Translations under genes and position numbers: made by a program
DNA from: a virus
Virus record (IMG/VR): IMGVR_UViG_3300047558_000137
Coordinates: 1 to 64,000 of that record
Length of the DNA stretch: 64,000 bases
Strand: one strand, 5' to 3'
Shown here: positions 1 through 64,000 of the stretch, piece by piece
How the letters are laid out: each line of letters begins with the position of its first letter
How positions within the stretch are numbered: position 1 is the first letter of the stretch
Notes under the pieces: model-generated
The model's input: only the letters and a program-made list of their open reading frames with translations
Database searches by the model: none
Told to the model about the DNA's origin: nothing

Positions 1-854
1 AGGGTTTGCCATTCATTGTTATGGTTATAACGGTTAGCTACCCAACAGCAAGGGAATAATAATCCCTGACTATTGATGTATAAACCTTTGTTACCAATAC
101 CACATAAGGGCACTATGGAGCCATGATTTTTGAATTTTTTATATAAAGTTTGATTAATTAATGGAATGACTGGGTGTCTGTTGGTAAAATTTACTGTTTC
201 TCGTTCAAATCTTAGTGTTGAGCTAATTAATTTTTTACTAGGTTCTAACGTATCGTCTGTGCCATAAGAAGGATATATACTTCCAAATTTTGTGCTTTTG
301 GTAAGCTGAAAGCGATCAACGCCTAAGGTCCTAGCTAGCGTTTGCATACGATCTAGCCGATCCTCGTTAAATTTAAATGCAATTGCAGCCCATACAATAG
401 TGCAACGGCTGGCAGCTCTTAGTGTTTGCAGTCCAGCAATTATACTATCGTAGTCGCTGTTAATGCGATAGATATTATTACTGTAGTTATCAAAACCATC
501 TATACTAAAATGTACGCTGTCAATGTCAGTTAGTACAGATCCTAGTTCTGTCCACCAGGCAATCTTCTTGTGTGAACCGTTGGTAATAATAACGATTTCA
601 ACGGGTTTGATGCTTTTAATGTAAGCAATTACTGCAATTAGATCGTGTGCATACACAGGATCGCCGTCGTCTCCGCAAAATGTAATTTTTTCTACGTTTG
701 TAGTAATAAATTCAGGAGTAAAGTTTTTCTTAAAGAATTCTAAGTCTAGCTCAGTATTAACAAGTCCGTCAGGAACTTCCTGTCTAGCACAACGTGGACA
801 GGCTAATGTACATTTACTACTAATTTCAATGTGCCAGTGCCAAGTTGCTAGCAT
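1..854 (-). CDS. Radical SAM enzyme, 3' end off the window
   Basis: The minus strand reads openly from an ATG at 854 to the window edge, so the C-terminus is missing. About 284 residues are visible. A CxxxCxxC cluster (C15, C19, C22, in the context CTLACPRCAR) is the radical SAM site for the 4Fe-4S cluster and S-adenosylmethionine. Further on, CGDDGDP resembles the GGEP-type glycine motif, and the C-terminal part has cysteines (LCGIGNKG, then FPCCWVAN) like a SPASM or twitch region that binds extra Fe-S clusters. It overlaps the upstream radical SAM gene by 7 bases and is its paralog: both share CPxCAR after the cluster and a PCCW motif near the end. Such enzymes often modify peptides or small molecules; the substrate here is unknown. 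The family assignment is firm, the function is not. Confidence 0.85.
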   Translation of the reverse strand, partial: MLATWHWHIEISSKCTLACPRCARQEVPDGLVNTELDLEFFKKNFTPEFITTNVEKITFCGDDGDPVYAHDLIAVIAYIKSIKPVEIVIITNGSHKKIAWWTELGSVLTDIDSVHFSIDGFDNYSNNIYRINSDYDSIIAGLQTLRAASRCTIVWAAIAFKFNEDRLDRMQTLARTLGVDRFQLTKSTKFGSIYPSYGTDDTLEPSKKLISSTLRFERETVNFTNRHPVIPLINQTLYKKFKNHGSIVPLCGIGNKGLYINSQGLLFPCCWVANRYNHNNEWQT

Positions 855-1717
855 AGTTGTACGTTCCTTTGCCATTGTCCGGTAAAATTTGATATATTAT
901 TAACAGTACTACAGGTTTCTTTACAGACAGGGTTACACGCATCAGTATTCCACGATGCACGTACTTGCTCAAAATCGTCTATTGTTGTTGATCCGTGTCC
1001 TAGCCAACAGCAAGGATGCCATACACCACGGGCACTAAGATATAAACTTTGATCGTTATCTCTAAAACAATCAATTGCGCCTTGTTCTATAACAGGGCGT
1101 GTCCAAGACTTAGGGGGATTAAGCCATTTCACAGTGGGCACACGTTTGCTAACTTTAGCTCGAAACCAATTGAAGCCCATATCTCGTGCTAGCTGTTCGC
1201 AGGCGTCAACTTGATGTTCATTGTGTTCATAAACTAACATATCCCATTGGGCATTGCCACCGGCAGAGATAAATGTTTCTGCGTTACGCATTACCCTATC
1301 CCAACTAACGTTTTTTCGATAGATATGATTTGTGTCCTCTAAGCCGTCGATACTAAACACAACATAGTCTGTAGGTTTGTATAAGATGTTGGCTAGATTA
1401 GCCCACCAATACTGTCCTTGTAGTCCACCGTTAGTATTCATACCTAGCACAATGCTACTGTTTACTTCTCGCACATAAGAGAACATGGAAGTTACTTCGC
1501 TGTTAGCAGCCGGATCTCCGTAGTTTCCGCACATAAACAACTTGTCTAATCTATAGATTAGTTTTTCGTACAGCTTGAGGTCGTTAACAGTTAACCAGTT
1601 CTGATGTTTCTTATTAAAGTTTGCATCTGTTTCTCGAGCACAAGAAGGGCATGCCGCCTGACAAACGTCAGTTGGTTCTACGTGCAATACCCTAACTGTT
1701 TCAAACAATTTCGACAT
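848..1717 (-). CDS. Radical SAM enzyme
   Basis: This is a protein of about 289 residues. The start is placed at the ATG at 1717, giving a 17-base overlap with the gp46 gene; an in-frame upstream start at 1753 would lie deeper inside gp46 and is less likely. The radical SAM cluster is C19, C23, C26 (CQAACPSCARE). CGNYGDP follows at the glycine-rich position, and SIDGLEDTNHIYR is the typical beta-strand segment after it. The C-terminal part (CFRDNDQSLYLSARG, then HPCCWLG) matches a SPASM/twitch type auxiliary cluster region, and a last cysteine set (CNPVCKETC) sits near the end. It is a tandem paralog of the gene that follows it. Its place directly behind gp46 is unusual for a T4-like replication block and suggests inserted accessory genes. 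Confidence 0.87.
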   Translation of the reverse strand: MSKLFETVRVLHVEPTDVCQAACPSCARETDANFNKKHQNWLTVNDLKLYEKLIYRLDKLFMCGNYGDPAANSEVTSMFSYVREVNSSIVLGMNTNGGLQGQYWWANLANILYKPTDYVVFSIDGLEDTNHIYRKNVSWDRVMRNAETFISAGGNAQWDMLVYEHNEHQVDACEQLARDMGFNWFRAKVSKRVPTVKWLNPPKSWTRPVIEQGAIDCFRDNDQSLYLSARGVWHPCCWLGHGSTTIDDFEQVRASWNTDACNPVCKETCSTVNNISNFTGQWQRNVQLC

Positions 1718-3473
1718 CAGTATTATATGTTGTAAATCCGTTTTCTTTAACAACCCGCAAAGTATTGTTTACACGTCCGGCTAGTTCATCTTTGTGAGAT
1801 ACTAGCCAAATGCTACGATGATTTTCCCTACTCATTTTCTTAAGAATGGCTAGACTGTTTTCAACACCCGAACTGTCCATGCCACTATCGACTAGCTCAT
1901 CGATGAATAGCAAGTTAATAGGTTGATACAAACTTTCCCATACGTCACGGAACGCCCAGCTTAAACTTAAAATAAGTCTATTGCGTTCACCACGTGACAA
2001 GTTGTCAAAGTCCAGGTCCCTGCCTAGTTCTGTAATGCTCACGGACAAGTCGTTATTAAACTTAACTGTATGCGGTAGTCCAATACGGTCTAAGTATTGA
2101 CCTAGTCGTGCATTTAGATAGCTTAGATTCTGATCAATAATACGTTTACGAATAAAACTATCTTTGTTAGTTAACAACTTTAGCAAGAACTCTTGGTGCT
2201 CTTTAAGATTGTTTAGTTCGTTCATTACGTCATAACTAATTTCTTCAACACCTTGTGTTTGCATTTCAGTAATTTGATCTGCGTATGGATCTTGTTCAGC
2301 TTCTTTTGCTGATAGCTGTGCAAGTATACTGGCCATGCTTGAACGATGCTCAAATGCATCTGACTCTTGATCATAGAACACCTGCGGTTGTGGCCCCAGT
2401 TCGCCTAGCTCTTTAAGAGCATCAGTATGTTCCATCCACTGTGTGTTTGTTGCTAGTGCTTGTAATGCGGCTTCCTGTAATGCCTGGCGTTTTTCCTCTA
2501 GCAACGTTATCTGTTTATCATCGTGGAACGCTTGTCCACAACTATGACAAGTGTGATTTTCTAGTGATTCTATGTCAGCCTTAAGTTTAGCAATTTCTTT
2601 GTTTTCACGGGCTTCGTCTAGTTCACAGCGTTTAATCCAGGTGTTTAGATCTTTAATCTGCTTTGCTTTTTCATTGTAGCGAGTTAATGCAAGATGTGCA
2701 TCAAGTTCAGCTTCGATATCTATGTGAGCAAGTTGATCATAAGCCGCTTGCAACGCTGCAACATCGTCAGTCTTTTTTGTGTTCCATAAATTCTGGCGTC
2801 GTAAGAGTGCATCAATTTGATCCTGTATACGTTTGTTAGCATCGCCAACAGCTTTAATTCGAAATTCTTCTCTAGTGATTTCTTCTTTAGTTTTCTTAAT
2901 TAATTCTTTTAGGGCTTCTGCTTTTTCACTAAGCATAGTAATGCCTAGTAACTGCTCGATAATAGTGCGTTGATCGTTTGCTTTTAATGCTAGGAACGGC
3001 TCAGTATAAGTGTTAAGTGCAACAACGTGCTTGAACATGTCGTGGCTCATGCCCAACATACGTTCAATCTCTGCCTGTGTTTCTCTGCTGTCGCCCTGTG
3101 CATCGTCTGTAATTTCTTTTTCGTTGCCTGCCACCCAGAACTTCATAATGCCAGGTTTACGACCACGTTCAATCTTATAATCGATGCCGTCTTTTTCAAA
3201 ATCAATAGTAACCAACATGTTTTTAGCATTGGTCTTATTGATTAAGTTATCTTTCTTAATGTTAGTAAGGGCGTTGCCGTAAAGGGCATAGGATAAGGCA
3301 TTAATAATAGTTGTCTTGCCCGTACCGTTACGTGCTCCGCTGTCGTCGCCCCCAAGATCTAAGTTTTCGCCTAGTACTAGCGTTAAGTCGTTACGATCAA
3401 AGTTAACAGCCTGCGTGGCATTGCCCACGCTCATAAAGTTCTTCACGGTTAAATCTTTGATCTTGAAACTCAT
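1701..3473 (-). CDS. 46: Recombination nuclease ATPase subunit, gp46-like (Rad50/SbcC)
   Basis: This 590-residue protein is the ATPase partner of gp47. In T4 the pair processes double-strand ends for recombination-dependent replication and host DNA degradation. Visible motifs in order are Walker A (GARNGTGKTT, about residues 47-55), a Q-loop region, long charged coiled-coil arms, a zinc hook CHSC (C309 and C312) at the arm apex, the ABC signature LSRGERNRL, and Walker B (LLFIDELVDSG) near residue 520, followed by a VSHKDE switch region. Length is near that of T4 gp46 (560). The ATG at 3473 overlaps the stop of the HNH gene (ATGA), which implies translational coupling. In T4-like phages 46 and 47 are close neighbours; here a homing endonuclease separates them. 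Confidence 0.95.
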   Translation of the reverse strand: MSFKIKDLTVKNFMSVGNATQAVNFDRNDLTLVLGENLDLGGDDSGARNGTGKTTIINALSYALYGNALTNIKKDNLINKTNAKNMLVTIDFEKDGIDYKIERGRKPGIMKFWVAGNEKEITDDAQGDSRETQAEIERMLGMSHDMFKHVVALNTYTEPFLALKANDQRTIIEQLLGITMLSEKAEALKELIKKTKEEITREEFRIKAVGDANKRIQDQIDALLRRQNLWNTKKTDDVAALQAAYDQLAHIDIEAELDAHLALTRYNEKAKQIKDLNTWIKRCELDEARENKEIAKLKADIESLENHTCHSCGQAFHDDKQITLLEEKRQALQEAALQALATNTQWMEHTDALKELGELGPQPQVFYDQESDAFEHRSSMASILAQLSAKEAEQDPYADQITEMQTQGVEEISYDVMNELNNLKEHQEFLLKLLTNKDSFIRKRIIDQNLSYLNARLGQYLDRIGLPHTVKFNNDLSVSITELGRDLDFDNLSRGERNRLILSLSWAFRDVWESLYQPINLLFIDELVDSGMDSSGVENSLAILKKMSRENHRSIWLVSHKDELAGRVNNTLRVVKENGFTTYNTDVEIV

Positions 3474-4063
3474 TTTTTATACTGCCTCATTAAATTTTCT
3501 TTCCATGGTAACATTCTTAAGTTTGTAATTTGTGCAGCTTGCTCAATCGTCCAACCTTGTTCAAAGCATTCTTTGATTGGTACAATATGATCCAACTGCC
3601 ACCCGCCTTCTACACCGCACAAGGTCCTTGGATGCAACTCCGGATTAATGGTATCAATATTTTGGGCATAGATCTTTTGGCTTAGTCCGTGTACTTGTCG
3701 AGAATATCGGCTATATTCCTTAGACAACGGGTTTCTAATTTTCCTAGTTCCTATGCCCTTCTTTGCTACATTAGCGGTACGCTGCTGACATGAATGTGAA
3801 CAGAATTTTTTCTTAGAGGCTTGACCAACAGTAAACTCGTTTTCGCACTCTCTGCCAATACATGCTCGAGTTACTTGCCGCATTTTCTTTGGATTCGCTT
3901 TGCCGGGTTTTGCACCAACTGCTAACTGTACGTTAAGCGACTTTCTAGCTCGATACACCGTTTGCGGATGAATATTGAGAATCTTTCCAATTTCTGCTGC
4001 GGTAAGCAACGGGTTGCATATTAATTTAAGCTCTTCTGTAGTGTACACTCTTGCGGTAGCCAT
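3470..4063 (-). CDS. HNH homing endonuclease between genes 47 and 46
   Basis: This 197-residue protein is built like a free-standing HNH homing endonuclease. The N-terminus (residues about 1-45) reads as a helix-turn-helix of the type that finds target sites (LTAAEIGKILNIHPQTVYRA). A zinc-ribbon-like pair follows (CIGREC, then FCSHSC). The C-terminal nuclease part has CGVEGGWQLDHIVPI, then a conserved asparagine in NLRMLPWKENLMR, as in HNH nucleases of the DHIVPI type. Such genes spread by cutting phage genomes that lack them and are common between T4-like genes. It sits in the gp47-gp46 gap, starts with an ATG behind a strong AAAGGAG site, and ends in an ATGA overlap with gp46. The ribosome site is in a small hairpin (described separately). 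Confidence 0.88.
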   Translation of the reverse strand: MATARVYTTEELKLICNPLLTAAEIGKILNIHPQTVYRARKSLNVQLAVGAKPGKANPKKMRQVTRACIGRECENEFTVGQASKKKFCSHSCQQRTANVAKKGIGTRKIRNPLSKEYSRYSRQVHGLSQKIYAQNIDTINPELHPRTLCGVEGGWQLDHIVPIKECFEQGWTIEQAAQITNLRMLPWKENLMRQYKK

Positions 4064-4068
4064 AGTAA

Positions 4069-4081
4069 ACTCCTTTGGAGT
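4069..4081 (-). promoter_or_regulatory. Hairpin that covers the ribosome binding site of the HNH gene
   Basis: On the minus strand ACTCC-AAA-GGAGT forms a 5-bp stem with a 3-base loop. It contains the AAAGGAG ribosome site 6 bases before the endonuclease ATG. A TAAATA stretch lies just upstream (GGTAAATACTCC) and resembles a degenerate late promoter. Homing endonuclease genes in T4-like phages are known to be held back by hairpins that mask the ribosome site on early transcripts. The dyad is seen; the regulation is inferred. Confidence 0.5.
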
Positions 4082-4118
4082 ATTTACCGATTAACAGTTA
4101 TATCTTTTATTTTAAACA

Positions 4119-5135
4119 TTAGAGGTTTCTATAGATATCTAATAATAGGTTCTTATTGAACTTGTCGCTTTCAATGCTACTTAACTGCCCAGCAACAATT
4201 TGATCTACGCTTTCAAATGCAATATTGCCTTGTATTTCATAGTCGGTTAAGTCAGTTACTTTAGCAGGGATAAGTGTAATTTCACGTAGTTTGTATGTAT
4301 CAATAAATGTTTCTTTAATAAACGTTGCTTCTTCGTAGCTGATATCAATGTCAATGTTTACACGGCAATGCATGCCTGGCTGCAACATAGATTCTGTATG
4401 TGTAACAACATCACTTAGATTAAACACACGGTACTTGGGTTGATCGGGCCATGCATGATATTCAGGTTCCTTGCCCCACTCTAAGATACAGAGTCCGCGA
4501 TCATCGTCGCCGGCATCGGCATAATTGTGTGGGAAGCAATTACCAATGTAAGTTACATTACGTTTTGTTTGTCGCTTGTGAAAATGTCCAGTGAACACAT
4601 GCTCAAAGCCTTGCAGTGCATCTACACTCATCTCGCCATGCTCGGGCATAGCAACCATTGCATTCATTAGGTATCCGGGCAGCTCAAAGTGCCCAAACAT
4701 GTATTTGCCTTTTAGTTTAGCCAGGCGTTTATGGTCGTCGCCCACAAGCCAAGGAGCAATAACCACATTACCCTGATCAAACCAGTCGTTACAGATCTGT
4801 ACGTTGGGGAGATGTTTGGCCCATTCAACACTCTGGATATCTCTTTTATCGCGATAATAGAGATCGTGGTTACCAGGAATAAAGTAGACCCTATCAAAAT
4901 TTCCATTTAAATGCTCCAGAGCCTTAAGGCTATAGTTAAGTGTAACAATATTAATGTTAGCACGATTGTTGTGCCAGTCGCCGAGAAACAGTGCTGTTTC
5001 GCAGCCTTCTTCTCGTGCTTTGGCTGTTGCCCACTTAACAAAGTTTAGGCAATCGTCGTTGTGCAGTGTGCTGTTAGATTTTAGGCCGAAATGTATATCA
5101 GTAAAGATAGCCGCTTTGCGGAATAGGTTAGTCAT
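4119..5135 (-). CDS. 47: Recombination nuclease subunit, gp47-like (Mre11/SbcD)
   Basis: This 338-residue calcineurin-like phosphoesterase is the nuclease partner of gp46. The metal-binding motifs appear in the standard order: DIHFG (D13, H15), GDWHNN (about residue 52), GNHDLYY (about residue 97), then a conserved histidine in MFGHFE and GHFHKRQ (about residues 147 and 184). Length matches T4 gp47 (339). The complex removes nucleotides from DNA ends and, with gp46 ATP hydrolysis, prepares 3' overhangs for strand invasion. No clear Shine-Dalgarno sequence is visible before the ATG at 5135; the leader reads AACTATAACA. It is followed by the HNH gene after a 55-base gap and preceded by the sulfotransferase-like gene. 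Confidence 0.95.
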   Translation of the reverse strand: MTNLFRKAAIFTDIHFGLKSNSTLHNDDCLNFVKWATAKAREEGCETALFLGDWHNNRANINIVTLNYSLKALEHLNGNFDRVYFIPGNHDLYYRDKRDIQSVEWAKHLPNVQICNDWFDQGNVVIAPWLVGDDHKRLAKLKGKYMFGHFELPGYLMNAMVAMPEHGEMSVDALQGFEHVFTGHFHKRQTKRNVTYIGNCFPHNYADAGDDDRGLCILEWGKEPEYHAWPDQPKYRVFNLSDVVTHTESMLQPGMHCRVNIDIDISYEEATFIKETFIDTYKLREITLIPAKVTDLTDYEIQGNIAFESVDQIVAGQLSSIESDKFNKNLLLDIYRNL

Positions 5136-5163
5136 TGTTATAGTTTACACGAGTTAGTATTCG

Positions 5164-5187
5164 TTGAGCAAGAGCCTGGCCGCTCAA
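5164..5187 (-). repeat. Inverted repeat between the sulfotransferase-like gene and gp47
   Basis: TTGAGC (5164-5169) and GCTCAA (5182-5187) form a perfect 6-bp stem with a 12-base loop, just after the stop codon of the upstream gene and about 30 bases before the gp47 start. No T-run follows, so a classical terminator is not supported. An RNA-processing or translation-control element for gp47 is possible. Confidence 0.35.
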
Positions 5188-5190
5188 AGG

Positions 5191-6108
5191 TCATGCAAGG
5201 TGATCAAAGTTTCGTATAACATGGCAGTTCATATTTTGTAAATGAACTAAACAACGGTTAGCTAACTGATCAAATTTTCTAGTAAAGTTAGCGTCAAATA
5301 GTTCTCTAGCCTCGTTGTAGTTTTTAACTAGACGTTTTTTGTCGTATGCAATGGCTTGGTGTGTAGTTAAATGTTGGTGTTTGATTAAGTCCGAAAATTC
5401 AATTATATAAACATTTAGGGTCGGGAAGTGAGTCCTAAAATGGCACATACTATTCCAGGTTGATTTAATTATTTCCACCATTCTTTCCATATCGCTAGCA
5501 GTAATCTCAAACGGAGGTAAACTCTCCCAATCAACATCATCAAAATAGTGATAGTAATCAAATTGGAGACAGATTTGATTACTAACAAACCAATCCCACC
5601 AATTTTTTCTGTATACAAAATAGATATCAGGCATGCTACGAGTTATTAGATCGTAAAAAATTTTATCATCATCGTGTAACCAATAATGATCACATGGAAT
5701 ATCTCTGGGATTCCACCTGCGGTCCTTAAGATAATCAAAGTGACGGTACAATATTGATTCTAAAAATACTGTGCCGCTCCGGGCTACGTGTATAACTTGC
5801 GCTTTAGGCGAACGTGGTTGCGAACCAAATTCAAGATTACGTATTAACAAATGATCTGCATCGCACCACTTGGGACTAACAAAATCTGTGTCTAGCTGGT
5901 AAAGACTTTTGTAAGTTTCTCCAGATACAGAGGTTAAATCTGTAACAGAGTCGGGTGGTATTTCCCACACAGCATCAAAGTTCTGAATAAACGGATTTTT
6001 GGGCCACTTGCCCCCAAACTCTGATTCAAACATGTGATGCCCGGGAAACTGAGATTGGATCCACTCTCTTTCGCCCGGAACATCCTGTGTAAAAATAATT
6101 TTATTCAT
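5191..6108 (-). CDS. Sulfotransferase-like P-loop protein (putative)
   Basis: This protein has about 305 residues. The start is placed at the ATG at 6108 (MNKIIFTQD), which overlaps the gp55 stop by 8 bases; an earlier in-frame start at 6132 would run deeper into gp55. Near residue 105-120, VIHVARSGTVFLESIL resembles the 5'-phosphosulfate-binding loop of sulfotransferases, in which an RSGT/KSGT segment precedes a helix. A later stretch, YIIEFSDLIK, matches the typical 'ey/eFedL' strand of that fold, and the protein is rich in Trp, Tyr and His. No family member can be named. A second protein with a possible similar loop lies at 40029-40583, and an APS-kinase-like domain at 54483-55283 could belong to the same sulfate chemistry. 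Assignment is by motif only. Confidence 0.45.
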   Translation of the reverse strand: MNKIIFTQDVPGEREWIQSQFPGHHMFESEFGGKWPKNPFIQNFDAVWEIPPDSVTDLTSVSGETYKSLYQLDTDFVSPKWCDADHLLIRNLEFGSQPRSPKAQVIHVARSGTVFLESILYRHFDYLKDRRWNPRDIPCDHYWLHDDDKIFYDLITRSMPDIYFVYRKNWWDWFVSNQICLQFDYYHYFDDVDWESLPPFEITASDMERMVEIIKSTWNSMCHFRTHFPTLNVYIIEFSDLIKHQHLTTHQAIAYDKKRLVKNYNEARELFDANFTRKFDQLANRCLVHLQNMNCHVIRNFDHLA

Positions 6109-6976
6109 CGGAATCGTAGTGTCCGCCACCAAAGCCCATGCCTTGTCTAGTGTACGACGGATTAAGGTTGTTCATTTCAAGTATGTCATCACGAAGGTTT
6201 TGGTTACGTTTTTCAATGTTAAGAACTCGTGTAAAACTATTAGTGATCGCGGCAGTATAATAGGCAAATGGGTTCTGTGACTTTGATTCATCAAACTGCA
6301 AACCAATCTGTGATAACTGCAATAAAGCCTGACTACGCATTTCATCATTGTAAGTATACCCTCGCCAGTTCGATCTTGTTGCATAACGCTCGCACAGCTT
6401 CATAAACATGTGTGCTAGTTTGTTAGTCATTTTACCATGTTCGCGGCTAAAATGCCCTGTATCCAATTCTCCGACCCAGTGACTCTTGCCAACTAATACT
6501 GGTTCACCTGCTTCATTTACACGATAATGTTGGAATGGTGGGAAGTTGCATTTAACGTATTTGGTATTGTTAGAAATATCAATTTCGCTATCGTCATCAT
6601 ACTCGCTAGTGGGCAGGCCTTCTTCTTCCATAGCTTTCAATGCAGCCTTTCGACTTTTAGCATCGTCGACAGGAATATGGTCCCAAGTCATAACTCGAAA
6701 TACTACATCAGTGTCGGGTACGTCTTTAAGTTTGATTTCGAACTCATCTAGTTTACGCTTTGTGCCATCTGCTGTTGCAGCTTCATGCGCTAACTTTGCT
6801 AGGCGTTCTGCACGATTTTGTCGAGCTTCTTTGATGTTCTTTTTGTTTATTTTGCTAACATCAGGAAGAATGATATCATAATCAGCATCTTCTGGGTTAG
6901 AATATTTGCAATAAGTGTTTTTGCTTTTGTGAATTTCTTTAAGAATGTCTTTGTTGTTAAGATAGTTGTAACGCAC
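6101..6976 (-). CDS. 55: Late-transcription sigma factor, gp55-like
   Basis: This 291-residue protein starts with GTG at 6976, 8 bases after an AAGGA site. The C-terminal half carries the gp55 hallmark: ERYATRSNWRGYTYNDEMRS, then FDESKSQNPFAYYTAAITN and a basic helix (LNIEKRNQNLRDDIL), which corresponds to the region-2-like core that recognises the late -10 box TATAAATA. T4 gp55 has 185 residues. This one has an N-terminal extension of about 100 residues, rich in Lys, Asp and Glu, including KKNIKEARQNRAERLAKLA. The C-terminal tail is glycine-rich (GMGFGGGHYDSDE). In T4, gp55 acts with gp33 and the sliding clamp gp45; neither is visible here. It is the first gene of the left operon and lies back-to-back with the late block it should activate. 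Confidence 0.88.
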   Translation of the reverse strand: MRYNYLNNKDILKEIHKSKNTYCKYSNPEDADYDIILPDVSKINKKNIKEARQNRAERLAKLAHEAATADGTKRKLDEFEIKLKDVPDTDVVFRVMTWDHIPVDDAKSRKAALKAMEEEGLPTSEYDDDSEIDISNNTKYVKCNFPPFQHYRVNEAGEPVLVGKSHWVGELDTGHFSREHGKMTNKLAHMFMKLCERYATRSNWRGYTYNDEMRSQALLQLSQIGLQFDESKSQNPFAYYTAAITNSFTRVLNIEKRNQNLRDDILEMNNLNPSYTRQGMGFGGGHYDSDE

Positions 6977-6998
6977 TATTGTTCCTTGCTCTGTAGGT

Positions 6999-7028
6999 AT
7001 AGTAACATATTTACATTACACTAGTCAA
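6999..7028 (-). promoter_or_regulatory. Sigma70-like promoter of the leftward operon
   Basis: On the minus strand TTGACT (7023-7028) is followed after 18 bases by TACTAT (6999-7004), a good match to host -35/-10 elements. It lies about 25 bases before the gp55 GTG start. This would let host RNA polymerase read gp55, gp47 and gp46 early in infection. Its neighbour on the opposite strand is a late-type box, so this 120-base gap is the divide between early and late transcription. Confidence 0.6.
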
Positions 7029-7071
7029 GCCTTTCTAAAACTAAAACATTAAATACCCAGTTTTTGACAGC

Positions 7072-7079
7072 AATAAATA
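7072..7079 (+). promoter_or_regulatory. Late promoter box AATAAATA before the first virion gene
   Basis: AATAAATA differs by one base from the T4 late consensus TATAAATA. It ends 21 bases before the ATG at 7100, leaving room for a short leader with the AGGA site at 7091. The same box at nearly the same distance is found before 12940 and 34350. Confidence 0.55.
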
Positions 7080-7099
7080 CAGTATAAATTAGGATCTTT

Positions 7100-8101
7100 A
7101 TGCCAGTATTACCAAATTCTCCAATGCCATCGGGCTACGACACATCATCGTCTGTAACCTCACAAATTGGATCTGCATTTAAGTCTAGTTTCCTTGGTGC
7201 AGTGGGGCTAAGTTCTGCTAGTGGTCGTCAAAGTACAGCAGATATGTTTCAGTATAGCAAACGTACATCAGGTCCGGTTACACCAGCGTATAACACAAAC
7301 TTTGCCAGCAATGATTGGCGTGTTAGGATTAGTTTAGCCCCTAACAGTAAGTATTTTTACAATGACCCAAATAATAAACTGTTAAGCCCATTAGTAAAAG
7401 AAATTGGTGGCGGGTCAACAGATCCTATTGCTAGTGGTGCAATTAACCTGTTTGGCCTAGGTGGTTCTGAGTTCAGACGCATTGGTGTTGTGTTTCCATA
7501 CACTCCACAATTAGCAATCACACACGCAGCTAACTATAGCCCACAGAAACTAACACACAACAACTATGCCAACTACTTCTATGATAACTCAGAAGTGCAG
7601 GCTATCACTATTAGTGGTGAGTTTACAGTACAGAACGTTAACGAAGGACAATATCTTCTAGCAAGTGTTTACTTCTTTAGAAGTGTAACAAAAATGTTTT
7701 TTGGAAATGACCCATTGGCTGGCAATCCTCCCCCGATGGTTTATCTAAACGGTTACGGGCAGTACTATTTGCCTAACGTACCATGTGTAGTTACAAACTT
7801 TACTCACACTATGCCGGCAGAAGTTGACTATATGGATATTCCTGAGCCTGCTGCAATTTACGATCCTAGAATAAACAACTATCGACTAAACAACACTCGT
7901 TTACCTACTAGTAGTACAATGAGTGTTACATTGCAACCAGTCTACAGCAGAAAGAGTCAAAGCCAGAGCTTTAGCCTCAATGATTTTGCACGAGGGGCAT
8001 TGGTTAATGCGCCCGGTAGTGCTAAACCTTCAAGTGCATTTGGTGCAACACAACCAATGATTACTAGTAACGGTCCTAAACCTAATGGCGGATTTATCTA
8101 A
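7100..8101 (+). CDS. Baseplate tail-tube cap protein, gp48/gp54-like
   Basis: This 333-residue virion protein begins the late block. A low-complexity Ser/Gly N-terminus (to about residue 65) is followed by NDWRVRISLAP, a phrase common in T4-like baseplate and tube-junction proteins. The core then has VVFPYTPQLAITHAANYSP, ISGEFTVQNVNEGQYLLA, VYFFRSVTKMFFG and a CVVTNFTHTMPAEVDYMDI segment, a pattern I associate with the gp48/gp54 tail-tube initiation proteins of aquatic T4-like phages. In T4 these proteins sit on the hub and start tube polymerisation. Position immediately before gp53 and the hub genes supports this. Whether it is the gp48 or the gp54 equivalent cannot be decided. Confidence 0.65.
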   Translation: MPVLPNSPMPSGYDTSSSVTSQIGSAFKSSFLGAVGLSSASGRQSTADMFQYSKRTSGPVTPAYNTNFASNDWRVRISLAPNSKYFYNDPNNKLLSPLVKEIGGGSTDPIASGAINLFGLGGSEFRRIGVVFPYTPQLAITHAANYSPQKLTHNNYANYFYDNSEVQAITISGEFTVQNVNEGQYLLASVYFFRSVTKMFFGNDPLAGNPPPMVYLNGYGQYYLPNVPCVVTNFTHTMPAEVDYMDIPEPAAIYDPRINNYRLNNTRLPTSSTMSVTLQPVYSRKSQSQSFSLNDFARGALVNAPGSAKPSSAFGATQPMITSNGPKPNGGFI

Positions 8102-8400
8102 TGTCTACATATTCTAAAACAAGTTTTTATAACGGCACCGGAACATGGGGCCCGTTCTTGGATATATGGGAAGGTAAAACAATACCCGCAGATGTCACTG
8201 ATGCTCTATATCAAATTGATAGTGCATACGATCAACGTCCCGATTTATTGGCGTACGACATGTATCAAGACTCAAATTTGTGGTGGGTATTTGCAATACG
8301 AAATCCAGACATTCTAATAGATCCGCTAATGAGTTTCAGAACTGGCACAATAATATATGTCCCAACAAAAGCTGTAGTAACCGCTGCTCTAGGATTATAA
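8101..8400 (+). CDS. 53: Baseplate wedge protein, gp53-like
   Basis: This 99-residue protein overlaps the preceding stop by one base (TAATG). The core reads DQRPDLLAYDMYQDSNLWW followed by VFAIRNPD, then DPLMSFRTGTIIYVPT. This is the LysM-like pattern of gp53 wedge proteins, in which 'pDlLaydlYg...lWWvf..rNp.il.dP...f..G..i.vP' is typical. T4 gp53 has 196 residues; the short form is common in T4-like phages of aquatic bacteria. gp53 completes the wedge and allows wedges to join around the hub. The next gene starts 2 bases after its stop. Confidence 0.8.
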   Translation: MSTYSKTSFYNGTGTWGPFLDIWEGKTIPADVTDALYQIDSAYDQRPDLLAYDMYQDSNLWWVFAIRNPDILIDPLMSFRTGTIIYVPTKAVVTAALGL

Positions 8401-8401
8401 T

Positions 8402-10492
8402 ATGGCAACTATAAAGACGCCATCATCGACGGTATATATACCAAACCCTTTAAATGAATTTGCTTCATACACATATTCATGGAGTCTTTGGTATTTGGAT
8501 GTTGTAGACTACAATGGATTAATGAGTCAAACTGATGCTAATTCAGCAATGAATTATAACCTATCCAACAAAAGTTTTGTATTGGCACAGGATGGCGGTA
8601 TATTTCCATCTAGGCGAGTCCCTGGTAATCCGCTTAACTATAATATACAATCTGTAAAATTTAAAACAGCAATTGCTCCTGGAAAAATTAACAGAAGCAG
8701 TAATATGCTAGATGGGTCTATGGTTGTTGTAGAACCCTACGGTGTTACTTTTATTGAAAACTTAATAGAAGCTGGATTTAACAGCGGCGGTAACTATACA
8801 CTGCGCCCATATCTTTTACAATTAGAATTTAAAGGATACGACGACACTGGGGAGCCTATGCCTAGTTCGTTAACTACACATCTACGTAGACGCTTTCCGG
8901 TAATACTAAAGAATATAAAAGTAGGAATGACCAACAAAGGTGCTGAATACAACATAGATTTTACAGCAACAGGCTCGAAGGCATTTTATCCTAGTAATTC
9001 TTCGACCCCTAAAACTTTTACTGTCATAGCAGGAACAGTTGGAGAATTTTTTACACTGTTATCCGGTAGATATTATGAACATTTTGTGCAACAGGTATTA
9101 CAAGGAAATGCACAGTGGGTGGAAACAGTAAAATTTGAAATAGACCCAGAAATAGCAAAAAGTCCTATTGTTAATAAAAATCAAATACCATTGACCCATG
9201 CAAATAGTAGTGCTAAGGATATAGACTTTACTAAATCAACATTTACTATTCCTGCCAATACTCCTGTATTAGATATTATTACTAGAGTAATGTCGCACAG
9301 TGACTTTTTATTAAAAGAACAACTAAAGATAGATAACCTCGAAGGCAATGTAAAAAAATCCGAGTATGATGTATTCACAGCATTTAAAACTACATCTCGA
9401 GTTAAACTAGTTGGATCGGACTTTGAAGGAAATCCAATTGGCGAAGGTGTAATTGATAATGTTACTGGAAAATACCCATTGTCGATTACCTATGGAATTA
9501 GACCATATCCGACCTGGATGAGTAGCCATGCTGCGATGCCTAAGTTTTCTAATAGTAAGCCCTATACTATCAAAGAATACAACTACTATTACACCGGTAA
9601 AAACACAGATATCATTGAGTTAAAATTAGACTTTGATACAACATACTATTCAACAATGTTAGGATATACCAATGCAATTGCTGCACAAGAAACCACCCCG
9701 GTTACCGAGGATGCAGAAAATAGCATGGATATTACAAAACCTAAGGTTGTAACACCTAACCCTGCTGTTCAATTGGCGTCTATTCCTAACATTACACCTA
9801 TACAATATCGTCGTGTGGTTAATAATCCTAACGTTACTGTGGGCATGAACTTGTCTAGTAGACCTGCTGCACAAGTTGCTGCTGATGTATTAAATTCGAT
9901 ATATACATCAGATCCTGCAGCAGCTATTACACTGGACCTAACTATAACTGGCGATCCTATGTTGATTAAACAGGACGATTGGTTGTACTTTCCAAGTCCA
10001 ACTAATTCATCAGACTACAATAACTATGACAGCGTTAGCCAGGCAGACTTTGCTAAGAAGTATGGGCATCTCAGAATGGACACTGGAGAGCTAGTTGCGC
10101 TAGTTGTAATAAACACTCCAATGGATATTGACATAGATACTGTAAACCAAGGATTAGTAGACCCACTGCCTGGTTATAGTCGATCTATGTTTAGCGGAAG
10201 ATATCGTATATTAATGATTGACAGTACATTTGCAAATGGTAAGTTTGAACAAAAGTTAACTATGGCTAGATATCTAAGTGATGACTTAGCAGCAGTATTC
10301 AACCCCACAGGAAGTCAACGCCAGGATACTGATGCAGTAACAACTAGTAGGAACAATCAAACAAGCATTATTAGTGAAAATCAACAAGATTTTAACAGAC
10401 AAGTGTTAAAAGTACAGTCTGACGCCGCAGGCAACCCTGAAGGCGATTGGGGAACTCAAACAGGCGATCAGGGAAATCAAAAAAGAAATTAA
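8402..10492 (+). CDS. Large baseplate structural protein, probable hub component
   Basis: This 696-residue protein has no signal peptide or membrane segment. The N-terminus has NPLNEFASYTYSWSLWYL, a phrase seen in phage baseplate proteins that begin with 'NpL..fasYtY.l.L'. Conserved-looking stretches follow: VVEPYGVTFIENLIEA, LRPYLLQLEFKGYDDTGEP, and a C-terminal GRYRILMIDSTFANGKFEQ typical of hub-type beta domains. It lies between gp53 and the gp5-like spike, where a gp27-type hub protein would be expected, since gp27 forms the torus that holds gp5. The C-terminal 60 residues are polar and rich in Gln, Asn and Asp. The structural role is well supported by context; equivalence to gp27 is inference. 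Confidence 0.6.
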   Translation: MATIKTPSSTVYIPNPLNEFASYTYSWSLWYLDVVDYNGLMSQTDANSAMNYNLSNKSFVLAQDGGIFPSRRVPGNPLNYNIQSVKFKTAIAPGKINRSSNMLDGSMVVVEPYGVTFIENLIEAGFNSGGNYTLRPYLLQLEFKGYDDTGEPMPSSLTTHLRRRFPVILKNIKVGMTNKGAEYNIDFTATGSKAFYPSNSSTPKTFTVIAGTVGEFFTLLSGRYYEHFVQQVLQGNAQWVETVKFEIDPEIAKSPIVNKNQIPLTHANSSAKDIDFTKSTFTIPANTPVLDIITRVMSHSDFLLKEQLKIDNLEGNVKKSEYDVFTAFKTTSRVKLVGSDFEGNPIGEGVIDNVTGKYPLSITYGIRPYPTWMSSHAAMPKFSNSKPYTIKEYNYYYTGKNTDIIELKLDFDTTYYSTMLGYTNAIAAQETTPVTEDAENSMDITKPKVVTPNPAVQLASIPNITPIQYRRVVNNPNVTVGMNLSSRPAAQVAADVLNSIYTSDPAAAITLDLTITGDPMLIKQDDWLYFPSPTNSSDYNNYDSVSQADFAKKYGHLRMDTGELVALVVINTPMDIDIDTVNQGLVDPLPGYSRSMFSGRYRILMIDSTFANGKFEQKLTMARYLSDDLAAVFNPTGSQRQDTDAVTTSRNNQTSIISENQQDFNRQVLKVQSDAAGNPEGDWGTQTGDQGNQKRN

Positions 10493-10502
10493 GGATCAAT
10501 AA

Positions 10503-11888
10503 ATGGGAAGTTCAGATAGTATAAGACGCTCTGGTGCAAATCCGGATGCAAGAGCAGACTCAAAAATTTCGGGTTATATCTCTGATGCTGGTCCCTACGA
10601 AGCTGTGGTTGTGGGAGTTGTTGAAGGCAGTCGCATGGGACAGTTATTAGTAGATATCATTGATTGGCAAGGCGCAATTACTGAACTAGGTTCCGGTGAT
10701 GTACATGCTATCCCTGTGTCCTATGCAAGTCCTTTTTACGGAACAACGTATGGTGCAGATTCACAACAATTGCCTGATGCACCTATTGCGTCAGCACAAA
10801 GTTATGGTATGTGGTTCGTTCCTCCGGACATTGGTAACAAAGTATTAGTTACATTTGTTGCTGGCGATATGAGCAGGGGATATTGGTTTGCCTGTATATA
10901 CGATACACCCAGTCACCATATGGTTCCAGCCATTGGTCGTAACGTTGGTGGTAAGGATAAAGTTCGGAATCCAGGTGACCAATTAAGTCGATATTTAACG
11001 AGTGATAGTATAGTTCCTGTTGCGGAGGCTAGAACGTCAGACCCAGAGCTATGGGGCAACGATGGTCTGGAAAAAGTTTCAAGATACCCCCACGAGGTAC
11101 AAACTTCAAAATTTGTTATGCAAGGACTTGATCGTGATCCTCTACGTGGTGCAATTAGTTCTAGTAGTCTTAGAGAAAGTCCCAGCAATGTTTACGGAAT
11201 CAGTACACCGGGTCGTAAGTTAGGAAATTCAATTGGTCAAATTGCCCAGGTACGAGCCGGGGGACATCAATTTGTAATGGATGACGGTGATAAAGATGGC
11301 AAAGATCAATTAATGCGCTTACGTACAAGTGGTGGGCATCAAATTTTGATGAACGATTCGGAAAACATAATGTACATAGCCAGTTCTACAGGTCAACAAT
11401 GGTTAGAATTTAGTGCAGACGGCAGTATTAACATCTTTGGCGCTGCGGGCATTAATATGAGATCAATGGGGCCAATTAACATGCATAGTGATAGTGCTAT
11501 TAACATGGATGCTATGGCAATTAAAATTAACGGATCGTTGTCTGTTGGTATTACTAGTTTAGGCACATTCAGTGCTAGTGCCATTGGCAGCGCAACAGTA
11601 AAAGCTAATGGCTCTTTATCACTAAGTGGAATGGGCATGGCCAGTTTAAGCGCCGGCGGAAGTTTAACAATGTCAGCAATGGGCGTATGTAGTGTGGCAG
11701 GATCAGCGTTGAAACTAAATTCACCTCCTGGTGGTAAGCCGCCTATGCCGGCGCTACCTTCATTGGGCAAGCCACACAAAGAGTCAAACTTCAATGGAAG
11801 TTATTGGCAAAAGGATGCAAAAATAACAACTTCGATTTGTACAGTAGTTCCAGCACATGAACCATGGGAAAGACCTGAGAAGAAATGA
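10503..11888 (+). CDS. 5: Central spike / baseplate hub protein, gp5-like without lysozyme domain
   Basis: This 461-residue protein has an N-terminal OB-fold part (EAVVVGVVEGSRMGQLLVDI through FVAGDMSRGYWFACIYD, about residues 30-140). This matches the gp5 N-terminal domain that binds the hub. A link region with GHQFVMDDGDKDGKDQL and GHQILMNDSENIMYI leads into repeats with regular spacing (INIFGAAGINM, INMHSDSAINM, then many S/G/A beta repeats to about residue 400). These fit a VgrG-like beta-helix needle. The C-terminus ends in SICTVVPAHEPWERPE. T4 gp5 (575 residues) carries a lysozyme domain between the OB-fold and the helix. That insert is absent here, and the next gene appears to supply the enzyme. 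The start has an AAGGA site 8 bases upstream. Confidence 0.85.
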   Translation: MGSSDSIRRSGANPDARADSKISGYISDAGPYEAVVVGVVEGSRMGQLLVDIIDWQGAITELGSGDVHAIPVSYASPFYGTTYGADSQQLPDAPIASAQSYGMWFVPPDIGNKVLVTFVAGDMSRGYWFACIYDTPSHHMVPAIGRNVGGKDKVRNPGDQLSRYLTSDSIVPVAEARTSDPELWGNDGLEKVSRYPHEVQTSKFVMQGLDRDPLRGAISSSSLRESPSNVYGISTPGRKLGNSIGQIAQVRAGGHQFVMDDGDKDGKDQLMRLRTSGGHQILMNDSENIMYIASSTGQQWLEFSADGSINIFGAAGINMRSMGPINMHSDSAINMDAMAIKINGSLSVGITSLGTFSASAIGSATVKANGSLSLSGMGMASLSAGGSLTMSAMGVCSVAGSALKLNSPPGGKPPMPALPSLGKPHKESNFNGSYWQKDAKITTSICTVVPAHEPWERPEKK

Positions 11889-12511
11889 TAGAACAAGGTT
11901 TATTTCACGCAGCAAAATTAGGAGTAAAAACTCCTTTACCTGCCAGCTGGCTAGGTCGTGCCGATGCGCCCAATCTGTTGCCACAATGGGCAACTATTAA
12001 TAATTTAACATCGGCCCAAGTACAAAATCTACAAGCACAGATAGGATACGATTATAGCACGTGGGATTATCGTAAGGTCGGCAACAATAATGAACTAGGT
12101 AGATATCAATTTACCACAACTCAACTTGAGGACTATGGACTACTTACATTTGGATCAAATAAAGCCTATGGTATTGATTGTATTAATCGCCGTGCTTGTT
12201 GGAAATCATCTATTATCCGCAGCAGTAATTCCTATGCAAATTACATATATAACGTAACAAATCTAGACGAATTTTTAAATAGCAAAGCATCGCAAGATCA
12301 CCTATGCTATCAAAGAATATATGATCTTTATAATGAATTAACAGTTAGCGGTGGGATACAACCCAGTGACACTGCTGAAACTATAGCCGGGATGATTTCT
12401 GTAGCATGGTTATTAGGCAACGGTGCATATAATTGGAGATACTATAATATAGGCGATGGGGCAAATGCTTTTAACAGTGGCCGCTATGCAGTCGCAGTAT
12501 TAAGTCAATAA
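11885..12511 (+). CDS. Lysozyme/transglycosylase-like protein (putative tail-associated)
   Basis: This 208-residue protein is coupled to the spike gene by an ATGA overlap. Around residue 75-85, NNNELGRYQFTTTQLEDYG matches the 'G.YQf....L...G' signature of phage tail cell-wall hydrolases of the lysozyme/lytic transglycosylase fold, with a nearby glutamate (E78 region) as possible catalytic acid. The C-terminal AWLLGNGAYNWRYYNIGDG also fits a small globular hydrolase domain. As the spike protein before it lacks the T4-type lysozyme domain, a natural reading is that the peptidoglycan-cutting function has been split into this separate gene. No signal peptide or membrane segment is seen, so it is less likely to be the lysis endolysin. 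Confidence 0.55.
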   Translation: MIEQGLFHAAKLGVKTPLPASWLGRADAPNLLPQWATINNLTSAQVQNLQAQIGYDYSTWDYRKVGNNNELGRYQFTTTQLEDYGLLTFGSNKAYGIDCINRRACWKSSIIRSSNSYANYIYNVTNLDEFLNSKASQDHLCYQRIYDLYNELTVSGGIQPSDTAETIAGMISVAWLLGNGAYNWRYYNIGDGANAFNSGRYAVAVLSQ

Positions 12512-12519
12512 ATATTACT

Positions 12520-12894
12520 ATGATTACATACTCTGGGTTCAGCACAAAAGTCAATCTTAAACGATATAAGCTCAATGATTTTGAGCTAGTTAAACAAGAC
12601 TTGAAAAATTATTTAAGTATCAGACGTGGCGAAAAGTTAATGCAACCAAAGTTTGGGACCATAATATGGGAAATGCTGTTTGAACCATTGAATCAGGATA
12701 CAGAACAGCTAATCATACAAGATATTAACAAAATCGCTGCGTACGATCCTAGATTAACGATCACACAAGTTGCAATTGCACAGCAGGATACTGGACTTCT
12801 GATAGATTTAACATTAATTTATAATCCCACTAATCAACAAGAAGTCCTAAGTTTAAATTTCAACAGAAATACTCAAAGATTAACAACCAATTAA
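12520..12894 (+). CDS. 25: Baseplate wedge protein, gp25-like
   Basis: This 124-residue protein is clearly of the GPW/gp25 family: DFELVKQDLKNYLSIRRGEK, then MQPKFGTIIWEMLFEPL and EQLIIQDINKIAAYDPRL. The RRGE/kP.FG stretch is the family signature. Length is close to T4 gp25 (132). It sits in the wedge next to gp6 and has relatives in all contractile injection systems, where it helps start sheath assembly. It is followed by gp6 after a 45-base gap containing a late-type promoter box. Confidence 0.92.
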   Translation: MITYSGFSTKVNLKRYKLNDFELVKQDLKNYLSIRRGEKLMQPKFGTIIWEMLFEPLNQDTEQLIIQDINKIAAYDPRLTITQVAIAQQDTGLLIDLTLIYNPTNQQEVLSLNFNRNTQRLTTN

Positions 12895-12913
12895 CTAGCC
12901 ATATTATACGTCT

Positions 12914-12921
12914 AATAAATA
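12914..12921 (+). promoter_or_regulatory. Late promoter box AATAAATA before gene 6
   Basis: AATAAATA lies in the only sizeable gap between gp25 and gp6 and ends 19 bases before the ATG at 12940, with AAGG at 12928-12931 as ribosome site. Sequence and spacing match the boxes before 7100 and 34350. Confidence 0.55.
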
Positions 12922-12939
12922 CTAGATAAGGTATAGAAT

Positions 12940-15900
12940 ATGGCACAAACCACACGTCAAACAAATCTTTTAGTACAGCAAGACTGGACTAAAATCTACC
13001 AGACATTTACAAACGCGGACTTTACCAGCTACGATTTCGAAACGCTGCGTAATTCCATGATCAATTACTTAAAGACTTACTACCCAGAAACATTCAATGA
13101 TTTCATTGAAAGTAGCGAGTATCTTGCGCTAATTGATATGATTGCGTTCCTGGGACAAAGTTTGGCGTTCCGCACAGATTTAAACGCACGTGAGAACTTT
13201 ATTGATACTGCACAACGCCGTGACAGTATTTTAAAGCTAGCACGTATGTTAAGCTACAATCCTGGGCGTACAACAGCGGCATCTGGATTGTTAAAAATTA
13301 ACAGTATCAGAACCACTGAGTCAGTGTACGATAGCAATGGGGTAAACCTAGCCAACACTACAGTTAACTGGAATGATCTAACTAACGATAACTGGTTAGA
13401 ACAATTTACCTCAGTGTTTAACGCCAGTTTAATTTCAACTGAAATGATTGGTAAGCCTGGTAATAGCCAAAAACTAAATGGCATCCAAACAGAAGAATAC
13501 AGTATTGCGCTAAACCCAAATACTTTACCGGTTGCAAGTTTTAACGTAAACATACAAGGCAATCCTGTTGCATTTGAAGCGGTAAGTGCAACCACAGTGG
13601 GCAAAACATACATATATCAAGAAGATCCAACTATTCAAGGAAAATTTAATGTTCTGTACCGCAACGACAATAATGGCAACGGTAGTAATAACACTGGATT
13701 CTTTTTGTATTTTAAGCAAGGTACATTAAATGTTACACAGTTTAACATCACTAATGCTATCCCTAACAATTACGTAACCGTTGCTACAAATAATATTACC
13801 AATGAAGATCAATGGTTGTATGCATTAGATGTTAACGGAAACCCATCTGTGGCGTGGAATAAAGTACCTGCATTGCCGGGATACAACGTTGTGTTTAATA
13901 ACATGTCAGACAAAGACTTGTACCAAGTTAACACACGAAACAATGACCAAGTTGATTTGATTTTTGGCGATGGTAGTTTTGCCAACGTTCCTCAGGGCAA
14001 ATTCAAATTCTATTACAGAACAAGCAATGGTACAACCTACAGTATCACTCCTGATGACCTAAGTGCTGTAAGTATTGCCTTTAATTATATCAGTAAGAAG
14101 AATACTCCTGAGACGCTGACCGTAACAGCCAGCTTAAATTATACAGTTAATAATGCAAATGCTGCTCCGAGTTTAAGTAGTATCAAGAGTGCTGCCCCTC
14201 AACAATACTATACACAGAACCGCATGATAACCGGGGAAGATTACAATATCTTCCCACAGACAACTTTTAGTAGCATACAAAAGATTAAGGCAATTAATCG
14301 TACAAGCTCTGGAGTTAGTTTATATCTTGATGCCATTGATCCAACAGGTAGCTACAGTACAACTAACATATTTGGCGATGATGGTGTTATCTCGGCTAAC
14401 AGCGACACTAAATCTACTACATTTAGTTTCTTAACTACCAATGATGTTTACTCTGCAATTTATAACAAGGTTATTCCTATTATAGATTCAACAGAAGTTA
14501 AAAATTATTACTATTCAACATATCAACGTTACGATAGCACTCACGCCAATGTTACATTTAGTCAGACAGGAAATACTACAGTATCAAGTTCGGGGTATTT
14601 ACAATATAACAATACAACTCAACAAGTTGGCACAGGAATTGCAGGTAATTTAAGATATGTTAACACTGGCGCAACATTACGATTTTTTGCCCCGAGTGGA
14701 TATCACTTTAATTCACAGCATGAAATTATGCCTGGCGATCCTTTTGACTCTGGCGACACACTAAGTTTTTATGCTGCCGTGTCGGATGTAGTTAGTAACA
14801 GCGATGTCACAACTCCTAGTCTAGTTACATTTGCTACGGTTGTGCCTGATGGTGCAATACTTGGGGATATTACAGAAGCTGGGTTGAATTGTATCATTCC
14901 TGCCTACAAAAACGATCTGAGTACTGCGTTAATTAATACATTAATTACCCAAATTAAGGCTAAGGTTAATTTTGGACTAAAATTTGATCAAGTTAACCAG
15001 ATATGGAAAAACATTTTACCAGCCGACATTGGTAGCAGTACAGACTGGTTATTAAAGTTTACATATACACAAGGTTACTACACTATTAGCTATAAGTCAT
15101 TATCGTACTCTTTCACCACTAATGGAAGTACTAAATTTTATTTTGATCCTGCTACACGAGTTTACAATTCAACCACCGGATTAAATGTAATAGACACTAT
15201 TAAACTATTAAAAATTAATACCAAGCCTAGCTCTGCTGAAAGCCTAGGAGAGGACGTATTGTGGCAAATTTACAATACTATTACCTATCCCGATGGATAT
15301 GTAGATGATTCTACAATATTAGTTAGATCCACTGAATCGCAATTATTAGGTGTTCCTGATAATCCTGATTTGTATACTACGGTTGCTGATTCTGCATCAA
15401 GTCGCGGCGATTTGTATTTCCAATACAAACATAATGTGCCTGCACGTAATCGTGTTGATCCTACACCAGTTAATATTGTTGATTTATATATCTTAACATC
15501 ATCGTACTCAGCTGATTACATTAACTGGTTAAGAGATTTAACAGGAACAGTCACAGAGCCAGAACCAACTACTACAGGCGAACTAGAAATTGAATATGGC
15601 TCACTTGATAGTTATAAAGCTGTGAGCGACACTATTGTTTATAGTCCCGCAAGATTTAAACCATTGTTTGGAGATAAGGCCCCATCTAATTTACAGGCCG
15701 TGTTCCAGGTTGTTAAGAATCCTAATGTTGGTTTAACTGACAACGAAATTAAAACACAAGTTGTAGCAGAAATTAACAAATATTTTGATCCACAAAATTG
15801 GGATTTTGGTGAAACATTTTATTTTAGTGAGCTAGCAGCATATCTACATGCACAACTAGCACCAAACATATCTAGTGTGGTTATTGTTCCTGCGGATCAC

Positions 15901-16047
15901 ACTTTAGTGTTTGGTAATTACTTCCAAATTAACGCAGAGCCGTGGGAAATCATTACTAGTGCGGCAACTGTAAATAACATAAACGTGGTATCTGCGGTAA
16001 CGGCAGCATACTTGAATTTAGGAAATACCCTAGTAGGAACACCATGA
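12940..16047 (+). CDS. 6: Baseplate wedge protein, gp6-like
   Basis: This 1035-residue protein has the gp6 N-terminus almost in full consensus: VQQDWTKIYQTF, ETLRNSMINYLKTYYPE, FIESSEYLALIDMIAFLGQS and AFRTDLNARENFIDTAQRR, then MLSYNPGR. The C-terminal part (residues about 880-990, with YKAVSDTIVYSPARFKPLFG and EINKYFDPQNWDFGETFYFS) matches the gpJ-like wedge domain. T4 gp6 has 660 residues; the extra length is in the central beta-rich region, as in aquatic T4-like phages. gp6 dimers form the inner ring that connects all wedges. It ends in an ATGA overlap with the giant gp7-like gene. Confidence 0.92.
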   Translation: MAQTTRQTNLLVQQDWTKIYQTFTNADFTSYDFETLRNSMINYLKTYYPETFNDFIESSEYLALIDMIAFLGQSLAFRTDLNARENFIDTAQRRDSILKLARMLSYNPGRTTAASGLLKINSIRTTESVYDSNGVNLANTTVNWNDLTNDNWLEQFTSVFNASLISTEMIGKPGNSQKLNGIQTEEYSIALNPNTLPVASFNVNIQGNPVAFEAVSATTVGKTYIYQEDPTIQGKFNVLYRNDNNGNGSNNTGFFLYFKQGTLNVTQFNITNAIPNNYVTVATNNITNEDQWLYALDVNGNPSVAWNKVPALPGYNVVFNNMSDKDLYQVNTRNNDQVDLIFGDGSFANVPQGKFKFYYRTSNGTTYSITPDDLSAVSIAFNYISKKNTPETLTVTASLNYTVNNANAAPSLSSIKSAAPQQYYTQNRMITGEDYNIFPQTTFSSIQKIKAINRTSSGVSLYLDAIDPTGSYSTTNIFGDDGVISANSDTKSTTFSFLTTNDVYSAIYNKVIPIIDSTEVKNYYYSTYQRYDSTHANVTFSQTGNTTVSSSGYLQYNNTTQQVGTGIAGNLRYVNTGATLRFFAPSGYHFNSQHEIMPGDPFDSGDTLSFYAAVSDVVSNSDVTTPSLVTFATVVPDGAILGDITEAGLNCIIPAYKNDLSTALINTLITQIKAKVNFGLKFDQVNQIWKNILPADIGSSTDWLLKFTYTQGYYTISYKSLSYSFTTNGSTKFYFDPATRVYNSTTGLNVIDTIKLLKINTKPSSAESLGEDVLWQIYNTITYPDGYVDDSTILVRSTESQLLGVPDNPDLYTTVADSASSRGDLYFQYKHNVPARNRVDPTPVNIVDLYILTSSYSADYINWLRDLTGTVTEPEPTTTGELEIEYGSLDSYKAVSDTIVYSPARFKPLFGDKAPSNLQAVFQVVKNPNVGLTDNEIKTQVVAEINKYFDPQNWDFGETFYFSELAAYLHAQLAPNISSVVIVPADHTLVFGNYFQINAEPWEIITSAATVNNINVVSAVTAAYLNLGNTLVGTP

Positions 16048-19000
16048 GTTTAATTAATACAACAACATTTCTACCATCTACCTTCAGAACCCTAACAAAC
16101 CAAAGGTTCTTGGGTGCAACATTAGATCAATTGTACACTCCATCAGTTGATGTGCAGATCAATGGTTATATTGGTAGAACATTTGCTCCTACATACAAGT
16201 TAAAAGACAACTATGTACCTGAGTTGGATATTCTAAGAAAACATTATCAACTTGAACCTAGTCTAGTTACAAGAGACGAAAATGATAATGTAAGTTTTAG
16301 CACTGGCTACATCGATCTACTAAAAGAAATTGAAAATAATGGCGGCCTAGTTAATAACCATCAACGACTATTTTCTGCAGAGACTTACGAATTTGATGGG
16401 CATTTTGATTATGACAAGTTTGTAAACTATTACAATTATTATTGGTTGCCCAATGGTCCTGCGGCAGTTAATGTCTATGCAAACCGTGTTCCTAATCAAG
16501 CGACATTTACAGTTGAAAGAAACAAGGCTGTAGGCGGATATACCTTTGCTGAAGTTGGTACTCATCCTAATTTACAACTTACCCTAGCTCGCGGTGGTAC
16601 ATATACATTCAATCTAGACCAGGCAGGATACAATTTTTGGATTCAATCAAGCCCTGGGGTATCTGGTGTGGATCCAAATGTGTCAACCGTAACTACACGA
16701 GAAGTATTTGGTGTTAAGAATAATGGTTCTAGTACTGGTAGTATTACGTTCCGTGTGCCATTAAACACTGCACAGGAATTTTATACTAAGATGGATACTA
16801 ATCCTAAAATTCCTGTTACTGCGGCCGTAGACTTTCATTACTCAGATATTCAAGGAAAGCTGTTAAGCGAATTTTTAACTAATTTCCCCGATGGTATTGA
16901 TGGGCTAAATGCTGCCCTGCATAATAAGACATTGATATTTGTTTCCAATGATCAAGACGACTTCTTTTGGACAGCAGATAATACTACAGTAATAAGAGAA
17001 GACAGATGTAACGTCTGGCGTATTACATTAACGCCAGAAGGTGATGATCAGAGAATTGAATTAATTACAGATACCGTAGTAACAACTAAACAAAAAGTTT
17101 TTATTGGATCCGGTAAAACTTATGCATCTAATCAATTTTGGGTCGACAATACCTACAGATTTAAACTAGTACCGCCAATTACTGCGGCACAATCTTATTT
17201 GTATTATCAAGACAGCAGTGATCCTACATTCTACGGTCAAATTAAATTAGTTGACAATACAACCAGTACAATTGATGTAGCAAATGACATTCTAGGTAAA
17301 GTTGGCTACACAAGTCCAAACGGGGTAAAATTTACTAACGGATTAAAAATAGCATTTGATGATTCAGTTATCCCAAGTTACTACGCCAATAAAGAATTTT
17401 ATGTTGAAGGCGTTGGGACTGCAATTGGATTAGTCGCTGTTAGTGAAACAGAAGTACTTGAAGACTTTGGTGCAAACATCGATTCGGTACCAGATTACAT
17501 AACAATTAACAGATCAAGCCAAGACCGTAATCCGTGGTCACGTTATAACCGTTGGTTCCACAGAGATGTAATCAATGCGTCAGCAGCATTTCATAATACA
17601 TCTGCAGACTATGGTCCAAATATACCAGCACGTAGACCTATCATTGAGTTTGAACCAAATTTACAATTATTCAACTTTGGTAAGAAATCAAAACAGATCA
17701 TTGACTATATTACATTTGACGCCACTGACGCCTTTAATGATATTGAAGGAAATACTACAGCAGATATCGATGGAGTTACATTACAAACCGGTGATCGTGT
17801 TGTATTTGGTAATGATTATGACACAACTACTCTTAATAAGATCTACGTAGTAAACATTGAGACGATTAATAGTCTACATTATATTAACTTAGTACCGTCT
17901 GACGACAGTCCTATTTTGCCAGGTGAAAACGTTTTAGTTCGCGGTGGCGCAACAAACGCTACAAAGACTTTTAATTTTGATGGGACAGCGTGGAATCTTT
18001 GCCAGGCTAAGACTTCAGTAAACCAAGCACCATTGTTTGATCTATTAGATAATAATGGCTATAGCTTTGCAGACACTACTGTATATCCTGGTACTAATTT
18101 TGTTGGTACAAAATTCTTTGGATATACCCCAAATACATCAAGTACTACCAATGATTCAATTCTTGGATTTCCATTGAAATATCAAAACTTTACTAACGTT
18201 GGGGATATTAGTTTTAGTAATTTCTACGACACAGATACTTTTACCTACAGTGGCGGCACAGTAAAAACCAACACTGGATTTATTGCTAAAAATTCTAATT
18301 TATCAGTTACTGGGTTATACAATAACTGGGTTAAGTCAGAAGAACAATCAAAGCAGTACCAGCTGTTTACTAAATTCTTTGATGGTTACGTCATTGATGT
18401 AAACGGAACAGAAAAAGCATTTGTGCAAATTGACGTGGATGTTGGTAGCCAGACAAAAATCCCTTACACAAAAATATACTTAAACAACAAACTGTTAACA
18501 TATAAAACAGATTACGATATAATTGACTATGGTGTTTATAAAGTAGTTGTGTTTACAGACATGCCAGCAGTTGGCGATAAAATTGATGTTGCTATATTCA
18601 GCAACACTGCCAGTGAGTTAGCTTATTATGAAATCCCATTGAACTTAGATTTTAACCCGTTAAACGAATCGTTTGACACTATTGCATTGGGACAAATTCG
18701 TACACACTATAATAAGTTAATTGAAAACACTGCAATAACCAATACAAATAATATTCCTACACAGGATAATTATTTAAAAACTCGCGGCGGCACATTATTG
18801 CAACATAATGCTCCATTGGTTTATGCAATGGCGTTTTTAAACAATCCATCTATTAATTTTATGGAAGGATTGCAACTTGCAAGAAGAGAATACACTAAGT
18901 TTAAAAATAAATTTCTACATCTTTGCACTACATTGTCTAATTTAGATTATGCAGATCCGATAAGTGGAGTTGATACGATCTTAAAGAGTATTAACGCTGT

Positions 19001-22000
19001 TAAGAATAGCAGCTTTCCGTGGTATTACAGCGACATGGTTCCGCAGGGCGGCGACTTTACGTCTATCACCTATACTGTAATAAACGCTAGACAAAAGAAT
19101 TACGAAATACGTAGTATTTTTAATCTGTCAGAATTAAGCAATCGTGCAGTATTAATCTGGGTCAATGGCGTTCAGCAAATCCATGGTATAGACTATACAT
19201 TTAGTCCCAATACACCAGCGGTTATATTCTCTCGCACGTTTGCAGTAGATGACATTATTCTAATTAGAGATTACTTTAATACCGATGGTAACTACATTCC
19301 CGAGACGCCAACTAAGTTAGGTTTGTATCCTAGCTTTACTCCTGAGATCTATGAAGATACTACATATCTGGCCCCAACAGATGTTATAAGAGGACACGAT
19401 GGTAGCATTACACCGGCCTTTGGTGATTTTCGGGATCAGTATCTATTAGAACTTGAAAAACGTATCTACAATAATATTAAGATTGATTATAATAATAATT
19501 CAATTAATATCAATGATGTTGTTCCAGGAAGATTTAGAACAACAGAATATTCAACTGAAGAATACAATTACATATTATCCAAGTCGTTCGTTGCATGGGC
19601 CGGCGAGAATAGTGTGGACTATACGTTAAACGATACATTTGATACAAATAATCCATGGACTTGGAATTATAAAGCAAGCCCAGATATATTAGACAGACGT
19701 GCTTTAACTGGATCATGGCGTGCTATTTACAATTATTGGTTTGACACCGACACCCCTAATATAACACCTTGGGTAATGTTAGGTTTTAGTAGTGAGCCGT
19801 CTTGGTGGGAAGATAGGTATGGTGCGGCACCATACACTAGCGGTAATACGTTGTTATGGGAAGATTTGGAAGCAGGATATATCTGGAACAATGGGTCTCC
19901 GTATACAGATAAACGTTTTGCTCGCCTTGGGTTAACGGGATTCGTCCCTGTTGATACTGCAGGTAACTTATTACCCCCACCTGCGGTTCCAGTAACTGCC
20001 CAGGTTAGCACGAAGCACACTGGCGATCAATATTCTGCTTGTGAATATGGTCCTGCAGAAGTAGCATGGCGCAGAAGCAGCGATTATCCGTTTGCTATTC
20101 AAACTGTACTTGCACTAACCAAGCCGGCATTGTATTTTAGTACTCAACTTGATACCTCAAAATTCTATATCAATGAGCAAACCGGGCAGTTTTCAACTAG
20201 CGATAATAAGAAAATATCTCCGGCATATATTTCTGTAAACGGAGATACTAGTTCAGTCCCTGGCAGCACTATCAGAACAAGTGGTTACATTAATTGGGTT
20301 GCAGACTCAATTAAAACATTGGGCAAAGATCCGGTATCTATAATTAATTCTTACTTTAAGAATTTGTCTATCCAGCTGTCTTATAAGATTGGTGGATTCA
20401 CTGATAAGAACATTTTAAGTGTGTTTGCAGAACAAACTACACCTGGGTCAACTAATGCCAGTGTTATTGTGCCAGACACAAATTATGATATCTACTTAAA
20501 CAAATCTGTAGCACAAGAGAAATTAGTTTATAGTGCAGTTATTGTTGAGCGTACTATTAATGGATATGCAGTATCGGGATATGATACAACTAATCCATTC
20601 TTTAAAATTTATCCTAGCATTGTTAATAATAATAAACACCAGGTTACAATTGGCGAAGCAACTACAACAATTTATAACGATGCAGAAAAAACAACAAAGT
20701 TAATCCCTTACGGAACAGAATTCGCTACGGTCCAACAGGTTTCAGACTTTTTAATAAGTTATGAACGCTATTTAAGTTCGCTTGGATTCCAATTTACTAA
20801 ATTTGATGCAGATCTGGAAGTAGAAAGAAATTGGACATTAAGTGTAAGGGAGTTGTTACACTGGAGCCAACAAGCATGGGCACCTGGGACAATTATTATT
20901 TTAAATCCGGTATCATCTGCAATTGATCTTAGTATTAACGGAACTATAGTTGATGAAGTGTCTAATACACCACTAGGTAGTAAAATATTAGACCAAAACT
21001 TTTTACCTATTAGAAACAATGCATTTAGCATTGTAAGAACTGATAATCCAATATACGGAAACACTTTTAGAATTTCTGCTATTGATGGGTCTAACGTGTG
21101 TTTTGCAAGTTTGGATACTATACAATATGAACATGTTCTAATTGTTGATAATATTAGTGAGTTTGGGGATATTTTCTATGTTCCTAAGTTAGGCACACGT
21201 CAATTCCGTTTACGCCTATCTGGATCTAAAACAGGTGGATGGACCGGAGCATTAAGCGCACCCGGATACATCTACAATGACCCGATTATTAATACATGGT
21301 CTGCAGGAAAAGATTATAGACTTGGTGATTTAATTACCTATAAGAATTTATACTATACTGCAAATAAAAATATTCCAGCAGCAACCACATTTGATTCTAC
21401 TGTATGGACTCAAATTAATAAGTCTAGTATTAAAACTGGATTGTTACAAAGTTTCGGTCACAACGCACAGCAATTTGATCGCATATACGATATTGATAAA
21501 CCAATTAATAACGAAAAACTATTACAATACAGCGCAGGTTTAATTGGGTTTAGACAACGCTCATATTTAACAGACCTAGGTATTGATATTCCAACTCAGA
21601 CTAAATTCTATCAAGGATATATTAAAGAGAAGGGCAGTTTAAATTCAATATCAGCACTAACCTCAACTAACTTTAATAACGTTAGTGGTGCAATTAATAT
21701 TAATGAAGAATGGGCATTCCGTGTTGGCACTTACGGCGGAGTTAATGGCAATATTTTTAAAGAGTTTGTCTTAGACCAAAGTATATTTACAACTAATCCA
21801 GTAGCGTTTTTATTAACAGATACATATAACGCAGGTAACATTATCGTAAATCTTTCAACTGCAAATGTGTATAACGCAAGTAATATATCTAGTATTACAA
21901 CAGACATTTACAGTAATAGAACAATCGATCGTTACATGGCAGACATGCCAAGTGTTGGCTATGTAAATATGCAAGATATTGATTATACTTCATTTGATAT

Positions 22001-25000
22001 AGACCATTTTACTGGATCATTATCTGCTTTAGGGGCCGGAGATAAGATTTGGGTAGCAAAAGACACTGACCGAGGTTGGGACGTATTCCGTGTTAACGAA
22101 ACTGGAATCCATGCTACACAAATAAGTTATTCATTGAATGACTACGCACAAGTTAAATTTGATGCAGCACACTCATTTGTTGAAGATGACGCATTTGTAT
22201 TGAAATATTTCAATGATGCATTAGATGGTATATATCGTGTGGTAAACGTTGTAAACTCTACAACAGTAACAATTACAGTAACTGGTGCTGGTCGTAGTAA
22301 AGTTATTGTGGCCCCTGTAACGGGCAATGGTTCAATCTATTCATTAGATTCTGCACGATATCAAACTACACAAGAGTTCATTGATGCTCAAATTCCTCTA
22401 CATGGATGGAATAACAATGATCATATCTGGGTTGATCAAGCAACGTTCGATGGAACAAAGCAAGGGTGGGGTGTTTATACATTTAACAGACCATGGGCCG
22501 CTAACTTAGTAACACAAATAACTGCCAATACTGTTACAGGAAACGATCGTTTTGGTACAGCAGTATGCATTAGTACTGATTCTAAGTATGTTTATGTTGG
22601 TAATCCTGGTAACAAGAGTGTTCAAGTCTTTGCTAATGTAAACGGTACATTTGTTTCTAATGTAACGGTATCAAATGTTAATGCAAACTTTGGTAGCACG
22701 GTAGATAGTCAAGGCAATGTATTGGTAATCGGCAGTGGTAGTGATGCAAACGTTCACATATATCGTCACGCTAGCGGTACAGTGACTAAACTACAAACTA
22801 TTAACTCATCGAACGTATCTGCTGTTAGCAGTGTAACAGTAAGTTCGGATCTGCATTGGTTGTATGTTGGCGATGCAAATACTAATATTGTGGAAGCCTA
22901 TTATTCAAACAATGGCGGAACAACATACACCTGGGCCAATAAAATTACTGGCACTGCAAGTAGCAAATTTGGTAATGTAATTAAAACATCGAGTGATGGT
23001 GCTTTGCTATTTGTTGCTGCACCGAACGCAACCAATGTATATGCAAGAAATGGTAATGTTTATTATTATACAAGAACAGCTAATGCATTTGCATTAACAC
23101 AAACAATATCAAGTCAAAGTCAGAATGATTCTGCGTTGTTTGGGTATAGCATAGACATTGACTCAACAGGCGGCAATCTATTCATTGGTGCACCAGGAAG
23201 CACAGCATCAGGGTATCCTACTGGCGTAGTTGAAAGACATATACTTGGCGGCCTAGGCCAGTTTTATTATGACCAAACGTTTGAGCAACCCACAAACGAC
23301 ATAGGTCGAATGGGAACAAGTGTAAGTGTAAACAACAACTCAACACTACTGGCAGTAGGAAGTCAAGGTAGTGCCACTGATGAGCATACATATTTTGATG
23401 ATTACTTAACTATTATTGATTCTGATACAACAAAGTTTGTTGATGAAATATACAATAGTGGTGTTACATACATATATGAAAATATTATTGACCCATTTAT
23501 TACCAATGATAAAGGTCGATTTGTATTTGTACAAGAATTAGAAACTCAATTATATTCCGGAGATCAATTTGGCCAAGCAGTTGATGTTACAGATGGATTA
23601 ATTACAGTGGGAGCACCGGGGTCAAGTAATAATGCAGGTGCCTCATACATATTCTCAAACCCTACACACAGTACCGCATGGACAATTACTAGAAAACAAG
23701 AACCTAAAGTTGATATTAACAGTATCAGTCGATCATTTATCTATAACAAGAAGAATGATAACATTCTAGCGGCACTTGATTATATTGATCCAGCAAAAGG
23801 AAAGATATTAGATGCAGCCGATCGAGATATCGACTTCCGTACAACCAAAGATCCTGCACTATATAACAATGGTTCCCGCGGAATCCACGCCGATTTGCAC
23901 TGGAATGCTTCGCAAGTTGGTAAGATATGGTGGAATTTGGATACAATTCGCTTCATTGATTATGAACAAGATGCGTTAATCTATAGATTGACTAACTGGG
24001 GCAAACAATTCCCAGGAAGTACAGTTGATGTATACGAATGGGTTGAAAGCACAGTATTACCGAGCCAGTACACTGGTCCAGGTATTGCAGTTTATGCTGA
24101 TGACAGTGCATACAGTACCTACGGTTACGTAGATCAAAGCGGCAATGTTAAAGTAAAATATTATTTCTGGGTTAAAGAAAAAAATACAATCAATACTCGG
24201 GCCGGAAAACGTAACAGTGTATTAAGTATCGCGGCATCAATTGATAATCCACTTAGCCAAGGTATACCTTATGCTACTGTTTTACGCAATGACAGTGTAG
24301 CATTATATAATGTTAACAATGTATTAATGGGTCAAAATTCAGTATTGCATTTAGGTACTAAAGTTAGCGATGCGAATTTGATACATTCTGAATATAGATT
24401 AGTTGATGAGGGCGTGGGAACAAAACTCCCAACAAATATCGTTAATAAATTAATCGATAGTTTATCAGGAATTGACCAGGCTGGTAATCCTGTTCCTGAT
24501 CCAGCACTACCAGTAAGCCAACGGTACGGTATTAATGTTAGACCTCGTCAAACTATGGTAATCGATACTGCCGAAGCTCTATATAGCACAATATCGTTAA
24601 TCAATTTATATTTGTCTCAATACCCAGTAGTTAAACGTAAATCTTTAACTACATTAAACAGCAGTGAAGACATTCCAGCAGAAGATTCTGGCGATTACGA
24701 TTTAGCTGTTGAGACTAAAGATGAATTAGGTTATGTGAATACAGCGGGTCTAACAGCCGGATACCGAGTTTTAGTAACAACAGATAGTTCACAGTCAACT
24801 AAATGGGCAATTTACGAATATAACGGTACAGCGTTTGATACTACACCTGTAAGAGTACAGAGTTATAAAACTAACTTGTATTGGAATTATATTGACTGGT
24901 TTGATAGTTCATATGACCCAACCTCAATTCCAGATATAACAGTTAATACTCTATTAGATTTAGGTAAACTGACCTTAGTTGCAGGGCAATATATTAAAGT

Positions 25001-27305
25001 ATTAGATGACGGTCATGGAAAGTTTGTAGTTTACTACGTAAATAGTGATTTAACGACAACTATTGTTGGCATTGAAAGCGGAACAATTTATGTTCCTGTA
25101 GAAACAGCACCGCCTCCATTAGAAACTCGTCAGATGTTACTAGCGGCATTAAATGAAATATTTGTTGATGATATTGCTGATCAATTTAACAACATATTCT
25201 TTACTATGGTACGTTATGTTCTAAGTGAGCAGAAGAACGTTGACTGGGTGTTTAAGACTAGCTTTATTAGTGCAGTTCAAAACATTCGTAAGCTAGAGGA
25301 ATTCCCGGCATATATTGCTGATAATCAGGATTTCTATTTAGACTATATCAATGAAGTTAAACCATACAGAACAGTAATCCGTGAATTTATTATTGATTAC
25401 GAGCGTAATGATAGCTTTAGTGGTGATATCACCGACTTTGATTTAGTTCCTTATTGGGATGCAAACGTACAAGTTTATCGTAGCCCAAGCGGAGAGCAAG
25501 TATACGATCGAGCATTACAACAATCTGGAGTTAACAGCCAATGGTATAAAAATTATACCTATGGGGTAGTTGATGTATTAATTGAAGATGCTGGCTCAGG
25601 GTATCTTTTTGCACCTCAGATTACAATTGTTGGAAATGGCACAGGGGCAGAAGGCTATGCTGAGATCGTTGACAATAAATTATCTAGAATTGTTATAACA
25701 AAACCTGGTACTGGGTATACAGAAATACCTAGAATTATAATTAATGGTACAGGTTCTGGTGCTCGTGCGCGGGCCGTATTAAGAAATGTGTTTAGTGGAG
25801 ATAATACAGGCCACAATGTTGTACGCAGTATCAAGACCAATATTAAATTTGACCGAGTGTCTTACCATGCAGCCAATACATTTGTAAATTGGGACACAGT
25901 ATCAAACGCACAAGTTATTGCTGCTAATACTGTTATTAATTTAAATGATACACTATTTAGATTAAATGAATTTGATTATACAGTTAACTCTAGCATAGAC
26001 TTCCCAATTGGTAATGTTACTCAAATTAGTGCGGCAGAGTTTAACTTAGCCAACGATCGTATTACCGCGTTTAACGGTAACATTGATTTATCATTGATGG
26101 TTGACGGTATAAGTTATCCTGGTGTTACTGTTGATGGTAATACTGCTATCTTGTGGACTCCAGAATTACTAGCATACCCAGATACATTAATTACATATGA
26201 AGGTAATTTATATATTACCACTGGCAATGTGTTTGATGTTGGCGGAACATTTGCAAATATTTCAGCTAATGTTAAATTAGTTGACGTTAACTCAATGACT
26301 AAAGTAGGGATCGGTACTGATAGCATCATAATGAGTCAATATACAGATACATTTGGCGTAGATCCAAGTGAGATTCTGATAGACGGCGGAAAATACGTTG
26401 ATCGATTTAGTAGTCATGCACCTGAAGAAATGGTCCCAGGTCGTATTTTTGACAGTTTAAATCTAACAGTATTCTCAAATACAAGTACTACATCAAATGA
26501 TTATGCATTTAGATTGTTTGATAATATGAATGAGAATCACAGTTTCTATAGAATTAGTGATGTAAACACAACTACGTTAAGTGCTAATCTAGCAATTACT
26601 GATACCGAAATACAAGTTACAGACGCTAGTGTATTTCCTGCACCAAACCCAACGTTGGCTATACCTGGCGTAGTATTTGTTAATAATGAAAAGATTACCT
26701 ATTATTCAATTGACACAGTGGCCAATACATTAGGCAATATTCGTCGTGCAGTAGACGGTACAGCGCCTGCTGATATGCATACTACAGGCTCGCTAGTAGT
26801 TGATGCAAGTATTCAGCAGATAGTGCCCGACACTTCTATTACTACAGCAAACGTTACATCAACTACAACCTATACTGCTACAGCAAACGTTACACTAGCA
26901 TTGCAGTTAACTGGTAATGTGACAGCTAATATCGGCGAATACATTGTTCAGAAGTTTGCAAATACTACAGTTGCAGCAAATCTTCGTGTACTTGGAAATG
27001 TAACGTCCGCCAATGTTGTTCCTGTAGTTAAGATTAGTGGAGCATTAACTACGCTAACCGGAAATACTATGACAATTCATGGCGCAGCCAGTGCAAGTAC
27101 TATTACCGCAGCAACACCTGTTGGTAGTGTATATGCAAACGGCAATGTCGTAATATCTGCAACAACGGCCAACTATAAATTGTTGAAACAAACACAGGCA
27201 TGGTATACACCAGGCGGGTCTACACCAACAGACGGCACTGGATTAATTAACAGTACTACCGATCAAGCGGTCTTCTTGTTAGCACAACCAGGGTATATGC
27301 CATGA
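16044..27305 (+). CDS. 7: Giant baseplate wedge protein, gp7-like, with beta-propeller insert
   Basis: This is a single 3753-residue reading frame with no break. The N-terminus (FRTLTNQRFLGATLDQL, then NGYIGRTF and YQLEPSLVTRD, SAETYEFDGHFDYDKFVNYY) follows the gp7-like wedge proteins of aquatic T4-like phages. T4 gp7 has 1032 residues. Residues about 2160-2540 contain at least five FG-GAP-like blades (for example DRFGTAVCISTDSKYVYVG and DQFGQAVDVTDGLITVGAPG), which suggests a beta-propeller. Near 3060-3120 there is the conserved NVDWVFKTSFISAVQNIR and YINEVKPYRTVIREF region. Two GSGY/GTGY-GNGTGA repeats lie at about 3175-3250. A VTDASVFPAPNPTLAIPG domain is near 3520. It is coupled by ATGA overlaps to gp6 and to the next gene. 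Wedge role is supported by position; the propeller may bind a surface glycan. Confidence 0.75.
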   Translation: MSLINTTTFLPSTFRTLTNQRFLGATLDQLYTPSVDVQINGYIGRTFAPTYKLKDNYVPELDILRKHYQLEPSLVTRDENDNVSFSTGYIDLLKEIENNGGLVNNHQRLFSAETYEFDGHFDYDKFVNYYNYYWLPNGPAAVNVYANRVPNQATFTVERNKAVGGYTFAEVGTHPNLQLTLARGGTYTFNLDQAGYNFWIQSSPGVSGVDPNVSTVTTREVFGVKNNGSSTGSITFRVPLNTAQEFYTKMDTNPKIPVTAAVDFHYSDIQGKLLSEFLTNFPDGIDGLNAALHNKTLIFVSNDQDDFFWTADNTTVIREDRCNVWRITLTPEGDDQRIELITDTVVTTKQKVFIGSGKTYASNQFWVDNTYRFKLVPPITAAQSYLYYQDSSDPTFYGQIKLVDNTTSTIDVANDILGKVGYTSPNGVKFTNGLKIAFDDSVIPSYYANKEFYVEGVGTAIGLVAVSETEVLEDFGANIDSVPDYITINRSSQDRNPWSRYNRWFHRDVINASAAFHNTSADYGPNIPARRPIIEFEPNLQLFNFGKKSKQIIDYITFDATDAFNDIEGNTTADIDGVTLQTGDRVVFGNDYDTTTLNKIYVVNIETINSLHYINLVPSDDSPILPGENVLVRGGATNATKTFNFDGTAWNLCQAKTSVNQAPLFDLLDNNGYSFADTTVYPGTNFVGTKFFGYTPNTSSTTNDSILGFPLKYQNFTNVGDISFSNFYDTDTFTYSGGTVKTNTGFIAKNSNLSVTGLYNNWVKSEEQSKQYQLFTKFFDGYVIDVNGTEKAFVQIDVDVGSQTKIPYTKIYLNNKLLTYKTDYDIIDYGVYKVVVFTDMPAVGDKIDVAIFSNTASELAYYEIPLNLDFNPLNESFDTIALGQIRTHYNKLIENTAITNTNNIPTQDNYLKTRGGTLLQHNAPLVYAMAFLNNPSINFMEGLQLARREYTKFKNKFLHLCTTLSNLDYADPISGVDTILKSINAVKNSSFPWYYSDMVPQGGDFTSITYTVINARQKNYEIRSIFNLSELSNRAVLIWVNGVQQIHGIDYTFSPNTPAVIFSRTFAVDDIILIRDYFNTDGNYIPETPTKLGLYPSFTPEIYEDTTYLAPTDVIRGHDGSITPAFGDFRDQYLLELEKRIYNNIKIDYNNNSININDVVPGRFRTTEYSTEEYNYILSKSFVAWAGENSVDYTLNDTFDTNNPWTWNYKASPDILDRRALTGSWRAIYNYWFDTDTPNITPWVMLGFSSEPSWWEDRYGAAPYTSGNTLLWEDLEAGYIWNNGSPYTDKRFARLGLTGFVPVDTAGNLLPPPAVPVTAQVSTKHTGDQYSACEYGPAEVAWRRSSDYPFAIQTVLALTKPALYFSTQLDTSKFYINEQTGQFSTSDNKKISPAYISVNGDTSSVPGSTIRTSGYINWVADSIKTLGKDPVSIINSYFKNLSIQLSYKIGGFTDKNILSVFAEQTTPGSTNASVIVPDTNYDIYLNKSVAQEKLVYSAVIVERTINGYAVSGYDTTNPFFKIYPSIVNNNKHQVTIGEATTTIYNDAEKTTKLIPYGTEFATVQQVSDFLISYERYLSSLGFQFTKFDADLEVERNWTLSVRELLHWSQQAWAPGTIIILNPVSSAIDLSINGTIVDEVSNTPLGSKILDQNFLPIRNNAFSIVRTDNPIYGNTFRISAIDGSNVCFASLDTIQYEHVLIVDNISEFGDIFYVPKLGTRQFRLRLSGSKTGGWTGALSAPGYIYNDPIINTWSAGKDYRLGDLITYKNLYYTANKNIPAATTFDSTVWTQINKSSIKTGLLQSFGHNAQQFDRIYDIDKPINNEKLLQYSAGLIGFRQRSYLTDLGIDIPTQTKFYQGYIKEKGSLNSISALTSTNFNNVSGAININEEWAFRVGTYGGVNGNIFKEFVLDQSIFTTNPVAFLLTDTYNAGNIIVNLSTANVYNASNISSITTDIYSNRTIDRYMADMPSVGYVNMQDIDYTSFDIDHFTGSLSALGAGDKIWVAKDTDRGWDVFRVNETGIHATQISYSLNDYAQVKFDAAHSFVEDDAFVLKYFNDALDGIYRVVNVVNSTTVTITVTGAGRSKVIVAPVTGNGSIYSLDSARYQTTQEFIDAQIPLHGWNNNDHIWVDQATFDGTKQGWGVYTFNRPWAANLVTQITANTVTGNDRFGTAVCISTDSKYVYVGNPGNKSVQVFANVNGTFVSNVTVSNVNANFGSTVDSQGNVLVIGSGSDANVHIYRHASGTVTKLQTINSSNVSAVSSVTVSSDLHWLYVGDANTNIVEAYYSNNGGTTYTWANKITGTASSKFGNVIKTSSDGALLFVAAPNATNVYARNGNVYYYTRTANAFALTQTISSQSQNDSALFGYSIDIDSTGGNLFIGAPGSTASGYPTGVVERHILGGLGQFYYDQTFEQPTNDIGRMGTSVSVNNNSTLLAVGSQGSATDEHTYFDDYLTIIDSDTTKFVDEIYNSGVTYIYENIIDPFITNDKGRFVFVQELETQLYSGDQFGQAVDVTDGLITVGAPGSSNNAGASYIFSNPTHSTAWTITRKQEPKVDINSISRSFIYNKKNDNILAALDYIDPAKGKILDAADRDIDFRTTKDPALYNNGSRGIHADLHWNASQVGKIWWNLDTIRFIDYEQDALIYRLTNWGKQFPGSTVDVYEWVESTVLPSQYTGPGIAVYADDSAYSTYGYVDQSGNVKVKYYFWVKEKNTINTRAGKRNSVLSIAASIDNPLSQGIPYATVLRNDSVALYNVNNVLMGQNSVLHLGTKVSDANLIHSEYRLVDEGVGTKLPTNIVNKLIDSLSGIDQAGNPVPDPALPVSQRYGINVRPRQTMVIDTAEALYSTISLINLYLSQYPVVKRKSLTTLNSSEDIPAEDSGDYDLAVETKDELGYVNTAGLTAGYRVLVTTDSSQSTKWAIYEYNGTAFDTTPVRVQSYKTNLYWNYIDWFDSSYDPTSIPDITVNTLLDLGKLTLVAGQYIKVLDDGHGKFVVYYVNSDLTTTIVGIESGTIYVPVETAPPPLETRQMLLAALNEIFVDDIADQFNNIFFTMVRYVLSEQKNVDWVFKTSFISAVQNIRKLEEFPAYIADNQDFYLDYINEVKPYRTVIREFIIDYERNDSFSGDITDFDLVPYWDANVQVYRSPSGEQVYDRALQQSGVNSQWYKNYTYGVVDVLIEDAGSGYLFAPQITIVGNGTGAEGYAEIVDNKLSRIVITKPGTGYTEIPRIIINGTGSGARARAVLRNVFSGDNTGHNVVRSIKTNIKFDRVSYHAANTFVNWDTVSNAQVIAANTVINLNDTLFRLNEFDYTVNSSIDFPIGNVTQISAAEFNLANDRITAFNGNIDLSLMVDGISYPGVTVDGNTAILWTPELLAYPDTLITYEGNLYITTGNVFDVGGTFANISANVKLVDVNSMTKVGIGTDSIIMSQYTDTFGVDPSEILIDGGKYVDRFSSHAPEEMVPGRIFDSLNLTVFSNTSTTSNDYAFRLFDNMNENHSFYRISDVNTTTLSANLAITDTEIQVTDASVFPAPNPTLAIPGVVFVNNEKITYYSIDTVANTLGNIRRAVDGTAPADMHTTGSLVVDASIQQIVPDTSITTANVTSTTTYTATANVTLALQLTGNVTANIGEYIVQKFANTTVAANLRVLGNVTSANVVPVVKISGALTTLTGNTMTIHGAASASTITAATPVGSVYANGNVVISATTANYKLLKQTQAWYTPGGSTPTDGTGLINSTTDQAVFLLAQPGYMP

Positions 27306-28009
27306 TAAATACTGATAAATCGCAATTATCAAATAATAATTCGGAACAAACTGAGGAAAATACAGTGGAAAATACACAACAGCGCCCAAATGAAAACGGT
27401 GGAATCTATGTTAGAGGTCATATTAAGATTTTTGATCCAGAAACTAAAGAAGTTTTCATTGATAAAAGCAACGCAATTCACTATGAGAACTTCTCTGTAG
27501 CGTTGGCCAACAGTATTGCTAACAAAAGTCAAAATTTTATCTATGAAATGACCTTTGGTAACGGTGGTACTAGCGTCGACCCAACAGGTATTATCACTTA
27601 TTTGCCCACAAACACAGTTGGACAAAACACAAACTTGTACAACCCAACTTATAGCAAGATTATTGATGACACAAGTATTGCTAACGTTGATCCGTTAAAC
27701 AATAAAATGACCGTAAGTCATATTCCGGGTACCATTTATACAGACATTTTAGTTACTTGTCTATTAGACTATGGTGAACCAAATGGACAAAGTGCGTTTG
27801 ATAACAGTCAAAACTTAAATGGCGAATATGTTTTTGATGAATTAGGTTTGCGTGGCCGTAGCACTGACGGTACAGTTGGTCTGACTAGTACCGGGTTACT
27901 ATTAACACACGTTGTTTTTCATCCTGTACAAAAAGCCCTAAACAGATTAATTCAAATCGATTATACCGTGCGTGTTCAAACATTAACTAATCTAAGCACA
28001 ACAGGATAA
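27302..28009 (+). CDS. Virion structural protein downstream of gp7
   Basis: This 235-residue protein starts in an ATGA overlap with the giant wedge gene. The first 35 residues are polar and low-complexity. The body has GGIYVRGHIKIFDPETKEVF, NAIHYENFSVALANSIANK and EMTFGNGGTSVDPTG, a pattern recurrent in baseplate regions of aquatic T4-like phages, where it follows gp7. A possible gp8-like role is suggested only by position; T4 gp8 is larger (334). No enzymatic motif is seen. Confidence 0.5.
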   Translation: MINTDKSQLSNNNSEQTEENTVENTQQRPNENGGIYVRGHIKIFDPETKEVFIDKSNAIHYENFSVALANSIANKSQNFIYEMTFGNGGTSVDPTGIITYLPTNTVGQNTNLYNPTYSKIIDDTSIANVDPLNNKMTVSHIPGTIYTDILVTCLLDYGEPNGQSAFDNSQNLNGEYVFDELGLRGRSTDGTVGLTSTGLLLTHVVFHPVQKALNRLIQIDYTVRVQTLTNLSTTG

Positions 28010-28013
28010 TACA

Positions 28014-29624
28014 ATGAGCTATAAAATTAATAAGACCAACGGCGATGAGTTAGTAGAGCTGTTTGACGGAACAACGAACACAGATACAGGGCTAACATTA
28101 ATTGGTCGTAATTATATTAGTTACGGTGAAATTCAAAACGAAAACTTTATACGTTTACTAGAGAATTTTGCTGATACTATACCGCCAGGGCAAAGTGTGG
28201 GCTTCACTCCTATTGCTGGACAGTTATGGTGGGACACCGGAGCACTACGTTTAAAAGTATATGATGATAATACTGGTGAATTTATTCCTGTTAGCGAACA
28301 AACCTCTTCAAGTACAGAGCCAACAATAAAACAAACTGGTGACCAGTGGTGGGATATTAGCACACAGCAATTAAAAATATACACCGGAACCGGATGGCAA
28401 TTAATTGGTCCGATATATACACAGGCACAAGGCGTTAGTGGCGAAGTAGTAAGTACAATTACCGATACACATTCTGTTAGCCATTTAGTTGTAAATCAGT
28501 ATGTAGGCGGAAACCTAGTTGCTATTGTTAGTGCAGATACAGAATTTGCACCAGACCCGATTATTTCTGGGTTTGGTAATATTAGTCCTGGTATTAACTT
28601 AAAGTCCACAGAAATACTTAACTCTACTGCTAATAATGCAGTAAGAGTTGGTGGATTATATGCTAACGTTCTAGCCAGAACTGATGTTAACACAACATTT
28701 ACTAACGATGTATTTGTTGAAGGAACATTAGTATTAACTGATGCAAACGTTTATTTTGATAACAAATCTTTAGTACTACAAAATAAAAACTCCAATGGCA
28801 ACGTTGAAGTTTACATTAATAGCACAGTCAATGGTAACGTTAAGGCGTTAATGGTAGACGGTGATACAGGGTTGACTTATGTTTATGATGATCCAATAAA
28901 CAATACTGGTGTTGCAACCAAACGTTATGTTGATGTTGTTAATAGTGCATTAACAGGAATTGTTGGAACACAAATTGCTGAAATCAATGGTAACGTTGAA
29001 CAATTAAGTCAAGACGTTTACGCTAACATTGGATATAATATTAATTGGCTAAATGCTAATTTAGACTCAGTGCATTCTTATATTGATGCAAACGTAACTG
29101 CATTATCAAATTCTACTGATTTTAGATTTGCAGATGCAACAGCAAATGCCGCTGCACAGAGCGTACAGATAGATAACTTAGTAGCCGATGTTGCACTAAA
29201 GGCATACATTCACAATCCAAGTTTTACAGGAACCGTTACAGCGCCTAATGTGGCAGCAAATAATAACAGCAACGTTGTTGCAACTACTGCATACGTTGAT
29301 GGTTCTGCTGCAACAATGAGATCGGATTATATTAGCCGTGTTACTGCCGCTGAGACTATGGCTAACGTACAGTTGGCAGCAGGACTAGCATTAAAAGCAA
29401 ACATTGCTGGACCTATATTTACTGGTGAGCCTAAAGCAGATACTCCTGCTACAGGTGACAACAGCACAAGACTTGCTACTACTGCATTTGTTAATACTGC
29501 AATAACTAACAAACAATTTAATTACACGGTTGCATCAACTGCTGCTGGTGATTTAAATGGATTAATTTCTAGTACCAACAGCGGCGCAGGAAATGACGGA
29601 GACTTTTGGTTCCAGATTGGATAA
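28014..29624 (+). CDS. Tail fibre protein (fibre paralog 1)
   Basis: This 536-residue protein starts 5 bases after the previous stop. The N-terminal module (TGLTLIGRNYISYGEIQNEN, then LLENFAD and AGQLWWDT, LKVY, GDQWWDISTQQLKIYTGTGW) is shared with the genes at 32369 and 34350 and contains two repeats of a 'G.lWWDt...LkvY.g..W' unit. The middle and C-terminal parts are repetitive beta/coiled fibre sequence with paired NxTAPNVAANNNSNVVATTAYVD and TRLATTAFVNTAI type repeats, which are common in phage fibres before a tip domain. It ends with a short DGDFWFQIG tail rather than a chaperone or collar domain, so it may continue in the next protein as a fibre partner. Confidence 0.65.
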   Translation: MSYKINKTNGDELVELFDGTTNTDTGLTLIGRNYISYGEIQNENFIRLLENFADTIPPGQSVGFTPIAGQLWWDTGALRLKVYDDNTGEFIPVSEQTSSSTEPTIKQTGDQWWDISTQQLKIYTGTGWQLIGPIYTQAQGVSGEVVSTITDTHSVSHLVVNQYVGGNLVAIVSADTEFAPDPIISGFGNISPGINLKSTEILNSTANNAVRVGGLYANVLARTDVNTTFTNDVFVEGTLVLTDANVYFDNKSLVLQNKNSNGNVEVYINSTVNGNVKALMVDGDTGLTYVYDDPINNTGVATKRYVDVVNSALTGIVGTQIAEINGNVEQLSQDVYANIGYNINWLNANLDSVHSYIDANVTALSNSTDFRFADATANAAAQSVQIDNLVADVALKAYIHNPSFTGTVTAPNVAANNNSNVVATTAYVDGSAATMRSDYISRVTAAETMANVQLAAGLALKANIAGPIFTGEPKADTPATGDNSTRLATTAFVNTAITNKQFNYTVASTAAGDLNGLISSTNSGAGNDGDFWFQIG

Positions 29625-29627
29625 TAC

Positions 29628-31322
29628 ATGCAATTAAATCGCGGAATTTATGTTAGACATCCTGGTACACGCGAGGAAGCATGGACTGCAATTACTGTTA
29701 CAGCAGTTGGCGGAGCCGGGGGCACCGGCGGAAATGATTCCCGAGCTGGGCACATAGGATACTCGGGTCGTATTGTATCTGGAACAATTGAGGTTCCGTT
29801 AACTACTTCATATGAAATTTTTATTGGCGGCGGCGGCGAACCTGGTGTTAGTGGCCGAGGTAGAGCCGCTGGCGGCCAAGGTGGAACTAGTTCAGCTGGA
29901 ATGCCTGGCGGCGCAGGGGGCAGCGCAGGACCATATGGATCATCAGGTGGTGGTGGCGGTGGCGGTGGTGCAACTGTTATTAAGCTAAATGGTCAGTATT
30001 GGATTGTAGCCGGCGGCGGCGCAGGTGGCGGCGGCGGCGGACAATATGGCACCGGTAAAGATACTGTAGGATTCAGGGCAAGTAATACGTTATATGGCGG
30101 CAACGGCGATTCACACGCCGGAGATGGCGGTGGCGGCGGCGGCGGTGGCGGTGGCTACGTTAGTGGCGGCCTCGGCGGATCTGTGTATGAAGATGATGGC
30201 ACCGCCTTGGGAGATGTCGGTGGATATTCAGGGTCGTGGGGCGATTCATTATACCCATATGGATTCTATGACAATGCTGATGGTACAAATGCCCCAAGCT
30301 CACGCGGATTTGTTACTGTCAATTATTCGTCGAACACCGGTGCTCCTTATTTTTCTGGCGGCATTATATCTTATGGGCCCACGCAAAATGGACAAACTCC
30401 TATAACCCATACATTTAATTCTGATGGTAAACTCATTGGTTTAGGTTCAACTAACAAAACTTCTGTGGCATGGCAACAATTGTTAAACCCATACTATAAA
30501 CAAGGGGACGATTGGAAACCTATCAGGGCAGTACATACAAAAAGAAATGGCGAATGGAAGAAAGTTTGGCCATCAAACGGCAAAGTAGAATACACTATAC
30601 CTGGCGCACACGAATTTACTGTACCGCCAGGAATATACAGTCTTACTATCGTAGCTGCCGGCGGTGGTGGCGGAGGTGGCGGTGGTGTTAGTTCGACTGC
30701 CGGCGGTGGTGGTGGGGCAGGAGAATACACTACTCAAACAGTAAGTGTTACTCCTGGTCAAAAGTTGGCAGTATTTGTTGGCGCAGGTGGCGATGGTGGC
30801 CAGGGGCTTGATGAACAGTATGGATCAGCATCTACTGGTGCCAATGGACGAGGAACTACAGTAACAGGCACTGGTGTGTCTATTAGTGTGGCAGGTGGAA
30901 CTGGTGGCACCGGCGGCGTTGCAACAGCACCACCTTCAGGCGGTGGTGGCGGATGTTGTGTTATATCTACTGCACTCGCTGATCGAGGAGTATGGTCTCA
31001 GAGAGATAAATTTGATCTTATTGCTTGGTGTGAAAAATATCTACACGGCACTTGGTGGGGCGAAACATTCAGAAGAGGATATCAAGTACTTGGATCTAAA
31101 GTTGTTATTCCTACATTATTAAAGAAGGATGGATCTTTACTGGCCAACTACGCAAACTGGGCATTTACTAATGGATGTAATCTAGTTCGCGGTAAGAAAT
31201 TTAGCCTATGGTCGCTACCAAGCAGTGTATTATGGATTGCTGCATTTATGGCGGTGGGCACAGTAGTATCTACTAAGTATGCAACTAAGTGCTGGAAAGC
31301 ATTGTATAAGGATCGAGAATAA
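29628..31322 (+). CDS. Glycine-rich adhesin with CFI-box-like C-terminal domain
   Basis: This 564-residue protein has two blocks very rich in glycine (residues about 20-195 and 330-440) with strings of GGGGG interrupted by short beta stretches. Such polyglycine sandwich domains are known at phage fibre tips and bind receptors. From about residue 441, CCVISTALADRGVW begins a different C-terminal domain (about 120 residues, with AWCEKYLHGTWWGETFRRGY and a hydrophobic stretch LPSSVLWIAAFMAVGTVV). The CCVISTA start resembles the CFIATA/CYLTTA signature of the CFI-box C-terminal family. The following gene looks like a second member of that fold. The fibre role is supported by neighbours; the function of the C-terminal domain is unknown. 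Confidence 0.6.
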   Translation: MQLNRGIYVRHPGTREEAWTAITVTAVGGAGGTGGNDSRAGHIGYSGRIVSGTIEVPLTTSYEIFIGGGGEPGVSGRGRAAGGQGGTSSAGMPGGAGGSAGPYGSSGGGGGGGGATVIKLNGQYWIVAGGGAGGGGGGQYGTGKDTVGFRASNTLYGGNGDSHAGDGGGGGGGGGGYVSGGLGGSVYEDDGTALGDVGGYSGSWGDSLYPYGFYDNADGTNAPSSRGFVTVNYSSNTGAPYFSGGIISYGPTQNGQTPITHTFNSDGKLIGLGSTNKTSVAWQQLLNPYYKQGDDWKPIRAVHTKRNGEWKKVWPSNGKVEYTIPGAHEFTVPPGIYSLTIVAAGGGGGGGGGVSSTAGGGGGAGEYTTQTVSVTPGQKLAVFVGAGGDGGQGLDEQYGSASTGANGRGTTVTGTGVSISVAGGTGGTGGVATAPPSGGGGGCCVISTALADRGVWSQRDKFDLIAWCEKYLHGTWWGETFRRGYQVLGSKVVIPTLLKKDGSLLANYANWAFTNGCNLVRGKKFSLWSLPSSVLWIAAFMAVGTVVSTKYATKCWKALYKDRE

Positions 31323-31735
31323 TGGGAATTACTGTTGAAGAATATTTAAAAGATAGGCAAGCCTGTTCAGTATGTGAAGATGAAGGCAATGTAGAACACT
31401 GTGTGACTCATATGTTGAGTCGCCCAGATAACTGCATGATGTACAATTCTATTAATTACAATGGCAATCCTAAAGATGATGCAGATGTATTACTATTACA
31501 AAATTTACGTGCAACACCCGGCGGCGAGCGCAAAGTATTAGAATACTATCTAAGAGCAGAACCAATTGTTAAAAAAATTAAAGGCGTACATGGCGAGGAT
31601 CCTGTAATTTGGGCTATGTATTATCGTAAGTATGTATCAGGAATTATAGAATCATTGCGCGGCGGTAACAGCCAATTGGCAATGGATCAAGTATTTCTCA
31701 TGTTAGATGATCTAGAAACTAAGGAAACAGTATGA
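31322..31735 (+). CDS. Small protein resembling the CFI-box C-terminal fold
   Basis: This 137-residue protein starts within the stop of the adhesin gene (TAATG). The N-terminal part has closely placed cysteines and histidines (CSVCEDEGNVEHCVTHM, then RPDNC), possibly a metal site. The second half (LLLQNLRATPGGERKVLEYY, then LRAEPIVKKIKG and YYRKYVSGIIESLRGG) follows the 'LPDDC...l..LR.fRD......G...l..YY..AP.Iv..I' pattern that I associate with CFI-box/CYLTTACV proteins. The motif itself is changed here. Position between two glycine-rich adhesins suggests a fibre accessory or assembly factor. This is inference. Confidence 0.45.
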   Translation: MGITVEEYLKDRQACSVCEDEGNVEHCVTHMLSRPDNCMMYNSINYNGNPKDDADVLLLQNLRATPGGERKVLEYYLRAEPIVKKIKGVHGEDPVIWAMYYRKYVSGIIESLRGGNSQLAMDQVFLMLDDLETKETV

Positions 31736-32316
31736 GTGACGGAGCAGGGACAGCACTTGGCGCAGGAGGCGGGCCGGGATTTGATTCTCCTAGCCCGGCC
31801 GGTGGGGGCGGGGGTGGCGCAGCACCCGCCGCGTTAAACCCTAGTACATATATTTTTGACGCAAAAACATACGGCGACCCAGTAAATATTCAGTGGATGG
31901 ATACTGGGGCAAGTGTGGTCCCAGGAATGACTGATCCTACTTTTTCTAGTTGGCTAAATGACCGCGGAATATGGATACGACGACCTGATGGAATTCCGTT
32001 AGATAGTGTTATGTTGCAATATACCGTTAATGTCCCACATAGCGGATGGTATTCTTTTATATTCGGTGCTTATGGGTGGGGTACCGTTTATATAAATGGA
32101 CGAGATTTTTACCGTGTATATAACGGTGAAGCATGGATCAGAGATGCGTACCTACAATACGGGCCTAACACAATATATTTGCAAGCTGGAAATCAAGGCT
32201 ATGTAAGTGCCCAAACTCCCTGGACCGGTGGTGCAGTGGCATGCCAAATTGGTTATCAAGCTGGCGAAGATGGTGGCCGCGGGGGCAACGGTTATGTTAG
32301 TATCCAGTGGGACTGA
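31732..32316 (+). CDS. Glycine-rich small adhesin with beta-sandwich domain
   Basis: This 194-residue protein is coupled by an ATGA overlap. A Gly/Ala/Pro-rich N-terminal tail of 35 residues is followed by a beta-rich domain with many aromatic residues (WLNDRGIWIRRPDG, VNVPHSGWYSFIFGAYGWG, VYINGRDFYRVYN). This reads like a jelly-roll or carbohydrate-binding beta-sandwich (the 'G.y.f...g...g.v.inG' pattern of PA14/CBM-like domains). The end, GGRGGNGYVSIQWD, resembles the C-terminal cap of glycine-rich fibre proteins. A role in receptor binding is likely but unproven. Confidence 0.5.
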   Translation: MSDGAGTALGAGGGPGFDSPSPAGGGGGGAAPAALNPSTYIFDAKTYGDPVNIQWMDTGASVVPGMTDPTFSSWLNDRGIWIRRPDGIPLDSVMLQYTVNVPHSGWYSFIFGAYGWGTVYINGRDFYRVYNGEAWIRDAYLQYGPNTIYLQAGNQGYVSAQTPWTGGAVACQIGYQAGEDGGRGGNGYVSIQWD

Positions 32317-32368
32317 TAAATTAATTAGATTTTTGATAAGTATACTATAAAGAAAAGAATAACGTATT

Positions 32369-34312
32369 ATGCCATATACTATCACAAAAAGTGACGGAAC
32401 TCAACTAGCTGTTATTGCAGACGGTGCAGTTGACACCACCACCAGTTTAGAATTGCCAGGTCCTAATTATGTAGGATATGGGCAAAAACTCAATGAAAAT
32501 TTAGTATACCTCTTAGAAAATTTCTGTGCAAACACAGCACCAGCTGGTGTAAACTTGCAAGGTCAACTATGGTTTGATCAATTCAATCAAAAGTTAAACG
32601 TGTTTACGCAGCAGGGGTATGCTCCAGTTTCGGGCATTGTTAACTCTAGTACCCAGCCTTTAGTGGCACATGATGGTGATATATGGTATAATCAGGTTAC
32701 TGAACAGGCCTACATTTATGATGTGGGTGCATGGAAATTAATAGGCCCATTATATACAAAAGCAATGGGACTAAGTGGTGCTATCCCCGATACTGTTACA
32801 GCTTCGGGTACCGGACAGCCACATAATATTATTAAATTACAAAACGGTAATAGAATAGTTGCTATAGTTAGTTTTGACGCATCTTTTGTTCCAGCTACTA
32901 CAATAGATGGATTTCCAAGAATATATCCGGGCATAACATTTAACAGTGAAATTAATGCAACAATTAACTCTAACTTAACTGGTGCAGTTACTGGTAGTTT
33001 AGTTGGTACAATGACTGGGTCAATGTACGGAACATTAAGCGGAACTGTAACTGGCAATGTAACTGGTAATGTAACTGGTGATGTTACTGGAGACCTAACT
33101 GGTGATGTAACAGGAAACATCGTAGGAAGCGTTGGTACTTTAAGTACACTTCATTCAACTAATATAAATGTAACAGGTGGTTATGCAACAGGGCTGTCAG
33201 ACATTACATCTTCAACTGCATTAATCACTTCAGGTAATGTCTTAACACTAACATCTAATCTAATTATTGCAGCAAATGCCCAGATATCATTGGGTAATGT
33301 AACAGGACTAACAAATTTAACTAGTACAAACGGTAATATTACAAATTTAAGCACCGGCAACCTGACAGTTACTAGTGGCACCATTACCGGATTAACTAAC
33401 TTTTCTGCGACTACCGGGCAATTAACAAATTTTAGTACAGCCAATGCACAGATTAGTGGCGGCAACGTTACCGGCATTGGATCCTTAAGCGTAACTACAG
33501 GTGTAATTAATAATTTTAGCACTGCTAATGCACAAATTACTAATGGATCAATCACTGGTATAACCACTCTAACTGCCACAACTGGTAACGTAATAAACTT
33601 AACAACAGGTAATGCATTAATCACCGGCGGCGGAATTTACAACGTTGTTGGGGCAAATGCAACAATCACTGGGGCAAACTTAATAAACTCTGTTGCAACA
33701 ACTGCCAACGCATCTACTAGTAATACAGCCATTGCTACTACAGCATTTGTACATGCAGTAGTGCCACGTGGTGTTATTTGGATGTGGAACAGTTCTGCTG
33801 CAACTATCCCTTACGGGTTTCAACTTTGCGATGGTACCAACGGAACGCCAGATCTACGTGATAGATTTATTGTAGGTGCAGGAACAACATATACTGTAGG
33901 AAATACAGGCGGTGTAAACAGCGTAACATTAACATTAGATACTATGCCAACGCATAGTCATTATGGCAATACTTTAACAGCCTCTACTGCATCAGGTGGT
34001 GATCATACACACACTGCATCTAGCACTGTAGTTGACCCCGGTCACCGTCATAGTTACACTCCTCCGCCATCTGCACCAACGGGAGGATACACGGTCCCTG
34101 GATACCCTATAGAAGGGTATGCTGGCGCAGGCGCTGGTACAACAACAGGTGTGGCAGTAACAGGTGTAACAGTTTCGACAACTATTACAGCAAACGCAGG
34201 GCATACGCACACAACAACAATATCAGGTAACACAGCGGTACACGGCAGCGGCCAACCGCACGAAAACCGTCCGCCTTACTATGCATTGTGCTACATACAA
34301 AAAGTCATTTAA
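32369..34312 (+). CDS. Tail fibre with tail-collar domain (fibre paralog 2)
   Basis: This 647-residue protein has the N-terminal fibre module (TTSLELPGPNYVGYGQKLNE, then LLENFC, GQLWFDQ and WKLIGPLYT) shared with 28014 and 34350. Residues about 215-250 are short TGNVTGDVTG repeats, then NFSTANAQI/GNVTGI-type beta repeats to about 450. A phage tail-collar domain begins near residue 465 (GVIWMWNSSAATIPYGFQLC, then DLRDRFIVGAG). The C-terminal tip is rich in HxH pairs (GDHTHT, GHRHSY, AGHTHT), which in collar-type fibre tips coordinate metal ions, and ends in RPPYYALCYIQKVI, the usual collar C-terminus. Probable receptor-binding fibre. Confidence 0.8.
   Translation: MPYTITKSDGTQLAVIADGAVDTTTSLELPGPNYVGYGQKLNENLVYLLENFCANTAPAGVNLQGQLWFDQFNQKLNVFTQQGYAPVSGIVNSSTQPLVAHDGDIWYNQVTEQAYIYDVGAWKLIGPLYTKAMGLSGAIPDTVTASGTGQPHNIIKLQNGNRIVAIVSFDASFVPATTIDGFPRIYPGITFNSEINATINSNLTGAVTGSLVGTMTGSMYGTLSGTVTGNVTGNVTGDVTGDLTGDVTGNIVGSVGTLSTLHSTNINVTGGYATGLSDITSSTALITSGNVLTLTSNLIIAANAQISLGNVTGLTNLTSTNGNITNLSTGNLTVTSGTITGLTNFSATTGQLTNFSTANAQISGGNVTGIGSLSVTTGVINNFSTANAQITNGSITGITTLTATTGNVINLTTGNALITGGGIYNVVGANATITGANLINSVATTANASTSNTAIATTAFVHAVVPRGVIWMWNSSAATIPYGFQLCDGTNGTPDLRDRFIVGAGTTYTVGNTGGVNSVTLTLDTMPTHSHYGNTLTASTASGGDHTHTASSTVVDPGHRHSYTPPPSAPTGGYTVPGYPIEGYAGAGAGTTTGVAVTGVTVSTTITANAGHTHTTTISGNTAVHGSGQPHENRPPYYALCYIQKVI
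33044..33119 (+). repeat. Tandem 12-base repeats coding TGNVTGDVTG
   Basis: About six tandem copies of a unit close to ACTGGTGATGTA give the protein repeat TG(N/D)V/LTG in fibre paralog 2. Third-position changes between copies show it is an old protein repeat rather than a fresh expansion. Such tracts can vary fibre length by recombination. Confidence 0.6.
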
Positions 34313-34318
34313 TAAGCC

Positions 34319-34326
34319 CATAAATA
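34319..34326 (+). promoter_or_regulatory. Late promoter box CATAAATA before fibre paralog 3
   Basis: CATAAATA ends 24 bases before the GTG start at 34350, with AAAGGA as ribosome site in between. It differs from TATAAATA by one base. The 37-base gap holding it is one of the few gaps in the fibre block. Confidence 0.5.
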
Positions 34327-34349
34327 TACTAAAGATCAAAGGATAAAAC

Positions 34350-35861
34350 GTGTCGTATACAATTAATTTAACTAACGGAACTAACTTAATCCCGGGGGGA
34401 TTGTCCGAAGGTACCTACGACAATTCGCACACTAGCTTAGTATTAATTGGTAAGAATTATGCAGGATACGGCGAATTTCTAAACACAAACTTTGTTCACT
34501 TATTAGAAAATTTCGCTAGCACAAGTAGCCCTGCTAACCCATTAAAAGGACAACTTTGGTGGGATACTAGAAACAATATTCTTAAAGTTTACTCGGGACA
34601 AAGTTGGAAGATTAGTACAGGTGCTACAAGTAGCCCTGCTAACAGCCCACCGGGTGACCTAAGTACACTAGGTGGTGACTTATGGTTTGATACAACTAAC
34701 GCACAGTTAAAAGTTTATTCTGGTACACAGTGGGTTGTTGTTGGACCAGCTGCTACCGCAGCAACTGGTGATACTGGTGCATTTCCATTGTTAATGCCGG
34801 ACACACTAGGCGGTAGTCACTTGGTAATTCAATTGCGTTTTAGTGGTGTAGTGTATGCATTATTCTCAAAAGATACATTTACACAGAACGTTATTGATGG
34901 ATTTGCTACAGTTAAAGCAGGTCTAAACTTTAGTACCATTGCAAGCCCGACATGGGGTATTAGTACACAAGACGTACTTGCGACACGTGATACTCTGGTA
35001 ATAAGAGATGGCGCAGGTGGCGCCGCGGTAACAACTTTGACTGCCGGTGCAGTTAATTCAGGATCAGTTACTGCAACTACAATAACAGGTAACTTAGTTA
35101 TTCCTAGTACAGCCACATTTACTGCCAACGGTTATTCCACATATAACGGGTATGAAATTGCTACAATTGGCGGTGGCGCAACGTTCTCTAGTATTAACAA
35201 TACTGTAATTGGTAACGCCAGCCCAGCAGCCGGCCAATTTACTTCACTTGTTGTAACAGGTACAGCAGGAGTATCGCTAAGTTCTGGTGGGGTAAAACCT
35301 AGCGCAAACATCACAGGTAATGTTGGTTCATCAACTAACTATTTTAATAATACCTACTCTAATAATGTTGTTGTACTAAATGGTATTGTTCCAACTGCTA
35401 ACATGGCAGCAAATATTGGTAGCAGTACAACTTGGTTTAACACATTTTTTGGTAAATCTGTGCAGGCACAGTATGCTGACTTGGCAGAACGATTTGAAGC
35501 AGATGCTAGTTATGAGCCCGGGACTGTCGTAGAAATTGGTGGCCCAGCAGAAGTTACAGCAGTTGGACAGGATTTAAGTGAAAATGTATTTGGAGTCATA
35601 AGTACAAATGCAGCTTATCTAATGAACTCTGGCGCTGGATCAGATGAAACGCATCCCCCGATTGCAGTACAAGGCCGAGTTCCTGTTAAAGTAACAGGAA
35701 AAATCCGTAAAGGTGATCGTTTGGTAAGTGCAGGAAATGGTATTGCTAGAGCAGGTACCAAAGCAGAAATTAATACGTGGAACGTCATTGGACGGGCACT
35801 AGAAAATAAAACAACCGACGGTGTAGGTACAATTGAAGCCGTGGTTAAATTGAATTCGTAA
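34350..35861 (+). CDS. Tail fibre protein (fibre paralog 3)
   Basis: This 503-residue protein starts with GTG behind AAAGGA. It has the shared N-terminal module with the 'WWDT...LKVY' unit twice (GQLWWDTRNNILKVYSGQSW, LWFDTTNAQLKVYSGTQW). A beta-repeat stalk follows, with paired segments such as NVGSSTNYFNNTYSNNVV and NIGSSTTWFNTFFGK. From about residue 372, AQYADLAERFEADASYEPGT begins a C-terminal domain found on many phage fibres and appendages of aquatic phages. It ends in VTGKIRKGDRLVSAGNGIA and an AEINTWNVIGRAL segment. Some such domains act as trimerisation or self-cleaving chaperones; no cleavage site can be named here. Confidence 0.7.
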   Translation: MSYTINLTNGTNLIPGGLSEGTYDNSHTSLVLIGKNYAGYGEFLNTNFVHLLENFASTSSPANPLKGQLWWDTRNNILKVYSGQSWKISTGATSSPANSPPGDLSTLGGDLWFDTTNAQLKVYSGTQWVVVGPAATAATGDTGAFPLLMPDTLGGSHLVIQLRFSGVVYALFSKDTFTQNVIDGFATVKAGLNFSTIASPTWGISTQDVLATRDTLVIRDGAGGAAVTTLTAGAVNSGSVTATTITGNLVIPSTATFTANGYSTYNGYEIATIGGGATFSSINNTVIGNASPAAGQFTSLVVTGTAGVSLSSGGVKPSANITGNVGSSTNYFNNTYSNNVVVLNGIVPTANMAANIGSSTTWFNTFFGKSVQAQYADLAERFEADASYEPGTVVEIGGPAEVTAVGQDLSENVFGVISTNAAYLMNSGAGSDETHPPIAVQGRVPVKVTGKIRKGDRLVSAGNGIARAGTKAEINTWNVIGRALENKTTDGVGTIEAVVKLNS

Positions 35862-35873
35862 GGATAAAGTAGA

Positions 35874-36869
35874 ATGGCATATTCACAAGGTGGATTAATT
35901 ACAGCAGGCGACTACAACACATTAGTTGGTACTAGTCCCAGCAGCACAGTCAACACAATTAATACCGTTTGGGCAGTAGGTAGCGGTAGTGCTGGATATG
36001 GCCAAACAGCTATTTCCCAAGTTTCGACAGCTGGCACTATTACAGCCACACAATGGGCAACATTAATTAACAATTTAAACAGCATATTAACACACCAAAG
36101 TGGCTCAGGTTCTGGTATCAGTGCAGTTACCGCAGGTTCTACAATTAACTACTTGTCTACACTAACAACAAACATTACTACAGCCTATACTAACCGTTTG
36201 AACTTTGCATCAAACTCGGCAGTCACAGTTGGAACGAACCAAGCTACTGCATGGTCGGCTACTATTAGTAATGCAGGTAGTAACCCACCTGTTGGTGCAA
36301 CAAGCCCAACATCATTGTCTAGAGCGTTTGGTATTCGTGCTGCATTTTCTAGTGCTGATCAAGCACGTTATTTCTTTAACGCAGGCGGCCGATTGAAACT
36401 AAATTGCTCAGGTTCACAGAACGCCAGTACAACTGCACGTACAAATGAAATTATTGCCATGTTAGGCTTCTTAGGCGGAGTAGCAACCTTCGGCGCCAAC
36501 ACAAACGGTGGCCGTACAGGTACATTAGGTACACTAGGTACAAACGATACTACAAAAGGTTATTATACAAGTACATACAATGCCAACGTAACATTGGTTA
36601 GTGTAACAAGTACAACAACAAACTATACTGCTGATACTTGTAACATTACTGTAAACACAAATGGTACACAAGGCTCAAACAACGATCGTGGTCTAAACGT
36701 TGACTTCTGGATTAACTTAACAACTAATTCGGGCACAGACGGCACAGGTGGTGCATTTGGTTTTGATGACTCATTCGGTGTAAACGTTAACCTCTCGATC
36801 GACATTAGCTATCCAGAAACTACTAACCTTAGCAACAGCTGGGGCTCAGTAACTATTACAGCTCTGTAA
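35874..36869 (+). CDS. Virion structural protein, fibre-like
   Basis: This 331-residue protein has 12 bases of spacing from the previous stop. It is low in charge and very rich in Thr, Ser, Asn and Gly. The N-terminus GGLITAGDYNTLVG and ITATQWATLINNLN resemble a helical head found in phage appendage proteins. The rest is beta-rich with FGIRAAFSSADQARYFFNAG and a C-terminal DDSFGVNVNLSIDISYPE. Function is not recognisable beyond probable virion component. It is the last gene of the late block, followed by a terminator-like hairpin. Confidence 0.5.
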   Translation: MAYSQGGLITAGDYNTLVGTSPSSTVNTINTVWAVGSGSAGYGQTAISQVSTAGTITATQWATLINNLNSILTHQSGSGSGISAVTAGSTINYLSTLTTNITTAYTNRLNFASNSAVTVGTNQATAWSATISNAGSNPPVGATSPTSLSRAFGIRAAFSSADQARYFFNAGGRLKLNCSGSQNASTTARTNEIIAMLGFLGGVATFGANTNGGRTGTLGTLGTNDTTKGYYTSTYNANVTLVSVTSTTTNYTADTCNITVNTNGTQGSNNDRGLNVDFWINLTTNSGTDGTGGAFGFDDSFGVNVNLSIDISYPETTNLSNSWGSVTITAL

Positions 36870-36891
36870 TCCCAATCCAATTGACTTCTAC

Positions 36892-36917
36892 TGTAGCCTG
36901 TTTTATAATAGGCTACA
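36892..36917 (+). terminator. Hairpin at the end of the late block
   Basis: TGTAGCCT (36892-36899) and AGGCTACA (36910-36917) form a perfect 8-bp stem with a 10-base loop, followed by TTTCTCTATAT. It lies 23 bases after the last fibre-type gene and 15 bases before the accessory cassette. The T-run is short, so termination may be partial and allow read-through into the cassette. Confidence 0.65.
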
Positions 36918-36932
36918 TTTCTCTATATATCA

Positions 36933-37250
36933 ATGAGCGAAGAAATAACAGACCTAATTAAGCAGGTTCGTTTGTCTACAGATTTTCAAGTTAACAAACG
37001 AATACTAAAAGAAAAAATTCAAACAGACCTACACTTTGCACACAGTGGTGGCATGTTTAAGATTACGCCCGAACTATTGGCGTTTGTTCAATCGTGGCCG
37101 ATAGATGAACTGTATCTTGAAGATGTATACGAAAATCCTGTTGCTGTAGACAAGCAGGTATTTCTAATTATGGCACAACAGCACTATCATAGAGTAATGA
37201 ACGATTGGCATACACAATATGAAGAGCTTAGAAAAATCCGTAAAGTCTAA
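36933..37250 (+). CDS. Conserved-looking hypothetical protein, first gene of the cassette
   Basis: This 105-residue protein is mostly helical by composition and has no signal peptide. It contains ITDLIKQVRLSTDFQVNKR and ILKEKIQTDLHFAHSGGMF, then LLAFVQSWPIDELYLEDVYE. It is soluble, with a slightly acidic middle and a basic end. I do not recognise a family. It starts 15 bases behind the late-block hairpin, and its 3' end overlaps the first glycosyltransferase-like gene by 32 bases. It may be a leftover of the structural region rather than part of the pathway. Confidence 0.6.
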   Translation: MSEEITDLIKQVRLSTDFQVNKRILKEKIQTDLHFAHSGGMFKITPELLAFVQSWPIDELYLEDVYENPVAVDKQVFLIMAQQHYHRVMNDWHTQYEELRKIRKV

Positions 37251-37998
37251 AGGTATTGTCGCGTTTGCCTATAATACAGAGCAGACTGATTATCAAGCTA
37301 TTGCAGAACAAACATTGGCGCAGGCTAGCCGAGTGTTAGGAATACCTTATACAGTTATATCAGACGACTATCTGGCAGAGTTCCGTAACACTCGTTACAG
37401 TATAGATACTGACGAATTTGTTGAGTGGCGTAACGTGGGTCGCAATGCAGCCTATGAACTTAGCCCGTATGACGAAACATTAGTAATTGATGTTGACTAT
37501 GTTGTGCTAGAGCCCAGTCTACTAGAAATCTTCAAACAAGATTGGGATTATATTCTGTTGCGTAACAGTCACGCACTTACGCAAGAGTATCCTCGATCGA
37601 TGGGCAACAACAGTTTGCCGTTTGTCTGGGCCACAGTATTTGCCTTTCGCAAAACAGCACGAGCAAAACAATTCTTTGATCTAGTATCACGTATACAACA
37701 CAATTATGAATACTACAAGGCCTTGTTTAATGTACACGGTGGTTCTTATAGAAATGATTATGCCTTTGCCATGGCAGACATTATCTTAAACGGATACACT
37801 GTTTCTAATACAGGTATTCCTGGCAGCATGTTAACTGTGGACCAACCCGTTAACACAATTGAGGTGCAGGAAAATAGATTAGTAATCAAAGATGACACAA
37901 GAGCATACGTTGTACCACGTACAAATTTGCATATTATGAGCAAACGTTATTTACAAAGTGACAATTTTCGAGAGTTTATAAAAAATGTCTCAGCATAA
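37219..37998 (+). CDS. Glycosyltransferase-like protein (GT-A type)
   Basis: This 259-residue protein carries TLVIDVDYVVLEPSLLEIF near residue 90, a DxD-type motif (D-V-D) as used by GT-A fold enzymes to bind the metal and nucleotide-sugar. NSLPFVWATVFAFRKTARAK follows, resembling the acceptor-side strand of GT8-like enzymes, and a later RNDYAFAMADIILNG helix. The start at 37219 overlaps the previous gene by 32 bases; no good ribosome site is visible there, and a later non-ATG start near 37254 after AAAGG is possible. It is the first of three related GT-A genes. Donor and acceptor are unknown. Confidence 0.55.
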   Translation: MKSLEKSVKSKGIVAFAYNTEQTDYQAIAEQTLAQASRVLGIPYTVISDDYLAEFRNTRYSIDTDEFVEWRNVGRNAAYELSPYDETLVIDVDYVVLEPSLLEIFKQDWDYILLRNSHALTQEYPRSMGNNSLPFVWATVFAFRKTARAKQFFDLVSRIQHNYEYYKALFNVHGGSYRNDYAFAMADIILNGYTVSNTGIPGSMLTVDQPVNTIEVQENRLVIKDDTRAYVVPRTNLHIMSKRYLQSDNFREFIKNVSA

Positions 37999-38812
37999 AG
38001 AACAACAAGGATATCTAACGTTTGCCAAGAATACAGATGTAGATTATCTACACCTTGCCTATGTACAGGCATTAAATGTCAAAGCCACGCAAAAGATAAA
38101 TCGTTATGCTGTTGTGGTTGACACAGCGACTAACGAATTGATCACAGATGAACATCGTAAGGCGTTTGACTATGTTATTGTTTATGATAGTCTAGGTCCA
38201 TATGATGCAGAAGCAATGGCCTTTTGGTTAACACCTTTCAAAGAAACTGTTAAGTTAGAAAGCGACTTACTGTTTACACGTAGTATTGACCATTGGTGGG
38301 ATACATTCAGACTACGTGATATAGTATTAAGCACTGGCTGCAGAAACTACGAGCAGCAATTAAGTACGGTTAAAAAGTATAGACAGGTTATACAAGATAA
38401 TAACTTACCTGATGTCTACAATGGTCTAATGTATTTTAGATTTAGTATGCCAGCTAGAAATTTCTTTTTAACAGCAAGACAAATATTTGAACAATGGGCA
38501 AATGTAAAAAGAGAATTAGTCTTATGCAACGAAGAACCTAGCACTGATTTGGTATATGCCATTGCCGCAGATGTAGTAGGCAGAGAAACCTGTACATTGC
38601 CCAGCGCAGACTTTGTTAATTTTGTACACATGAAACCTGCAATAAATGGCTTCCCTGACGGTGTAGATTTTACAGATGTTTATACTACAGTGTTTGATCA
38701 AGGCATGATACGCATTAACAACGTAAATCAATATCATCCCATACACTATTATGTTAAAGACTTTGTCACAGATGAAATGATTGAATACTATGCTAGATCC
38801 AGAAATACTTAA
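37985..38812 (+). CDS. Glycosyltransferase-like protein (GT-A type)
   Basis: This 275-residue protein overlaps the previous gene by 14 bases. Its organisation parallels that gene: a short N-terminal strand (GYLTFAKNTDVDYLHLAYVQ), then ETVKLESDLLFTRSIDHWWD at about residue 95, where ESD stands at the DxD position, and a C-terminal SADFVNFVHMKPAING histidine segment. A variant ExD motif could mean altered metal use or an inactive paralog. It probably works on the same acceptor as its neighbour. Confidence 0.5.
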   Translation: MSQHKEQQGYLTFAKNTDVDYLHLAYVQALNVKATQKINRYAVVVDTATNELITDEHRKAFDYVIVYDSLGPYDAEAMAFWLTPFKETVKLESDLLFTRSIDHWWDTFRLRDIVLSTGCRNYEQQLSTVKKYRQVIQDNNLPDVYNGLMYFRFSMPARNFFLTARQIFEQWANVKRELVLCNEEPSTDLVYAIAADVVGRETCTLPSADFVNFVHMKPAINGFPDGVDFTDVYTTVFDQGMIRINNVNQYHPIHYYVKDFVTDEMIEYYARSRNT

Positions 38813-39155
38813 AGCACTCGAAATGGTTGCCGAATATGATAGGCAACGCCCTGTAATTGTTAAAGAGTACCGGTTGTACTATAGAGCAGATGGTAGTATA
38901 ATAGGCCTGTGGGAATCTGATTTCCCAGATGGTGAGTACGTGGTGCTGGAAGATTTAGAATTCTTTAACACTCATAACACACAGCTAATGCGTGTAGTTA
39001 AAGGTCAGTTAACTTTGCTAGACCCAAATGCACCGTTTCGTGCCAGACTAAGACGATCTACAACAGGGCAACCAGTTGTAAAAGGGCATCCTGCTGTTGC
39101 ATTACGTGCAGGAGAAGAATATCCGGAAATAGAATACTATGACAGAAATAGTTGA
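38790..39155 (+). CDS. Hypothetical protein in the glycosyltransferase group
   Basis: This 121-residue protein starts at the ATG at 38790; an in-frame TTG at 38781 is possible. It is soluble and beta-rich: RLYYRADGSIIGLWESDFPD then GEYVVLEDLEFFNTH, followed by a basic stretch RARLRRSTTGQPVV. The pattern 'yyd.dG.ii.......pG.yi.vd....' is seen in small unassigned phage proteins. No enzymatic motif is visible. It overlaps both neighbours, so it is translated as part of the same run. Confidence 0.55.
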   Translation: MLDPEILKALEMVAEYDRQRPVIVKEYRLYYRADGSIIGLWESDFPDGEYVVLEDLEFFNTHNTQLMRVVKGQLTLLDPNAPFRARLRRSTTGQPVVKGHPAVALRAGEEYPEIEYYDRNS

Positions 39156-40032
39156 TGTAGCAGATTTAGATTGTATATACTTAACCTATGACGAGCCAAA
39201 GAAAGAAGAGTTTTGGGCAACTATTCAAAATATTGTTCCCTGGGCCAAGCGAGTGGACGGAGTTAAGGGCTCGGATGCGGCACATAAAGCGGCCGCTGAT
39301 GCAAGTGATACAGACCGGTTCATCCTCATTGACGGGGATAACCTCCCCGATCCTGCTTTCTTTAATCAACAGATGGTGTTGGATGACACTAACCGTGATT
39401 GCGTTTTCAGATGGCGGGCACGTAACAATATAAATGGATTAATGTATGGTAATGGCGGACTTAGCTCGTGGACTAAGGATTTTGTTTACAATATGCGGAC
39501 CCACGAGGCCACCGATGGGACTGCGGAGACGCTTGTGGAATTTTGCTTTCACCCAAAGTACTGGGCCATGGCCGACTGTTTTTCCACAACGTATCCTAAT
39601 GGAAGCCCCTTCCAAGCCTGGCGTGCGGGGTTTCGTGAAGGTGTTAAAATGTGCTTGGATCGTGGATCCCGCCCGAATCTCTTTGACTTTAAGAAGAGAG
39701 TGGTATCACGGAACTACGATAACTTATGCATCTGGCAGACAGTTGGGAAAGACGTGGGCAACGGGGCAATGGCTATATACGGTGCCAGACTGGGCACTTA
39801 TCTCACAATGCTTACAGAATGGGACTACACAGAAGTCCAAGACTTCTCCCGACTTGCAGAACTCTGGAAAGAACACCAAGATCAACAAAAGTTGAATATG
39901 TTTGAAATTACAGAAGCACTAACTACACGCCTAGGATTACCCATTGTAGAAATGTCAGCTGAGCAAAGCATATTTTTCAAACATCATTATCAAAGTCAGT
40001 TTAAAAATCGAGGCATAATGGTTCGCGAATGA
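39139..40032 (+). CDS. GT-A-type glycosyltransferase-like protein with raised G+C
   Basis: This 297-residue protein has the order DLDCIYLTYDEPKKEEFW, GVKGSDAAHKAAADASDTDR, and FILIDGDNLPDPAFF, in which DGDN is the likely metal and nucleotide-sugar motif of a GT-A domain. WRARNNINGLMYGNGGLSSW and a Cys/Trp-rich C-terminal part follow. Base composition differs sharply from its neighbours: counted 60-base stretches inside the gene have 53-55 percent G+C, against about 27 percent just downstream. This suggests recent acquisition. Its stop overlaps the next start by 4 bases. Confidence 0.6.
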   Translation: MTEIVDVADLDCIYLTYDEPKKEEFWATIQNIVPWAKRVDGVKGSDAAHKAAADASDTDRFILIDGDNLPDPAFFNQQMVLDDTNRDCVFRWRARNNINGLMYGNGGLSSWTKDFVYNMRTHEATDGTAETLVEFCFHPKYWAMADCFSTTYPNGSPFQAWRAGFREGVKMCLDRGSRPNLFDFKKRVVSRNYDNLCIWQTVGKDVGNGAMAIYGARLGTYLTMLTEWDYTEVQDFSRLAELWKEHQDQQKLNMFEITEALTTRLGLPIVEMSAEQSIFFKHHYQSQFKNRGIMVRE

Positions 40033-40583
40033 ATACAGTAATTTGTTATTATCCTGGGTCGGGCGGACATAGATATAAAAACTTTTTAACTGACCAAGAA
40101 TATACAACCCCATCTAAAATTTACGATAATAATCAAAAAGATATTTACAATATTAGATATATAACCAACGACACTAAAGTAGTCAATTGTGACAAGACAA
40201 TATTGTTAACACATTGCATGAATAGTTCATTGATTAATGAAAAAATACCAAATAGTCGTATTATTAAAATAGTTGCAAATTTACAACTTAGTTTAGCCCG
40301 CGGGTGGGGCAATTTTTTTAAAGATCTAAAACAATTTGATAGCGATTTGGATAACGCATTTACTACAATTAAATGGCATCTTGAATATTACAATCAATAT
40401 CCAGCTGACATAACAGCAGATGAATTGGTACTAGTGGATATAGATTCAACAACATTTTGCCAAACAATGCGTAGTGAATTAACCAATTACAGCAATCAAA
40501 CATTTAATCGAGCATGGGAAATTTATTCTAAATTTGGCCCGCAAGCACCAGTACTGGATATAGAGCGTAATGAACAAAAGTGA
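40029..40583 (+). CDS. Putative P-loop protein, possibly sulfotransferase-like
   Basis: This 184-residue protein begins CYYPGSGGHRYKNFL, a glycine-rich loop at the very N-terminus where sulfotransferase-fold proteins have their phosphosulfate-binding loop (GSGG in place of the usual SGT/KSGS). A later strand-turn, LVLVDIDSTTFCQTMRSEL, and NSRIIKIVANLQLSLARGWG have the general look of that fold. The protein is shorter than typical sulfotransferases (about 250-300). AT content is very high, in contrast to the preceding gene. Assignment is weak; a kinase-like or unrelated P-loop protein is also possible. Confidence 0.35.
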   Translation: MNTVICYYPGSGGHRYKNFLTDQEYTTPSKIYDNNQKDIYNIRYITNDTKVVNCDKTILLTHCMNSSLINEKIPNSRIIKIVANLQLSLARGWGNFFKDLKQFDSDLDNAFTTIKWHLEYYNQYPADITADELVLVDIDSTTFCQTMRSELTNYSNQTFNRAWEIYSKFGPQAPVLDIERNEQK

Positions 40584-41952
40584 TTTTATGGCTAATGCCG
40601 AATGGATGAAAGAGAATTTAGGCAAAGGTCTTTGTCTTGCCAAATGGCAGCAGGTAAGCCTACACTTGCCCACGGGATTAACTAACAGTTGTTATCACCC
40701 GCCACTACATCAGATTCCAGTGGAGCCACTAACAACTAATCCCAGCGCATTACATAACACTGAATATAAAAAAACACAGCGTGTTATAATGCTTAAAGAC
40801 GAGCGCCCGCAGGAATGTAGTTACTGCTGGACACAAGAAGATTTAGGTAATCTAAGCGACAGACATTATAGATCAGGAGAGCCCTGGGCAGCAGAACACT
40901 ATGAAGAAATCCGAAATTCTACAGGATCCGAGGATCCAACGCCTAGTTATGTGGAAGTCAATTTTAATCACGTCTGTAACCTTAAGTGTAGTTATTGCAG
41001 CCCTCAGTTTAGTAGTACTTGGTCTGACGAAGTTACCCGGTATGGTGGCTATCCAACTAGCACTACCCATAATGATCCTGGGCATTTTAAAGACGCTAGA
41101 CGACCTATCCCTGCTCGTGAAGCTAATCCATACGTGGACGCTTTTTGGGAGTGGTGGCCCGAGCTTTACCCTCGACTTAAACACTTCAGGATGACCGGCG
41201 GCGAGCCAATACTAGATCGGAACACATACAAGGTTTTTGATTATGTACTAGCCTTTCCTAAACCAGACCTGCATCTAAACGTTACCAGTAATTTCAGCGT
41301 AGAGCCTGCGATGTTTGACAAGTATCTTGACTATGTTAAACAGTTATGTGATACACAAATTGAACACTTCATGCAGTATGTTAGTCTTGATACTGGCATA
41401 GCAGAACATGCAGAGTATATTAGACACGGAATGTTCTTCAGGCGTGTCGCAACAAATGTTTTACGATATCTACAAGAAGCACCATATCGCAACAGTTTGA
41501 CGTTTATTATTACTATGAACAATCTAAGTGTTCTAGGAATTCAAAGGCAGCTAGAATGGATCTTAGAATTGAGAAAAGTATATAGTGAAACATACCAACG
41601 TGTTTGGTTTGATACGCCCTTACTACGCAGTCCAAGTTGGCAGAGTCTGCAGATCCTACCACCTGTGTATGCTGACCGTTTAGAGCAAGTTGCCAATTGG
41701 ATGGAGTTGCATAGGGAAACGCCAGATGAGCCATTTCAAGGGTTTAAGGACTATGAGATACAGCGTATGCGCCGTGATGTAGATTGGATGCGAGAAGGTA
41801 GCAAACTGGACCCTGAATATGTTAAACTACAACGTGCTGACTTTTATCGTTTCTTCAATGAACACGACAAGCGCAGACGCACAGATTTTTTAAAGACGTT
41901 CCCACAAATGAAAGAGTTCTGGGACGAATGTAGATACCATGCCCAAAATTAA
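40570..41952 (+). CDS. Radical SAM enzyme, N-terminal twitch type (rSAM 1)
   Basis: This 460-residue protein has the radical SAM cluster C136, C140, C143 (CNLKCSYCSPQFSSTW), then a glycine motif MTGGEPILD near residue 210 and NVTSNFS on the next strand. The N-terminal 100 residues hold a second cysteine group (LTNSCYHPP and ECSYCW) as in radical SAM proteins with an N-terminal twitch domain, which probably binds an auxiliary Fe-S cluster. The C-terminus has RTDFLKTFPQMKEFWDECR, a tail shared with the other paralogs ('F...fPe...'). It overlaps the previous and next genes by 14 bases each. Closest paralog in the window is the next gene. Substrate unknown. Confidence 0.87.
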   Translation: MNKSDFMANAEWMKENLGKGLCLAKWQQVSLHLPTGLTNSCYHPPLHQIPVEPLTTNPSALHNTEYKKTQRVIMLKDERPQECSYCWTQEDLGNLSDRHYRSGEPWAAEHYEEIRNSTGSEDPTPSYVEVNFNHVCNLKCSYCSPQFSSTWSDEVTRYGGYPTSTTHNDPGHFKDARRPIPAREANPYVDAFWEWWPELYPRLKHFRMTGGEPILDRNTYKVFDYVLAFPKPDLHLNVTSNFSVEPAMFDKYLDYVKQLCDTQIEHFMQYVSLDTGIAEHAEYIRHGMFFRRVATNVLRYLQEAPYRNSLTFIITMNNLSVLGIQRQLEWILELRKVYSETYQRVWFDTPLLRSPSWQSLQILPPVYADRLEQVANWMELHRETPDEPFQGFKDYEIQRMRRDVDWMREGSKLDPEYVKLQRADFYRFFNEHDKRRRTDFLKTFPQMKEFWDECRYHAQN

Positions 41953-43318
41953 TAACGAAACCGATTCACAATATAAACGCAGAGTCATTGACATCAAGTC
42001 AAATAGTTTCTGCGGCGCCAAATGGTATAACGCCACTATCTGGTTAGGATCGGGGCAAACAACTAGTTGTCATCATCCTTTGCCACATCAAGTTAGTGTA
42101 GAAGATGTAATAGCAAATCCCAAAGCATTGCACAATACACAAAAGAAAAAAATGGAACGTGAGCAGATGCAACGTGGCGAACGCCCAAGTGGATGCGAGT
42201 ACTGTTGGAAAATTGAGGATATGTACAAGGATCCAAAATTTGCTGGCCGCGATGTTGCAGAGCCCATAAGTGATCGCGTATACAAAACAGTTATATATTC
42301 AGATGAGGATTTAAATGCAGCATTTCGTACTCCAGCAAGCGAGGACACAGACCTCCAAACCCTTGAAATTGCGTTCGATCGCACTTGTCAGTTTGCTTGT
42401 TCTTACTGTAACCCAGCTTTTAGTAGTACTTGGGTTAAGGACATTAAACAACATGGACCCTATACCAACTTGGTTAGTGACGGTAGGAACCACTTTACTC
42501 ACACTCACGATAGTAGCCAATTGTATAAGTTCGGTGATCGTAATCCGTACGTGGATGCGTTCCATGCGTGGTGGGAAAGCGACCTCCACAGAACACTAAA
42601 GGAACTACGCATTACTGGCGGCGAACCTTTGATGTCAGGTGAGACATGGAAGTTGATTGACTGGTTTAAAACTAACAAAGGCAAGAGTACGACACGCCTT
42701 GCTATTAACAGTAATCTTGGTACAGACGTTGATATCGATCGTCTATTAGATAGCATTGATGGTGTAGAAGTGGATCTATACACTAGTAATGAAGCTGTTG
42801 GTTTACAGGCTGAATATATTCGTGACGGGTTGGTATTTGATGACTGGGCTAACAATGTAGAACGTTTACTAGACTCAGGTAAGTTCCGTGGTTTGCATAC
42901 AATGTGTACTATCAACGCACTATGCTTGAGTAGCCTAGACAGTTTCCTCGAAATGGTATACAATTGGAAATTAGAGTACGGCAAGGATTCAATTAACTTT
43001 TCACTAAATATATTACGATTCCCAAGTTTTCAAAGTCCTCTAGTACTGCCCGACGATATCCGAACAGAATACCAGGCTAGACTAGCAACGTTTCTAGTAG
43101 ACCACAAAGGCGACAGCACATTCCACGAATATGAAATTAATCAATTGATTAGATTGATTGATTATCTTGATGTAGTTAAGACTCCACACGAAGGTGCAGT
43201 GGCACAGAGTATACTTCAACGCGACTTTAAGAACTTCTATCAACAGTATGACCAACGTAGAGGTAAAAACTTTGATAACACATTCCCAGAGTTAGCAGAA
43301 TGGTACAAAACACTGTAA
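41939..43318 (+). CDS. Radical SAM enzyme, N-terminal twitch type (rSAM 2)
   Basis: This 459-residue paralog of the preceding gene shows the same order of elements. N-terminal cysteines lie in QTTSCHHPLPHQVS and CEYCWKIEDM. The radical SAM cluster is C150, C154, C157 (CQFACSYCNPAFSSTW). ITGGEPLMSG follows near residue 225. The tail is NFDNTFPELAEWY. The two proteins align along their whole length by eye (for example LHNTQKKKMEREQMQRGERP against LHNTEYKKTQRVIMLKDERP), so they arose by duplication but have diverged strongly. The two may act on successive positions of one substrate or form a heterodimer; neither can be tested here. Confidence 0.87.
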   Translation: MPKINNETDSQYKRRVIDIKSNSFCGAKWYNATIWLGSGQTTSCHHPLPHQVSVEDVIANPKALHNTQKKKMEREQMQRGERPSGCEYCWKIEDMYKDPKFAGRDVAEPISDRVYKTVIYSDEDLNAAFRTPASEDTDLQTLEIAFDRTCQFACSYCNPAFSSTWVKDIKQHGPYTNLVSDGRNHFTHTHDSSQLYKFGDRNPYVDAFHAWWESDLHRTLKELRITGGEPLMSGETWKLIDWFKTNKGKSTTRLAINSNLGTDVDIDRLLDSIDGVEVDLYTSNEAVGLQAEYIRDGLVFDDWANNVERLLDSGKFRGLHTMCTINALCLSSLDSFLEMVYNWKLEYGKDSINFSLNILRFPSFQSPLVLPDDIRTEYQARLATFLVDHKGDSTFHEYEINQLIRLIDYLDVVKTPHEGAVAQSILQRDFKNFYQQYDQRRGKNFDNTFPELAEWYKTL

Positions 43319-44079
43319 AATCTCGATTTAAGAATTTAGTTGTATCTGGGTGCAGCTTTACCCACGAACCAATTAATGAATGGAATCCTTTTAGTTGGGC
43401 AAATACGTTTGGCCATTTAACTGATATGGTGGTACATAATCTTGCTATGCCCGGTGCCGGGAACGATCATATTTCAAAAAGTATAATTTTGTATATGGAA
43501 AGAAATTCATTTGATCCTGCTGATACGTTAGTATTAGTCATGTGGTCCGGAGTGGGAAGAATCGACTGGATTGCAGATAGATCTAAATCAAATTTTGGTG
43601 ACGAGTATCCGTTTACATATAACTATGATGATAACAATGAATTAGTTTTAGGTGGTAACTGGTGGAATAAAAAGAATCCAAGTCCATTAATAAAAACATT
43701 AATAAACTATTCTAAATATCAATCCGACAGCACGTTTGCATTGCACACTTGGTTGGCCATGCAAAATTTATCTAATTATCTAAAAGTAAACAATTTCGAA
43801 TATTACTACACATCATTCTTAAATTACAACAACACAAAAATCAAAGGTGATGCACTAACTGTCAACTTCTTTAAAGAGTTAGAAAATTTAAATCTATCAA
43901 TTGATTATAATCATTGGCTAGATTTTCAAGATGAAGAATACTATGGCGATTGGTCAAGAATACACAATTTTTTAGATGATGACGGCTTTCATCCTAGGTA
44001 TCCAAAAGCAACTGAAGGTTGGACTAAAGAAATTTTAATACCAAAATTAATTAAACTGGGAATTTTATATAACGTATGA
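43300..44079 (+). CDS. SGNH-type hydrolase/esterase-like protein 1
   Basis: This 259-residue protein has SGNH fold blocks: block I with nucleophile Ser19 (VSGCSFTH), block II Gly/Asn in LAMPGAGNDHISKSI, VLVMWSGVGRIDWI as block III, and a C-terminal D-x-x-H (DDDGFHPRYPKATEGW) for the catalytic Asp/His pair. Such enzymes remove or transfer acyl groups, often O-acetyl on glycans. There is no signal peptide, so it acts in the cytoplasm. It sits between radical SAM genes 2 and 3 and is followed by an ATGA overlap. Two related proteins lie at 50749 and 51643. Confidence 0.75.
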   Translation: MVQNTVKSRFKNLVVSGCSFTHEPINEWNPFSWANTFGHLTDMVVHNLAMPGAGNDHISKSIILYMERNSFDPADTLVLVMWSGVGRIDWIADRSKSNFGDEYPFTYNYDDNNELVLGGNWWNKKNPSPLIKTLINYSKYQSDSTFALHTWLAMQNLSNYLKVNNFEYYYTSFLNYNNTKIKGDALTVNFFKELENLNLSIDYNHWLDFQDEEYYGDWSRIHNFLDDDGFHPRYPKATEGWTKEILIPKLIKLGILYNV

Positions 44080-45410
44080 CAGATAAAACAGTAGCAGGAT
44101 TTTACGATAATGGGTACGATTACAATGCTCGTGCTCCTTATTTCATTGAGCGTGATCAACTAACTGATGACCAATGGAAAAAATTAACAGAAAGCAAAAC
44201 ATTTTGTATGATGCCATGGGTTCATATGCACGCCTTCCCAGATGGTCGTGCGTATCCTTGCTGTTTAGCAGACTACTGGCATCCCGTCGGCGACCTTCGT
44301 AAGAATACTATGAAGGAAATTTGGAACCAGGACAAGTATCGGCAGATCCGAGTAAACATGTTGGAGGATAAAGAGTGTATAGAATGCACTAAGTGTTATG
44401 AAAGAGAACAACACGGTGCGTTTAGTATGCGTAATGATGCCAATCGTAATTATGGGCAGTACATTAAAGAAGTAGAGTCAACGCTCGAAGATGGTACACA
44501 CCCAGAATTTAAGATTAGATACTGGGATGTTCGTTTTAGTAACCTTTGTAATTTTAGTTGCCGTAGTTGCGGTCCTATTTTTAGTAGCAATTGGTATAAT
44601 GATCACGTAAAGTTATACAACCGTAAACCTGATGTACTGGGCAGAGACATGTTGCGTGTAGAATATACCACAGGCGACGAAGATGACATGATTGCTCAAA
44701 TGATGCCGCATCTACCTTACTTGGAACAAGTTTACTTTGCTGGCGGTGAACCATTAATCATGAAGGAACACTACTTCATGTTAGAAAAGTTAATTGAGCT
44801 AGGTAAAACAGATATACGTTTACAGTACAATACAAATTTTAGTGAACTACGTTTCAAAGACAAACATGTGTTTGACTACTGGAAACATTTTAAAAATGTA
44901 AGTGTGGGCGCAAGCCTAGACGCATCGGGCGCCAGAGCAGAACTGATGCGTAAAGGAACTGATTGGCAGCAAACAGTAGACAATCGTAAACGCATGATGC
45001 AAGAAGTACCGCACGTAGACTTCTATATCAGTGCAACAGTAAGTTCAATGAATGTATTACACGTATTAGATTTCCATAAAGAATGGTGCGACTTGGGATT
45101 AATACAACCTAAAGATTTTAATATTAATATATGCCAGGATAGTAAGTGGTATCGTACTGACATATTTCCCTCATGGTTTAAAGAAGAAATTATAACTCCT
45201 GCTTACCAAGAGCACATTAAATGGCTAGAGCCACAAGACTCATTGTCTCGAGCAACCAACGGATTTAAGAGTGTATTGAGCTTTACTAACGCAACAGATA
45301 ACACCAGTGAATGGTCACGTTTTATTGAAGAAACAAGTAAGTTGGACAAAATTAGAAATGAAAACTTTTGGGATGTATTTCCTGAAATTAAAAAGGCCTT
45401 ATCAAAATGA
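44076..45410 (+). CDS. Radical SAM enzyme, N-terminal twitch type (rSAM 3)
   Basis: This 444-residue protein is the most typical member. The N-terminal twitch domain reads FCMMPWVHMHAFPDGRAYPC, then CLADY, MKEIWNQDKYRQIRVNML and CIECTKCYERE. The radical SAM cluster is C158, C162, C165 (CNFSCRSCGPIFSSNW). AGGEPLIMKEHY follows near 227, and YNTNFSEL after it. SLDASGARAELMRKG is the SAM-domain segment that often carries substrate residues. The C-terminus ends in DVFPEIKKALSK. It is coupled by 4-base overlaps on both sides. The family is recognisable; its reaction has not been assigned. Confidence 0.9.
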   Translation: MTDKTVAGFYDNGYDYNARAPYFIERDQLTDDQWKKLTESKTFCMMPWVHMHAFPDGRAYPCCLADYWHPVGDLRKNTMKEIWNQDKYRQIRVNMLEDKECIECTKCYEREQHGAFSMRNDANRNYGQYIKEVESTLEDGTHPEFKIRYWDVRFSNLCNFSCRSCGPIFSSNWYNDHVKLYNRKPDVLGRDMLRVEYTTGDEDDMIAQMMPHLPYLEQVYFAGGEPLIMKEHYFMLEKLIELGKTDIRLQYNTNFSELRFKDKHVFDYWKHFKNVSVGASLDASGARAELMRKGTDWQQTVDNRKRMMQEVPHVDFYISATVSSMNVLHVLDFHKEWCDLGLIQPKDFNINICQDSKWYRTDIFPSWFKEEIITPAYQEHIKWLEPQDSLSRATNGFKSVLSFTNATDNTSEWSRFIEETSKLDKIRNENFWDVFPEIKKALSK

Positions 45411-46627
45411 CATTGCCATCAACTATTTGCATGTTGCCCTGGATGAGTATTGAAGCTAGCCCAATGGGCACAGCTCGTCCCTGCTGTTTGGCTAGAGAGG
45501 AAATCACAGATGAAAATGGAAGTAAGTTTAGTCTCAAGGATACGCCCCTCGAAACCATTTATAAAAGTGAATATATGCAGACTCTTAGACGACAGTTTCG
45601 TGCTGGCGATAAACCAGAAACCTGTCGTCTTTGTTGGGAAGAAGAAGCCGCAGGCCGCGATAGCAAGAGGATTCATAGCCGAGTTCGTCTCAAAGAATTA
45701 TATCAGCAGGTCGATTGGTATAATGACTGTCCTGACCAACTCTGGTTTATTGACCTTAAACTTGGTAACATTTGCAACTTAAAGTGCCGTATATGTGGCA
45801 GTTGGTCTAGCAGTAAGTGGGCCGCAGAAGAAATGGATTACTTACCTAAAGGTGCTAATAAGAAAGAACACATTGCTTATCAATGGTTAAAGCAGGGCAA
45901 GTGGCCCGAAGAAAGCCCCGACTTCTGGGAAAATCTAAAATCACTGTTGCCCAACATCAAGTACTTTGAGTTCACTGGTGGAGAGCCCTGGCTCATTGAA
46001 GAACACTGGGACTTGTTAAAGTATGCAGTAGAAACTGGCGACAGCAAGCATATTGATATTCACTACAATACTAATGCTACTGTGGACCCAATGGGTAAAG
46101 ATAAGTCTTGGGTGTGGGGCGAGTTTGGCCGTGTTGACATTGCATTTAGTATCGACAACGTAGAAGAAAGATTTGAGTACGAACGTTACGGCGCAAATTG
46201 GATTGAAGCAAACAACATCATCAACGACATTCACATGTCTAGATATATTGATAATCCAAACATCACTACTCAGCTTTGCTTTACCATCAACATTCAAAAC
46301 GTTTACTACTTAGATGAGCTGTTGGCCTGGGCAGAAACAAAAGAATTTGGCAGCATCTATTTTAATATGTTACATAGTCCCGATCATATGAGCATACAGC
46401 GCATGACACCAGCGGCCAAGGATTTAGTACTAAACAAACTAAAAACAACATTTTGGTCTACAGACAAGTATCAACAAGAAATAGATAATGTTATACAGTT
46501 TATCGAAAATGGTCCAGGTAGTGATGGTACTGAATTCTTAGAAAAAATGCAGCGCACAGATGCGTATCGTAAACAAAACTTTATGGATACACATCCTGAA
46601 ATAGCTCGCGCAATGGGATACCAATGA
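45407..46627 (+). CDS. Radical SAM enzyme, N-terminal twitch type (rSAM 4)
   Basis: This 406-residue protein has ICMLPWMSIEASPMGTARPC then CLAREE and CRLCWEEEAAG as N-terminal twitch cysteines. The radical SAM cluster is C123, C127, C130 (CNLKCRICGSWSSSKW). FTGGEPWLIEEHWDLL, HYNTNATVDP and a SIDNVEERFEYERYG segment follow. The tail is QNFMDTHPEIARAMG. It is closer to rSAM 3 and rSAM 5 than to 1 and 2. The four-base ATGA overlaps with the genes on both sides show tight coupling with the epimerase-like gene. Confidence 0.9.
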   Translation: MTLPSTICMLPWMSIEASPMGTARPCCLAREEITDENGSKFSLKDTPLETIYKSEYMQTLRRQFRAGDKPETCRLCWEEEAAGRDSKRIHSRVRLKELYQQVDWYNDCPDQLWFIDLKLGNICNLKCRICGSWSSSKWAAEEMDYLPKGANKKEHIAYQWLKQGKWPEESPDFWENLKSLLPNIKYFEFTGGEPWLIEEHWDLLKYAVETGDSKHIDIHYNTNATVDPMGKDKSWVWGEFGRVDIAFSIDNVEERFEYERYGANWIEANNIINDIHMSRYIDNPNITTQLCFTINIQNVYYLDELLAWAETKEFGSIYFNMLHSPDHMSIQRMTPAAKDLVLNKLKTTFWSTDKYQQEIDNVIQFIENGPGSDGTEFLEKMQRTDAYRKQNFMDTHPEIARAMGYQ

Positions 46628-47307
46628 CATCGGCTATAATTGGTTACACTGGATTTATTGGCAAGTATCTGTGTCGTAATACAAAGTTTGATTATTTCTT
46701 TAATTCTGAGAATATCGATGAAATAACAAAAAACAGTTATGACGTAGTCTATTGTGCCGCACCTCATGGTAATAGAATTTTATCAAGTGCTGACCCTGCG
46801 GCCGATTGTGCCAATGTGGAAAAATTAATATCCAGTTTAACTAAACTAGACACCAATAGATTTATATTAATTGGTACTGTTGATGCATTGGTATCTAATA
46901 GAGATTACGGAAAGAATAGAAAACTATTAGAAGATTTTGTTAAACAGAATTTTCATTCATATAACATTGTAAGATTAAGTTCATTGATATTTGATACTAT
47001 ACAAAAAAATCTATTGTATGATTTAAAACATCAACAATGGTTAGAATCAATTAATCCGGAGTCAACACTACAGTGGTATCCGTTAGAAAAAATAATTGAT
47101 GATATTGCCTGGGCAGTTGATAACCGCGTCAACGAACTAAATCTAGTATCTGAACCTGTTAACAATTTAGAAATTATTCAGCAATTTGCACCCAACTGTC
47201 TTGCCAGTATCTCAGAGAAGAAGGATGCAACGCATTACAATATCACACCATATCGTTTTAGTAAAAAAGAAATATTTTCTTACATTGAAAGATATATGCA
47301 GCAATGA
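46624..47307 (+). CDS. NAD(P)-dependent epimerase/dehydratase-like protein (short SDR)
   Basis: This 227-residue protein begins IIGYTGFIGKYL, the GxxGxxG nucleotide-binding loop of extended SDR enzymes, followed by VVYCAAPHGN, which corresponds to the NAAG strand. The catalytic YxxxK position reads DYGKNRKLLE, so the expected lysine is Arg unless the motif has shifted. It is much shorter than usual nucleotide-sugar epimerases (about 310), lacking most of the C-terminal substrate domain, and could be a reductase or a non-catalytic member. It stands between radical SAM 4 and a glycosyltransferase-like gene with 4-base overlaps on both sides, which fits sugar chemistry. Confidence 0.65.
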   Translation: MTSAIIGYTGFIGKYLCRNTKFDYFFNSENIDEITKNSYDVVYCAAPHGNRILSSADPAADCANVEKLISSLTKLDTNRFILIGTVDALVSNRDYGKNRKLLEDFVKQNFHSYNIVRLSSLIFDTIQKNLLYDLKHQQWLESINPESTLQWYPLEKIIDDIAWAVDNRVNELNLVSEPVNNLEIIQQFAPNCLASISEKKDATHYNITPYRFSKKEIFSYIERYMQQ

Positions 47308-48203
47308 TAGACCTGGTACTACGTCCCAATGAATTTACTAGTTTTACTTCTTTTTATCTAGAGCAGTTCTGGAGAAAGTTTTTTAACATATCATACTATG
47401 ATCCAACTAAAACATATGATAAGAATAGAACACTATTTGCAGTATGGTGGCAAACCGTAGATTCGGATCCCTGGCCAGCTCATATGAGAGATTTGGGCTA
47501 TAAGGTTGTGGTTGATAATATATGGGAAAGGCAACAGTTTCGTACAGATTACCATTGGATAGAACACAAATATTCAATGTGTTGGAATGAAAGTCTGTGG
47601 TGGGAAAGTCTAGGCTATGCTGATTATGTTCCACAAAGAAATTTAGAGTATCTTGCATTTATGCAGATGCGCTTGGCAAAGCCCGAGAGAGATAAGATAC
47701 ACAAAGAGCTTGATCCATTCTTAGATAGAATGTTATGGAGTTACTTAGCAAAGAATCAAACACTTGATGACGACACAGACGATAAGCTGTCGGGCCAACG
47801 ATATATGCATCCAAATTGGTACAACAAAACCTATTGCAGTATAGTAGTAGAAACCTATGTAAATGGCGGGCTACATGCGTCGGAGAAGACATATAAACCT
47901 ATAGCATACTATCACCCTTTTATGACTATAAGTGTTCCTGGTACACTGGCATTTTTAAAAGAGGCTGGGTTTGAAACATTTGATAATTTATTTGATGAAA
48001 GCTACGATAACATACATAATTTAGATTTACGATTAGATATTATAAAATCAAATTTGGAATCTATTAGATTAGATAAATCATATGATAAACTAACATTAGA
48101 TAAAATAGAATATAATCATAATAAATTTTTTAATAAACAAGAAACCTTAACATCAATGGAACAAGAAATAGTTAATCCATTATTAGAATATGCAGAAGCC
48201 TGA
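47304..48203 (+). CDS. Glycosyltransferase-like protein (GT-B type, putative)
   Basis: This 299-residue protein has a distinct C-terminal block: SIVVETYVNGGLHASEKTYK, then PIAYYHPFMTISVPGTLAFL and GFETFDNLFDESYDNI. The combination of E, SEKT.KPI and a PFI/PFM strand is found in GT-B-like transferases (compare the 'SEK.f..l..g..Pv' motif of fucosyltransferase-like enzymes) and in unassigned phage proteins. The N-terminus is aromatic-rich and lacks a Rossmann loop. Overlaps of 4 and 14 bases tie it to its neighbours. The donor sugar is unknown. Confidence 0.5.
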   Translation: MIDLVLRPNEFTSFTSFYLEQFWRKFFNISYYDPTKTYDKNRTLFAVWWQTVDSDPWPAHMRDLGYKVVVDNIWERQQFRTDYHWIEHKYSMCWNESLWWESLGYADYVPQRNLEYLAFMQMRLAKPERDKIHKELDPFLDRMLWSYLAKNQTLDDDTDDKLSGQRYMHPNWYNKTYCSIVVETYVNGGLHASEKTYKPIAYYHPFMTISVPGTLAFLKEAGFETFDNLFDESYDNIHNLDLRLDIIKSNLESIRLDKSYDKLTLDKIEYNHNKFFNKQETLTSMEQEIVNPLLEYAEA

Positions 48204-49497
48204 TACACTATGCATGGCGCCGTGGACGCACACATACCTAAGCCCACAAACAGAACGTAGGATGTGTTGTGCCAGCCGAGAACCTGCACAAAACTTTCAG
48301 CAGTATATCGACACTAGCGCCGGCACCGGGCGATATATACCTATCACTTTGGATGAACACTGGAATGGAGAGCACATGAGGTCCGTGCGCCTACGTATGA
48401 TGCGTGGGGAAATCCTCCCAGAGTGCGAAGTATGTAATGATCGACTGTTGAATACTTCCGTTTACCGCAGTTATTTTAATCAACTGTTTGGTCATAAGTA
48501 CAATGAAGCAATGGCAAATACAGCCGAAGATGGTACGACTACATTGCAGCCAGTTAGTTGGGATTACCGTTTTAGTAATCTCTGTAACTTCAAATGTCGC
48601 ATGTGTGGGGACATGTTAAGCAGTGCTTGGGAGTCCGAGCAACGCCAACACAACATGATCAATTGGCACGATCCAAAGAACAATTGGATGAAGCCTGAGA
48701 TCAAAAAACAAATTGAAAGTTTTCAAGAAGGTCAAATAGAAGCCGAGTTCTCAAAGGCAGTTGAAGAACACAGAGTTGAAGAAGTATACTGGGTAGGTGG
48801 CGAGCCACTAATGTATGAACAACACTGGCGTTACATGGCTCGCATAGTTGAACTAGGAGATGGACCAAATGTTTACGCTCGTTATAACACCAACTTATCT
48901 CGCGTTAATTACAAGGGTATCAATTTGTATAGTGATATTCTTAGCCGGGTTCGTGACTGGCAAATATGCGCTTCAATTGATGGCACTGGGAAAATCGGGG
49001 AGTATATCAGAACCGGACTCGATTATGATCAATGGCTTAGAAACTTCCGTGCAGGAGTTGAGATCGCAACTCACAGACGTCAGATGCGAATTGACTTTAC
49101 ACTCACACTGCCAGGAATGTTCGAAGTTGAACGAATACAACAGCTCGCAGACAAGTTAAATGTAGACGTACTTGCTAAAGTAATTTTTAGTTTTAGCCCG
49201 GACATAGTTATGTCACCTTTAGCACTACCCAGAGAACTTCTAGATCCCTGGATAGACGAAACACTAAGAGAATTCGATTCAATTGGCACGAGCCCGTTAA
49301 AGGATATCCTTGTCCAGCTAAAAACTAGACCTACATTTGAAGAACAATGGCCCGACGAATACCGTACGGCTATTGCAAAAGGCAAAGCTCGTGTGTTAAA
49401 ATTAGAGCAAATACGTACACAGTCAATTACTATGACCGATATATTAAGTCAACGTCCGGACGTATTAGAATGGTGGATGAGCATTGAAACAATTTAA
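48190..49497 (+). CDS. Radical SAM enzyme, N-terminal twitch type (rSAM 5)
   Basis: This 435-residue protein has the N-terminal twitch part TLCMAPWTHTYLSPQTERRM then CCASRE, MRSVRLRMMRGEILPEC and CEVCNDR. The radical SAM cluster is C132, C136, C139 (CNFKCRMCGDMLSSAWESE). VGGEPLMYEQHWRYM follows near 202, and RYNTNLSRVNYKG after it. The SIDGTGKIGEYIRTG segment parallels SLDASGARAELMRKG in rSAM 3. The last 14 bases overlap the next gene. Conservation with rSAM 3 is strongest in the DYRFSNLCNFKCR region. No partner peptide gene of a RiPP kind is obvious next to it. Confidence 0.9.
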   Translation: MQKPDTLCMAPWTHTYLSPQTERRMCCASREPAQNFQQYIDTSAGTGRYIPITLDEHWNGEHMRSVRLRMMRGEILPECEVCNDRLLNTSVYRSYFNQLFGHKYNEAMANTAEDGTTTLQPVSWDYRFSNLCNFKCRMCGDMLSSAWESEQRQHNMINWHDPKNNWMKPEIKKQIESFQEGQIEAEFSKAVEEHRVEEVYWVGGEPLMYEQHWRYMARIVELGDGPNVYARYNTNLSRVNYKGINLYSDILSRVRDWQICASIDGTGKIGEYIRTGLDYDQWLRNFRAGVEIATHRRQMRIDFTLTLPGMFEVERIQQLADKLNVDVLAKVIFSFSPDIVMSPLALPRELLDPWIDETLREFDSIGTSPLKDILVQLKTRPTFEEQWPDEYRTAIAKGKARVLKLEQIRTQSITMTDILSQRPDVLEWWMSIETI

Positions 49498-49705
49498 AAT
49501 CAAAAACAGCATGATACCAGAAGTTACCCGATGGTGTCTGGAGAATTTAGGTAAAGAAAATATTCGTTGGTGGGTGTCACCTATTGGTACAGGTAACTGG
49601 AATGGTACCACATCAAAGTTTGAAAATGATATACAGTTGTTTATTGATGTTACTGAAGAAGAAGAAACCAACTTAACATATTTTGTTTTACGATATGATC
49701 AATAA
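49484..49705 (+). CDS. Small hypothetical protein
   Basis: This protein has 73 residues from a TTG start at 49484 (overlap 14, the same as at several other junctions) or 64 from an ATG at 49511. It contains EVTRWCLENLGKENIRWWV then SPIGTGNWN, and an acidic C-terminal half. The Trp pair and short length suggest a small alpha/beta protein. No family is recognised. Its conserved place between a radical SAM gene and the next unknown enzyme-size gene suggests it could be a small partner protein. Confidence 0.5.
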   Translation: MKQFKIKNSMIPEVTRWCLENLGKENIRWWVSPIGTGNWNGTTSKFENDIQLFIDVTEEEETNLTYFVLRYDQ

Positions 49706-50771
49706 AGTTATTGTTACACTACGTAACCCGCTGGCAAAAAATGAAACGTTAGACTACATAATTGAAGTAAACGATAGTCCAATGGGTTCTCGTTGGTACA
49801 TGGCCCTATATGATCTATTAAAGCAAAACCGGTATCTTGAAAAGAACTTTTGCTTTTTAGGTTTTCCTGACAGTGCCCGCGACCTAGAATATATTTGTCA
49901 AGAACTAGAATGGGCCGTTAAGCAGATTAATAGTTTCTTTGATCCCAGTGACTACTACATAGGACAGGCCTTTACGCCAGACAATCTGCGAGAAGGACTC
50001 GATCCTAATCAAGCGATGTTCAACGTATTGCACAATCACTTTGAGCACTTACAAGGTACAGTTTGGGGTCTAAGTGAATGGTACAAACGTGCCGACTATG
50101 AAACTAAGTTTGCCATTAGACAACTAAACAATCTATGTCACGAAGCAGAAAGCCTACTACTAAGTCAACGCAAACAGGTAGAAGCACCAGACTGGGTTAG
50201 ACCCAGTCAAATAACTACATTCTTAAATGCACAGCGATTGGAATTCCCCGATGAACTTAAAACGACTTTTGAAGAAACGAGATATGATCGTAAATTCGGT
50301 CAGGTATACTTACATTGGACCCAAATTGGGAAGACGCTATACGAGGTATTTAGAGATGAAGGGGGCGTGGCGGTGGATCAAGCCACTTGCGATGCTATTA
50401 CTCACTTACGATACTATTCGGGTGAATTTGATATTGAGTGGGCGCAGGACGTTGTCTATGGTGGACCGCATCCTTGGCACACCCGAGAAATTGATTTATT
50501 CAGATCTTGGCTTGAACAAAACAGATTCAACTTGGTGGACAGAAATTACAATTTTGGATATCACGCCGTCGGCCAAGTTAATCTTGCAGAGTCTTTTGGA
50601 ACAACCAACCACCGTGAAGTTTGGCCCATACTCTCTAGACACCTCGATATCTATAGCATACAAGCCGGCAGTGCCAAGTCAGTATACGACTATAACTGGA
50701 CAGACGTAGATTACTACCAACAACAAATAGAAAGATTGAAACCCGGATATGATTATAGTAGCAGGCGGTGA
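49695..50771 (+). CDS. Unknown protein with HNHFEHLQG and CHEAE motifs (possible metal protein)
   Basis: This protein has 358 residues from the ATG at 49695; an upstream TTG at 49683 is possible. No family can be named. It is largely helical. Around residue 115-155, NVLHNHFEHLQGTVWGLSEW and then LNNLCHEAESLLLSQ place His and Glu residues on two neighbouring helices, the kind of arrangement used by diiron or other metal sites. The C-terminal half has VVYGGPHPWHTREIDLFRSW and NYNFGYHAVGQVNL, again rich in His. It is flanked by a small protein and an SGNH hydrolase. It could be an oxygenase or a binding protein; the metal idea is inference from motif spacing. Confidence 0.5.
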   Translation: MINKVIVTLRNPLAKNETLDYIIEVNDSPMGSRWYMALYDLLKQNRYLEKNFCFLGFPDSARDLEYICQELEWAVKQINSFFDPSDYYIGQAFTPDNLREGLDPNQAMFNVLHNHFEHLQGTVWGLSEWYKRADYETKFAIRQLNNLCHEAESLLLSQRKQVEAPDWVRPSQITTFLNAQRLEFPDELKTTFEETRYDRKFGQVYLHWTQIGKTLYEVFRDEGGVAVDQATCDAITHLRYYSGEFDIEWAQDVVYGGPHPWHTREIDLFRSWLEQNRFNLVDRNYNFGYHAVGQVNLAESFGTTNHREVWPILSRHLDIYSIQAGSAKSVYDYNWTDVDYYQQQIERLKPGYDYSSRR

Positions 50772-51570
50772 TAGTTTTATATTTGGATCTGAATTAGCAG
50801 ATCAAACTGGTGCCCGCGCAAGCATGAATACTATTCCTGCCTTGCTTAGTAAAAGCATTGGGGCCGAATATACGTGTCTAGCAGTTCCCGGTAATGCCAA
50901 CAATGCTATTGCTAGACAGGTAATGGACTATTGCGAAACATACAAAGAAAATAAAATGTTTGTTTTTGTTATGTGGACATTTGTACACAGATACGATTTC
51001 AGATTCAATTACTCCACTGGGCGTAAAACAAGTCCCTGGCATAGCATAAACTTATGGGATATAGTAGACGATGTTGCAACACTTAAAAAAGAATTTGCAA
51101 ATCAAAATCAAAATGTTTTTGATGAATTAGTAAACGATAGATACCGAGCTGATTCAACTGGATTATCTGAGTTTTCTAAAATGTTTTACAAGCATGTTGG
51201 TAATAGTGAATACTATGAATTTTATACTAGTCTTAAAGAAATTGTGTTTTTGCAGAATTATCTAGACATAAACAATATACCATTTATGTTTACCTTTGCT
51301 GACATACATTTTAAAGACAGCGATCAAATTAAGCGTCATTTAACTGACCCCAGTATGCGTACACTTTACAATCAAATCAAGTGGGACCACTGGTATGAAT
51401 TTCCTGCAGGAACTAAAAAAGGCGAAACATTGGATCCAAGAGGTTTTTATCAGTGGGCTGTGGAGAATAAATATCAAGTAGGCACTACACATCCGCTAGA
51501 ACAAGCACACGCAGATGCTGCCCAATTAATGCAGGAAAAATTCAATGAAATGGTTAAAAAATCTCTATAA
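50749..51570 (+). CDS. SGNH-type hydrolase-like protein 2
   Basis: This 273-residue protein opens with IIVAGGDSFIFGSEL, where Ser9 is the expected nucleophile (GDSF). VPGNANNAIARQVMDY is block II (Gly/Asn), FVMWTFVHRYDFRF is block III-like, and a C-terminal TTHPLEQAHADAA supplies the His. The middle (about 100-190) is a helical insert. It shows the same order of elements as the proteins at 43300 and 51643. No signal peptide is present, so it would act inside the infected cell. Confidence 0.7.
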   Translation: MIIVAGGDSFIFGSELADQTGARASMNTIPALLSKSIGAEYTCLAVPGNANNAIARQVMDYCETYKENKMFVFVMWTFVHRYDFRFNYSTGRKTSPWHSINLWDIVDDVATLKKEFANQNQNVFDELVNDRYRADSTGLSEFSKMFYKHVGNSEYYEFYTSLKEIVFLQNYLDINNIPFMFTFADIHFKDSDQIKRHLTDPSMRTLYNQIKWDHWYEFPAGTKKGETLDPRGFYQWAVENKYQVGTTHPLEQAHADAAQLMQEKFNEMVKKSL

Positions 51571-51646
51571 CCGAATTGTGCTCGAAATTCGTTATCGTAA
51601 AAAACTCAAAGAGCTACGTAAACGCGATCCATTTATCTATAAATGA
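51545..51646 (+). CDS. Very small basic protein (33 residues)
   Basis: A short frame runs from ATG at 51545, inside the end of SGNH gene 2, to a TGA at 51644-51646 that overlaps the ATG of SGNH gene 3 (ATGA). It fills exactly the gap between the two. The peptide begins MKWLKNLYNRIVLE and ends KKRDPFIYK-like (LRKRDPFIYK); it is strongly basic with an amphipathic helix. Similar tiny 'KRDPFIYK' proteins occur in T4-like phages by my recollection. It was called on its ATGA junction and composition. Confidence 0.6.
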   Translation: MKWLKNLYNRIVLEIRYRKKLKELRKRDPFIYK

Positions 51647-52305
51647 TTAAACACATACTAACTGTCGGCGACAGTTTTACCTACGGGGAAGAACTTGAAA
51701 ACAGAGACAATGCATATCCCTATTATCTTGCTAAAGGGTTAAAAGCTGAAGTAGTTAATCTTGGACAGCCTAGTGGTGGTAATCGTCAAATGGTACGCAA
51801 AGTAATAGATTATGTTCTAAGTGGTGAACCGTTAGATCTAGTAATCATTGGGTGGACAAGTCCCGGGCGTATAGAGTTTGCAGATGCCAATGGTGTGTTT
51901 GATATATGGCCCGGCTACGGGGGAGACCTGTTTAGACGTGACGGGCAAGAGTGGCGACTAGAATTACTAGACTACATTAACAAGCATCACGATCCAGAAT
52001 ATCTATATAGACAACATCTTAACGATATTATTCTGTTACAGAGTTTTTTACAACAGCGTAACATACGTTATCTAATGTTAAAGGTAGTTGGTAATGAGTA
52101 TTATCACAATACCTACTACAATGAAGATGCAGTATTGCCTAAACAAATTGATGCAACACACTTTGTGGGATGGCCCAATCAAGGGATGGCAGAATGGACA
52201 AACGGATGTCGACGTGGACCACGTGGGCATTTTCTCGAAGAAGGTCACAGAAAGGTGACAGCAAAACTTTATGAACATATTAGGAATCTCGGCTGGCTTT
52301 CATGA
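51643..52305 (+). CDS. SGNH-type hydrolase-like protein 3
   Basis: This 220-residue protein is the clearest of the three: ILTVGDSFTYGEEL (GDSF, Ser11), LGQPSGGNRQMVRKVIDY (block II), LVIIGWTSPGRIEFAD (block III) and GHFLEEGHRKVTAKLYEHI with the C-terminal His. GDL/GDSF and a shorter length are typical of acyl esterases. Its 3' end overlaps the carbamoyltransferase gene by 35 bases, the longest overlap in the cassette, so the two are likely made together. Confidence 0.8.
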   Translation: MIKHILTVGDSFTYGEELENRDNAYPYYLAKGLKAEVVNLGQPSGGNRQMVRKVIDYVLSGEPLDLVIIGWTSPGRIEFADANGVFDIWPGYGGDLFRRDGQEWRLELLDYINKHHDPEYLYRQHLNDIILLQSFLQQRNIRYLMLKVVGNEYYHNTYYNEDAVLPKQIDATHFVGWPNQGMAEWTNGCRRGPRGHFLEEGHRKVTAKLYEHIRNLGWLS

Positions 52306-53761
52306 TGCAGCCGCAACAGTATTAGACGATGATGGGAACATCTTATTTGCCTCACACAGCGAGCGTTACAGTAAGCAGAAGTCTGATGCTAATTTTTGCA
52401 GCCCTCTTATTCGTGAGCTTGAGCAGTACAATCCAATTGGAACCGCAGCCTACTATGAGCGCCCATTGGTTAAACAGCTACGACAGCTTTATGCAGGACA
52501 GGGATTTGAATGGAACAAACTATCTACAAAGAAGTTGGTACATGATCAAATTGGTTATGCCAAGTGGTGGGACCTTAGCAAGTACAGAAGTTTCAACCAC
52601 CATCTTAGTCATGCAGCCGCTGGATTCCAGACTAGCAGTTTTGATAGGGCAACGGTCGTTGTAATCGATGCAATAGGTGAATTTGAAACAGTAACCATAT
52701 GGGGTGCAGAATATGATAGCACAGGTCGAGCAGTTTATAAAAAGTTGTGGCAACGCAATTACCCGCATAGCATTGGACTCTTTTACACTGGAGCTACTAA
52801 GCGGGTTGGCCTTAAGCCACTAGACGAAGAATACATTCTAATGGGCATGGCCGCCTATGGCAACCGCGGATTCAGCGATTTACTAAAGATGGACTTAATT
52901 GACAATGAATGGGAAATTAAATTCAAACAGAATATGCACACAGGGCTAACATTAAAGTATCTAAATGATGCAACAGCAGATTTTGATGTAGCAGCCGCGG
53001 CCCAAGATCTAGTAGAAGATTTAATACTTAACGTTATGCTTAGAGCCAAACAGTTTAAGTGGAGTGACAATTTAGTTTACATGGGCGGGTGCGCCCTTAA
53101 TTGTAGTGCCAATGCACGTATAGGAGCTTACTTTGATAATATATGGATTATGCCTAATCCTGGTGACGCTGGTAGCAGCCTTGGTGCTGCCGCTTTGGCT
53201 TATGGGCGTAGAATTAACTGGACCAGTGCTTATCTCGGGCATAATATTCCTGGCAATTATCCCGTTATGGAGCTTTTGGATAGGCTACTTGCTGAACAGA
53301 TTGTGGGAGTGGCAAGTGGACGTGCCGAATTCGGCCCCCGCGCACTCGGAAACCGTAGCCTCCTTGCGGACCCTCGAGGCAGCGAGATTAAGGAGAGAGT
53401 AAATGACATTAAACGTAGGCAACAGTTCAGACCCTTTGCGCCAGTTATTTTGGAAGAGTTGGCTGACACTTACTTTGATATGCCTCGCGGTTGGGGTAAC
53501 AGTAGGTATATGCAAACAGTCGCTCGTTGTAGGTTTCCTGACCTATTTCCTGCTATCGTTCATCATGACGGCACTAGTCGTGTACAAACTGTGCCGCGTG
53601 ATGGATCGGGAATACGAGAGCTGTTAGAACGATGGTTTGTAATGACTGACTGCCCTATGCTGCTCAATACAAGCCTGAACATACGTGGCGAACCAATGGT
53701 TAATGATCGTGCAGATGCAGATCGATTTGAAAAATTATATGGTATAAAGGTCTGCTCATGA
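52271..53761 (+). CDS. Carbamoyltransferase (NodU/CmcH/TobZ family)
   Basis: This 496-residue protein has the two-domain layout of O-carbamoyltransferases. The N-terminal part has ILGISAGFHDAAATVLDDDG, a metal-binding HHLSHAAAGFQTS, VIDAIGEFETVTIWG and GLFYTGATKRVGLKPLDEEY then MGMAAYG. The kinase-like part has YMGGCALNCSANARI and PNPGDAGSSLGAA. The YrdC-like C-terminal part has SGRAEFGPRALGNRSLLADP and CPMLLNTSLNIRGEPMV. Family members use carbamoyl phosphate and ATP to place a carbamoyl group on a hydroxyl of a sugar, antibiotic or, in some phages, hydroxymethylcytosine in DNA. It is shorter than many relatives (about 550-600) but keeps the core motifs. The next gene overlaps by 4 bases. 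Confidence 0.93.
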   Translation: MNILGISAGFHDAAATVLDDDGNILFASHSERYSKQKSDANFCSPLIRELEQYNPIGTAAYYERPLVKQLRQLYAGQGFEWNKLSTKKLVHDQIGYAKWWDLSKYRSFNHHLSHAAAGFQTSSFDRATVVVIDAIGEFETVTIWGAEYDSTGRAVYKKLWQRNYPHSIGLFYTGATKRVGLKPLDEEYILMGMAAYGNRGFSDLLKMDLIDNEWEIKFKQNMHTGLTLKYLNDATADFDVAAAAQDLVEDLILNVMLRAKQFKWSDNLVYMGGCALNCSANARIGAYFDNIWIMPNPGDAGSSLGAAALAYGRRINWTSAYLGHNIPGNYPVMELLDRLLAEQIVGVASGRAEFGPRALGNRSLLADPRGSEIKERVNDIKRRQQFRPFAPVILEELADTYFDMPRGWGNSRYMQTVARCRFPDLFPAIVHHDGTSRVQTVPRDGSGIRELLERWFVMTDCPMLLNTSLNIRGEPMVNDRADADRFEKLYGIKVCS

Positions 53762-54486
53762 CGCAAACTAGATGGGATTACACTACGTCCCAAAGTAAAT
53801 GGCATTTTAATACACACGCATCATCTGCGCCCGGTGTTGATAATTTTATACATGTTTGCAGATTTAATGCAGATTTTCCAGAGGCATGTACCTTAGCCGA
53901 AGGTGGATTAAAACCAAATAACTGGAGCACAGGGGTGCTTCGTCCTTGGCTTAAAAATCAAGAAGTCGGGCCGGATCAAGCAGACTTAGTACGTGCAGGA
54001 GCCGACCCTAATGGCGAAATATACGACAGGGCACCAGCAGATCATGTACCATTGTTTTGTGCTATATCGGACTATCTTGGAATGGAAAAGCCTATCATTA
54101 AATATCATGTTCAACGTACAGGACAATATGTAGTTACACATATAGATGATTTTTTTCAAACTGGATTCAATCGTTGGAATTGGTTAGAACGCAATAGAGG
54201 TGAGCCGTTAACAGAACCAAGAGATGTAAAAATAAGAAGATTTGCAATTATGTTAGATGATTGGAAATTAGGACAAATATTTCAAGTTGGTACAGCAAAC
54301 TGGCACCAATGGCGTGCGGGAGATTGCATTACATGGGATTGGTATAATACACCGCACTCTACAGCAAATCTAGGATGGGCGCCTCGCCATATGTTACAAA
54401 TCACAGGTGCAGAAACACTGCGTACACAAGAAGTATTAGCACAAGCTAATATCAACAAAATTATAGATATAAAGGAACTGTTATGA
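53758..54486 (+). CDS. 2-oxoglutarate/Fe(II)-dependent oxygenase-like protein
   Basis: This 242-residue protein has HxD (H128 and D130, in VTHIDDFF) and a distal H200 in NTPHSTANLGW, followed by R about 11 residues on (APRHMLQITG). That H-x-D...H...R set is the iron and 2-oxoglutarate site of this oxygenase fold, here like aspartyl/prolyl hydroxylase-type members. KLGQIFQVGTANWHQW lies between. It probably hydroxylates a small molecule, sugar or base of the cassette pathway. It is coupled by ATGA overlaps to the carbamoyltransferase and the APS-kinase fusion. Confidence 0.75.
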   Translation: MTQTRWDYTTSQSKWHFNTHASSAPGVDNFIHVCRFNADFPEACTLAEGGLKPNNWSTGVLRPWLKNQEVGPDQADLVRAGADPNGEIYDRAPADHVPLFCAISDYLGMEKPIIKYHVQRTGQYVVTHIDDFFQTGFNRWNWLERNRGEPLTEPRDVKIRRFAIMLDDWKLGQIFQVGTANWHQWRAGDCITWDWYNTPHSTANLGWAPRHMLQITGAETLRTQEVLAQANINKIIDIKELL

Positions 54487-55283
54487 AAACGCCACAACGT
54501 ATTCTTATTATGGGCTTACCCGGTGCAGGTAAGACTTACTTAGCACAGCACATACTAGATCATTTACAGGCTGAGAAAAAACGTGTAGGTTGGTTAAACG
54601 CTGACGATGTACGTAAGAAGTATAACGATTGGGACTTTAGTGTTGATGGTCGCATACGTCAAAGTCATCGTATGCGTGAACTAGCAGACTCAATGGCGGA
54701 TATGGATTATGTGATCTGTGACTTTGTTGCACCACTAGTGGAAATGCGTAACAACTTTAAAGCAGATTGGACTGTTTGGGTAGACACGATTGATAAGGGA
54801 CGGTTTGAAGATACAAACAAGGCCTTTATTGCTCCTGATATCTACGACTTTAGAGTAACAGAACAGAGATCAGAGTGGTGGGGCGAATTTATTGCCGCAC
54901 ACATACTAGACAATCGCAGACGTCCTGTGTTCGATTGGCAAAAGGAAACAGTACAGATGTTAGGACGTTGGCAACCTTGGCATGCCGGTCATCGTGCATT
55001 GTTTGAACGTGCTATTGCCAAGACTGGACAGGTAGTAATTCAAATACGTGACTGCCAAGGTTGGCAAGGATCAAACCCATTTGCTATCGAACAGGTTAAG
55101 AGCTTTATTCGTAGAGACTTGGATCCCATCTATCAAGGACAGTATGAAATCCAAGTGGTGCCCAACATTGTAAACATTACCTATGGTCGAGATGTGGGCT
55201 ACAAGATAGAGCAAGAAATGTTTGATGAATCAATTACAGATATCTCTGCAACAAAGATTCGTCGGAGCATGGGTCTTGAGTGA
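54483..55283 (+). CDS. Bifunctional APS-kinase-like / nucleotidyltransferase-like protein
   Basis: This 266-residue fusion has an N-terminal P-loop kinase domain (GLPGAGKT, residues 11-18, then LNADDVRKKYNDWDFS and RQSHRMRELADSMA) as in adenylylsulfate kinase. The second domain has the HxGH motif of nucleotidyltransferases (GRWQPWHAGHRALF, H167 and H170) and an ISATKIRR segment near the C-terminus, as in NMN/phosphopantetheine/cytidylyl transferases. The kinase part could make phosphosulfate or phosphorylate a sugar-nucleotide precursor; the other part would activate a phosphate compound with a nucleotide. Similar fusions occur in aquatic T4-like phages. Its partner could be the sulfotransferase-like proteins. 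Confidence 0.8.
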   Translation: MKTPQRILIMGLPGAGKTYLAQHILDHLQAEKKRVGWLNADDVRKKYNDWDFSVDGRIRQSHRMRELADSMADMDYVICDFVAPLVEMRNNFKADWTVWVDTIDKGRFEDTNKAFIAPDIYDFRVTEQRSEWWGEFIAAHILDNRRRPVFDWQKETVQMLGRWQPWHAGHRALFERAIAKTGQVVIQIRDCQGWQGSNPFAIEQVKSFIRRDLDPIYQGQYEIQVVPNIVNITYGRDVGYKIEQEMFDESITDISATKIRRSMGLE

Positions 55284-55479
55284 TACCCCAAAACGTAGTC
55301 TAGCAAAGACTATCAGCTGGCGCATAACTGGTAGTGGCGCAACGTTTGCTATCAGTTATGCCATCCTGGGTGATGTAACGGTATCCAGCACAATAGCAGT
55401 TATCCAGCTAACTTTTAATACAATCTTGTATTTTGCCCACGAGCGTTTGTGGGACAAAATCCGCTGGGGGCGGAATTAA
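55276..55479 (+). CDS. DUF2061 membrane protein
   Basis: This 67-residue protein starts with TTG at 55276 (8-base overlap with the previous gene). It reads MSDTPKRSLAKTISWRITG from there, exactly the usual N-terminus of DUF2061 proteins, so this start is preferred over earlier in-frame ATGs. A membrane segment covers about residues 18-54 (GATFAISYAILGDVTVSST, then IAVIQLTFNTILYFAHERLW). DUF2061 proteins are small, unassigned and also seen in phages, often beside APS-kinase-like genes. It closes the overlapping cassette. Confidence 0.8.
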   Translation: MSDTPKRSLAKTISWRITGSGATFAISYAILGDVTVSSTIAVIQLTFNTILYFAHERLWDKIRWGRN

Positions 55480-55507
55480 ACCCTAAAAAGTAATACTTTA
55501 GTACTAC

Positions 55508-55529
55508 TTTGTTGTAAAAATACAACAAA
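55508..55529. repeat. Inverted repeat 1 upstream of the right-hand operon
   Basis: TTTGTTGTA-AAAA-TACAACAAA is a perfect 9-bp dyad with a 4-base spacer. It follows the cassette by about 30 bases and precedes a second dyad and a promoter. No T-run follows, so it may be an operator or an RNA stem rather than a plain terminator. Confidence 0.45.
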
Positions 55530-55539
55530 AATTCCTGAT

Positions 55540-55561
55540 TTTTGGCGTCTTTTGCCCAAAA
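55540..55561. repeat. Inverted repeat 2 overlapping the promoter region
   Basis: TTTTGG (55540-55545) and CCAAAA (55556-55561) are perfect inverted halves spaced 10 bases. They end 4 bases before the extended -10 element, so the site covers the -35 zone of that promoter, as a repressor operator would. Confidence 0.45.
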
Positions 55562-55564
55562 TGG

Positions 55565-55573
55565 TGTTATACT
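55565..55573 (+). promoter_or_regulatory. Extended -10 promoter element for the 55609 operon
   Basis: TGTTATACT (TG-n-TATACT) is an extended -10 element about 36 bases before the ATG at 55609. AGGAG at 55596 is the ribosome site. No good -35 hexamer at the right distance, which fits extended -10 use. Confidence 0.55.
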
Positions 55574-55608
55574 AATGACATAGCAACACACAACCAGGAG
55601 TTGAAAAA

Positions 55609-55830
55609 ATGGAACTTACAGTAGGAACAAAAATTCGTTATACTAGCGCCGCTGGTACACGCAACGCAGAAATCGTCAGCATCAAAGTTGGTCCAACTGC
55701 TAAGAAGGGTTTTTTGAATACTTGGCTTACATTGTTTGTTCCAGCACAAAATGGTGCCAAATTTGACACACATGTTCAAATCCCCGCAGACGACGCCAGT
55801 GTTAAAATGTTCAAAATCCAAACTATCTAA
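55609..55830 (+). CDS. Small hypothetical protein
   Basis: This 73-residue protein is the first gene of the right-hand operon, behind AGGAG and a strong extended -10 promoter. It is a beta-rich small protein (IRYTSAAGTRNAEIVSIKV then FVPAQNGAKFDTHVQIPAD), reading like an SH3- or Tudor-sized barrel. No known family is recognised. Codon use (GGT, CGT, ACT) suggests good expression. Confidence 0.65.
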   Translation: MELTVGTKIRYTSAAGTRNAEIVSIKVGPTAKKGFLNTWLTLFVPAQNGAKFDTHVQIPADDASVKMFKIQTI

Positions 55831-55840
55831 GGAGCCGAAA

Positions 55841-56098
55841 ATGAAAGCACTCAACGCATACGTGGCACAAACAAACAAGTGGAATGCTATGTTTAAAGGT
55901 CGTCAATTTGATTTGACAGTGGCCGCAGATCGCCAAGCACTTGCTGATCGTATTGACGCCGCACTTAGCCCAGAGAATCTTACATGCGATGGCGAACTGA
56001 GCCGCGCAGAAGTTAACCGTCGCTACAAAGAACTTACAACTGTTGCAAAAGAGCTACAGAAGTTGGATCCAAGTGTAACATTTTACGAATTTGGTTAA
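55841..56098 (+). CDS. Hypothetical protein
   Basis: This 85-residue protein has its start placed at the ATG at 55841 behind AAGGAG, 10 bases after the previous stop; longer readings of the frame run into the previous gene. It has helical stretches ALNAYVAQTNKWNAMFKGRQ and ALADRIDAALSPENLTC, with VNRRYKELTTVAKELQKL near the end. The VAADRQALADRI part suggests a small DNA- or protein-binding helix bundle. No family recognised. Confidence 0.65.
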   Translation: MKALNAYVAQTNKWNAMFKGRQFDLTVAADRQALADRIDAALSPENLTCDGELSRAEVNRRYKELTTVAKELQKLDPSVTFYEFG

Positions 56099-56116
56099 AA
56101 TGGGCCAAAAAGCCTG

Positions 56117-56122
56117 TATAAT
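56117..56122 (+). promoter_or_regulatory. -10 element TATAAT for the AT-hook gene
   Basis: A perfect TATAAT preceded by TG lies 37 bases before the ATG at 56159. Transcription from it would begin near 56129, which makes the in-frame ATG at 56129 unlikely as a start. The -35 region is weak. Confidence 0.5.
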
Positions 56123-56158
56123 CAATACATGTTCAACAAACTGCTAAAGGATAGCAAA

Positions 56159-56470
56159 ATGAAAGTTCAAACTAAAACCGGTTACATCCACAAAGGCAAC
56201 TACGGTGCTGAATACACTGCCGATGGCGAAGTAATTGCCAAAGCCCGTGTCAAGTCCGGCAAGCGTGGTCGTCCTGCTAAAGTAGAAGCACCTGCTTTCT
56301 GCACTAACATTACTAACGATCTGTTTGGTCGTGTCCCACTTACTGCCCCATCGGGCATCAAAGGTCGTGTTGTTATTGGTAAGGCCAGCGCCAACGCTGT
56401 CTACGCTGATGACACCGAAGAATTGGTTGTAGACGAAGTCTTCAGCCCGTTCAAAACCGTTAACAGCTGA
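56159..56470 (+). CDS. Small protein with AT-hook motif
   Basis: This 103-residue protein is read from the ATG at 56159 (MKVQTKTGYIH), with AAAGGA 9 bases upstream; an in-frame ATG at 56129 sits on the likely transcription start and is rejected. It contains KSGKRGRPAKVEAP near residue 35-48: the RGRP core flanked by Lys and Arg is the AT-hook motif, which grips the minor groove of AT-rich DNA. The rest has no recognised domain. A role in binding phage or host DNA is possible, but a single AT-hook is short evidence. Confidence 0.55.
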   Translation: MKVQTKTGYIHKGNYGAEYTADGEVIAKARVKSGKRGRPAKVEAPAFCTNITNDLFGRVPLTAPSGIKGRVVIGKASANAVYADDTEELVVDEVFSPFKTVNS

Positions 56471-56506
56471 AAATAATTTTGTTCACGCAAAAATTAAATT
56501 CAAATC

Positions 56507-56515
56507 TGTTATACA
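56507..56515 (+). promoter_or_regulatory. Extended -10 element for the MoxR gene
   Basis: TGTTATACA lies about 50 bases before the ATG at 56565, and TTAAGGAG just before the start is a strong ribosome site. It is the same extended -10 type as at 55565. Confidence 0.5.
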
Positions 56516-56564
56516 ATAGAGACTCACTAGTTTTAACAACAGCAATTTTTTTAAGGAGTTCCAA

Positions 56565-57665
56565 ATGGCTGTGACTGAGCATCGTTCCGTAACCCCCCAC
56601 GAGGCACGTAGCCGTGTCCTTCGTGCATTTAAAAACAAGCGTCCCGTGTTCCTGTGGGGCCCTCCAGGTATTGGTAAATCCGAGCTTATCCAAGGTTTGA
56701 CCAATGATCTTGGTGGTGCATGTATTGACGTGCGCTTGGGCCAATGTGAGCCAACTGACTTGCGTGGTATTCCTTATTTTGATCGCGACAAAGGCGTGAT
56801 GAATTGGGCACCTCCAATTGACTTGCCAAGCGAAGAATTTGCTAGCAAGTATCCGATCGTTGTTTTGTTCTTGGATGAAATGAACTCGGCTGCTCCTGCT
56901 GTGCAAGGCGCCGCATATCAACTTATCTTGAACCGACAAGTTGGTACTTATAAGTTGCCTGACAACGTTGTTATGGTTGCCGCTGGTAACCGTGAAAGCG
57001 ACAAAGGTGTTTCTTATCGTATGCCTAGCCCACTGGCTAACCGTTTCGTTCACTTGGAAGTGCGTCAAGACTTTGACTCATGGTTCAATTGGGCTGTTAA
57101 CAACAACATCCACAAGGACGTTGTAGGTTACATTGGTTTTGCCAAGCAAGATTTGTTTGACTTTGATCCAAAGTCTGCAAGCCGTGCGTTTGCTACACCA
57201 CGTACTTGGACATTCGTGTCTGACTTCTTGTACGACGACGATGCTACTGATGCAGAGTTGACTGACTTGATCGCTGGTACTGTTGGCGAAGGTTTGGCAG
57301 TTAAGTTTATGGCTCACCGCAAGGTTGCAGGCCAAATGCCTAACCCTACTGACGTGTTGAGTGGCAAAGTAACTGAGTTGAAAGTTAAAGAAGTGTCTGC
57401 CATGTACTCTTTGACTATTAGCTTGTGCTACGAATTGCAAGAGCAATACAAGAAGTTGGGCAAGGACAAGATTGCAGATTGGCACAAACAAGCTGACAAT
57501 TTCCTGAGCTTTATGATGAACAACTTCAGCACTGAGTTGGTTGTGATGGGTGCTCGTGTTGCACTTACCACATACAACTTGCCAATGGTGCCTGGCAAAA
57601 TGCCGAACTTTGACGAGTTCCACAAGCGTTTTGGCAAGTACATCATTGCCGCAAGTGGCAAGTAA
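56565..57665 (+). CDS. MoxR-family AAA+ ATPase
   Basis: This 366-residue protein is a MoxR-like AAA+ ATPase. Walker A is GPPGIGKSE (residues 32-40), Walker B is VVLFLDEMNSA (about residues 103-113), sensor 1 is VVMVAAGNRE, and a SPLANRFVHLEV arginine finger segment follows. The family works with a VWA-domain protein as a chaperone pair that loads metals or remodels complexes; such a partner follows at 58563. It is the most expression-adapted gene of the region by codon use (frequent TTG, GGT, CGT). Similar ATPases are common in large aquatic phages. Confidence 0.88.
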   Translation: MAVTEHRSVTPHEARSRVLRAFKNKRPVFLWGPPGIGKSELIQGLTNDLGGACIDVRLGQCEPTDLRGIPYFDRDKGVMNWAPPIDLPSEEFASKYPIVVLFLDEMNSAAPAVQGAAYQLILNRQVGTYKLPDNVVMVAAGNRESDKGVSYRMPSPLANRFVHLEVRQDFDSWFNWAVNNNIHKDVVGYIGFAKQDLFDFDPKSASRAFATPRTWTFVSDFLYDDDATDAELTDLIAGTVGEGLAVKFMAHRKVAGQMPNPTDVLSGKVTELKVKEVSAMYSLTISLCYELQEQYKKLGKDKIADWHKQADNFLSFMMNNFSTELVVMGARVALTTYNLPMVPGKMPNFDEFHKRFGKYIIAASGK

Positions 57666-57687
57666 GGTTTCCTGCTAGTCACAGGCC

Positions 57688-57722
57688 GGAGGCAGGTAGC
57701 AATACCGTAAGTCCTCCTTTTT
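57688..57722 (+). terminator. Rho-independent terminator-like hairpin after MoxR
   Basis: GGAGG (57688-57692) and CCTCC (57713-57717) enclose an inner GGTA-GCAA-TACC hairpin with a GCAA tetraloop, and TTTTT follows at 57718-57722. It lies right behind the MoxR stop. The T-run extends up to the next gene's start (57726), so it may attenuate rather than fully stop. Confidence 0.6.
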
Positions 57723-57725
57723 GTT

Positions 57726-58049
57726 ATGAAAAAATTCATACTTCAAAAGCTAGACTCTAGACATCATGGTAGTGCTTGGTTCACTCACAGAGTTGAGGTA
57801 CTAGGCAGCATGGAAACCAAAGCACAGATGTTACATACGGTTCGTATTTGGTGTTGGGAGACATTTGGTCCAAGTTGCGAACTAGATTATCTCAATGATT
57901 GCTACAAGGAACCCGTTGATCCAACAGTAAAAAAGTATCCATGGGATCTTGGTATAACTGTAGACTGGGCTTGGCGTGTTGATGATCGACGTATGTTTGT
58001 ATATCTTAGAAATTCTGCACTAACACATTTTCAATTGAAATGGATGTAA
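57726..58049 (+). CDS. Hypothetical protein
   Basis: This 107-residue protein has no signal or membrane segment. It carries HHGSAWFTHRVEVLG and MLHTVRIWCWETFGPSCEL, then DWAWRVDDRRMFVYLRNS. Aromatic and His-rich composition suggests a small alpha/beta fold. It lies between the MoxR gene and an unknown gene, separated from MoxR by a terminator-like hairpin. No family recognised. Confidence 0.6.
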   Translation: MKKFILQKLDSRHHGSAWFTHRVEVLGSMETKAQMLHTVRIWCWETFGPSCELDYLNDCYKEPVDPTVKKYPWDLGITVDWAWRVDDRRMFVYLRNSALTHFQLKWM

Positions 58050-58050
58050 T

Positions 58051-58509
58051 ATGGAACAAGAACAAAGTATTGAAGAAGAAGTTCTACTAGAATTTCGACG
58101 CTTTCCAGCTGAAAAGCAAGAGCAAGTTCGTGCCCTAGTTAACTATGCAACTCTAATGGGACTCAACGGTAAGGACCTGGTTAGCATTGGTGGCAAACTT
58201 GATCGGATCAAGACCAAGCAAGAAACTGAGCGTAACCGCACAATCGTGCGTTCTATGAAACTACGTACTATCGGCAACGATCGTAACTGCTACACTCGTT
58301 GGGCGTATACCACAGCAGATGGCACAATCTATCACTTTAGTAACGCTCAGTGGAGCGATGTTAAAGTCACTAACACTAAAACTAAAGTGGTTGCCCGTGT
58401 ATCTTATTCTAACGACAAATATCCCGTTGGCCGTTGGAGTTGGATGGGAAACCGTGCTATAGCAAATGTAATGCTTAATGTTTACCATGGCGATACTAAA
58501 TTGCCCTGA
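58051..58509 (+). CDS. Hypothetical protein between MoxR and VWA partner
   Basis: This 152-residue protein is acidic at the N-terminus (EQEQSIEEEVLLEFRRFPAE), then has a helical stretch (EQVRALVNYATLMGLNGKDL) and a basic C-terminal half with beta strands (CYTRWAYTTADGTIYHFSN). No motif is recognised. It follows the previous gene by 1 base and precedes a -10 element for the VWA gene, so the MoxR and VWA genes probably have separate transcription starts. Confidence 0.6.
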   Translation: MEQEQSIEEEVLLEFRRFPAEKQEQVRALVNYATLMGLNGKDLVSIGGKLDRIKTKQETERNRTIVRSMKLRTIGNDRNCYTRWAYTTADGTIYHFSNAQWSDVKVTNTKTKVVARVSYSNDKYPVGRWSWMGNRAIANVMLNVYHGDTKLP

Positions 58510-58530
58510 GAATTTAATTCAAAAATCGTG

Positions 58531-58536
58531 TATAAT
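58531..58536 (+). promoter_or_regulatory. -10 element TATAAT for the VWA/metallopeptidase gene
   Basis: TATAAT preceded directly by TG is 27 bases before the ATG at 58563, with AAGGAG as ribosome site. No convincing -35. It is the fourth TG-TATA type element in this region. Confidence 0.5.
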
Positions 58537-58562
58537 ATACATATCACAACAAGGAGTATTCT

Positions 58563-59834
58563 ATGTCTGACAGCACCCTAGCAGAAAAAGCTAAAAAAGT
58601 AACAGAAACTGATCCTAAGATCGACGCATCAGCTAAAGAAAAGCTGATTACTGCTCGTATCGGTTTGCTGTTGAAAGCACCGTTCTTTGGTAACTTGGCC
58701 ACCCGCATGAAGTTGGTTAATGCTGACGCATGGTGCCCTACTGCCGCAACAGACGGACGCACCTTCTATTACAACAGCGTGTTTGTTAATAACATGCCGT
58801 TGAAGCAGGTTGAGTTCTTGGTTGGTCACGAAGTGCTACACGCAGTTTATGACCACATGGGACGCCGCGGTGACCGTGATCCAAAAATTTGGAACATTGC
58901 AGACGACTTCTGCGTTAACAGTGACTTGATTGACCAACGTGTTGGCGAAAAGATTACTGTTGTGCCTATGTTGTATGATCCAAAGTACAAAGGTATGTCA
59001 GCTGAAGAAGTGTATCAAGACTTGATGGATAATGCTAACAAGGTTGACATCAACAAGTTGGCTCAACAAGTTTTGGACCAGCACTTGGATGGCAATGGCG
59101 ACAGCGATGGTGAAGGCGGCGATGGCCAAGATGGCAACGGTCCTCCTAAACTGAGCAAAGAAGAACGTGACGCTATCCGCGACGAGATCAAAGAAGCTAC
59201 CCTGCAGGCCGCACAGGCTGTGGGTGCAGGTAACTTGCCTGGTAACGTGCGCCGCATGATCAAGGACTTGACTGAGCCACAGATTAGTTGGAAAGAACTG
59301 TTGGAGCAACAAATCCAAAGTACTATTAAGAACGACTACACCTTTGCTCGTCCAGGTCGTAAGAGCTGGCACATGGATGCAATTTTGCCCGGTCTCAAGC
59401 CAGGCGAAACAATTGATATCTTTATTGGTATTGATACATCTGGTTCTATTTCTAGCAATGACTTGAAGATCTTCTTTAGCGAGATCCAAGGTATCATGGA
59501 TTCTTACACAGAATACAAGATCAAGGTTGTTGGTTGGGACACTGAAATCGGCGGCATTGGCGAGTTCACAAGCGAGAACATGGAAGATATCTGCAACTTC
59601 GACCCTAAGGGTGGTGGTGGCACTGATCCAATGTGCGTTTGGGAATATCTCAAAGAGCAAGGCGAAGAGCCTAAGAAGCTGATCATGTTTACTGACTACT
59701 GCTTCTTTGGTTGGGATCCAGACAGCGTTGCAGACTACTGCGATACAGTTTGGATTATCAAAGGTAACCCTAGTGCCGAACCCGAGTTTGGTATTTGGGC
59801 ACACTACGAAGAAGAAAAGCAAAAGGGCAAGTAA
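58563..59834 (+). CDS. Metallopeptidase-like / VWA-like MoxR partner protein
   Basis: This 423-residue protein combines two parts. Residues about 80-105 carry an HExxH zinc motif (VGHEVLHAVYDHMGRRGD, H89 and H93). The C-terminal part (from about 285) has a MIDAS-type DTSGSISSNDLK (D291), GGGGTDP near residue 353 and a later FTDY, as in VWA domains. A low-complexity acidic linker (GDSDGEGGDGQDGNG) joins them. This is the DUF2201/VWA-like arrangement found beside MoxR ATPases. In phages the pair has no known target; protein unfolding or metal loading are possibilities. It overlaps the next ORF by one base (TAATG). Confidence 0.82.
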   Translation: MSDSTLAEKAKKVTETDPKIDASAKEKLITARIGLLLKAPFFGNLATRMKLVNADAWCPTAATDGRTFYYNSVFVNNMPLKQVEFLVGHEVLHAVYDHMGRRGDRDPKIWNIADDFCVNSDLIDQRVGEKITVVPMLYDPKYKGMSAEEVYQDLMDNANKVDINKLAQQVLDQHLDGNGDSDGEGGDGQDGNGPPKLSKEERDAIRDEIKEATLQAAQAVGAGNLPGNVRRMIKDLTEPQISWKELLEQQIQSTIKNDYTFARPGRKSWHMDAILPGLKPGETIDIFIGIDTSGSISSNDLKIFFSEIQGIMDSYTEYKIKVVGWDTEIGGIGEFTSENMEDICNFDPKGGGGTDPMCVWEYLKEQGEEPKKLIMFTDYCFFGWDPDSVADYCDTVWIIKGNPSAEPEFGIWAHYEEEKQKGK

Positions 59835-60025
59835 TGCGAAGCATTGCTATTGTAGTGTTAGGCTTAACCTTAGGGTTTTGCCTATCACATTTTCTTCTAC
59901 CACAAAAAGGTCGGTACTATGATTGCAGTATTTCAGAAATTAGTCCCGACTATACGACAGAAGTTCGACAAGAATGTCGGAAAGTCCAATCAGAAAAGAT
60001 AATTAATAGTACAATACAAAAGTAA
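59834..60025 (+). CDS. Small membrane-anchored protein
   Basis: This 63-residue protein starts at the ATG inside the previous stop codon (TAATG at 59832-59836). Residues 4-22 (IAIVVLGLTLGFCLSHFLL) form a signal or membrane anchor. The rest is soluble and contains YYDCSISEISPDYTTEV and QECRK, two cysteines that could pair in the periplasm. The ISEISPD phrase recurs in small phage proteins in my recollection. Confidence 0.6.
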   Translation: MRSIAIVVLGLTLGFCLSHFLLPQKGRYYDCSISEISPDYTTEVRQECRKVQSEKIINSTIQK

Positions 60026-60035
60026 AGGAACTATT

Positions 60036-60278
60036 ATGGAAATCGAAACAGCGGCAGAATTTTTGGTAGGCAGTATATTGTTTGGCATAGGCTTTTGCAT
60101 CATTGCAGTCGGCCTAGTTGTTGTAAACAATATATTCCACAAATATTGGAAACCTGTTACAATATGGTTACCAAAGTATATGGATCAAACTCAGTCAACT
60201 CGTTTTGCAACAGACGAAGAAATGGCTAAGATTGCTCCAACTATGGACCCAGACCCTTCTTCATCAACTAAACGTTAA
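60036..60278 (+). CDS. Small membrane protein
   Basis: This 80-residue protein has one membrane segment (residues about 10-32, VGSILFGIGFCIIAVGLVVV) and a polar C-terminal tail with ATDEEMAKIAPTMDPDPSSS. It follows the anchored protein after 10 bases with AAGGA as ribosome site. It is not a recognised holin, although its size and single segment would allow one; no evidence points to lysis. Function unknown. Confidence 0.55.
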   Translation: MEIETAAEFLVGSILFGIGFCIIAVGLVVVNNIFHKYWKPVTIWLPKYMDQTQSTRFATDEEMAKIAPTMDPDPSSSTKR

Positions 60279-60289
60279 AGGACGTAAAA

Positions 60290-60634
60290 ATGTCAAATGA
60301 ACTGCTCGACGATATGCGTATGACTCCCGAACAGGAGATGGAACATATCAAAGAACATTGCGAGAACGCACCAGCTGATTACTTTACTGCGGTAAAACGC
60401 ATTATGGAAATCGAAATGCGTCTTGAAGATCTTGCCCGTGCTGCCGAGCTGGCAGAAATTACAGGTCAGATTAATATGATCGAGAGCTTTCGTAAGCAGG
60501 CAGAAGAAAGCCTGCAAAACAAAATGACTATCAAGCGTGAAGCCAATGGTGACATGAAGCTCACTGTTGTTACAGGTCAACTTGACCCCGCGTTGGCCGG
60601 CCAACTTGGCAACCAACAACCACAACCTATCTAA
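60290..60634 (+). CDS. Hypothetical protein, acidic and helical
   Basis: This 114-residue protein starts with AAAGGA 11 bases upstream. It has charged helical stretches (MRMTPEQEMEHIKEHCENAP and AVKRIMEIEMRLEDLARAAE) and a polar tail with GQLGNQQPQPI. A short dimer-forming coil is likely. No family recognised. Confidence 0.6.
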   Translation: MSNELLDDMRMTPEQEMEHIKEHCENAPADYFTAVKRIMEIEMRLEDLARAAELAEITGQINMIESFRKQAEESLQNKMTIKREANGDMKLTVVTGQLDPALAGQLGNQQPQPI

Positions 60635-60643
60635 GGAGACAAT

Positions 60644-61336
60644 ATGTTTGCAACAAGCGTTTATCGCGATGCCCCGGCAATCAACGCCGCTATGGGCCGT
60701 GTTTATTTTCATATGATGTGTGCTGTACTGACTAGTATGATTGTTAGTTATGTTATTGGCACTACACCTGCACTTGCACAGTTCTTCCTAACTGGTGCAA
60801 TGCACTGGGTGGTAGTTTTTGCTCCACTTGTGTTTATTTTTATTGTGCCAATTATCCTAAACAGTAATCCGCCTGCACCGATTGCAGTAGGAACGCTTCA
60901 TGCCTTTGCTGGGTTAATGGGGTTAAGCCTTAGTGCTATTTTTATTGTCTATGCAATGACTAGCATCTTTACTGCGTTTATGGGTGCGGCTGTGTTGTTT
61001 GGTGTAATGAGCTTTTATGGTTACTTCACTAAGCGTAGTTTAGAAGGCATGGGCAGTTTCTTGTTTGTTGGATTAATTGCGATTATCATTGCCAGCGTTA
61101 TCAACATCTTTGTTGGTAGCACAGTAATGCAAATGGTCATCAGTGCTATTGCAATTCTAATCTTCTTGGGATTTACTGCATACGATACACAACAAATTCG
61201 CGAAGCTGTGAGTGTGCAAGGTGACGACTGGATGGCAGTTGAAATTATGGGTGCGTTGCAACTGTATCTTGACTTCATCAACTTGTTTGTTAACTTGCTA
61301 CAACTTATTGGAGTCGCTCCAGGCAACGACGACTAA
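60644..61336 (+). CDS. Bax-inhibitor-1 (BI-1/YccA/YbhL) family membrane protein
   Basis: This 230-residue protein has about seven hydrophobic segments. The C-terminal part has FTAYDTQQIREA and GALQLYLDFINLFVNLLQLI, the diagnostic BI-1/YccA signature in which a helix with Asp residues lies before the last membrane segment. An AAGGAG site precedes the ATG. Bacterial members (YccA, YbhL) modulate FtsH protease or form pH-sensitive calcium leak channels; members in eukaryotes suppress cell death. A phage copy could stabilise the host membrane or inhibit host protease. It is complete, with no frameshift. Confidence 0.88.
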   Translation: MFATSVYRDAPAINAAMGRVYFHMMCAVLTSMIVSYVIGTTPALAQFFLTGAMHWVVVFAPLVFIFIVPIILNSNPPAPIAVGTLHAFAGLMGLSLSAIFIVYAMTSIFTAFMGAAVLFGVMSFYGYFTKRSLEGMGSFLFVGLIAIIIASVINIFVGSTVMQMVISAIAILIFLGFTAYDTQQIREAVSVQGDDWMAVEIMGALQLYLDFINLFVNLLQLIGVAPGNDD

Positions 61337-61337
61337 T

Positions 61338-61631
61338 ATGCTAAAGCACAACGAAGCAAATCCGTTGAGCGTACATCAAATGCGGGAGGTAAGTCATTTA
61401 CCCCCGCATTTTACTCGAGTGTTCTTTACTCTGAGTACGCAACCTAAAAACATTTCCGATTGGATTTGGGAAAATCTAGAAGGGCGTTTTTACTACGGTG
61501 ACTTTTATTCTGAAAAAGAAGGTGGCGCAATCGATGTACAAAAAGTAGTGGCTTTTGAGTACCCCGGCGAAGCCAGCTTATTTGCGCTTATATTAGATAC
61601 CATTAATACCTACTCCGAAGAAGTATTCTAA
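61338..61631 (+). CDS. Hypothetical protein
   Basis: This 97-residue protein is read from the ATG at 61338, one base after the TAA of the BI-1 gene; longer forms of this frame would run inside it. It contains VFFTLSTQPKNISDWIWENL and FEYPGEASLFALILDTINTY. The EEVF end is acidic. It appears soluble and mixed alpha/beta. No known family. Confidence 0.6.
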   Translation: MLKHNEANPLSVHQMREVSHLPPHFTRVFFTLSTQPKNISDWIWENLEGRFYYGDFYSEKEGGAIDVQKVVAFEYPGEASLFALILDTINTYSEEVF

Positions 61632-61642
61632 AAAATTTTTCC

Positions 61643-61671
61643 TTGATTCAATCTGGTCGTAAATATATACA
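61643..61671 (+). promoter_or_regulatory. Sigma70-like promoter before 61689
   Basis: TTGATT (61643-61648) and TATACA (61666-61671) are spaced by exactly 17 bases, a good host-type promoter. The start codon at 61689 follows with CGGAGA as ribosome site. It would drive the small gene and the following DHFR/thymidylate synthase group. Confidence 0.6.
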
Positions 61672-61688
61672 TAGTTTACGGAGATACT

Positions 61689-61919
61689 ATGTCAGACCAG
61701 ACAACAGAACAAGCAACAGCACAACAGCCACAGCTACAATTAGCTGACTTATTGGCTTGCATCCAAATTATTCAGGTTGCAAGCCAACGTGGTGCTTTTA
61801 AAGCAGAAGAATTCACTCAAATTGGTGGCGTACATGATCGCATCATGGGCTTCTTAAAAGCCAGTGGCGCACTCAAAACAGAAGCCCCAGCTGATGAATC
61901 GGCAACACCAGCTGAATAA
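61689..61919 (+). CDS. Small conserved-looking phage protein
   Basis: This 76-residue protein has a Gln/Thr/Ala-rich N-terminus, then LLACIQIIQVASQRGAFKAE and IGGVHDRIMGFLKASG, the pattern of small helical proteins common in T4-like phages of aquatic bacteria ('l.aI..iI.vasqRGAfka.El..iG.l...l..fL'). Function unknown. It heads the transcription unit that includes DHFR. Confidence 0.65.
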   Translation: MSDQTTEQATAQQPQLQLADLLACIQIIQVASQRGAFKAEEFTQIGGVHDRIMGFLKASGALKTEAPADESATPAE

Positions 61920-61931
61920 AAGGAAAAATAA

Positions 61932-62630
61932 ATGATTAAACATGTAGGTAAACACAATAACAAACGTATCGTTTTGTTATGGCGCCGTGTTCCAAATGAA
62001 GGCCATATGGCACTAGTTGTCTATAGTGACACATTGCCACGTATGATCCACGACGAAGTTATGCGTCAATTAGAAAGTCCGGTTGGCCAAAACGCCAAAG
62101 AACTCAGTGACGTATTATTCCGTACAGTAATGGCCGATGGTCGTAATGCTTTAGAAGTATTGCACCGTGAAGGCTTTATTAAGAAAGTTCCTACTAGCCA
62201 AGTGTTAATTACACCAACTAGTAAGAGCACAGTTCGTTTAGATGAACTCAACGACATCTTAGACGAAATGGAAAAGGGTGAAGAAGCCGTTAAACGTTTA
62301 CAAGACATTGATAAAAACTCTGGTATGCAAACCAAGAAGCGTGTTCGTGAAGGCCGCGAAGTTGGTATGCCACCAAACAATCAAAGTCTAAGTAGAACCA
62401 ATGTTGATGTTAACGCTACTGATAGTGCGGCAGCATATCTAAAGGGCGCTTTAAGCGACAGTGATCTTGCAGAACAGCGCAAGAGCCAAGCTGAACAAAT
62501 GAAGCGTCAGGCCGAGCAGTTACTTGCTGAAGCCAAGAGATTAGAAACTGAAGCAAATGAACTATCACCTGCAAATGTCAAAACAACAAGAGCCAAAAAA
62601 GCCCCGAAGACAAAAAAGCAAGAGGCTTAA
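61932..62630 (+). CDS. Conserved phage protein with coiled-coil tail
   Basis: This 232-residue protein has an N-terminal globular part (VGKHNNKRIVLLWRRVPNEG then GHMALVVYSDTLPRMIHDEV) and a C-terminal charged coiled coil (EQRKSQAEQMKRQAEQLLAE then AKRLETEANE) ending in a Lys-rich tail TRAKKAPKTKKQEA. It also contains DELNDILDEMEKGEEAVKRL. The basic tail could bind nucleic acid. Members of this family occur in T4-like phages near nucleotide-metabolism genes by my recollection; no role is established. Confidence 0.6.
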   Translation: MIKHVGKHNNKRIVLLWRRVPNEGHMALVVYSDTLPRMIHDEVMRQLESPVGQNAKELSDVLFRTVMADGRNALEVLHREGFIKKVPTSQVLITPTSKSTVRLDELNDILDEMEKGEEAVKRLQDIDKNSGMQTKKRVREGREVGMPPNNQSLSRTNVDVNATDSAAAYLKGALSDSDLAEQRKSQAEQMKRQAEQLLAEAKRLETEANELSPANVKTTRAKKAPKTKKQEA

Positions 62631-62922
62631 TTTAAATAAAAGAGAACAATGGGAGCGATTACTCAAGGAAGTTAATACTGAGTACGCACCCATTGGTGTT
62701 ATTTTATTCTTAACAGTTAACTTAAAAGACGGAACTAAGGTCGAAGTTAACATAGCCGAAATGCTCGAAGACGGTGCCGATCCTGAAGTGATCGAAAACA
62801 TCGTCACCAAGAAACTAAATGAACTAGATCACATTATTAGTGACGTTGACTTTCATATCAGCGTTGATAGTGTTGCAAAGACAGTTCAACCCTTTACCGA
62901 TCAACTTTTAAGAGACTTATGA
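62575..62922 (+). CDS. Hypothetical protein with basic N-terminus
   Basis: This protein has 115 residues from ATG 62575 (MSKQQEPKKPRRQKSKRLN); it overlaps the previous gene by 56 bases, so a somewhat later start is conceivable. After the basic tail there is a folded part: EYAPIGVILFLTVNLKDGTK then VEVNIAEMLEDGADPEVIEN. This resembles small unassigned proteins of aquatic T4-like phages. It overlaps DHFR by 4 bases (ATGA). Confidence 0.6.
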   Translation: MSKQQEPKKPRRQKSKRLNLNKREQWERLLKEVNTEYAPIGVILFLTVNLKDGTKVEVNIAEMLEDGADPEVIENIVTKKLNELDHIISDVDFHISVDSVAKTVQPFTDQLLRDL

Positions 62923-63428
62923 TTAACGCCTTATTCGCCGTAGACAGTTACGGCGGAATGGGGTTTAATGGTACAATGCCATGGCCTCACAATTCCGCTG
63001 ACTTACAAAATTTTAAATCTTTAACAATGGGACATGTTGTTGTCATGGGTCGTAAGACTTGGTCTGACAAAAACTTACCAAAGCCCTTATTAGGAAGAAC
63101 AACTTACGTTGCTACGAACAAACCGTTCTTACCATACACATCAACTATTTCTGGAGATTTAAAAACAGAAATTCTTAAACTAGAAGACCTACACCGAGAC
63201 AAAATTATTTGGGTCATTGGCGGTCCTGAAGTATTAGAACAATGTGATGGAATTTTTGATCGTTTATATTTGACTCACTACAAAGGATCGTATAAAATAG
63301 ATACTAAGTTAAATCTAAAAAACTTTTTATCTGGGTGGAGTCAAAAGACAGCCACAGCAGATCCTAAAACAAATTTTACAACAGTGGTATATGAAAGTTT
63401 ATTTAAACGCACTTCAAGAAGTTCTTAA
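62919..63428 (+). CDS. folA: Dihydrofolate reductase
   Basis: This 169-residue protein has the DHFR fold markers: NALFAVDSYGGMGFNGTMPW, VVVMGRKTWSDKNLP, IIWVIGGPEVLEQ, and DRLYLTHYKGSYKID. The W in MPWPHNSADLQNF and the catalytic acidic residue in SADLQNF are present. The N-terminal FA(V)DSYGG is slightly diverged from the usual AiaenG. It reduces dihydrofolate made by thymidylate synthase. The next gene, a thymidylate synthase relative, starts 38 bases before its stop, a coupling seen in T4-like phages. Confidence 0.92.
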   Translation: MINALFAVDSYGGMGFNGTMPWPHNSADLQNFKSLTMGHVVVMGRKTWSDKNLPKPLLGRTTYVATNKPFLPYTSTISGDLKTEILKLEDLHRDKIIWVIGGPEVLEQCDGIFDRLYLTHYKGSYKIDTKLNLKNFLSGWSQKTATADPKTNFTTVVYESLFKRTSRSS

Positions 63429-64000
63429 TAATGGAACCGTTAAGCAAGATCGAACTGGCACTGGAACTATTAGTCAATTTGGTATGCAACAGAGATATAA
63501 TCTTGCAGAATCCTTTCCAGCGGTTACAACTAAAAAACTAGCCTGGAAATCTGTTGTATCAGAGTTGCTGTGGTTCATTGAAGGTTCAGGAGATGAAAAG
63601 CGGTTGCGAGAGATATTACATGGTAGCACCGAGTCTAGCAAGACGACTATCTGGACTGCAAATGCCACAGCACCTTATTGGCAACCTAAGGCCAAATACG
63701 AAGGAGACTTAGGTCGTGTATATGGAGTACAATGGCGCAAGTGGCGCACTCCAGTAGAACACAAACAAGAAACATTTAAAGATGATTTTGGTAGCACATA
63801 CAGTAGAGATGGATATGTGCATTTTAAAGAAGTCGATCAACTAAAGTCGTTGATTGAGGGTATTAAAGCAGACCCACACGGACGAAGACACATATTGACA
63901 GCGTGGAACCCCGGAGAATTAGAACTCATGGCTCTGCCCCCGTGTCATTGCTTTTCACAGTTTTATGTTAGTGCAGATGGCCGACTAAGTTGCCAAATGT
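63391..64000 (+). CDS. Thymidylate synthase family protein, 3' end off the window
   Basis: The frame runs from ATG 63391 (MKVYLNALQEVLNNG) to the window edge; 203 residues are visible. Motifs: QDRTGTGTISQFG (folate and phosphate binding arginine), ELLWFIEGSGDEKRLREILH, DLGRVYGVQWRKW, RRHILTAWNPGELELMALPP and then CHCFSQFYVSADGRLSCQM, with the catalytic cysteine in PPCH. Both thymidylate synthase and dCMP hydroxymethylase belong to this family. The residue that separates them (Asn versus Asp in the base-binding region) lies beyond the window. It overlaps DHFR by 38 bases. In view of the carbamoyltransferase in this window, a hydroxymethylase would be of special interest. Confidence 0.88.
   Translation, partial: MKVYLNALQEVLNNGTVKQDRTGTGTISQFGMQQRYNLAESFPAVTTKKLAWKSVVSELLWFIEGSGDEKRLREILHGSTESSKTTIWTANATAPYWQPKAKYEGDLGRVYGVQWRKWRTPVEHKQETFKDDFGSTYSRDGYVHFKEVDQLKSLIEGIKADPHGRRHILTAWNPGELELMALPPCHCFSQFYVSADGRLSCQM

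Follow-up and report, generated by a model that had tools for sequence, protein, structure and literature searches.

Gene content of the cassette

The window analysed here is a stretch of 64,000 nucleotides, positions 1 to 64,000 of the 374-kb virus record IMGVR_UViG_3300047558_000137. Its region 36933-55479 is tiled by 22 open reading frames (ORFs) and one 33-codon ORF (51545-51646), which is frame-shifted and sits between two SGNH genes. Neighbouring genes overlap by 4-62 nt and there are zero intergenic bases, so that the gap-free run of 23 genes given in the preliminary description was borne out, the 33-codon ORF completing the count:

36933-37250, + strand: g01, conserved 105-aa protein; 18 homologs directly after a fibre gene
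37219-37998, + strand: GT2, glycosyltransferase-like; GT-A/GT8-like motif LSPYDET..IDxDY, invariant D91 and D93
37985-38812, + strand: GT3, glycosyltransferase-like; related motif ESD, NGLMYF, from the alignment
38781-39155, + strand: g04, small conserved protein; C-terminal EYYD motif
39139-40032, + strand: GT5, probable GT-A glycosyltransferase; invariant DGDN
40029-40583, + strand: g06, P-loop-like by motif alone; accessory, outside the core
40570-41952, + strand: rSAM A, N-twitch radical SAM (rSAM) enzyme; NF033640, E=1.9e-92; own clade
41939-43318, + strand: rSAM B, N-twitch rSAM; NF033640; own clade
43300-44079, + strand: SGNH-like protein, accessory; no library matches, homologs in few loci
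44076-45410, + strand: rSAM C, N-twitch rSAM; NF033640, E=9e-119
45407-46627, + strand: rSAM D, N-twitch rSAM; NF033640; clade
46624-47307, + strand: SDR/epimerase-like, accessory; PF01370, E=0.007, under cut-off
47304-48203, + strand: GT13, GT-B-like by motif reading alone (ETY...SEKTYKPI), accessory
48190-49497, + strand: rSAM E, N-twitch rSAM; NF033640
49484-49705, + strand: small accessory ORF
49683-50771, + strand: g16, core protein; invariant H117/E121 and H153-E154-x-E156
50749-51570, + strand: SGNH2, SGNH-like hydrolase/acyltransferase; detected in 9 of 13 spanning loci
51545-51646, + strand: g18, 33-aa peptide MKWLKNLYNRIVLEIRYRKKLKELRKRDPFIYK; conserved at the protein level
51643-52305, + strand: SGNH3, SGNH hydrolase-like; DUF6071, E=5e-7
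52271-53761, + strand: g20, O-carbamoyltransferase of the NovN/GdmN/TobZ family; PF16861, 3e-46; PDB NovN, 3e-52
53758-54486, + strand: 2OG/Fe(II) oxygenase-like by motif only, accessory
54483-55283, + strand: fusion of an APS-kinase-like and an NMNAT-type nucleotidyltransferase domain; phrog_10255 'kinase', 5.6e-50
55222-55479, + strand: DUF2061 small membrane protein; PF09834, 3e-19; hydrophobic segment

Elsewhere in the record 218 of 442 same-strand neighbour pairs overlap when the longest ORFs are considered. The cassette is the longest overlapping run of the record and the runner-up has 9 genes; on longest ORFs, the basis of this comparison, the cassette counts 17 genes until the short ORF is included. 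Gp23 (E=2e-98) together with baseplate wedge and hub genes in the record confirmed a T4-like phage. A chimeric assembly is unlikely, since locus L005 has an identical stretch in another record and the order is conserved elsewhere.

The enzyme families proposed earlier fared differently. The carbamoyltransferase is clear from PF02543 and PF16861, and the APS-kinase/nucleotidyltransferase fusion was supported. The four glycosyltransferases are putative, assigned mainly through motifs: Pfam returned no match for the glycosyltransferase-like proteins of the window, although relatives of GT5 give weak Glyco_tranf_2_3 matches in 11 of 20 cases (best E 0.01). The assignment of the GT2 protein is a motif reading of the alignment alone, Pfam and PDB searches having given nothing credible, and GT3 matches phrog_1903 (unknown function). 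For GT5 a profile search of PDB also gave nothing credible, and the top PDB match of its model (pLDDT 77) was a GT2 mannosyltransferase at a non-significant E of 0.076. Support for three SGNH hydrolases is weaker, with GDSL matches under cut-off for one gene, while the profile of SGNH3 matches the GDSL structure 4rsh (E=3e-6). The epimerase-like SDR matches its Pfam family, but under cut-off, and the 2OG/Fe(II) oxygenase and the P-loop protein were recognised from motifs, but without any library match.

A conserved core with variable sites

Related IMG/VR loci were collected via homology to rSAM C, whose presence is therefore by selection. In all 13 loci that span the core, the order is constant: fibre, g01, two glycosyltransferases, g04, a third glycosyltransferase, rSAM A, B, C, D and E, g16, SGNH, peptide, SGNH, carbamoyltransferase and kinase/nucleotidyltransferase. 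This core of 15-17 markers, whose proteins have a mean identity of about 40-80% across the spanning loci, is a single syntenic unit. Additional genes enter at about five spots only: behind GT5, rSAM A, rSAM B, rSAM D and the carbamoyltransferase. None enters g01-GT5, rSAM C-rSAM D or g16-carbamoyltransferase. Genes of GT-like, SDR-like, SGNH-like and DegT aminotransferase type are among them, as are extra rSAM genes, and the pattern reads as a constant backbone with variable decoration. The earlier idea of a single pathway finds good support in the core, whose genes are not scattered singly but share one order in each of the 13 spanning loci. It does not hold absolutely, since single members, and the peptide together with the carbamoyltransferase, are also met without the rest.

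Homologs of g16 and GT5 were absent from named phages, where rSAM C found only matches of ~25% in Vibrio phages K566/K567 and Marine virus AG-345-D19, and plasmids yielded none. A literature search did not find the 23-gene system described. Islands of this broad kind near fibres have been reported: host recognition clusters of pelagimyophages, located between VrlC and the neck gene gp14, carry glycosyltransferase and rSAM cassettes beside tail fibres, which were read as O-chain modification (PMC7029224). Our cassette shares with these pelagimyophage/cyanomyophage clusters the T4-like phage background and the glycosyltransferases (putative here, mostly by motif) and rSAM genes beside fibres. 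In contrast to the hypervariable, non-syntenic clusters, it has a core of fixed order and its own promoter/hairpin, and the paper makes no mention of a carbamoyltransferase (PMC7029224). The core/variable split, the promoter/hairpin and the micropeptide linkage are additions beyond the earlier finding. In place of a vague glycosyltransferase/rSAM island there is now a delimited, syntenic operon whose core is fixed and whose variable sites are defined, together with a putative start element and a peptide-enzyme pair open to testing.

A putative start element between fibres and cassette

Two features lie upstream of g01:

36881-36909, + strand: near-consensus sigma-70 promoter TTGACT-N17-TATAAT (11/12), by sequence match
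36892-36917, + strand: hairpin around the -10 box, then a T-rich tail, terminator-like

The hairpin has a fold energy of -15.4 kcal/mol (z -4.5). Among 18 cassette loci the promoter scores at least 9/12 in 14 and at least 11/12 in 9, and 4 are without it; within the record a score of 11 is reached by just 7 of 181 gap-preceded genes. A sigma-70-like site with its -10 box inside a hairpin recurs in 14 of the 18 loci. Hairpin z is below -2 in 13 of them, and the stem sequence differs among most other loci while the shape is conserved. The late-like motif TAAATA, found at 11 of 19 virion-region genes of the record, is absent upstream of g01 in 18 of 18 loci. Because a host-type sigma-70 promoter appears to lie behind a terminator-like hairpin, the cassette is probably expressed early. 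With the -10 box in the hairpin, the element may be a terminator instead of a promoter.

As described before, the cassette directly follows the fibre genes; fibres are present beside it in the record, and the fibre-region gene f07 stands before g01 in every one of the 13 spanning loci. This adjacency would suit glycosylation of the virion by the same enzymes, most likely of the fibre proteins f06 and f07 just upstream, and since none of the core proteins is clearly membrane-bound, the acceptor could be cytosolic, as a fibre would be. However, the separate sigma-70-type promoter and terminator-like hairpin part the cassette from the fibre genes, which weakens the virion placement considered earlier, and adjacency to fibres is equally expected of a host-recognition island. 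We therefore regard virion glycosylation as rather unlikely.

Five dedicated radical SAM enzymes and g16

The five twitch-type rSAM enzymes recognised before were all confirmed: they score 285-397 bits against NCBIfam N_Twi_rSAM (NF033640), above its curated cut-off of 170 bits, and keep the CX3CX2C motif, which is intact in 173 of 173 examined relatives (clusters A/B, C, D and E). They represent five orthologous clades, and nearly every locus contributes to each. rSAM C and rSAM D are fused in L029 and L030, and rSAM E immediately precedes g16 in 69 of 69 loci. We know of no characterised member of N_Twi_rSAM, and a literature search on twitch rSAM in phages found no prior papers. No function has been assigned to the family, which is represented in this one operon by five members that are non-redundant. 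Enzymes of the BtrN/AprD4/NeoN type carry out dehydrogenation, deoxygenation or epimerisation on aminocyclitols; by analogy, the cassette may share with them the idea of radical sugar chemistry combined with carbamoylation, although the auxiliary domain of its rSAMs is N-terminal. The g16 model (pLDDT 87, pTM 0.86) found nothing in PDB at E<=0.001 in a fold search and 10 matches among predicted phage proteins.

The carbamoyltransferase and its micropeptide

Both the N- and the C-terminal Carbam_trans domains of g20 (PF02543 and PF16861) are over cut-off. O-carbamoyltransferases of the NodU/TobZ type transfer carbamoyl from carbamoyl phosphate, via an adenylate, onto an alcohol. The closest enzymes to g20 are NovN, GdmN and TobZ, whose substrates are sugars or other small molecules; the full two-domain architecture is shared (E=3e-52 to 5e-32), whereas the phage clade is ~496 aa long, linked to a micropeptide gene and placed inside an rSAM operon. 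This relationship to antibiotic-tailoring enzymes, and the resemblance of twitch rSAM plus carbamoylation to aminoglycoside tailoring, would fit a free product of small size, an aminoglycoside-like or nucleoside-like compound, aimed at the host, at rival phages or at defence systems. Since variable decoration and fibre linkage suit surface glycans better, and no exporter or resistance gene was recognised within the cassette, we consider such a product improbable.

The preliminary description also raised DNA hypermodification, which here would mean carbamoylation of hydroxymethylated pyrimidines. A 5hmC carbamoyltransferase, probably of phage origin, was found by MetaGPA (PMC8670742), and a gene of the thymidylate synthase family lies at 63391 in the phage. 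But this gene, the sole member of its family in the record, has Asn (PFNIASY) where dCMP-type enzymes have Asp (E. coli position 177). Moreover, g20 shares the superfamily but only 23% identity with the 5hmC enzyme (PMC8670742). With V347, G360 and R362 (I, C and T in the 5hmC enzyme) placed at TobZ W408/G421/R423 by spacing inference, g20 has G360/R362 against C/T, apparently at two of three discriminating positions. A Tet_JBP search was empty, its control being silent too. The known 5hmC-carbamoyl route is thus disfavoured and the DNA reading very improbable.

The C-terminus of g18 is near-invariant and ends KELRKRDPFIYK. In 66 of the 74 loci that were found independently, the peptide is encoded upstream of the carbamoyltransferase gene, against 0/74 and 0/62 in the controls. 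A single tblastn search of named phages with g18, a 33-aa query that is too short, gave nothing, and in bacterial and archaeal genomes the motif occurred on one contig, from an archaeal MAG and possibly viral. A role of g18 as amphipathic membrane anchor was unsupported, as its helical moment does not exceed that of shuffles and the N-terminus in L140 is hydrophilic. Such a near-invariant C-terminus on a short peptide within an rSAM-rich operon, and the fact that SPASM/twitch rSAMs often have peptide substrates, could indicate a RiPP-like system in which rSAMs and carbamoyltransferase modify g18 or g04 as precursor. However, the peptide-carbamoyltransferase pair occurs in many 9-14 kb loci without detected cassette rSAM (e.g. 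L070, L076, L149) and is therefore not rSAM-dependent, and no protease or transporter was seen; a RiPP-like product is accordingly a slim prospect. We tentatively propose, as a possibility that we still doubt, that the micropeptide could be an obligate partner of the phage O-carbamoyltransferase clade, which together with the five rSAMs and g16 would build a new class of molecule early in infection. Activator, scaffold or carrier are the roles envisaged for such a partner.

A possible pathway to a host-surface glycan

The best fit to the data is remodelling of the host surface. With a confidence just short of even, we propose an early operon for a radical-tailored, O-carbamoylated glycan that would be made and attached inside the infected cell and most likely remodels the host envelope; the glycan product, the order of reactions, the target and the early timing are what we infer from the genes. 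The cassette would form one transcription unit with a host-type sigma-70 start behind the terminator-like hairpin. The kinase/nucleotidyltransferase fusion may activate a building block, from which the GT-A enzymes GT2, GT3 and GT5 would assemble a constant backbone. By analogy, the five dedicated N-twitch rSAMs might perform five distinct C-H chemistries on this backbone (dehydrogenation, deoxygenation or epimerisation), the SGNH proteins would edit O-acyl groups, and the O-carbamoyltransferase with its linked micropeptide would add a carbamate cap at a hydroxyl. Genes of the variable set (extra GT, SDR, DegT aminotransferase, 2OG, extra rSAM) would decorate the product differently per phage. 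No nucleotide-sugar synthesis enzyme, lipid-carrier enzyme or flippase was recognised in the core, so that building blocks and export would come from the host or from elsewhere in the phage.

A host envelope glycan recognised by the adjoining fibres is the putative target, and the effect would be a remodelled receptor or the exclusion of superinfection. In uncultured giant phages, radical enzymology would be connected with superinfection exclusion if the glycan does remodel the receptor, and the N_Twi_rSAM family as well as g16, with no solved fold match, would gain a functional setting. Two accessory genes have relatives within the same record: GT13 has eight more partial matches, and an ORF related to the 2OG/Fe(II) oxygenase-like gene lies at record position 211267.

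Cassette layout and conserved core

The record G000:C1 (IMG/VR virus record, 374,314 bp, with the window as its first 64 kb) contains a T4-type capsid gene and T4-type baseplate genes. The features discussed here are:

36933-55479 (+), cassette of 23 genes
51545-51646 (+), g18, 33-codon ORF of the cassette
52271-53761 (+), g20, carbamoyltransferase of the cassette

The cassette was initially described as 23 overlapping genes without an intergenic base, which is borne out by 22 ORFs and the 33-codon ORF tiling it with zero intergenic bases. Gene starts were set to the longest ORF, inflating overlaps equally across the whole record, and half of its same-strand neighbour pairs overlap. Since the next longest uninterrupted run comprises only nine genes despite this, the cassette is a real outlier within the record.

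Scanning with rSAM C, one of five N-twitch radical SAM enzymes (rSAM A-E), gathered 46 related loci. Thirteen spanning loci, each including both the fibre-region gene f07 and the carbamoyltransferase, contain 15-17 of 17 markers, in every one in the order of the window. Mean identities to the window proteins of 40% (SGNH3, SGNH-like) to 78% (rSAM E), and 82% for the g18 peptide, mark them as old relatives. In a maximum-likelihood tree the rSAM proteins form five well supported, position-specific clades A-E, with nearly every locus in each, and the core protein g16 directly follows rSAM E in 69/69 loci having enough upstream sequence. For the core, the preliminary description of one co-occurring gene set thus holds in other phages, and singly scattered homologs are not the pattern. 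A natural fusion of rSAM C and D into one protein of 841-846 aa in L029 (10001-12526) and L030 (9986-12526) suggests that both act together.

Insertions in 17 loci lie after GT5 (9/17), rSAM A (5), rSAM B (about 4), rSAM D (10) and the carbamoyltransferase (8), with essentially none elsewhere. The blocks g01-GT5, rSAM C-D and g16-SGNH2-peptide-SGNH3-carbamoyltransferase were uninterrupted by extra ORFs of at least 90 aa in the loci compared. Inserted families include GT-B-like, SGNH, SDR-like, DegT-type sugar aminotransferase and additional rSAM proteins; the window's own members of this variable class are the SDR, GT13, 2OG, one SGNH, g06 and g15. The pattern is reminiscent of surface-glycan loci and would fit a backbone that stays constant while its decoration varies.

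Predicted enzymes

The cassette rSAMs match NF033640, with SPASM or twitch cysteines N-terminal to the core domain, and a kinase/nucleotidyltransferase fusion gene is predicted. The glycosyltransferase-like proteins GT2, GT3 and GT5 (numbered by gene position) carry GT-A-like acidic motifs; relatives of GT5 match Glyco_tranf_2_3 weakly, and the likeness of its model (pLDDT 77) to GT-A proteins is below significance. The confident g16 model (pLDDT 87) has no match among solved structures, and its fold is common to ten predicted phage proteins, one from Agrobacterium phage Atu_ph07.

The closest solved relatives of the carbamoyltransferase are NovN, GdmN and TobZ. Carbamoylation of DNA by this enzyme is disfavoured: the record's only thymidylate synthase carries the dUMP-type Asn, and at two positions occupied by C and T in the 5hmC enzyme, the carbamoyltransferase carries G360 and R362 (residue criteria from PMC8670742).

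Promoter-like site and hairpin upstream of the cassette

The sequence TTGACT-N17-TATAAT, located within the 63 nt preceding the first gene g01, matches the sigma-70 consensus in 11/12 positions, a score reached by only 7/181 gap-preceded genes in the whole record. Its -10 box is enclosed by an 11-bp hairpin with a T-rich tail. Promoter-like sites of at least 9/12 occur in 14/18 loci and of at least 11/12 in nine, versus 2.2% of all genes there; folding is significant in 13/18, with stem sequences differing between loci. The late-like motif TAAATA precedes 11/19 virion-region genes of the record and was found upstream of the cassette in 0/18 loci. Judged by sequence, we read the hairpin as a putative terminator for fibre transcripts, doubling as an early host-sigma-70-type start of the cassette. 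Since such a predicted element precedes the cassette, weight would shift from virion decoration towards host-cell modification; virion glycosylation by the cassette enzymes may still apply, and their product may also be a free small molecule.

A micropeptide linked to the carbamoyltransferase

The 33-aa product of g18, MKWLKNLYNRIVLEIRYRKKLKELRKRDPFIYK, is present in nearly all cassette loci, its part KELRKRDPFIYK being almost invariant. Its back-translated pattern gave at least 120 matching stretches in viral contigs; among the matches listed, the carbamoyltransferase comes next in 85 and an SGNH gene in 19, in most cases with a 4-nt overlap. Conversely, in 74 loci collected independently by the carbamoyltransferase alone, the peptide was found within 2.6 kb upstream in 66, compared with 0/74 when the same stretches were read on the opposite strand and 0/62 in downstream sequence. 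In the last 12 codons, second positions are 99% conserved versus 67% for third positions, the motif being partly fixed by the search pattern. A diverged copy, LRKSDPYIYEE, lies upstream of the carbamoyltransferase in Marine virus AG-345-D19.

One group of loci has the pair behind a primase-like gene, with no cassette rSAM detected in 9-14 kb, so the partner of the peptide is the carbamoyltransferase and not the radical enzymes. A RiPP pathway with the peptide as precursor is unlikely, since the peptide also occurs independently of rSAM genes. On the simplest reading, it is a putative small obligate partner, docking piece or carrier of the carbamoyltransferase.

In L149 and about 34 similar loci, the pair lies immediately 3' of a T4-type primase-like gene. 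The only match of the motif in the cellular genome collection, with an SGNH-like reading after it, is on an archaeal MAG contig (L188, NZDU01000025.1), perhaps viral sequence within an archaeal bin.

Known cassettes and neighbouring genes

Pelagimyophages carry cassettes of glycosyltransferases and radical SAM proteins beside fibres, for which O-chain modification was suggested (PMC7029224); the broad kind is the same as here and thus already known. The literature searched does not describe this operon of constant gene order, nor its peptide or start element, and g16 and GT5 homologs are absent from named phages at sequence level. The novelty of the chemistry could exceed that of a variant of this known kind.

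A second, different rSAM-rich cluster (L033, L035-L036, L038-L040, L042-L044, L046, L048, L049) contains, in constant order, two rSAM C-like proteins, further rSAMs, a GT-like protein and two SGNH proteins, and in most of its loci a 720-aa B12-binding radical SAM protein. In the record, a sixth N_Twi_rSAM gene lies outside the cassette (G000:C1:231786-233054 (-)). The GT13-type C-terminal motif recurs in eight further genes (69, 88, 207, 213, 250-252, 314 and 361 kb), several of them adjoining SGNH genes, and the phage seems to have several glycan islands. A large protein related to GT5 (G000:C1:66798-69440 (-)) perhaps belongs to the WHP/FGTQWQ repeated-motif family of other loci (cluster c26). 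Shortly 3' of the cassette, window positions 56565-59834 hold an AAA gene, MoxR-like by reading, and a DUF2201 metallopeptidase/VWA gene.
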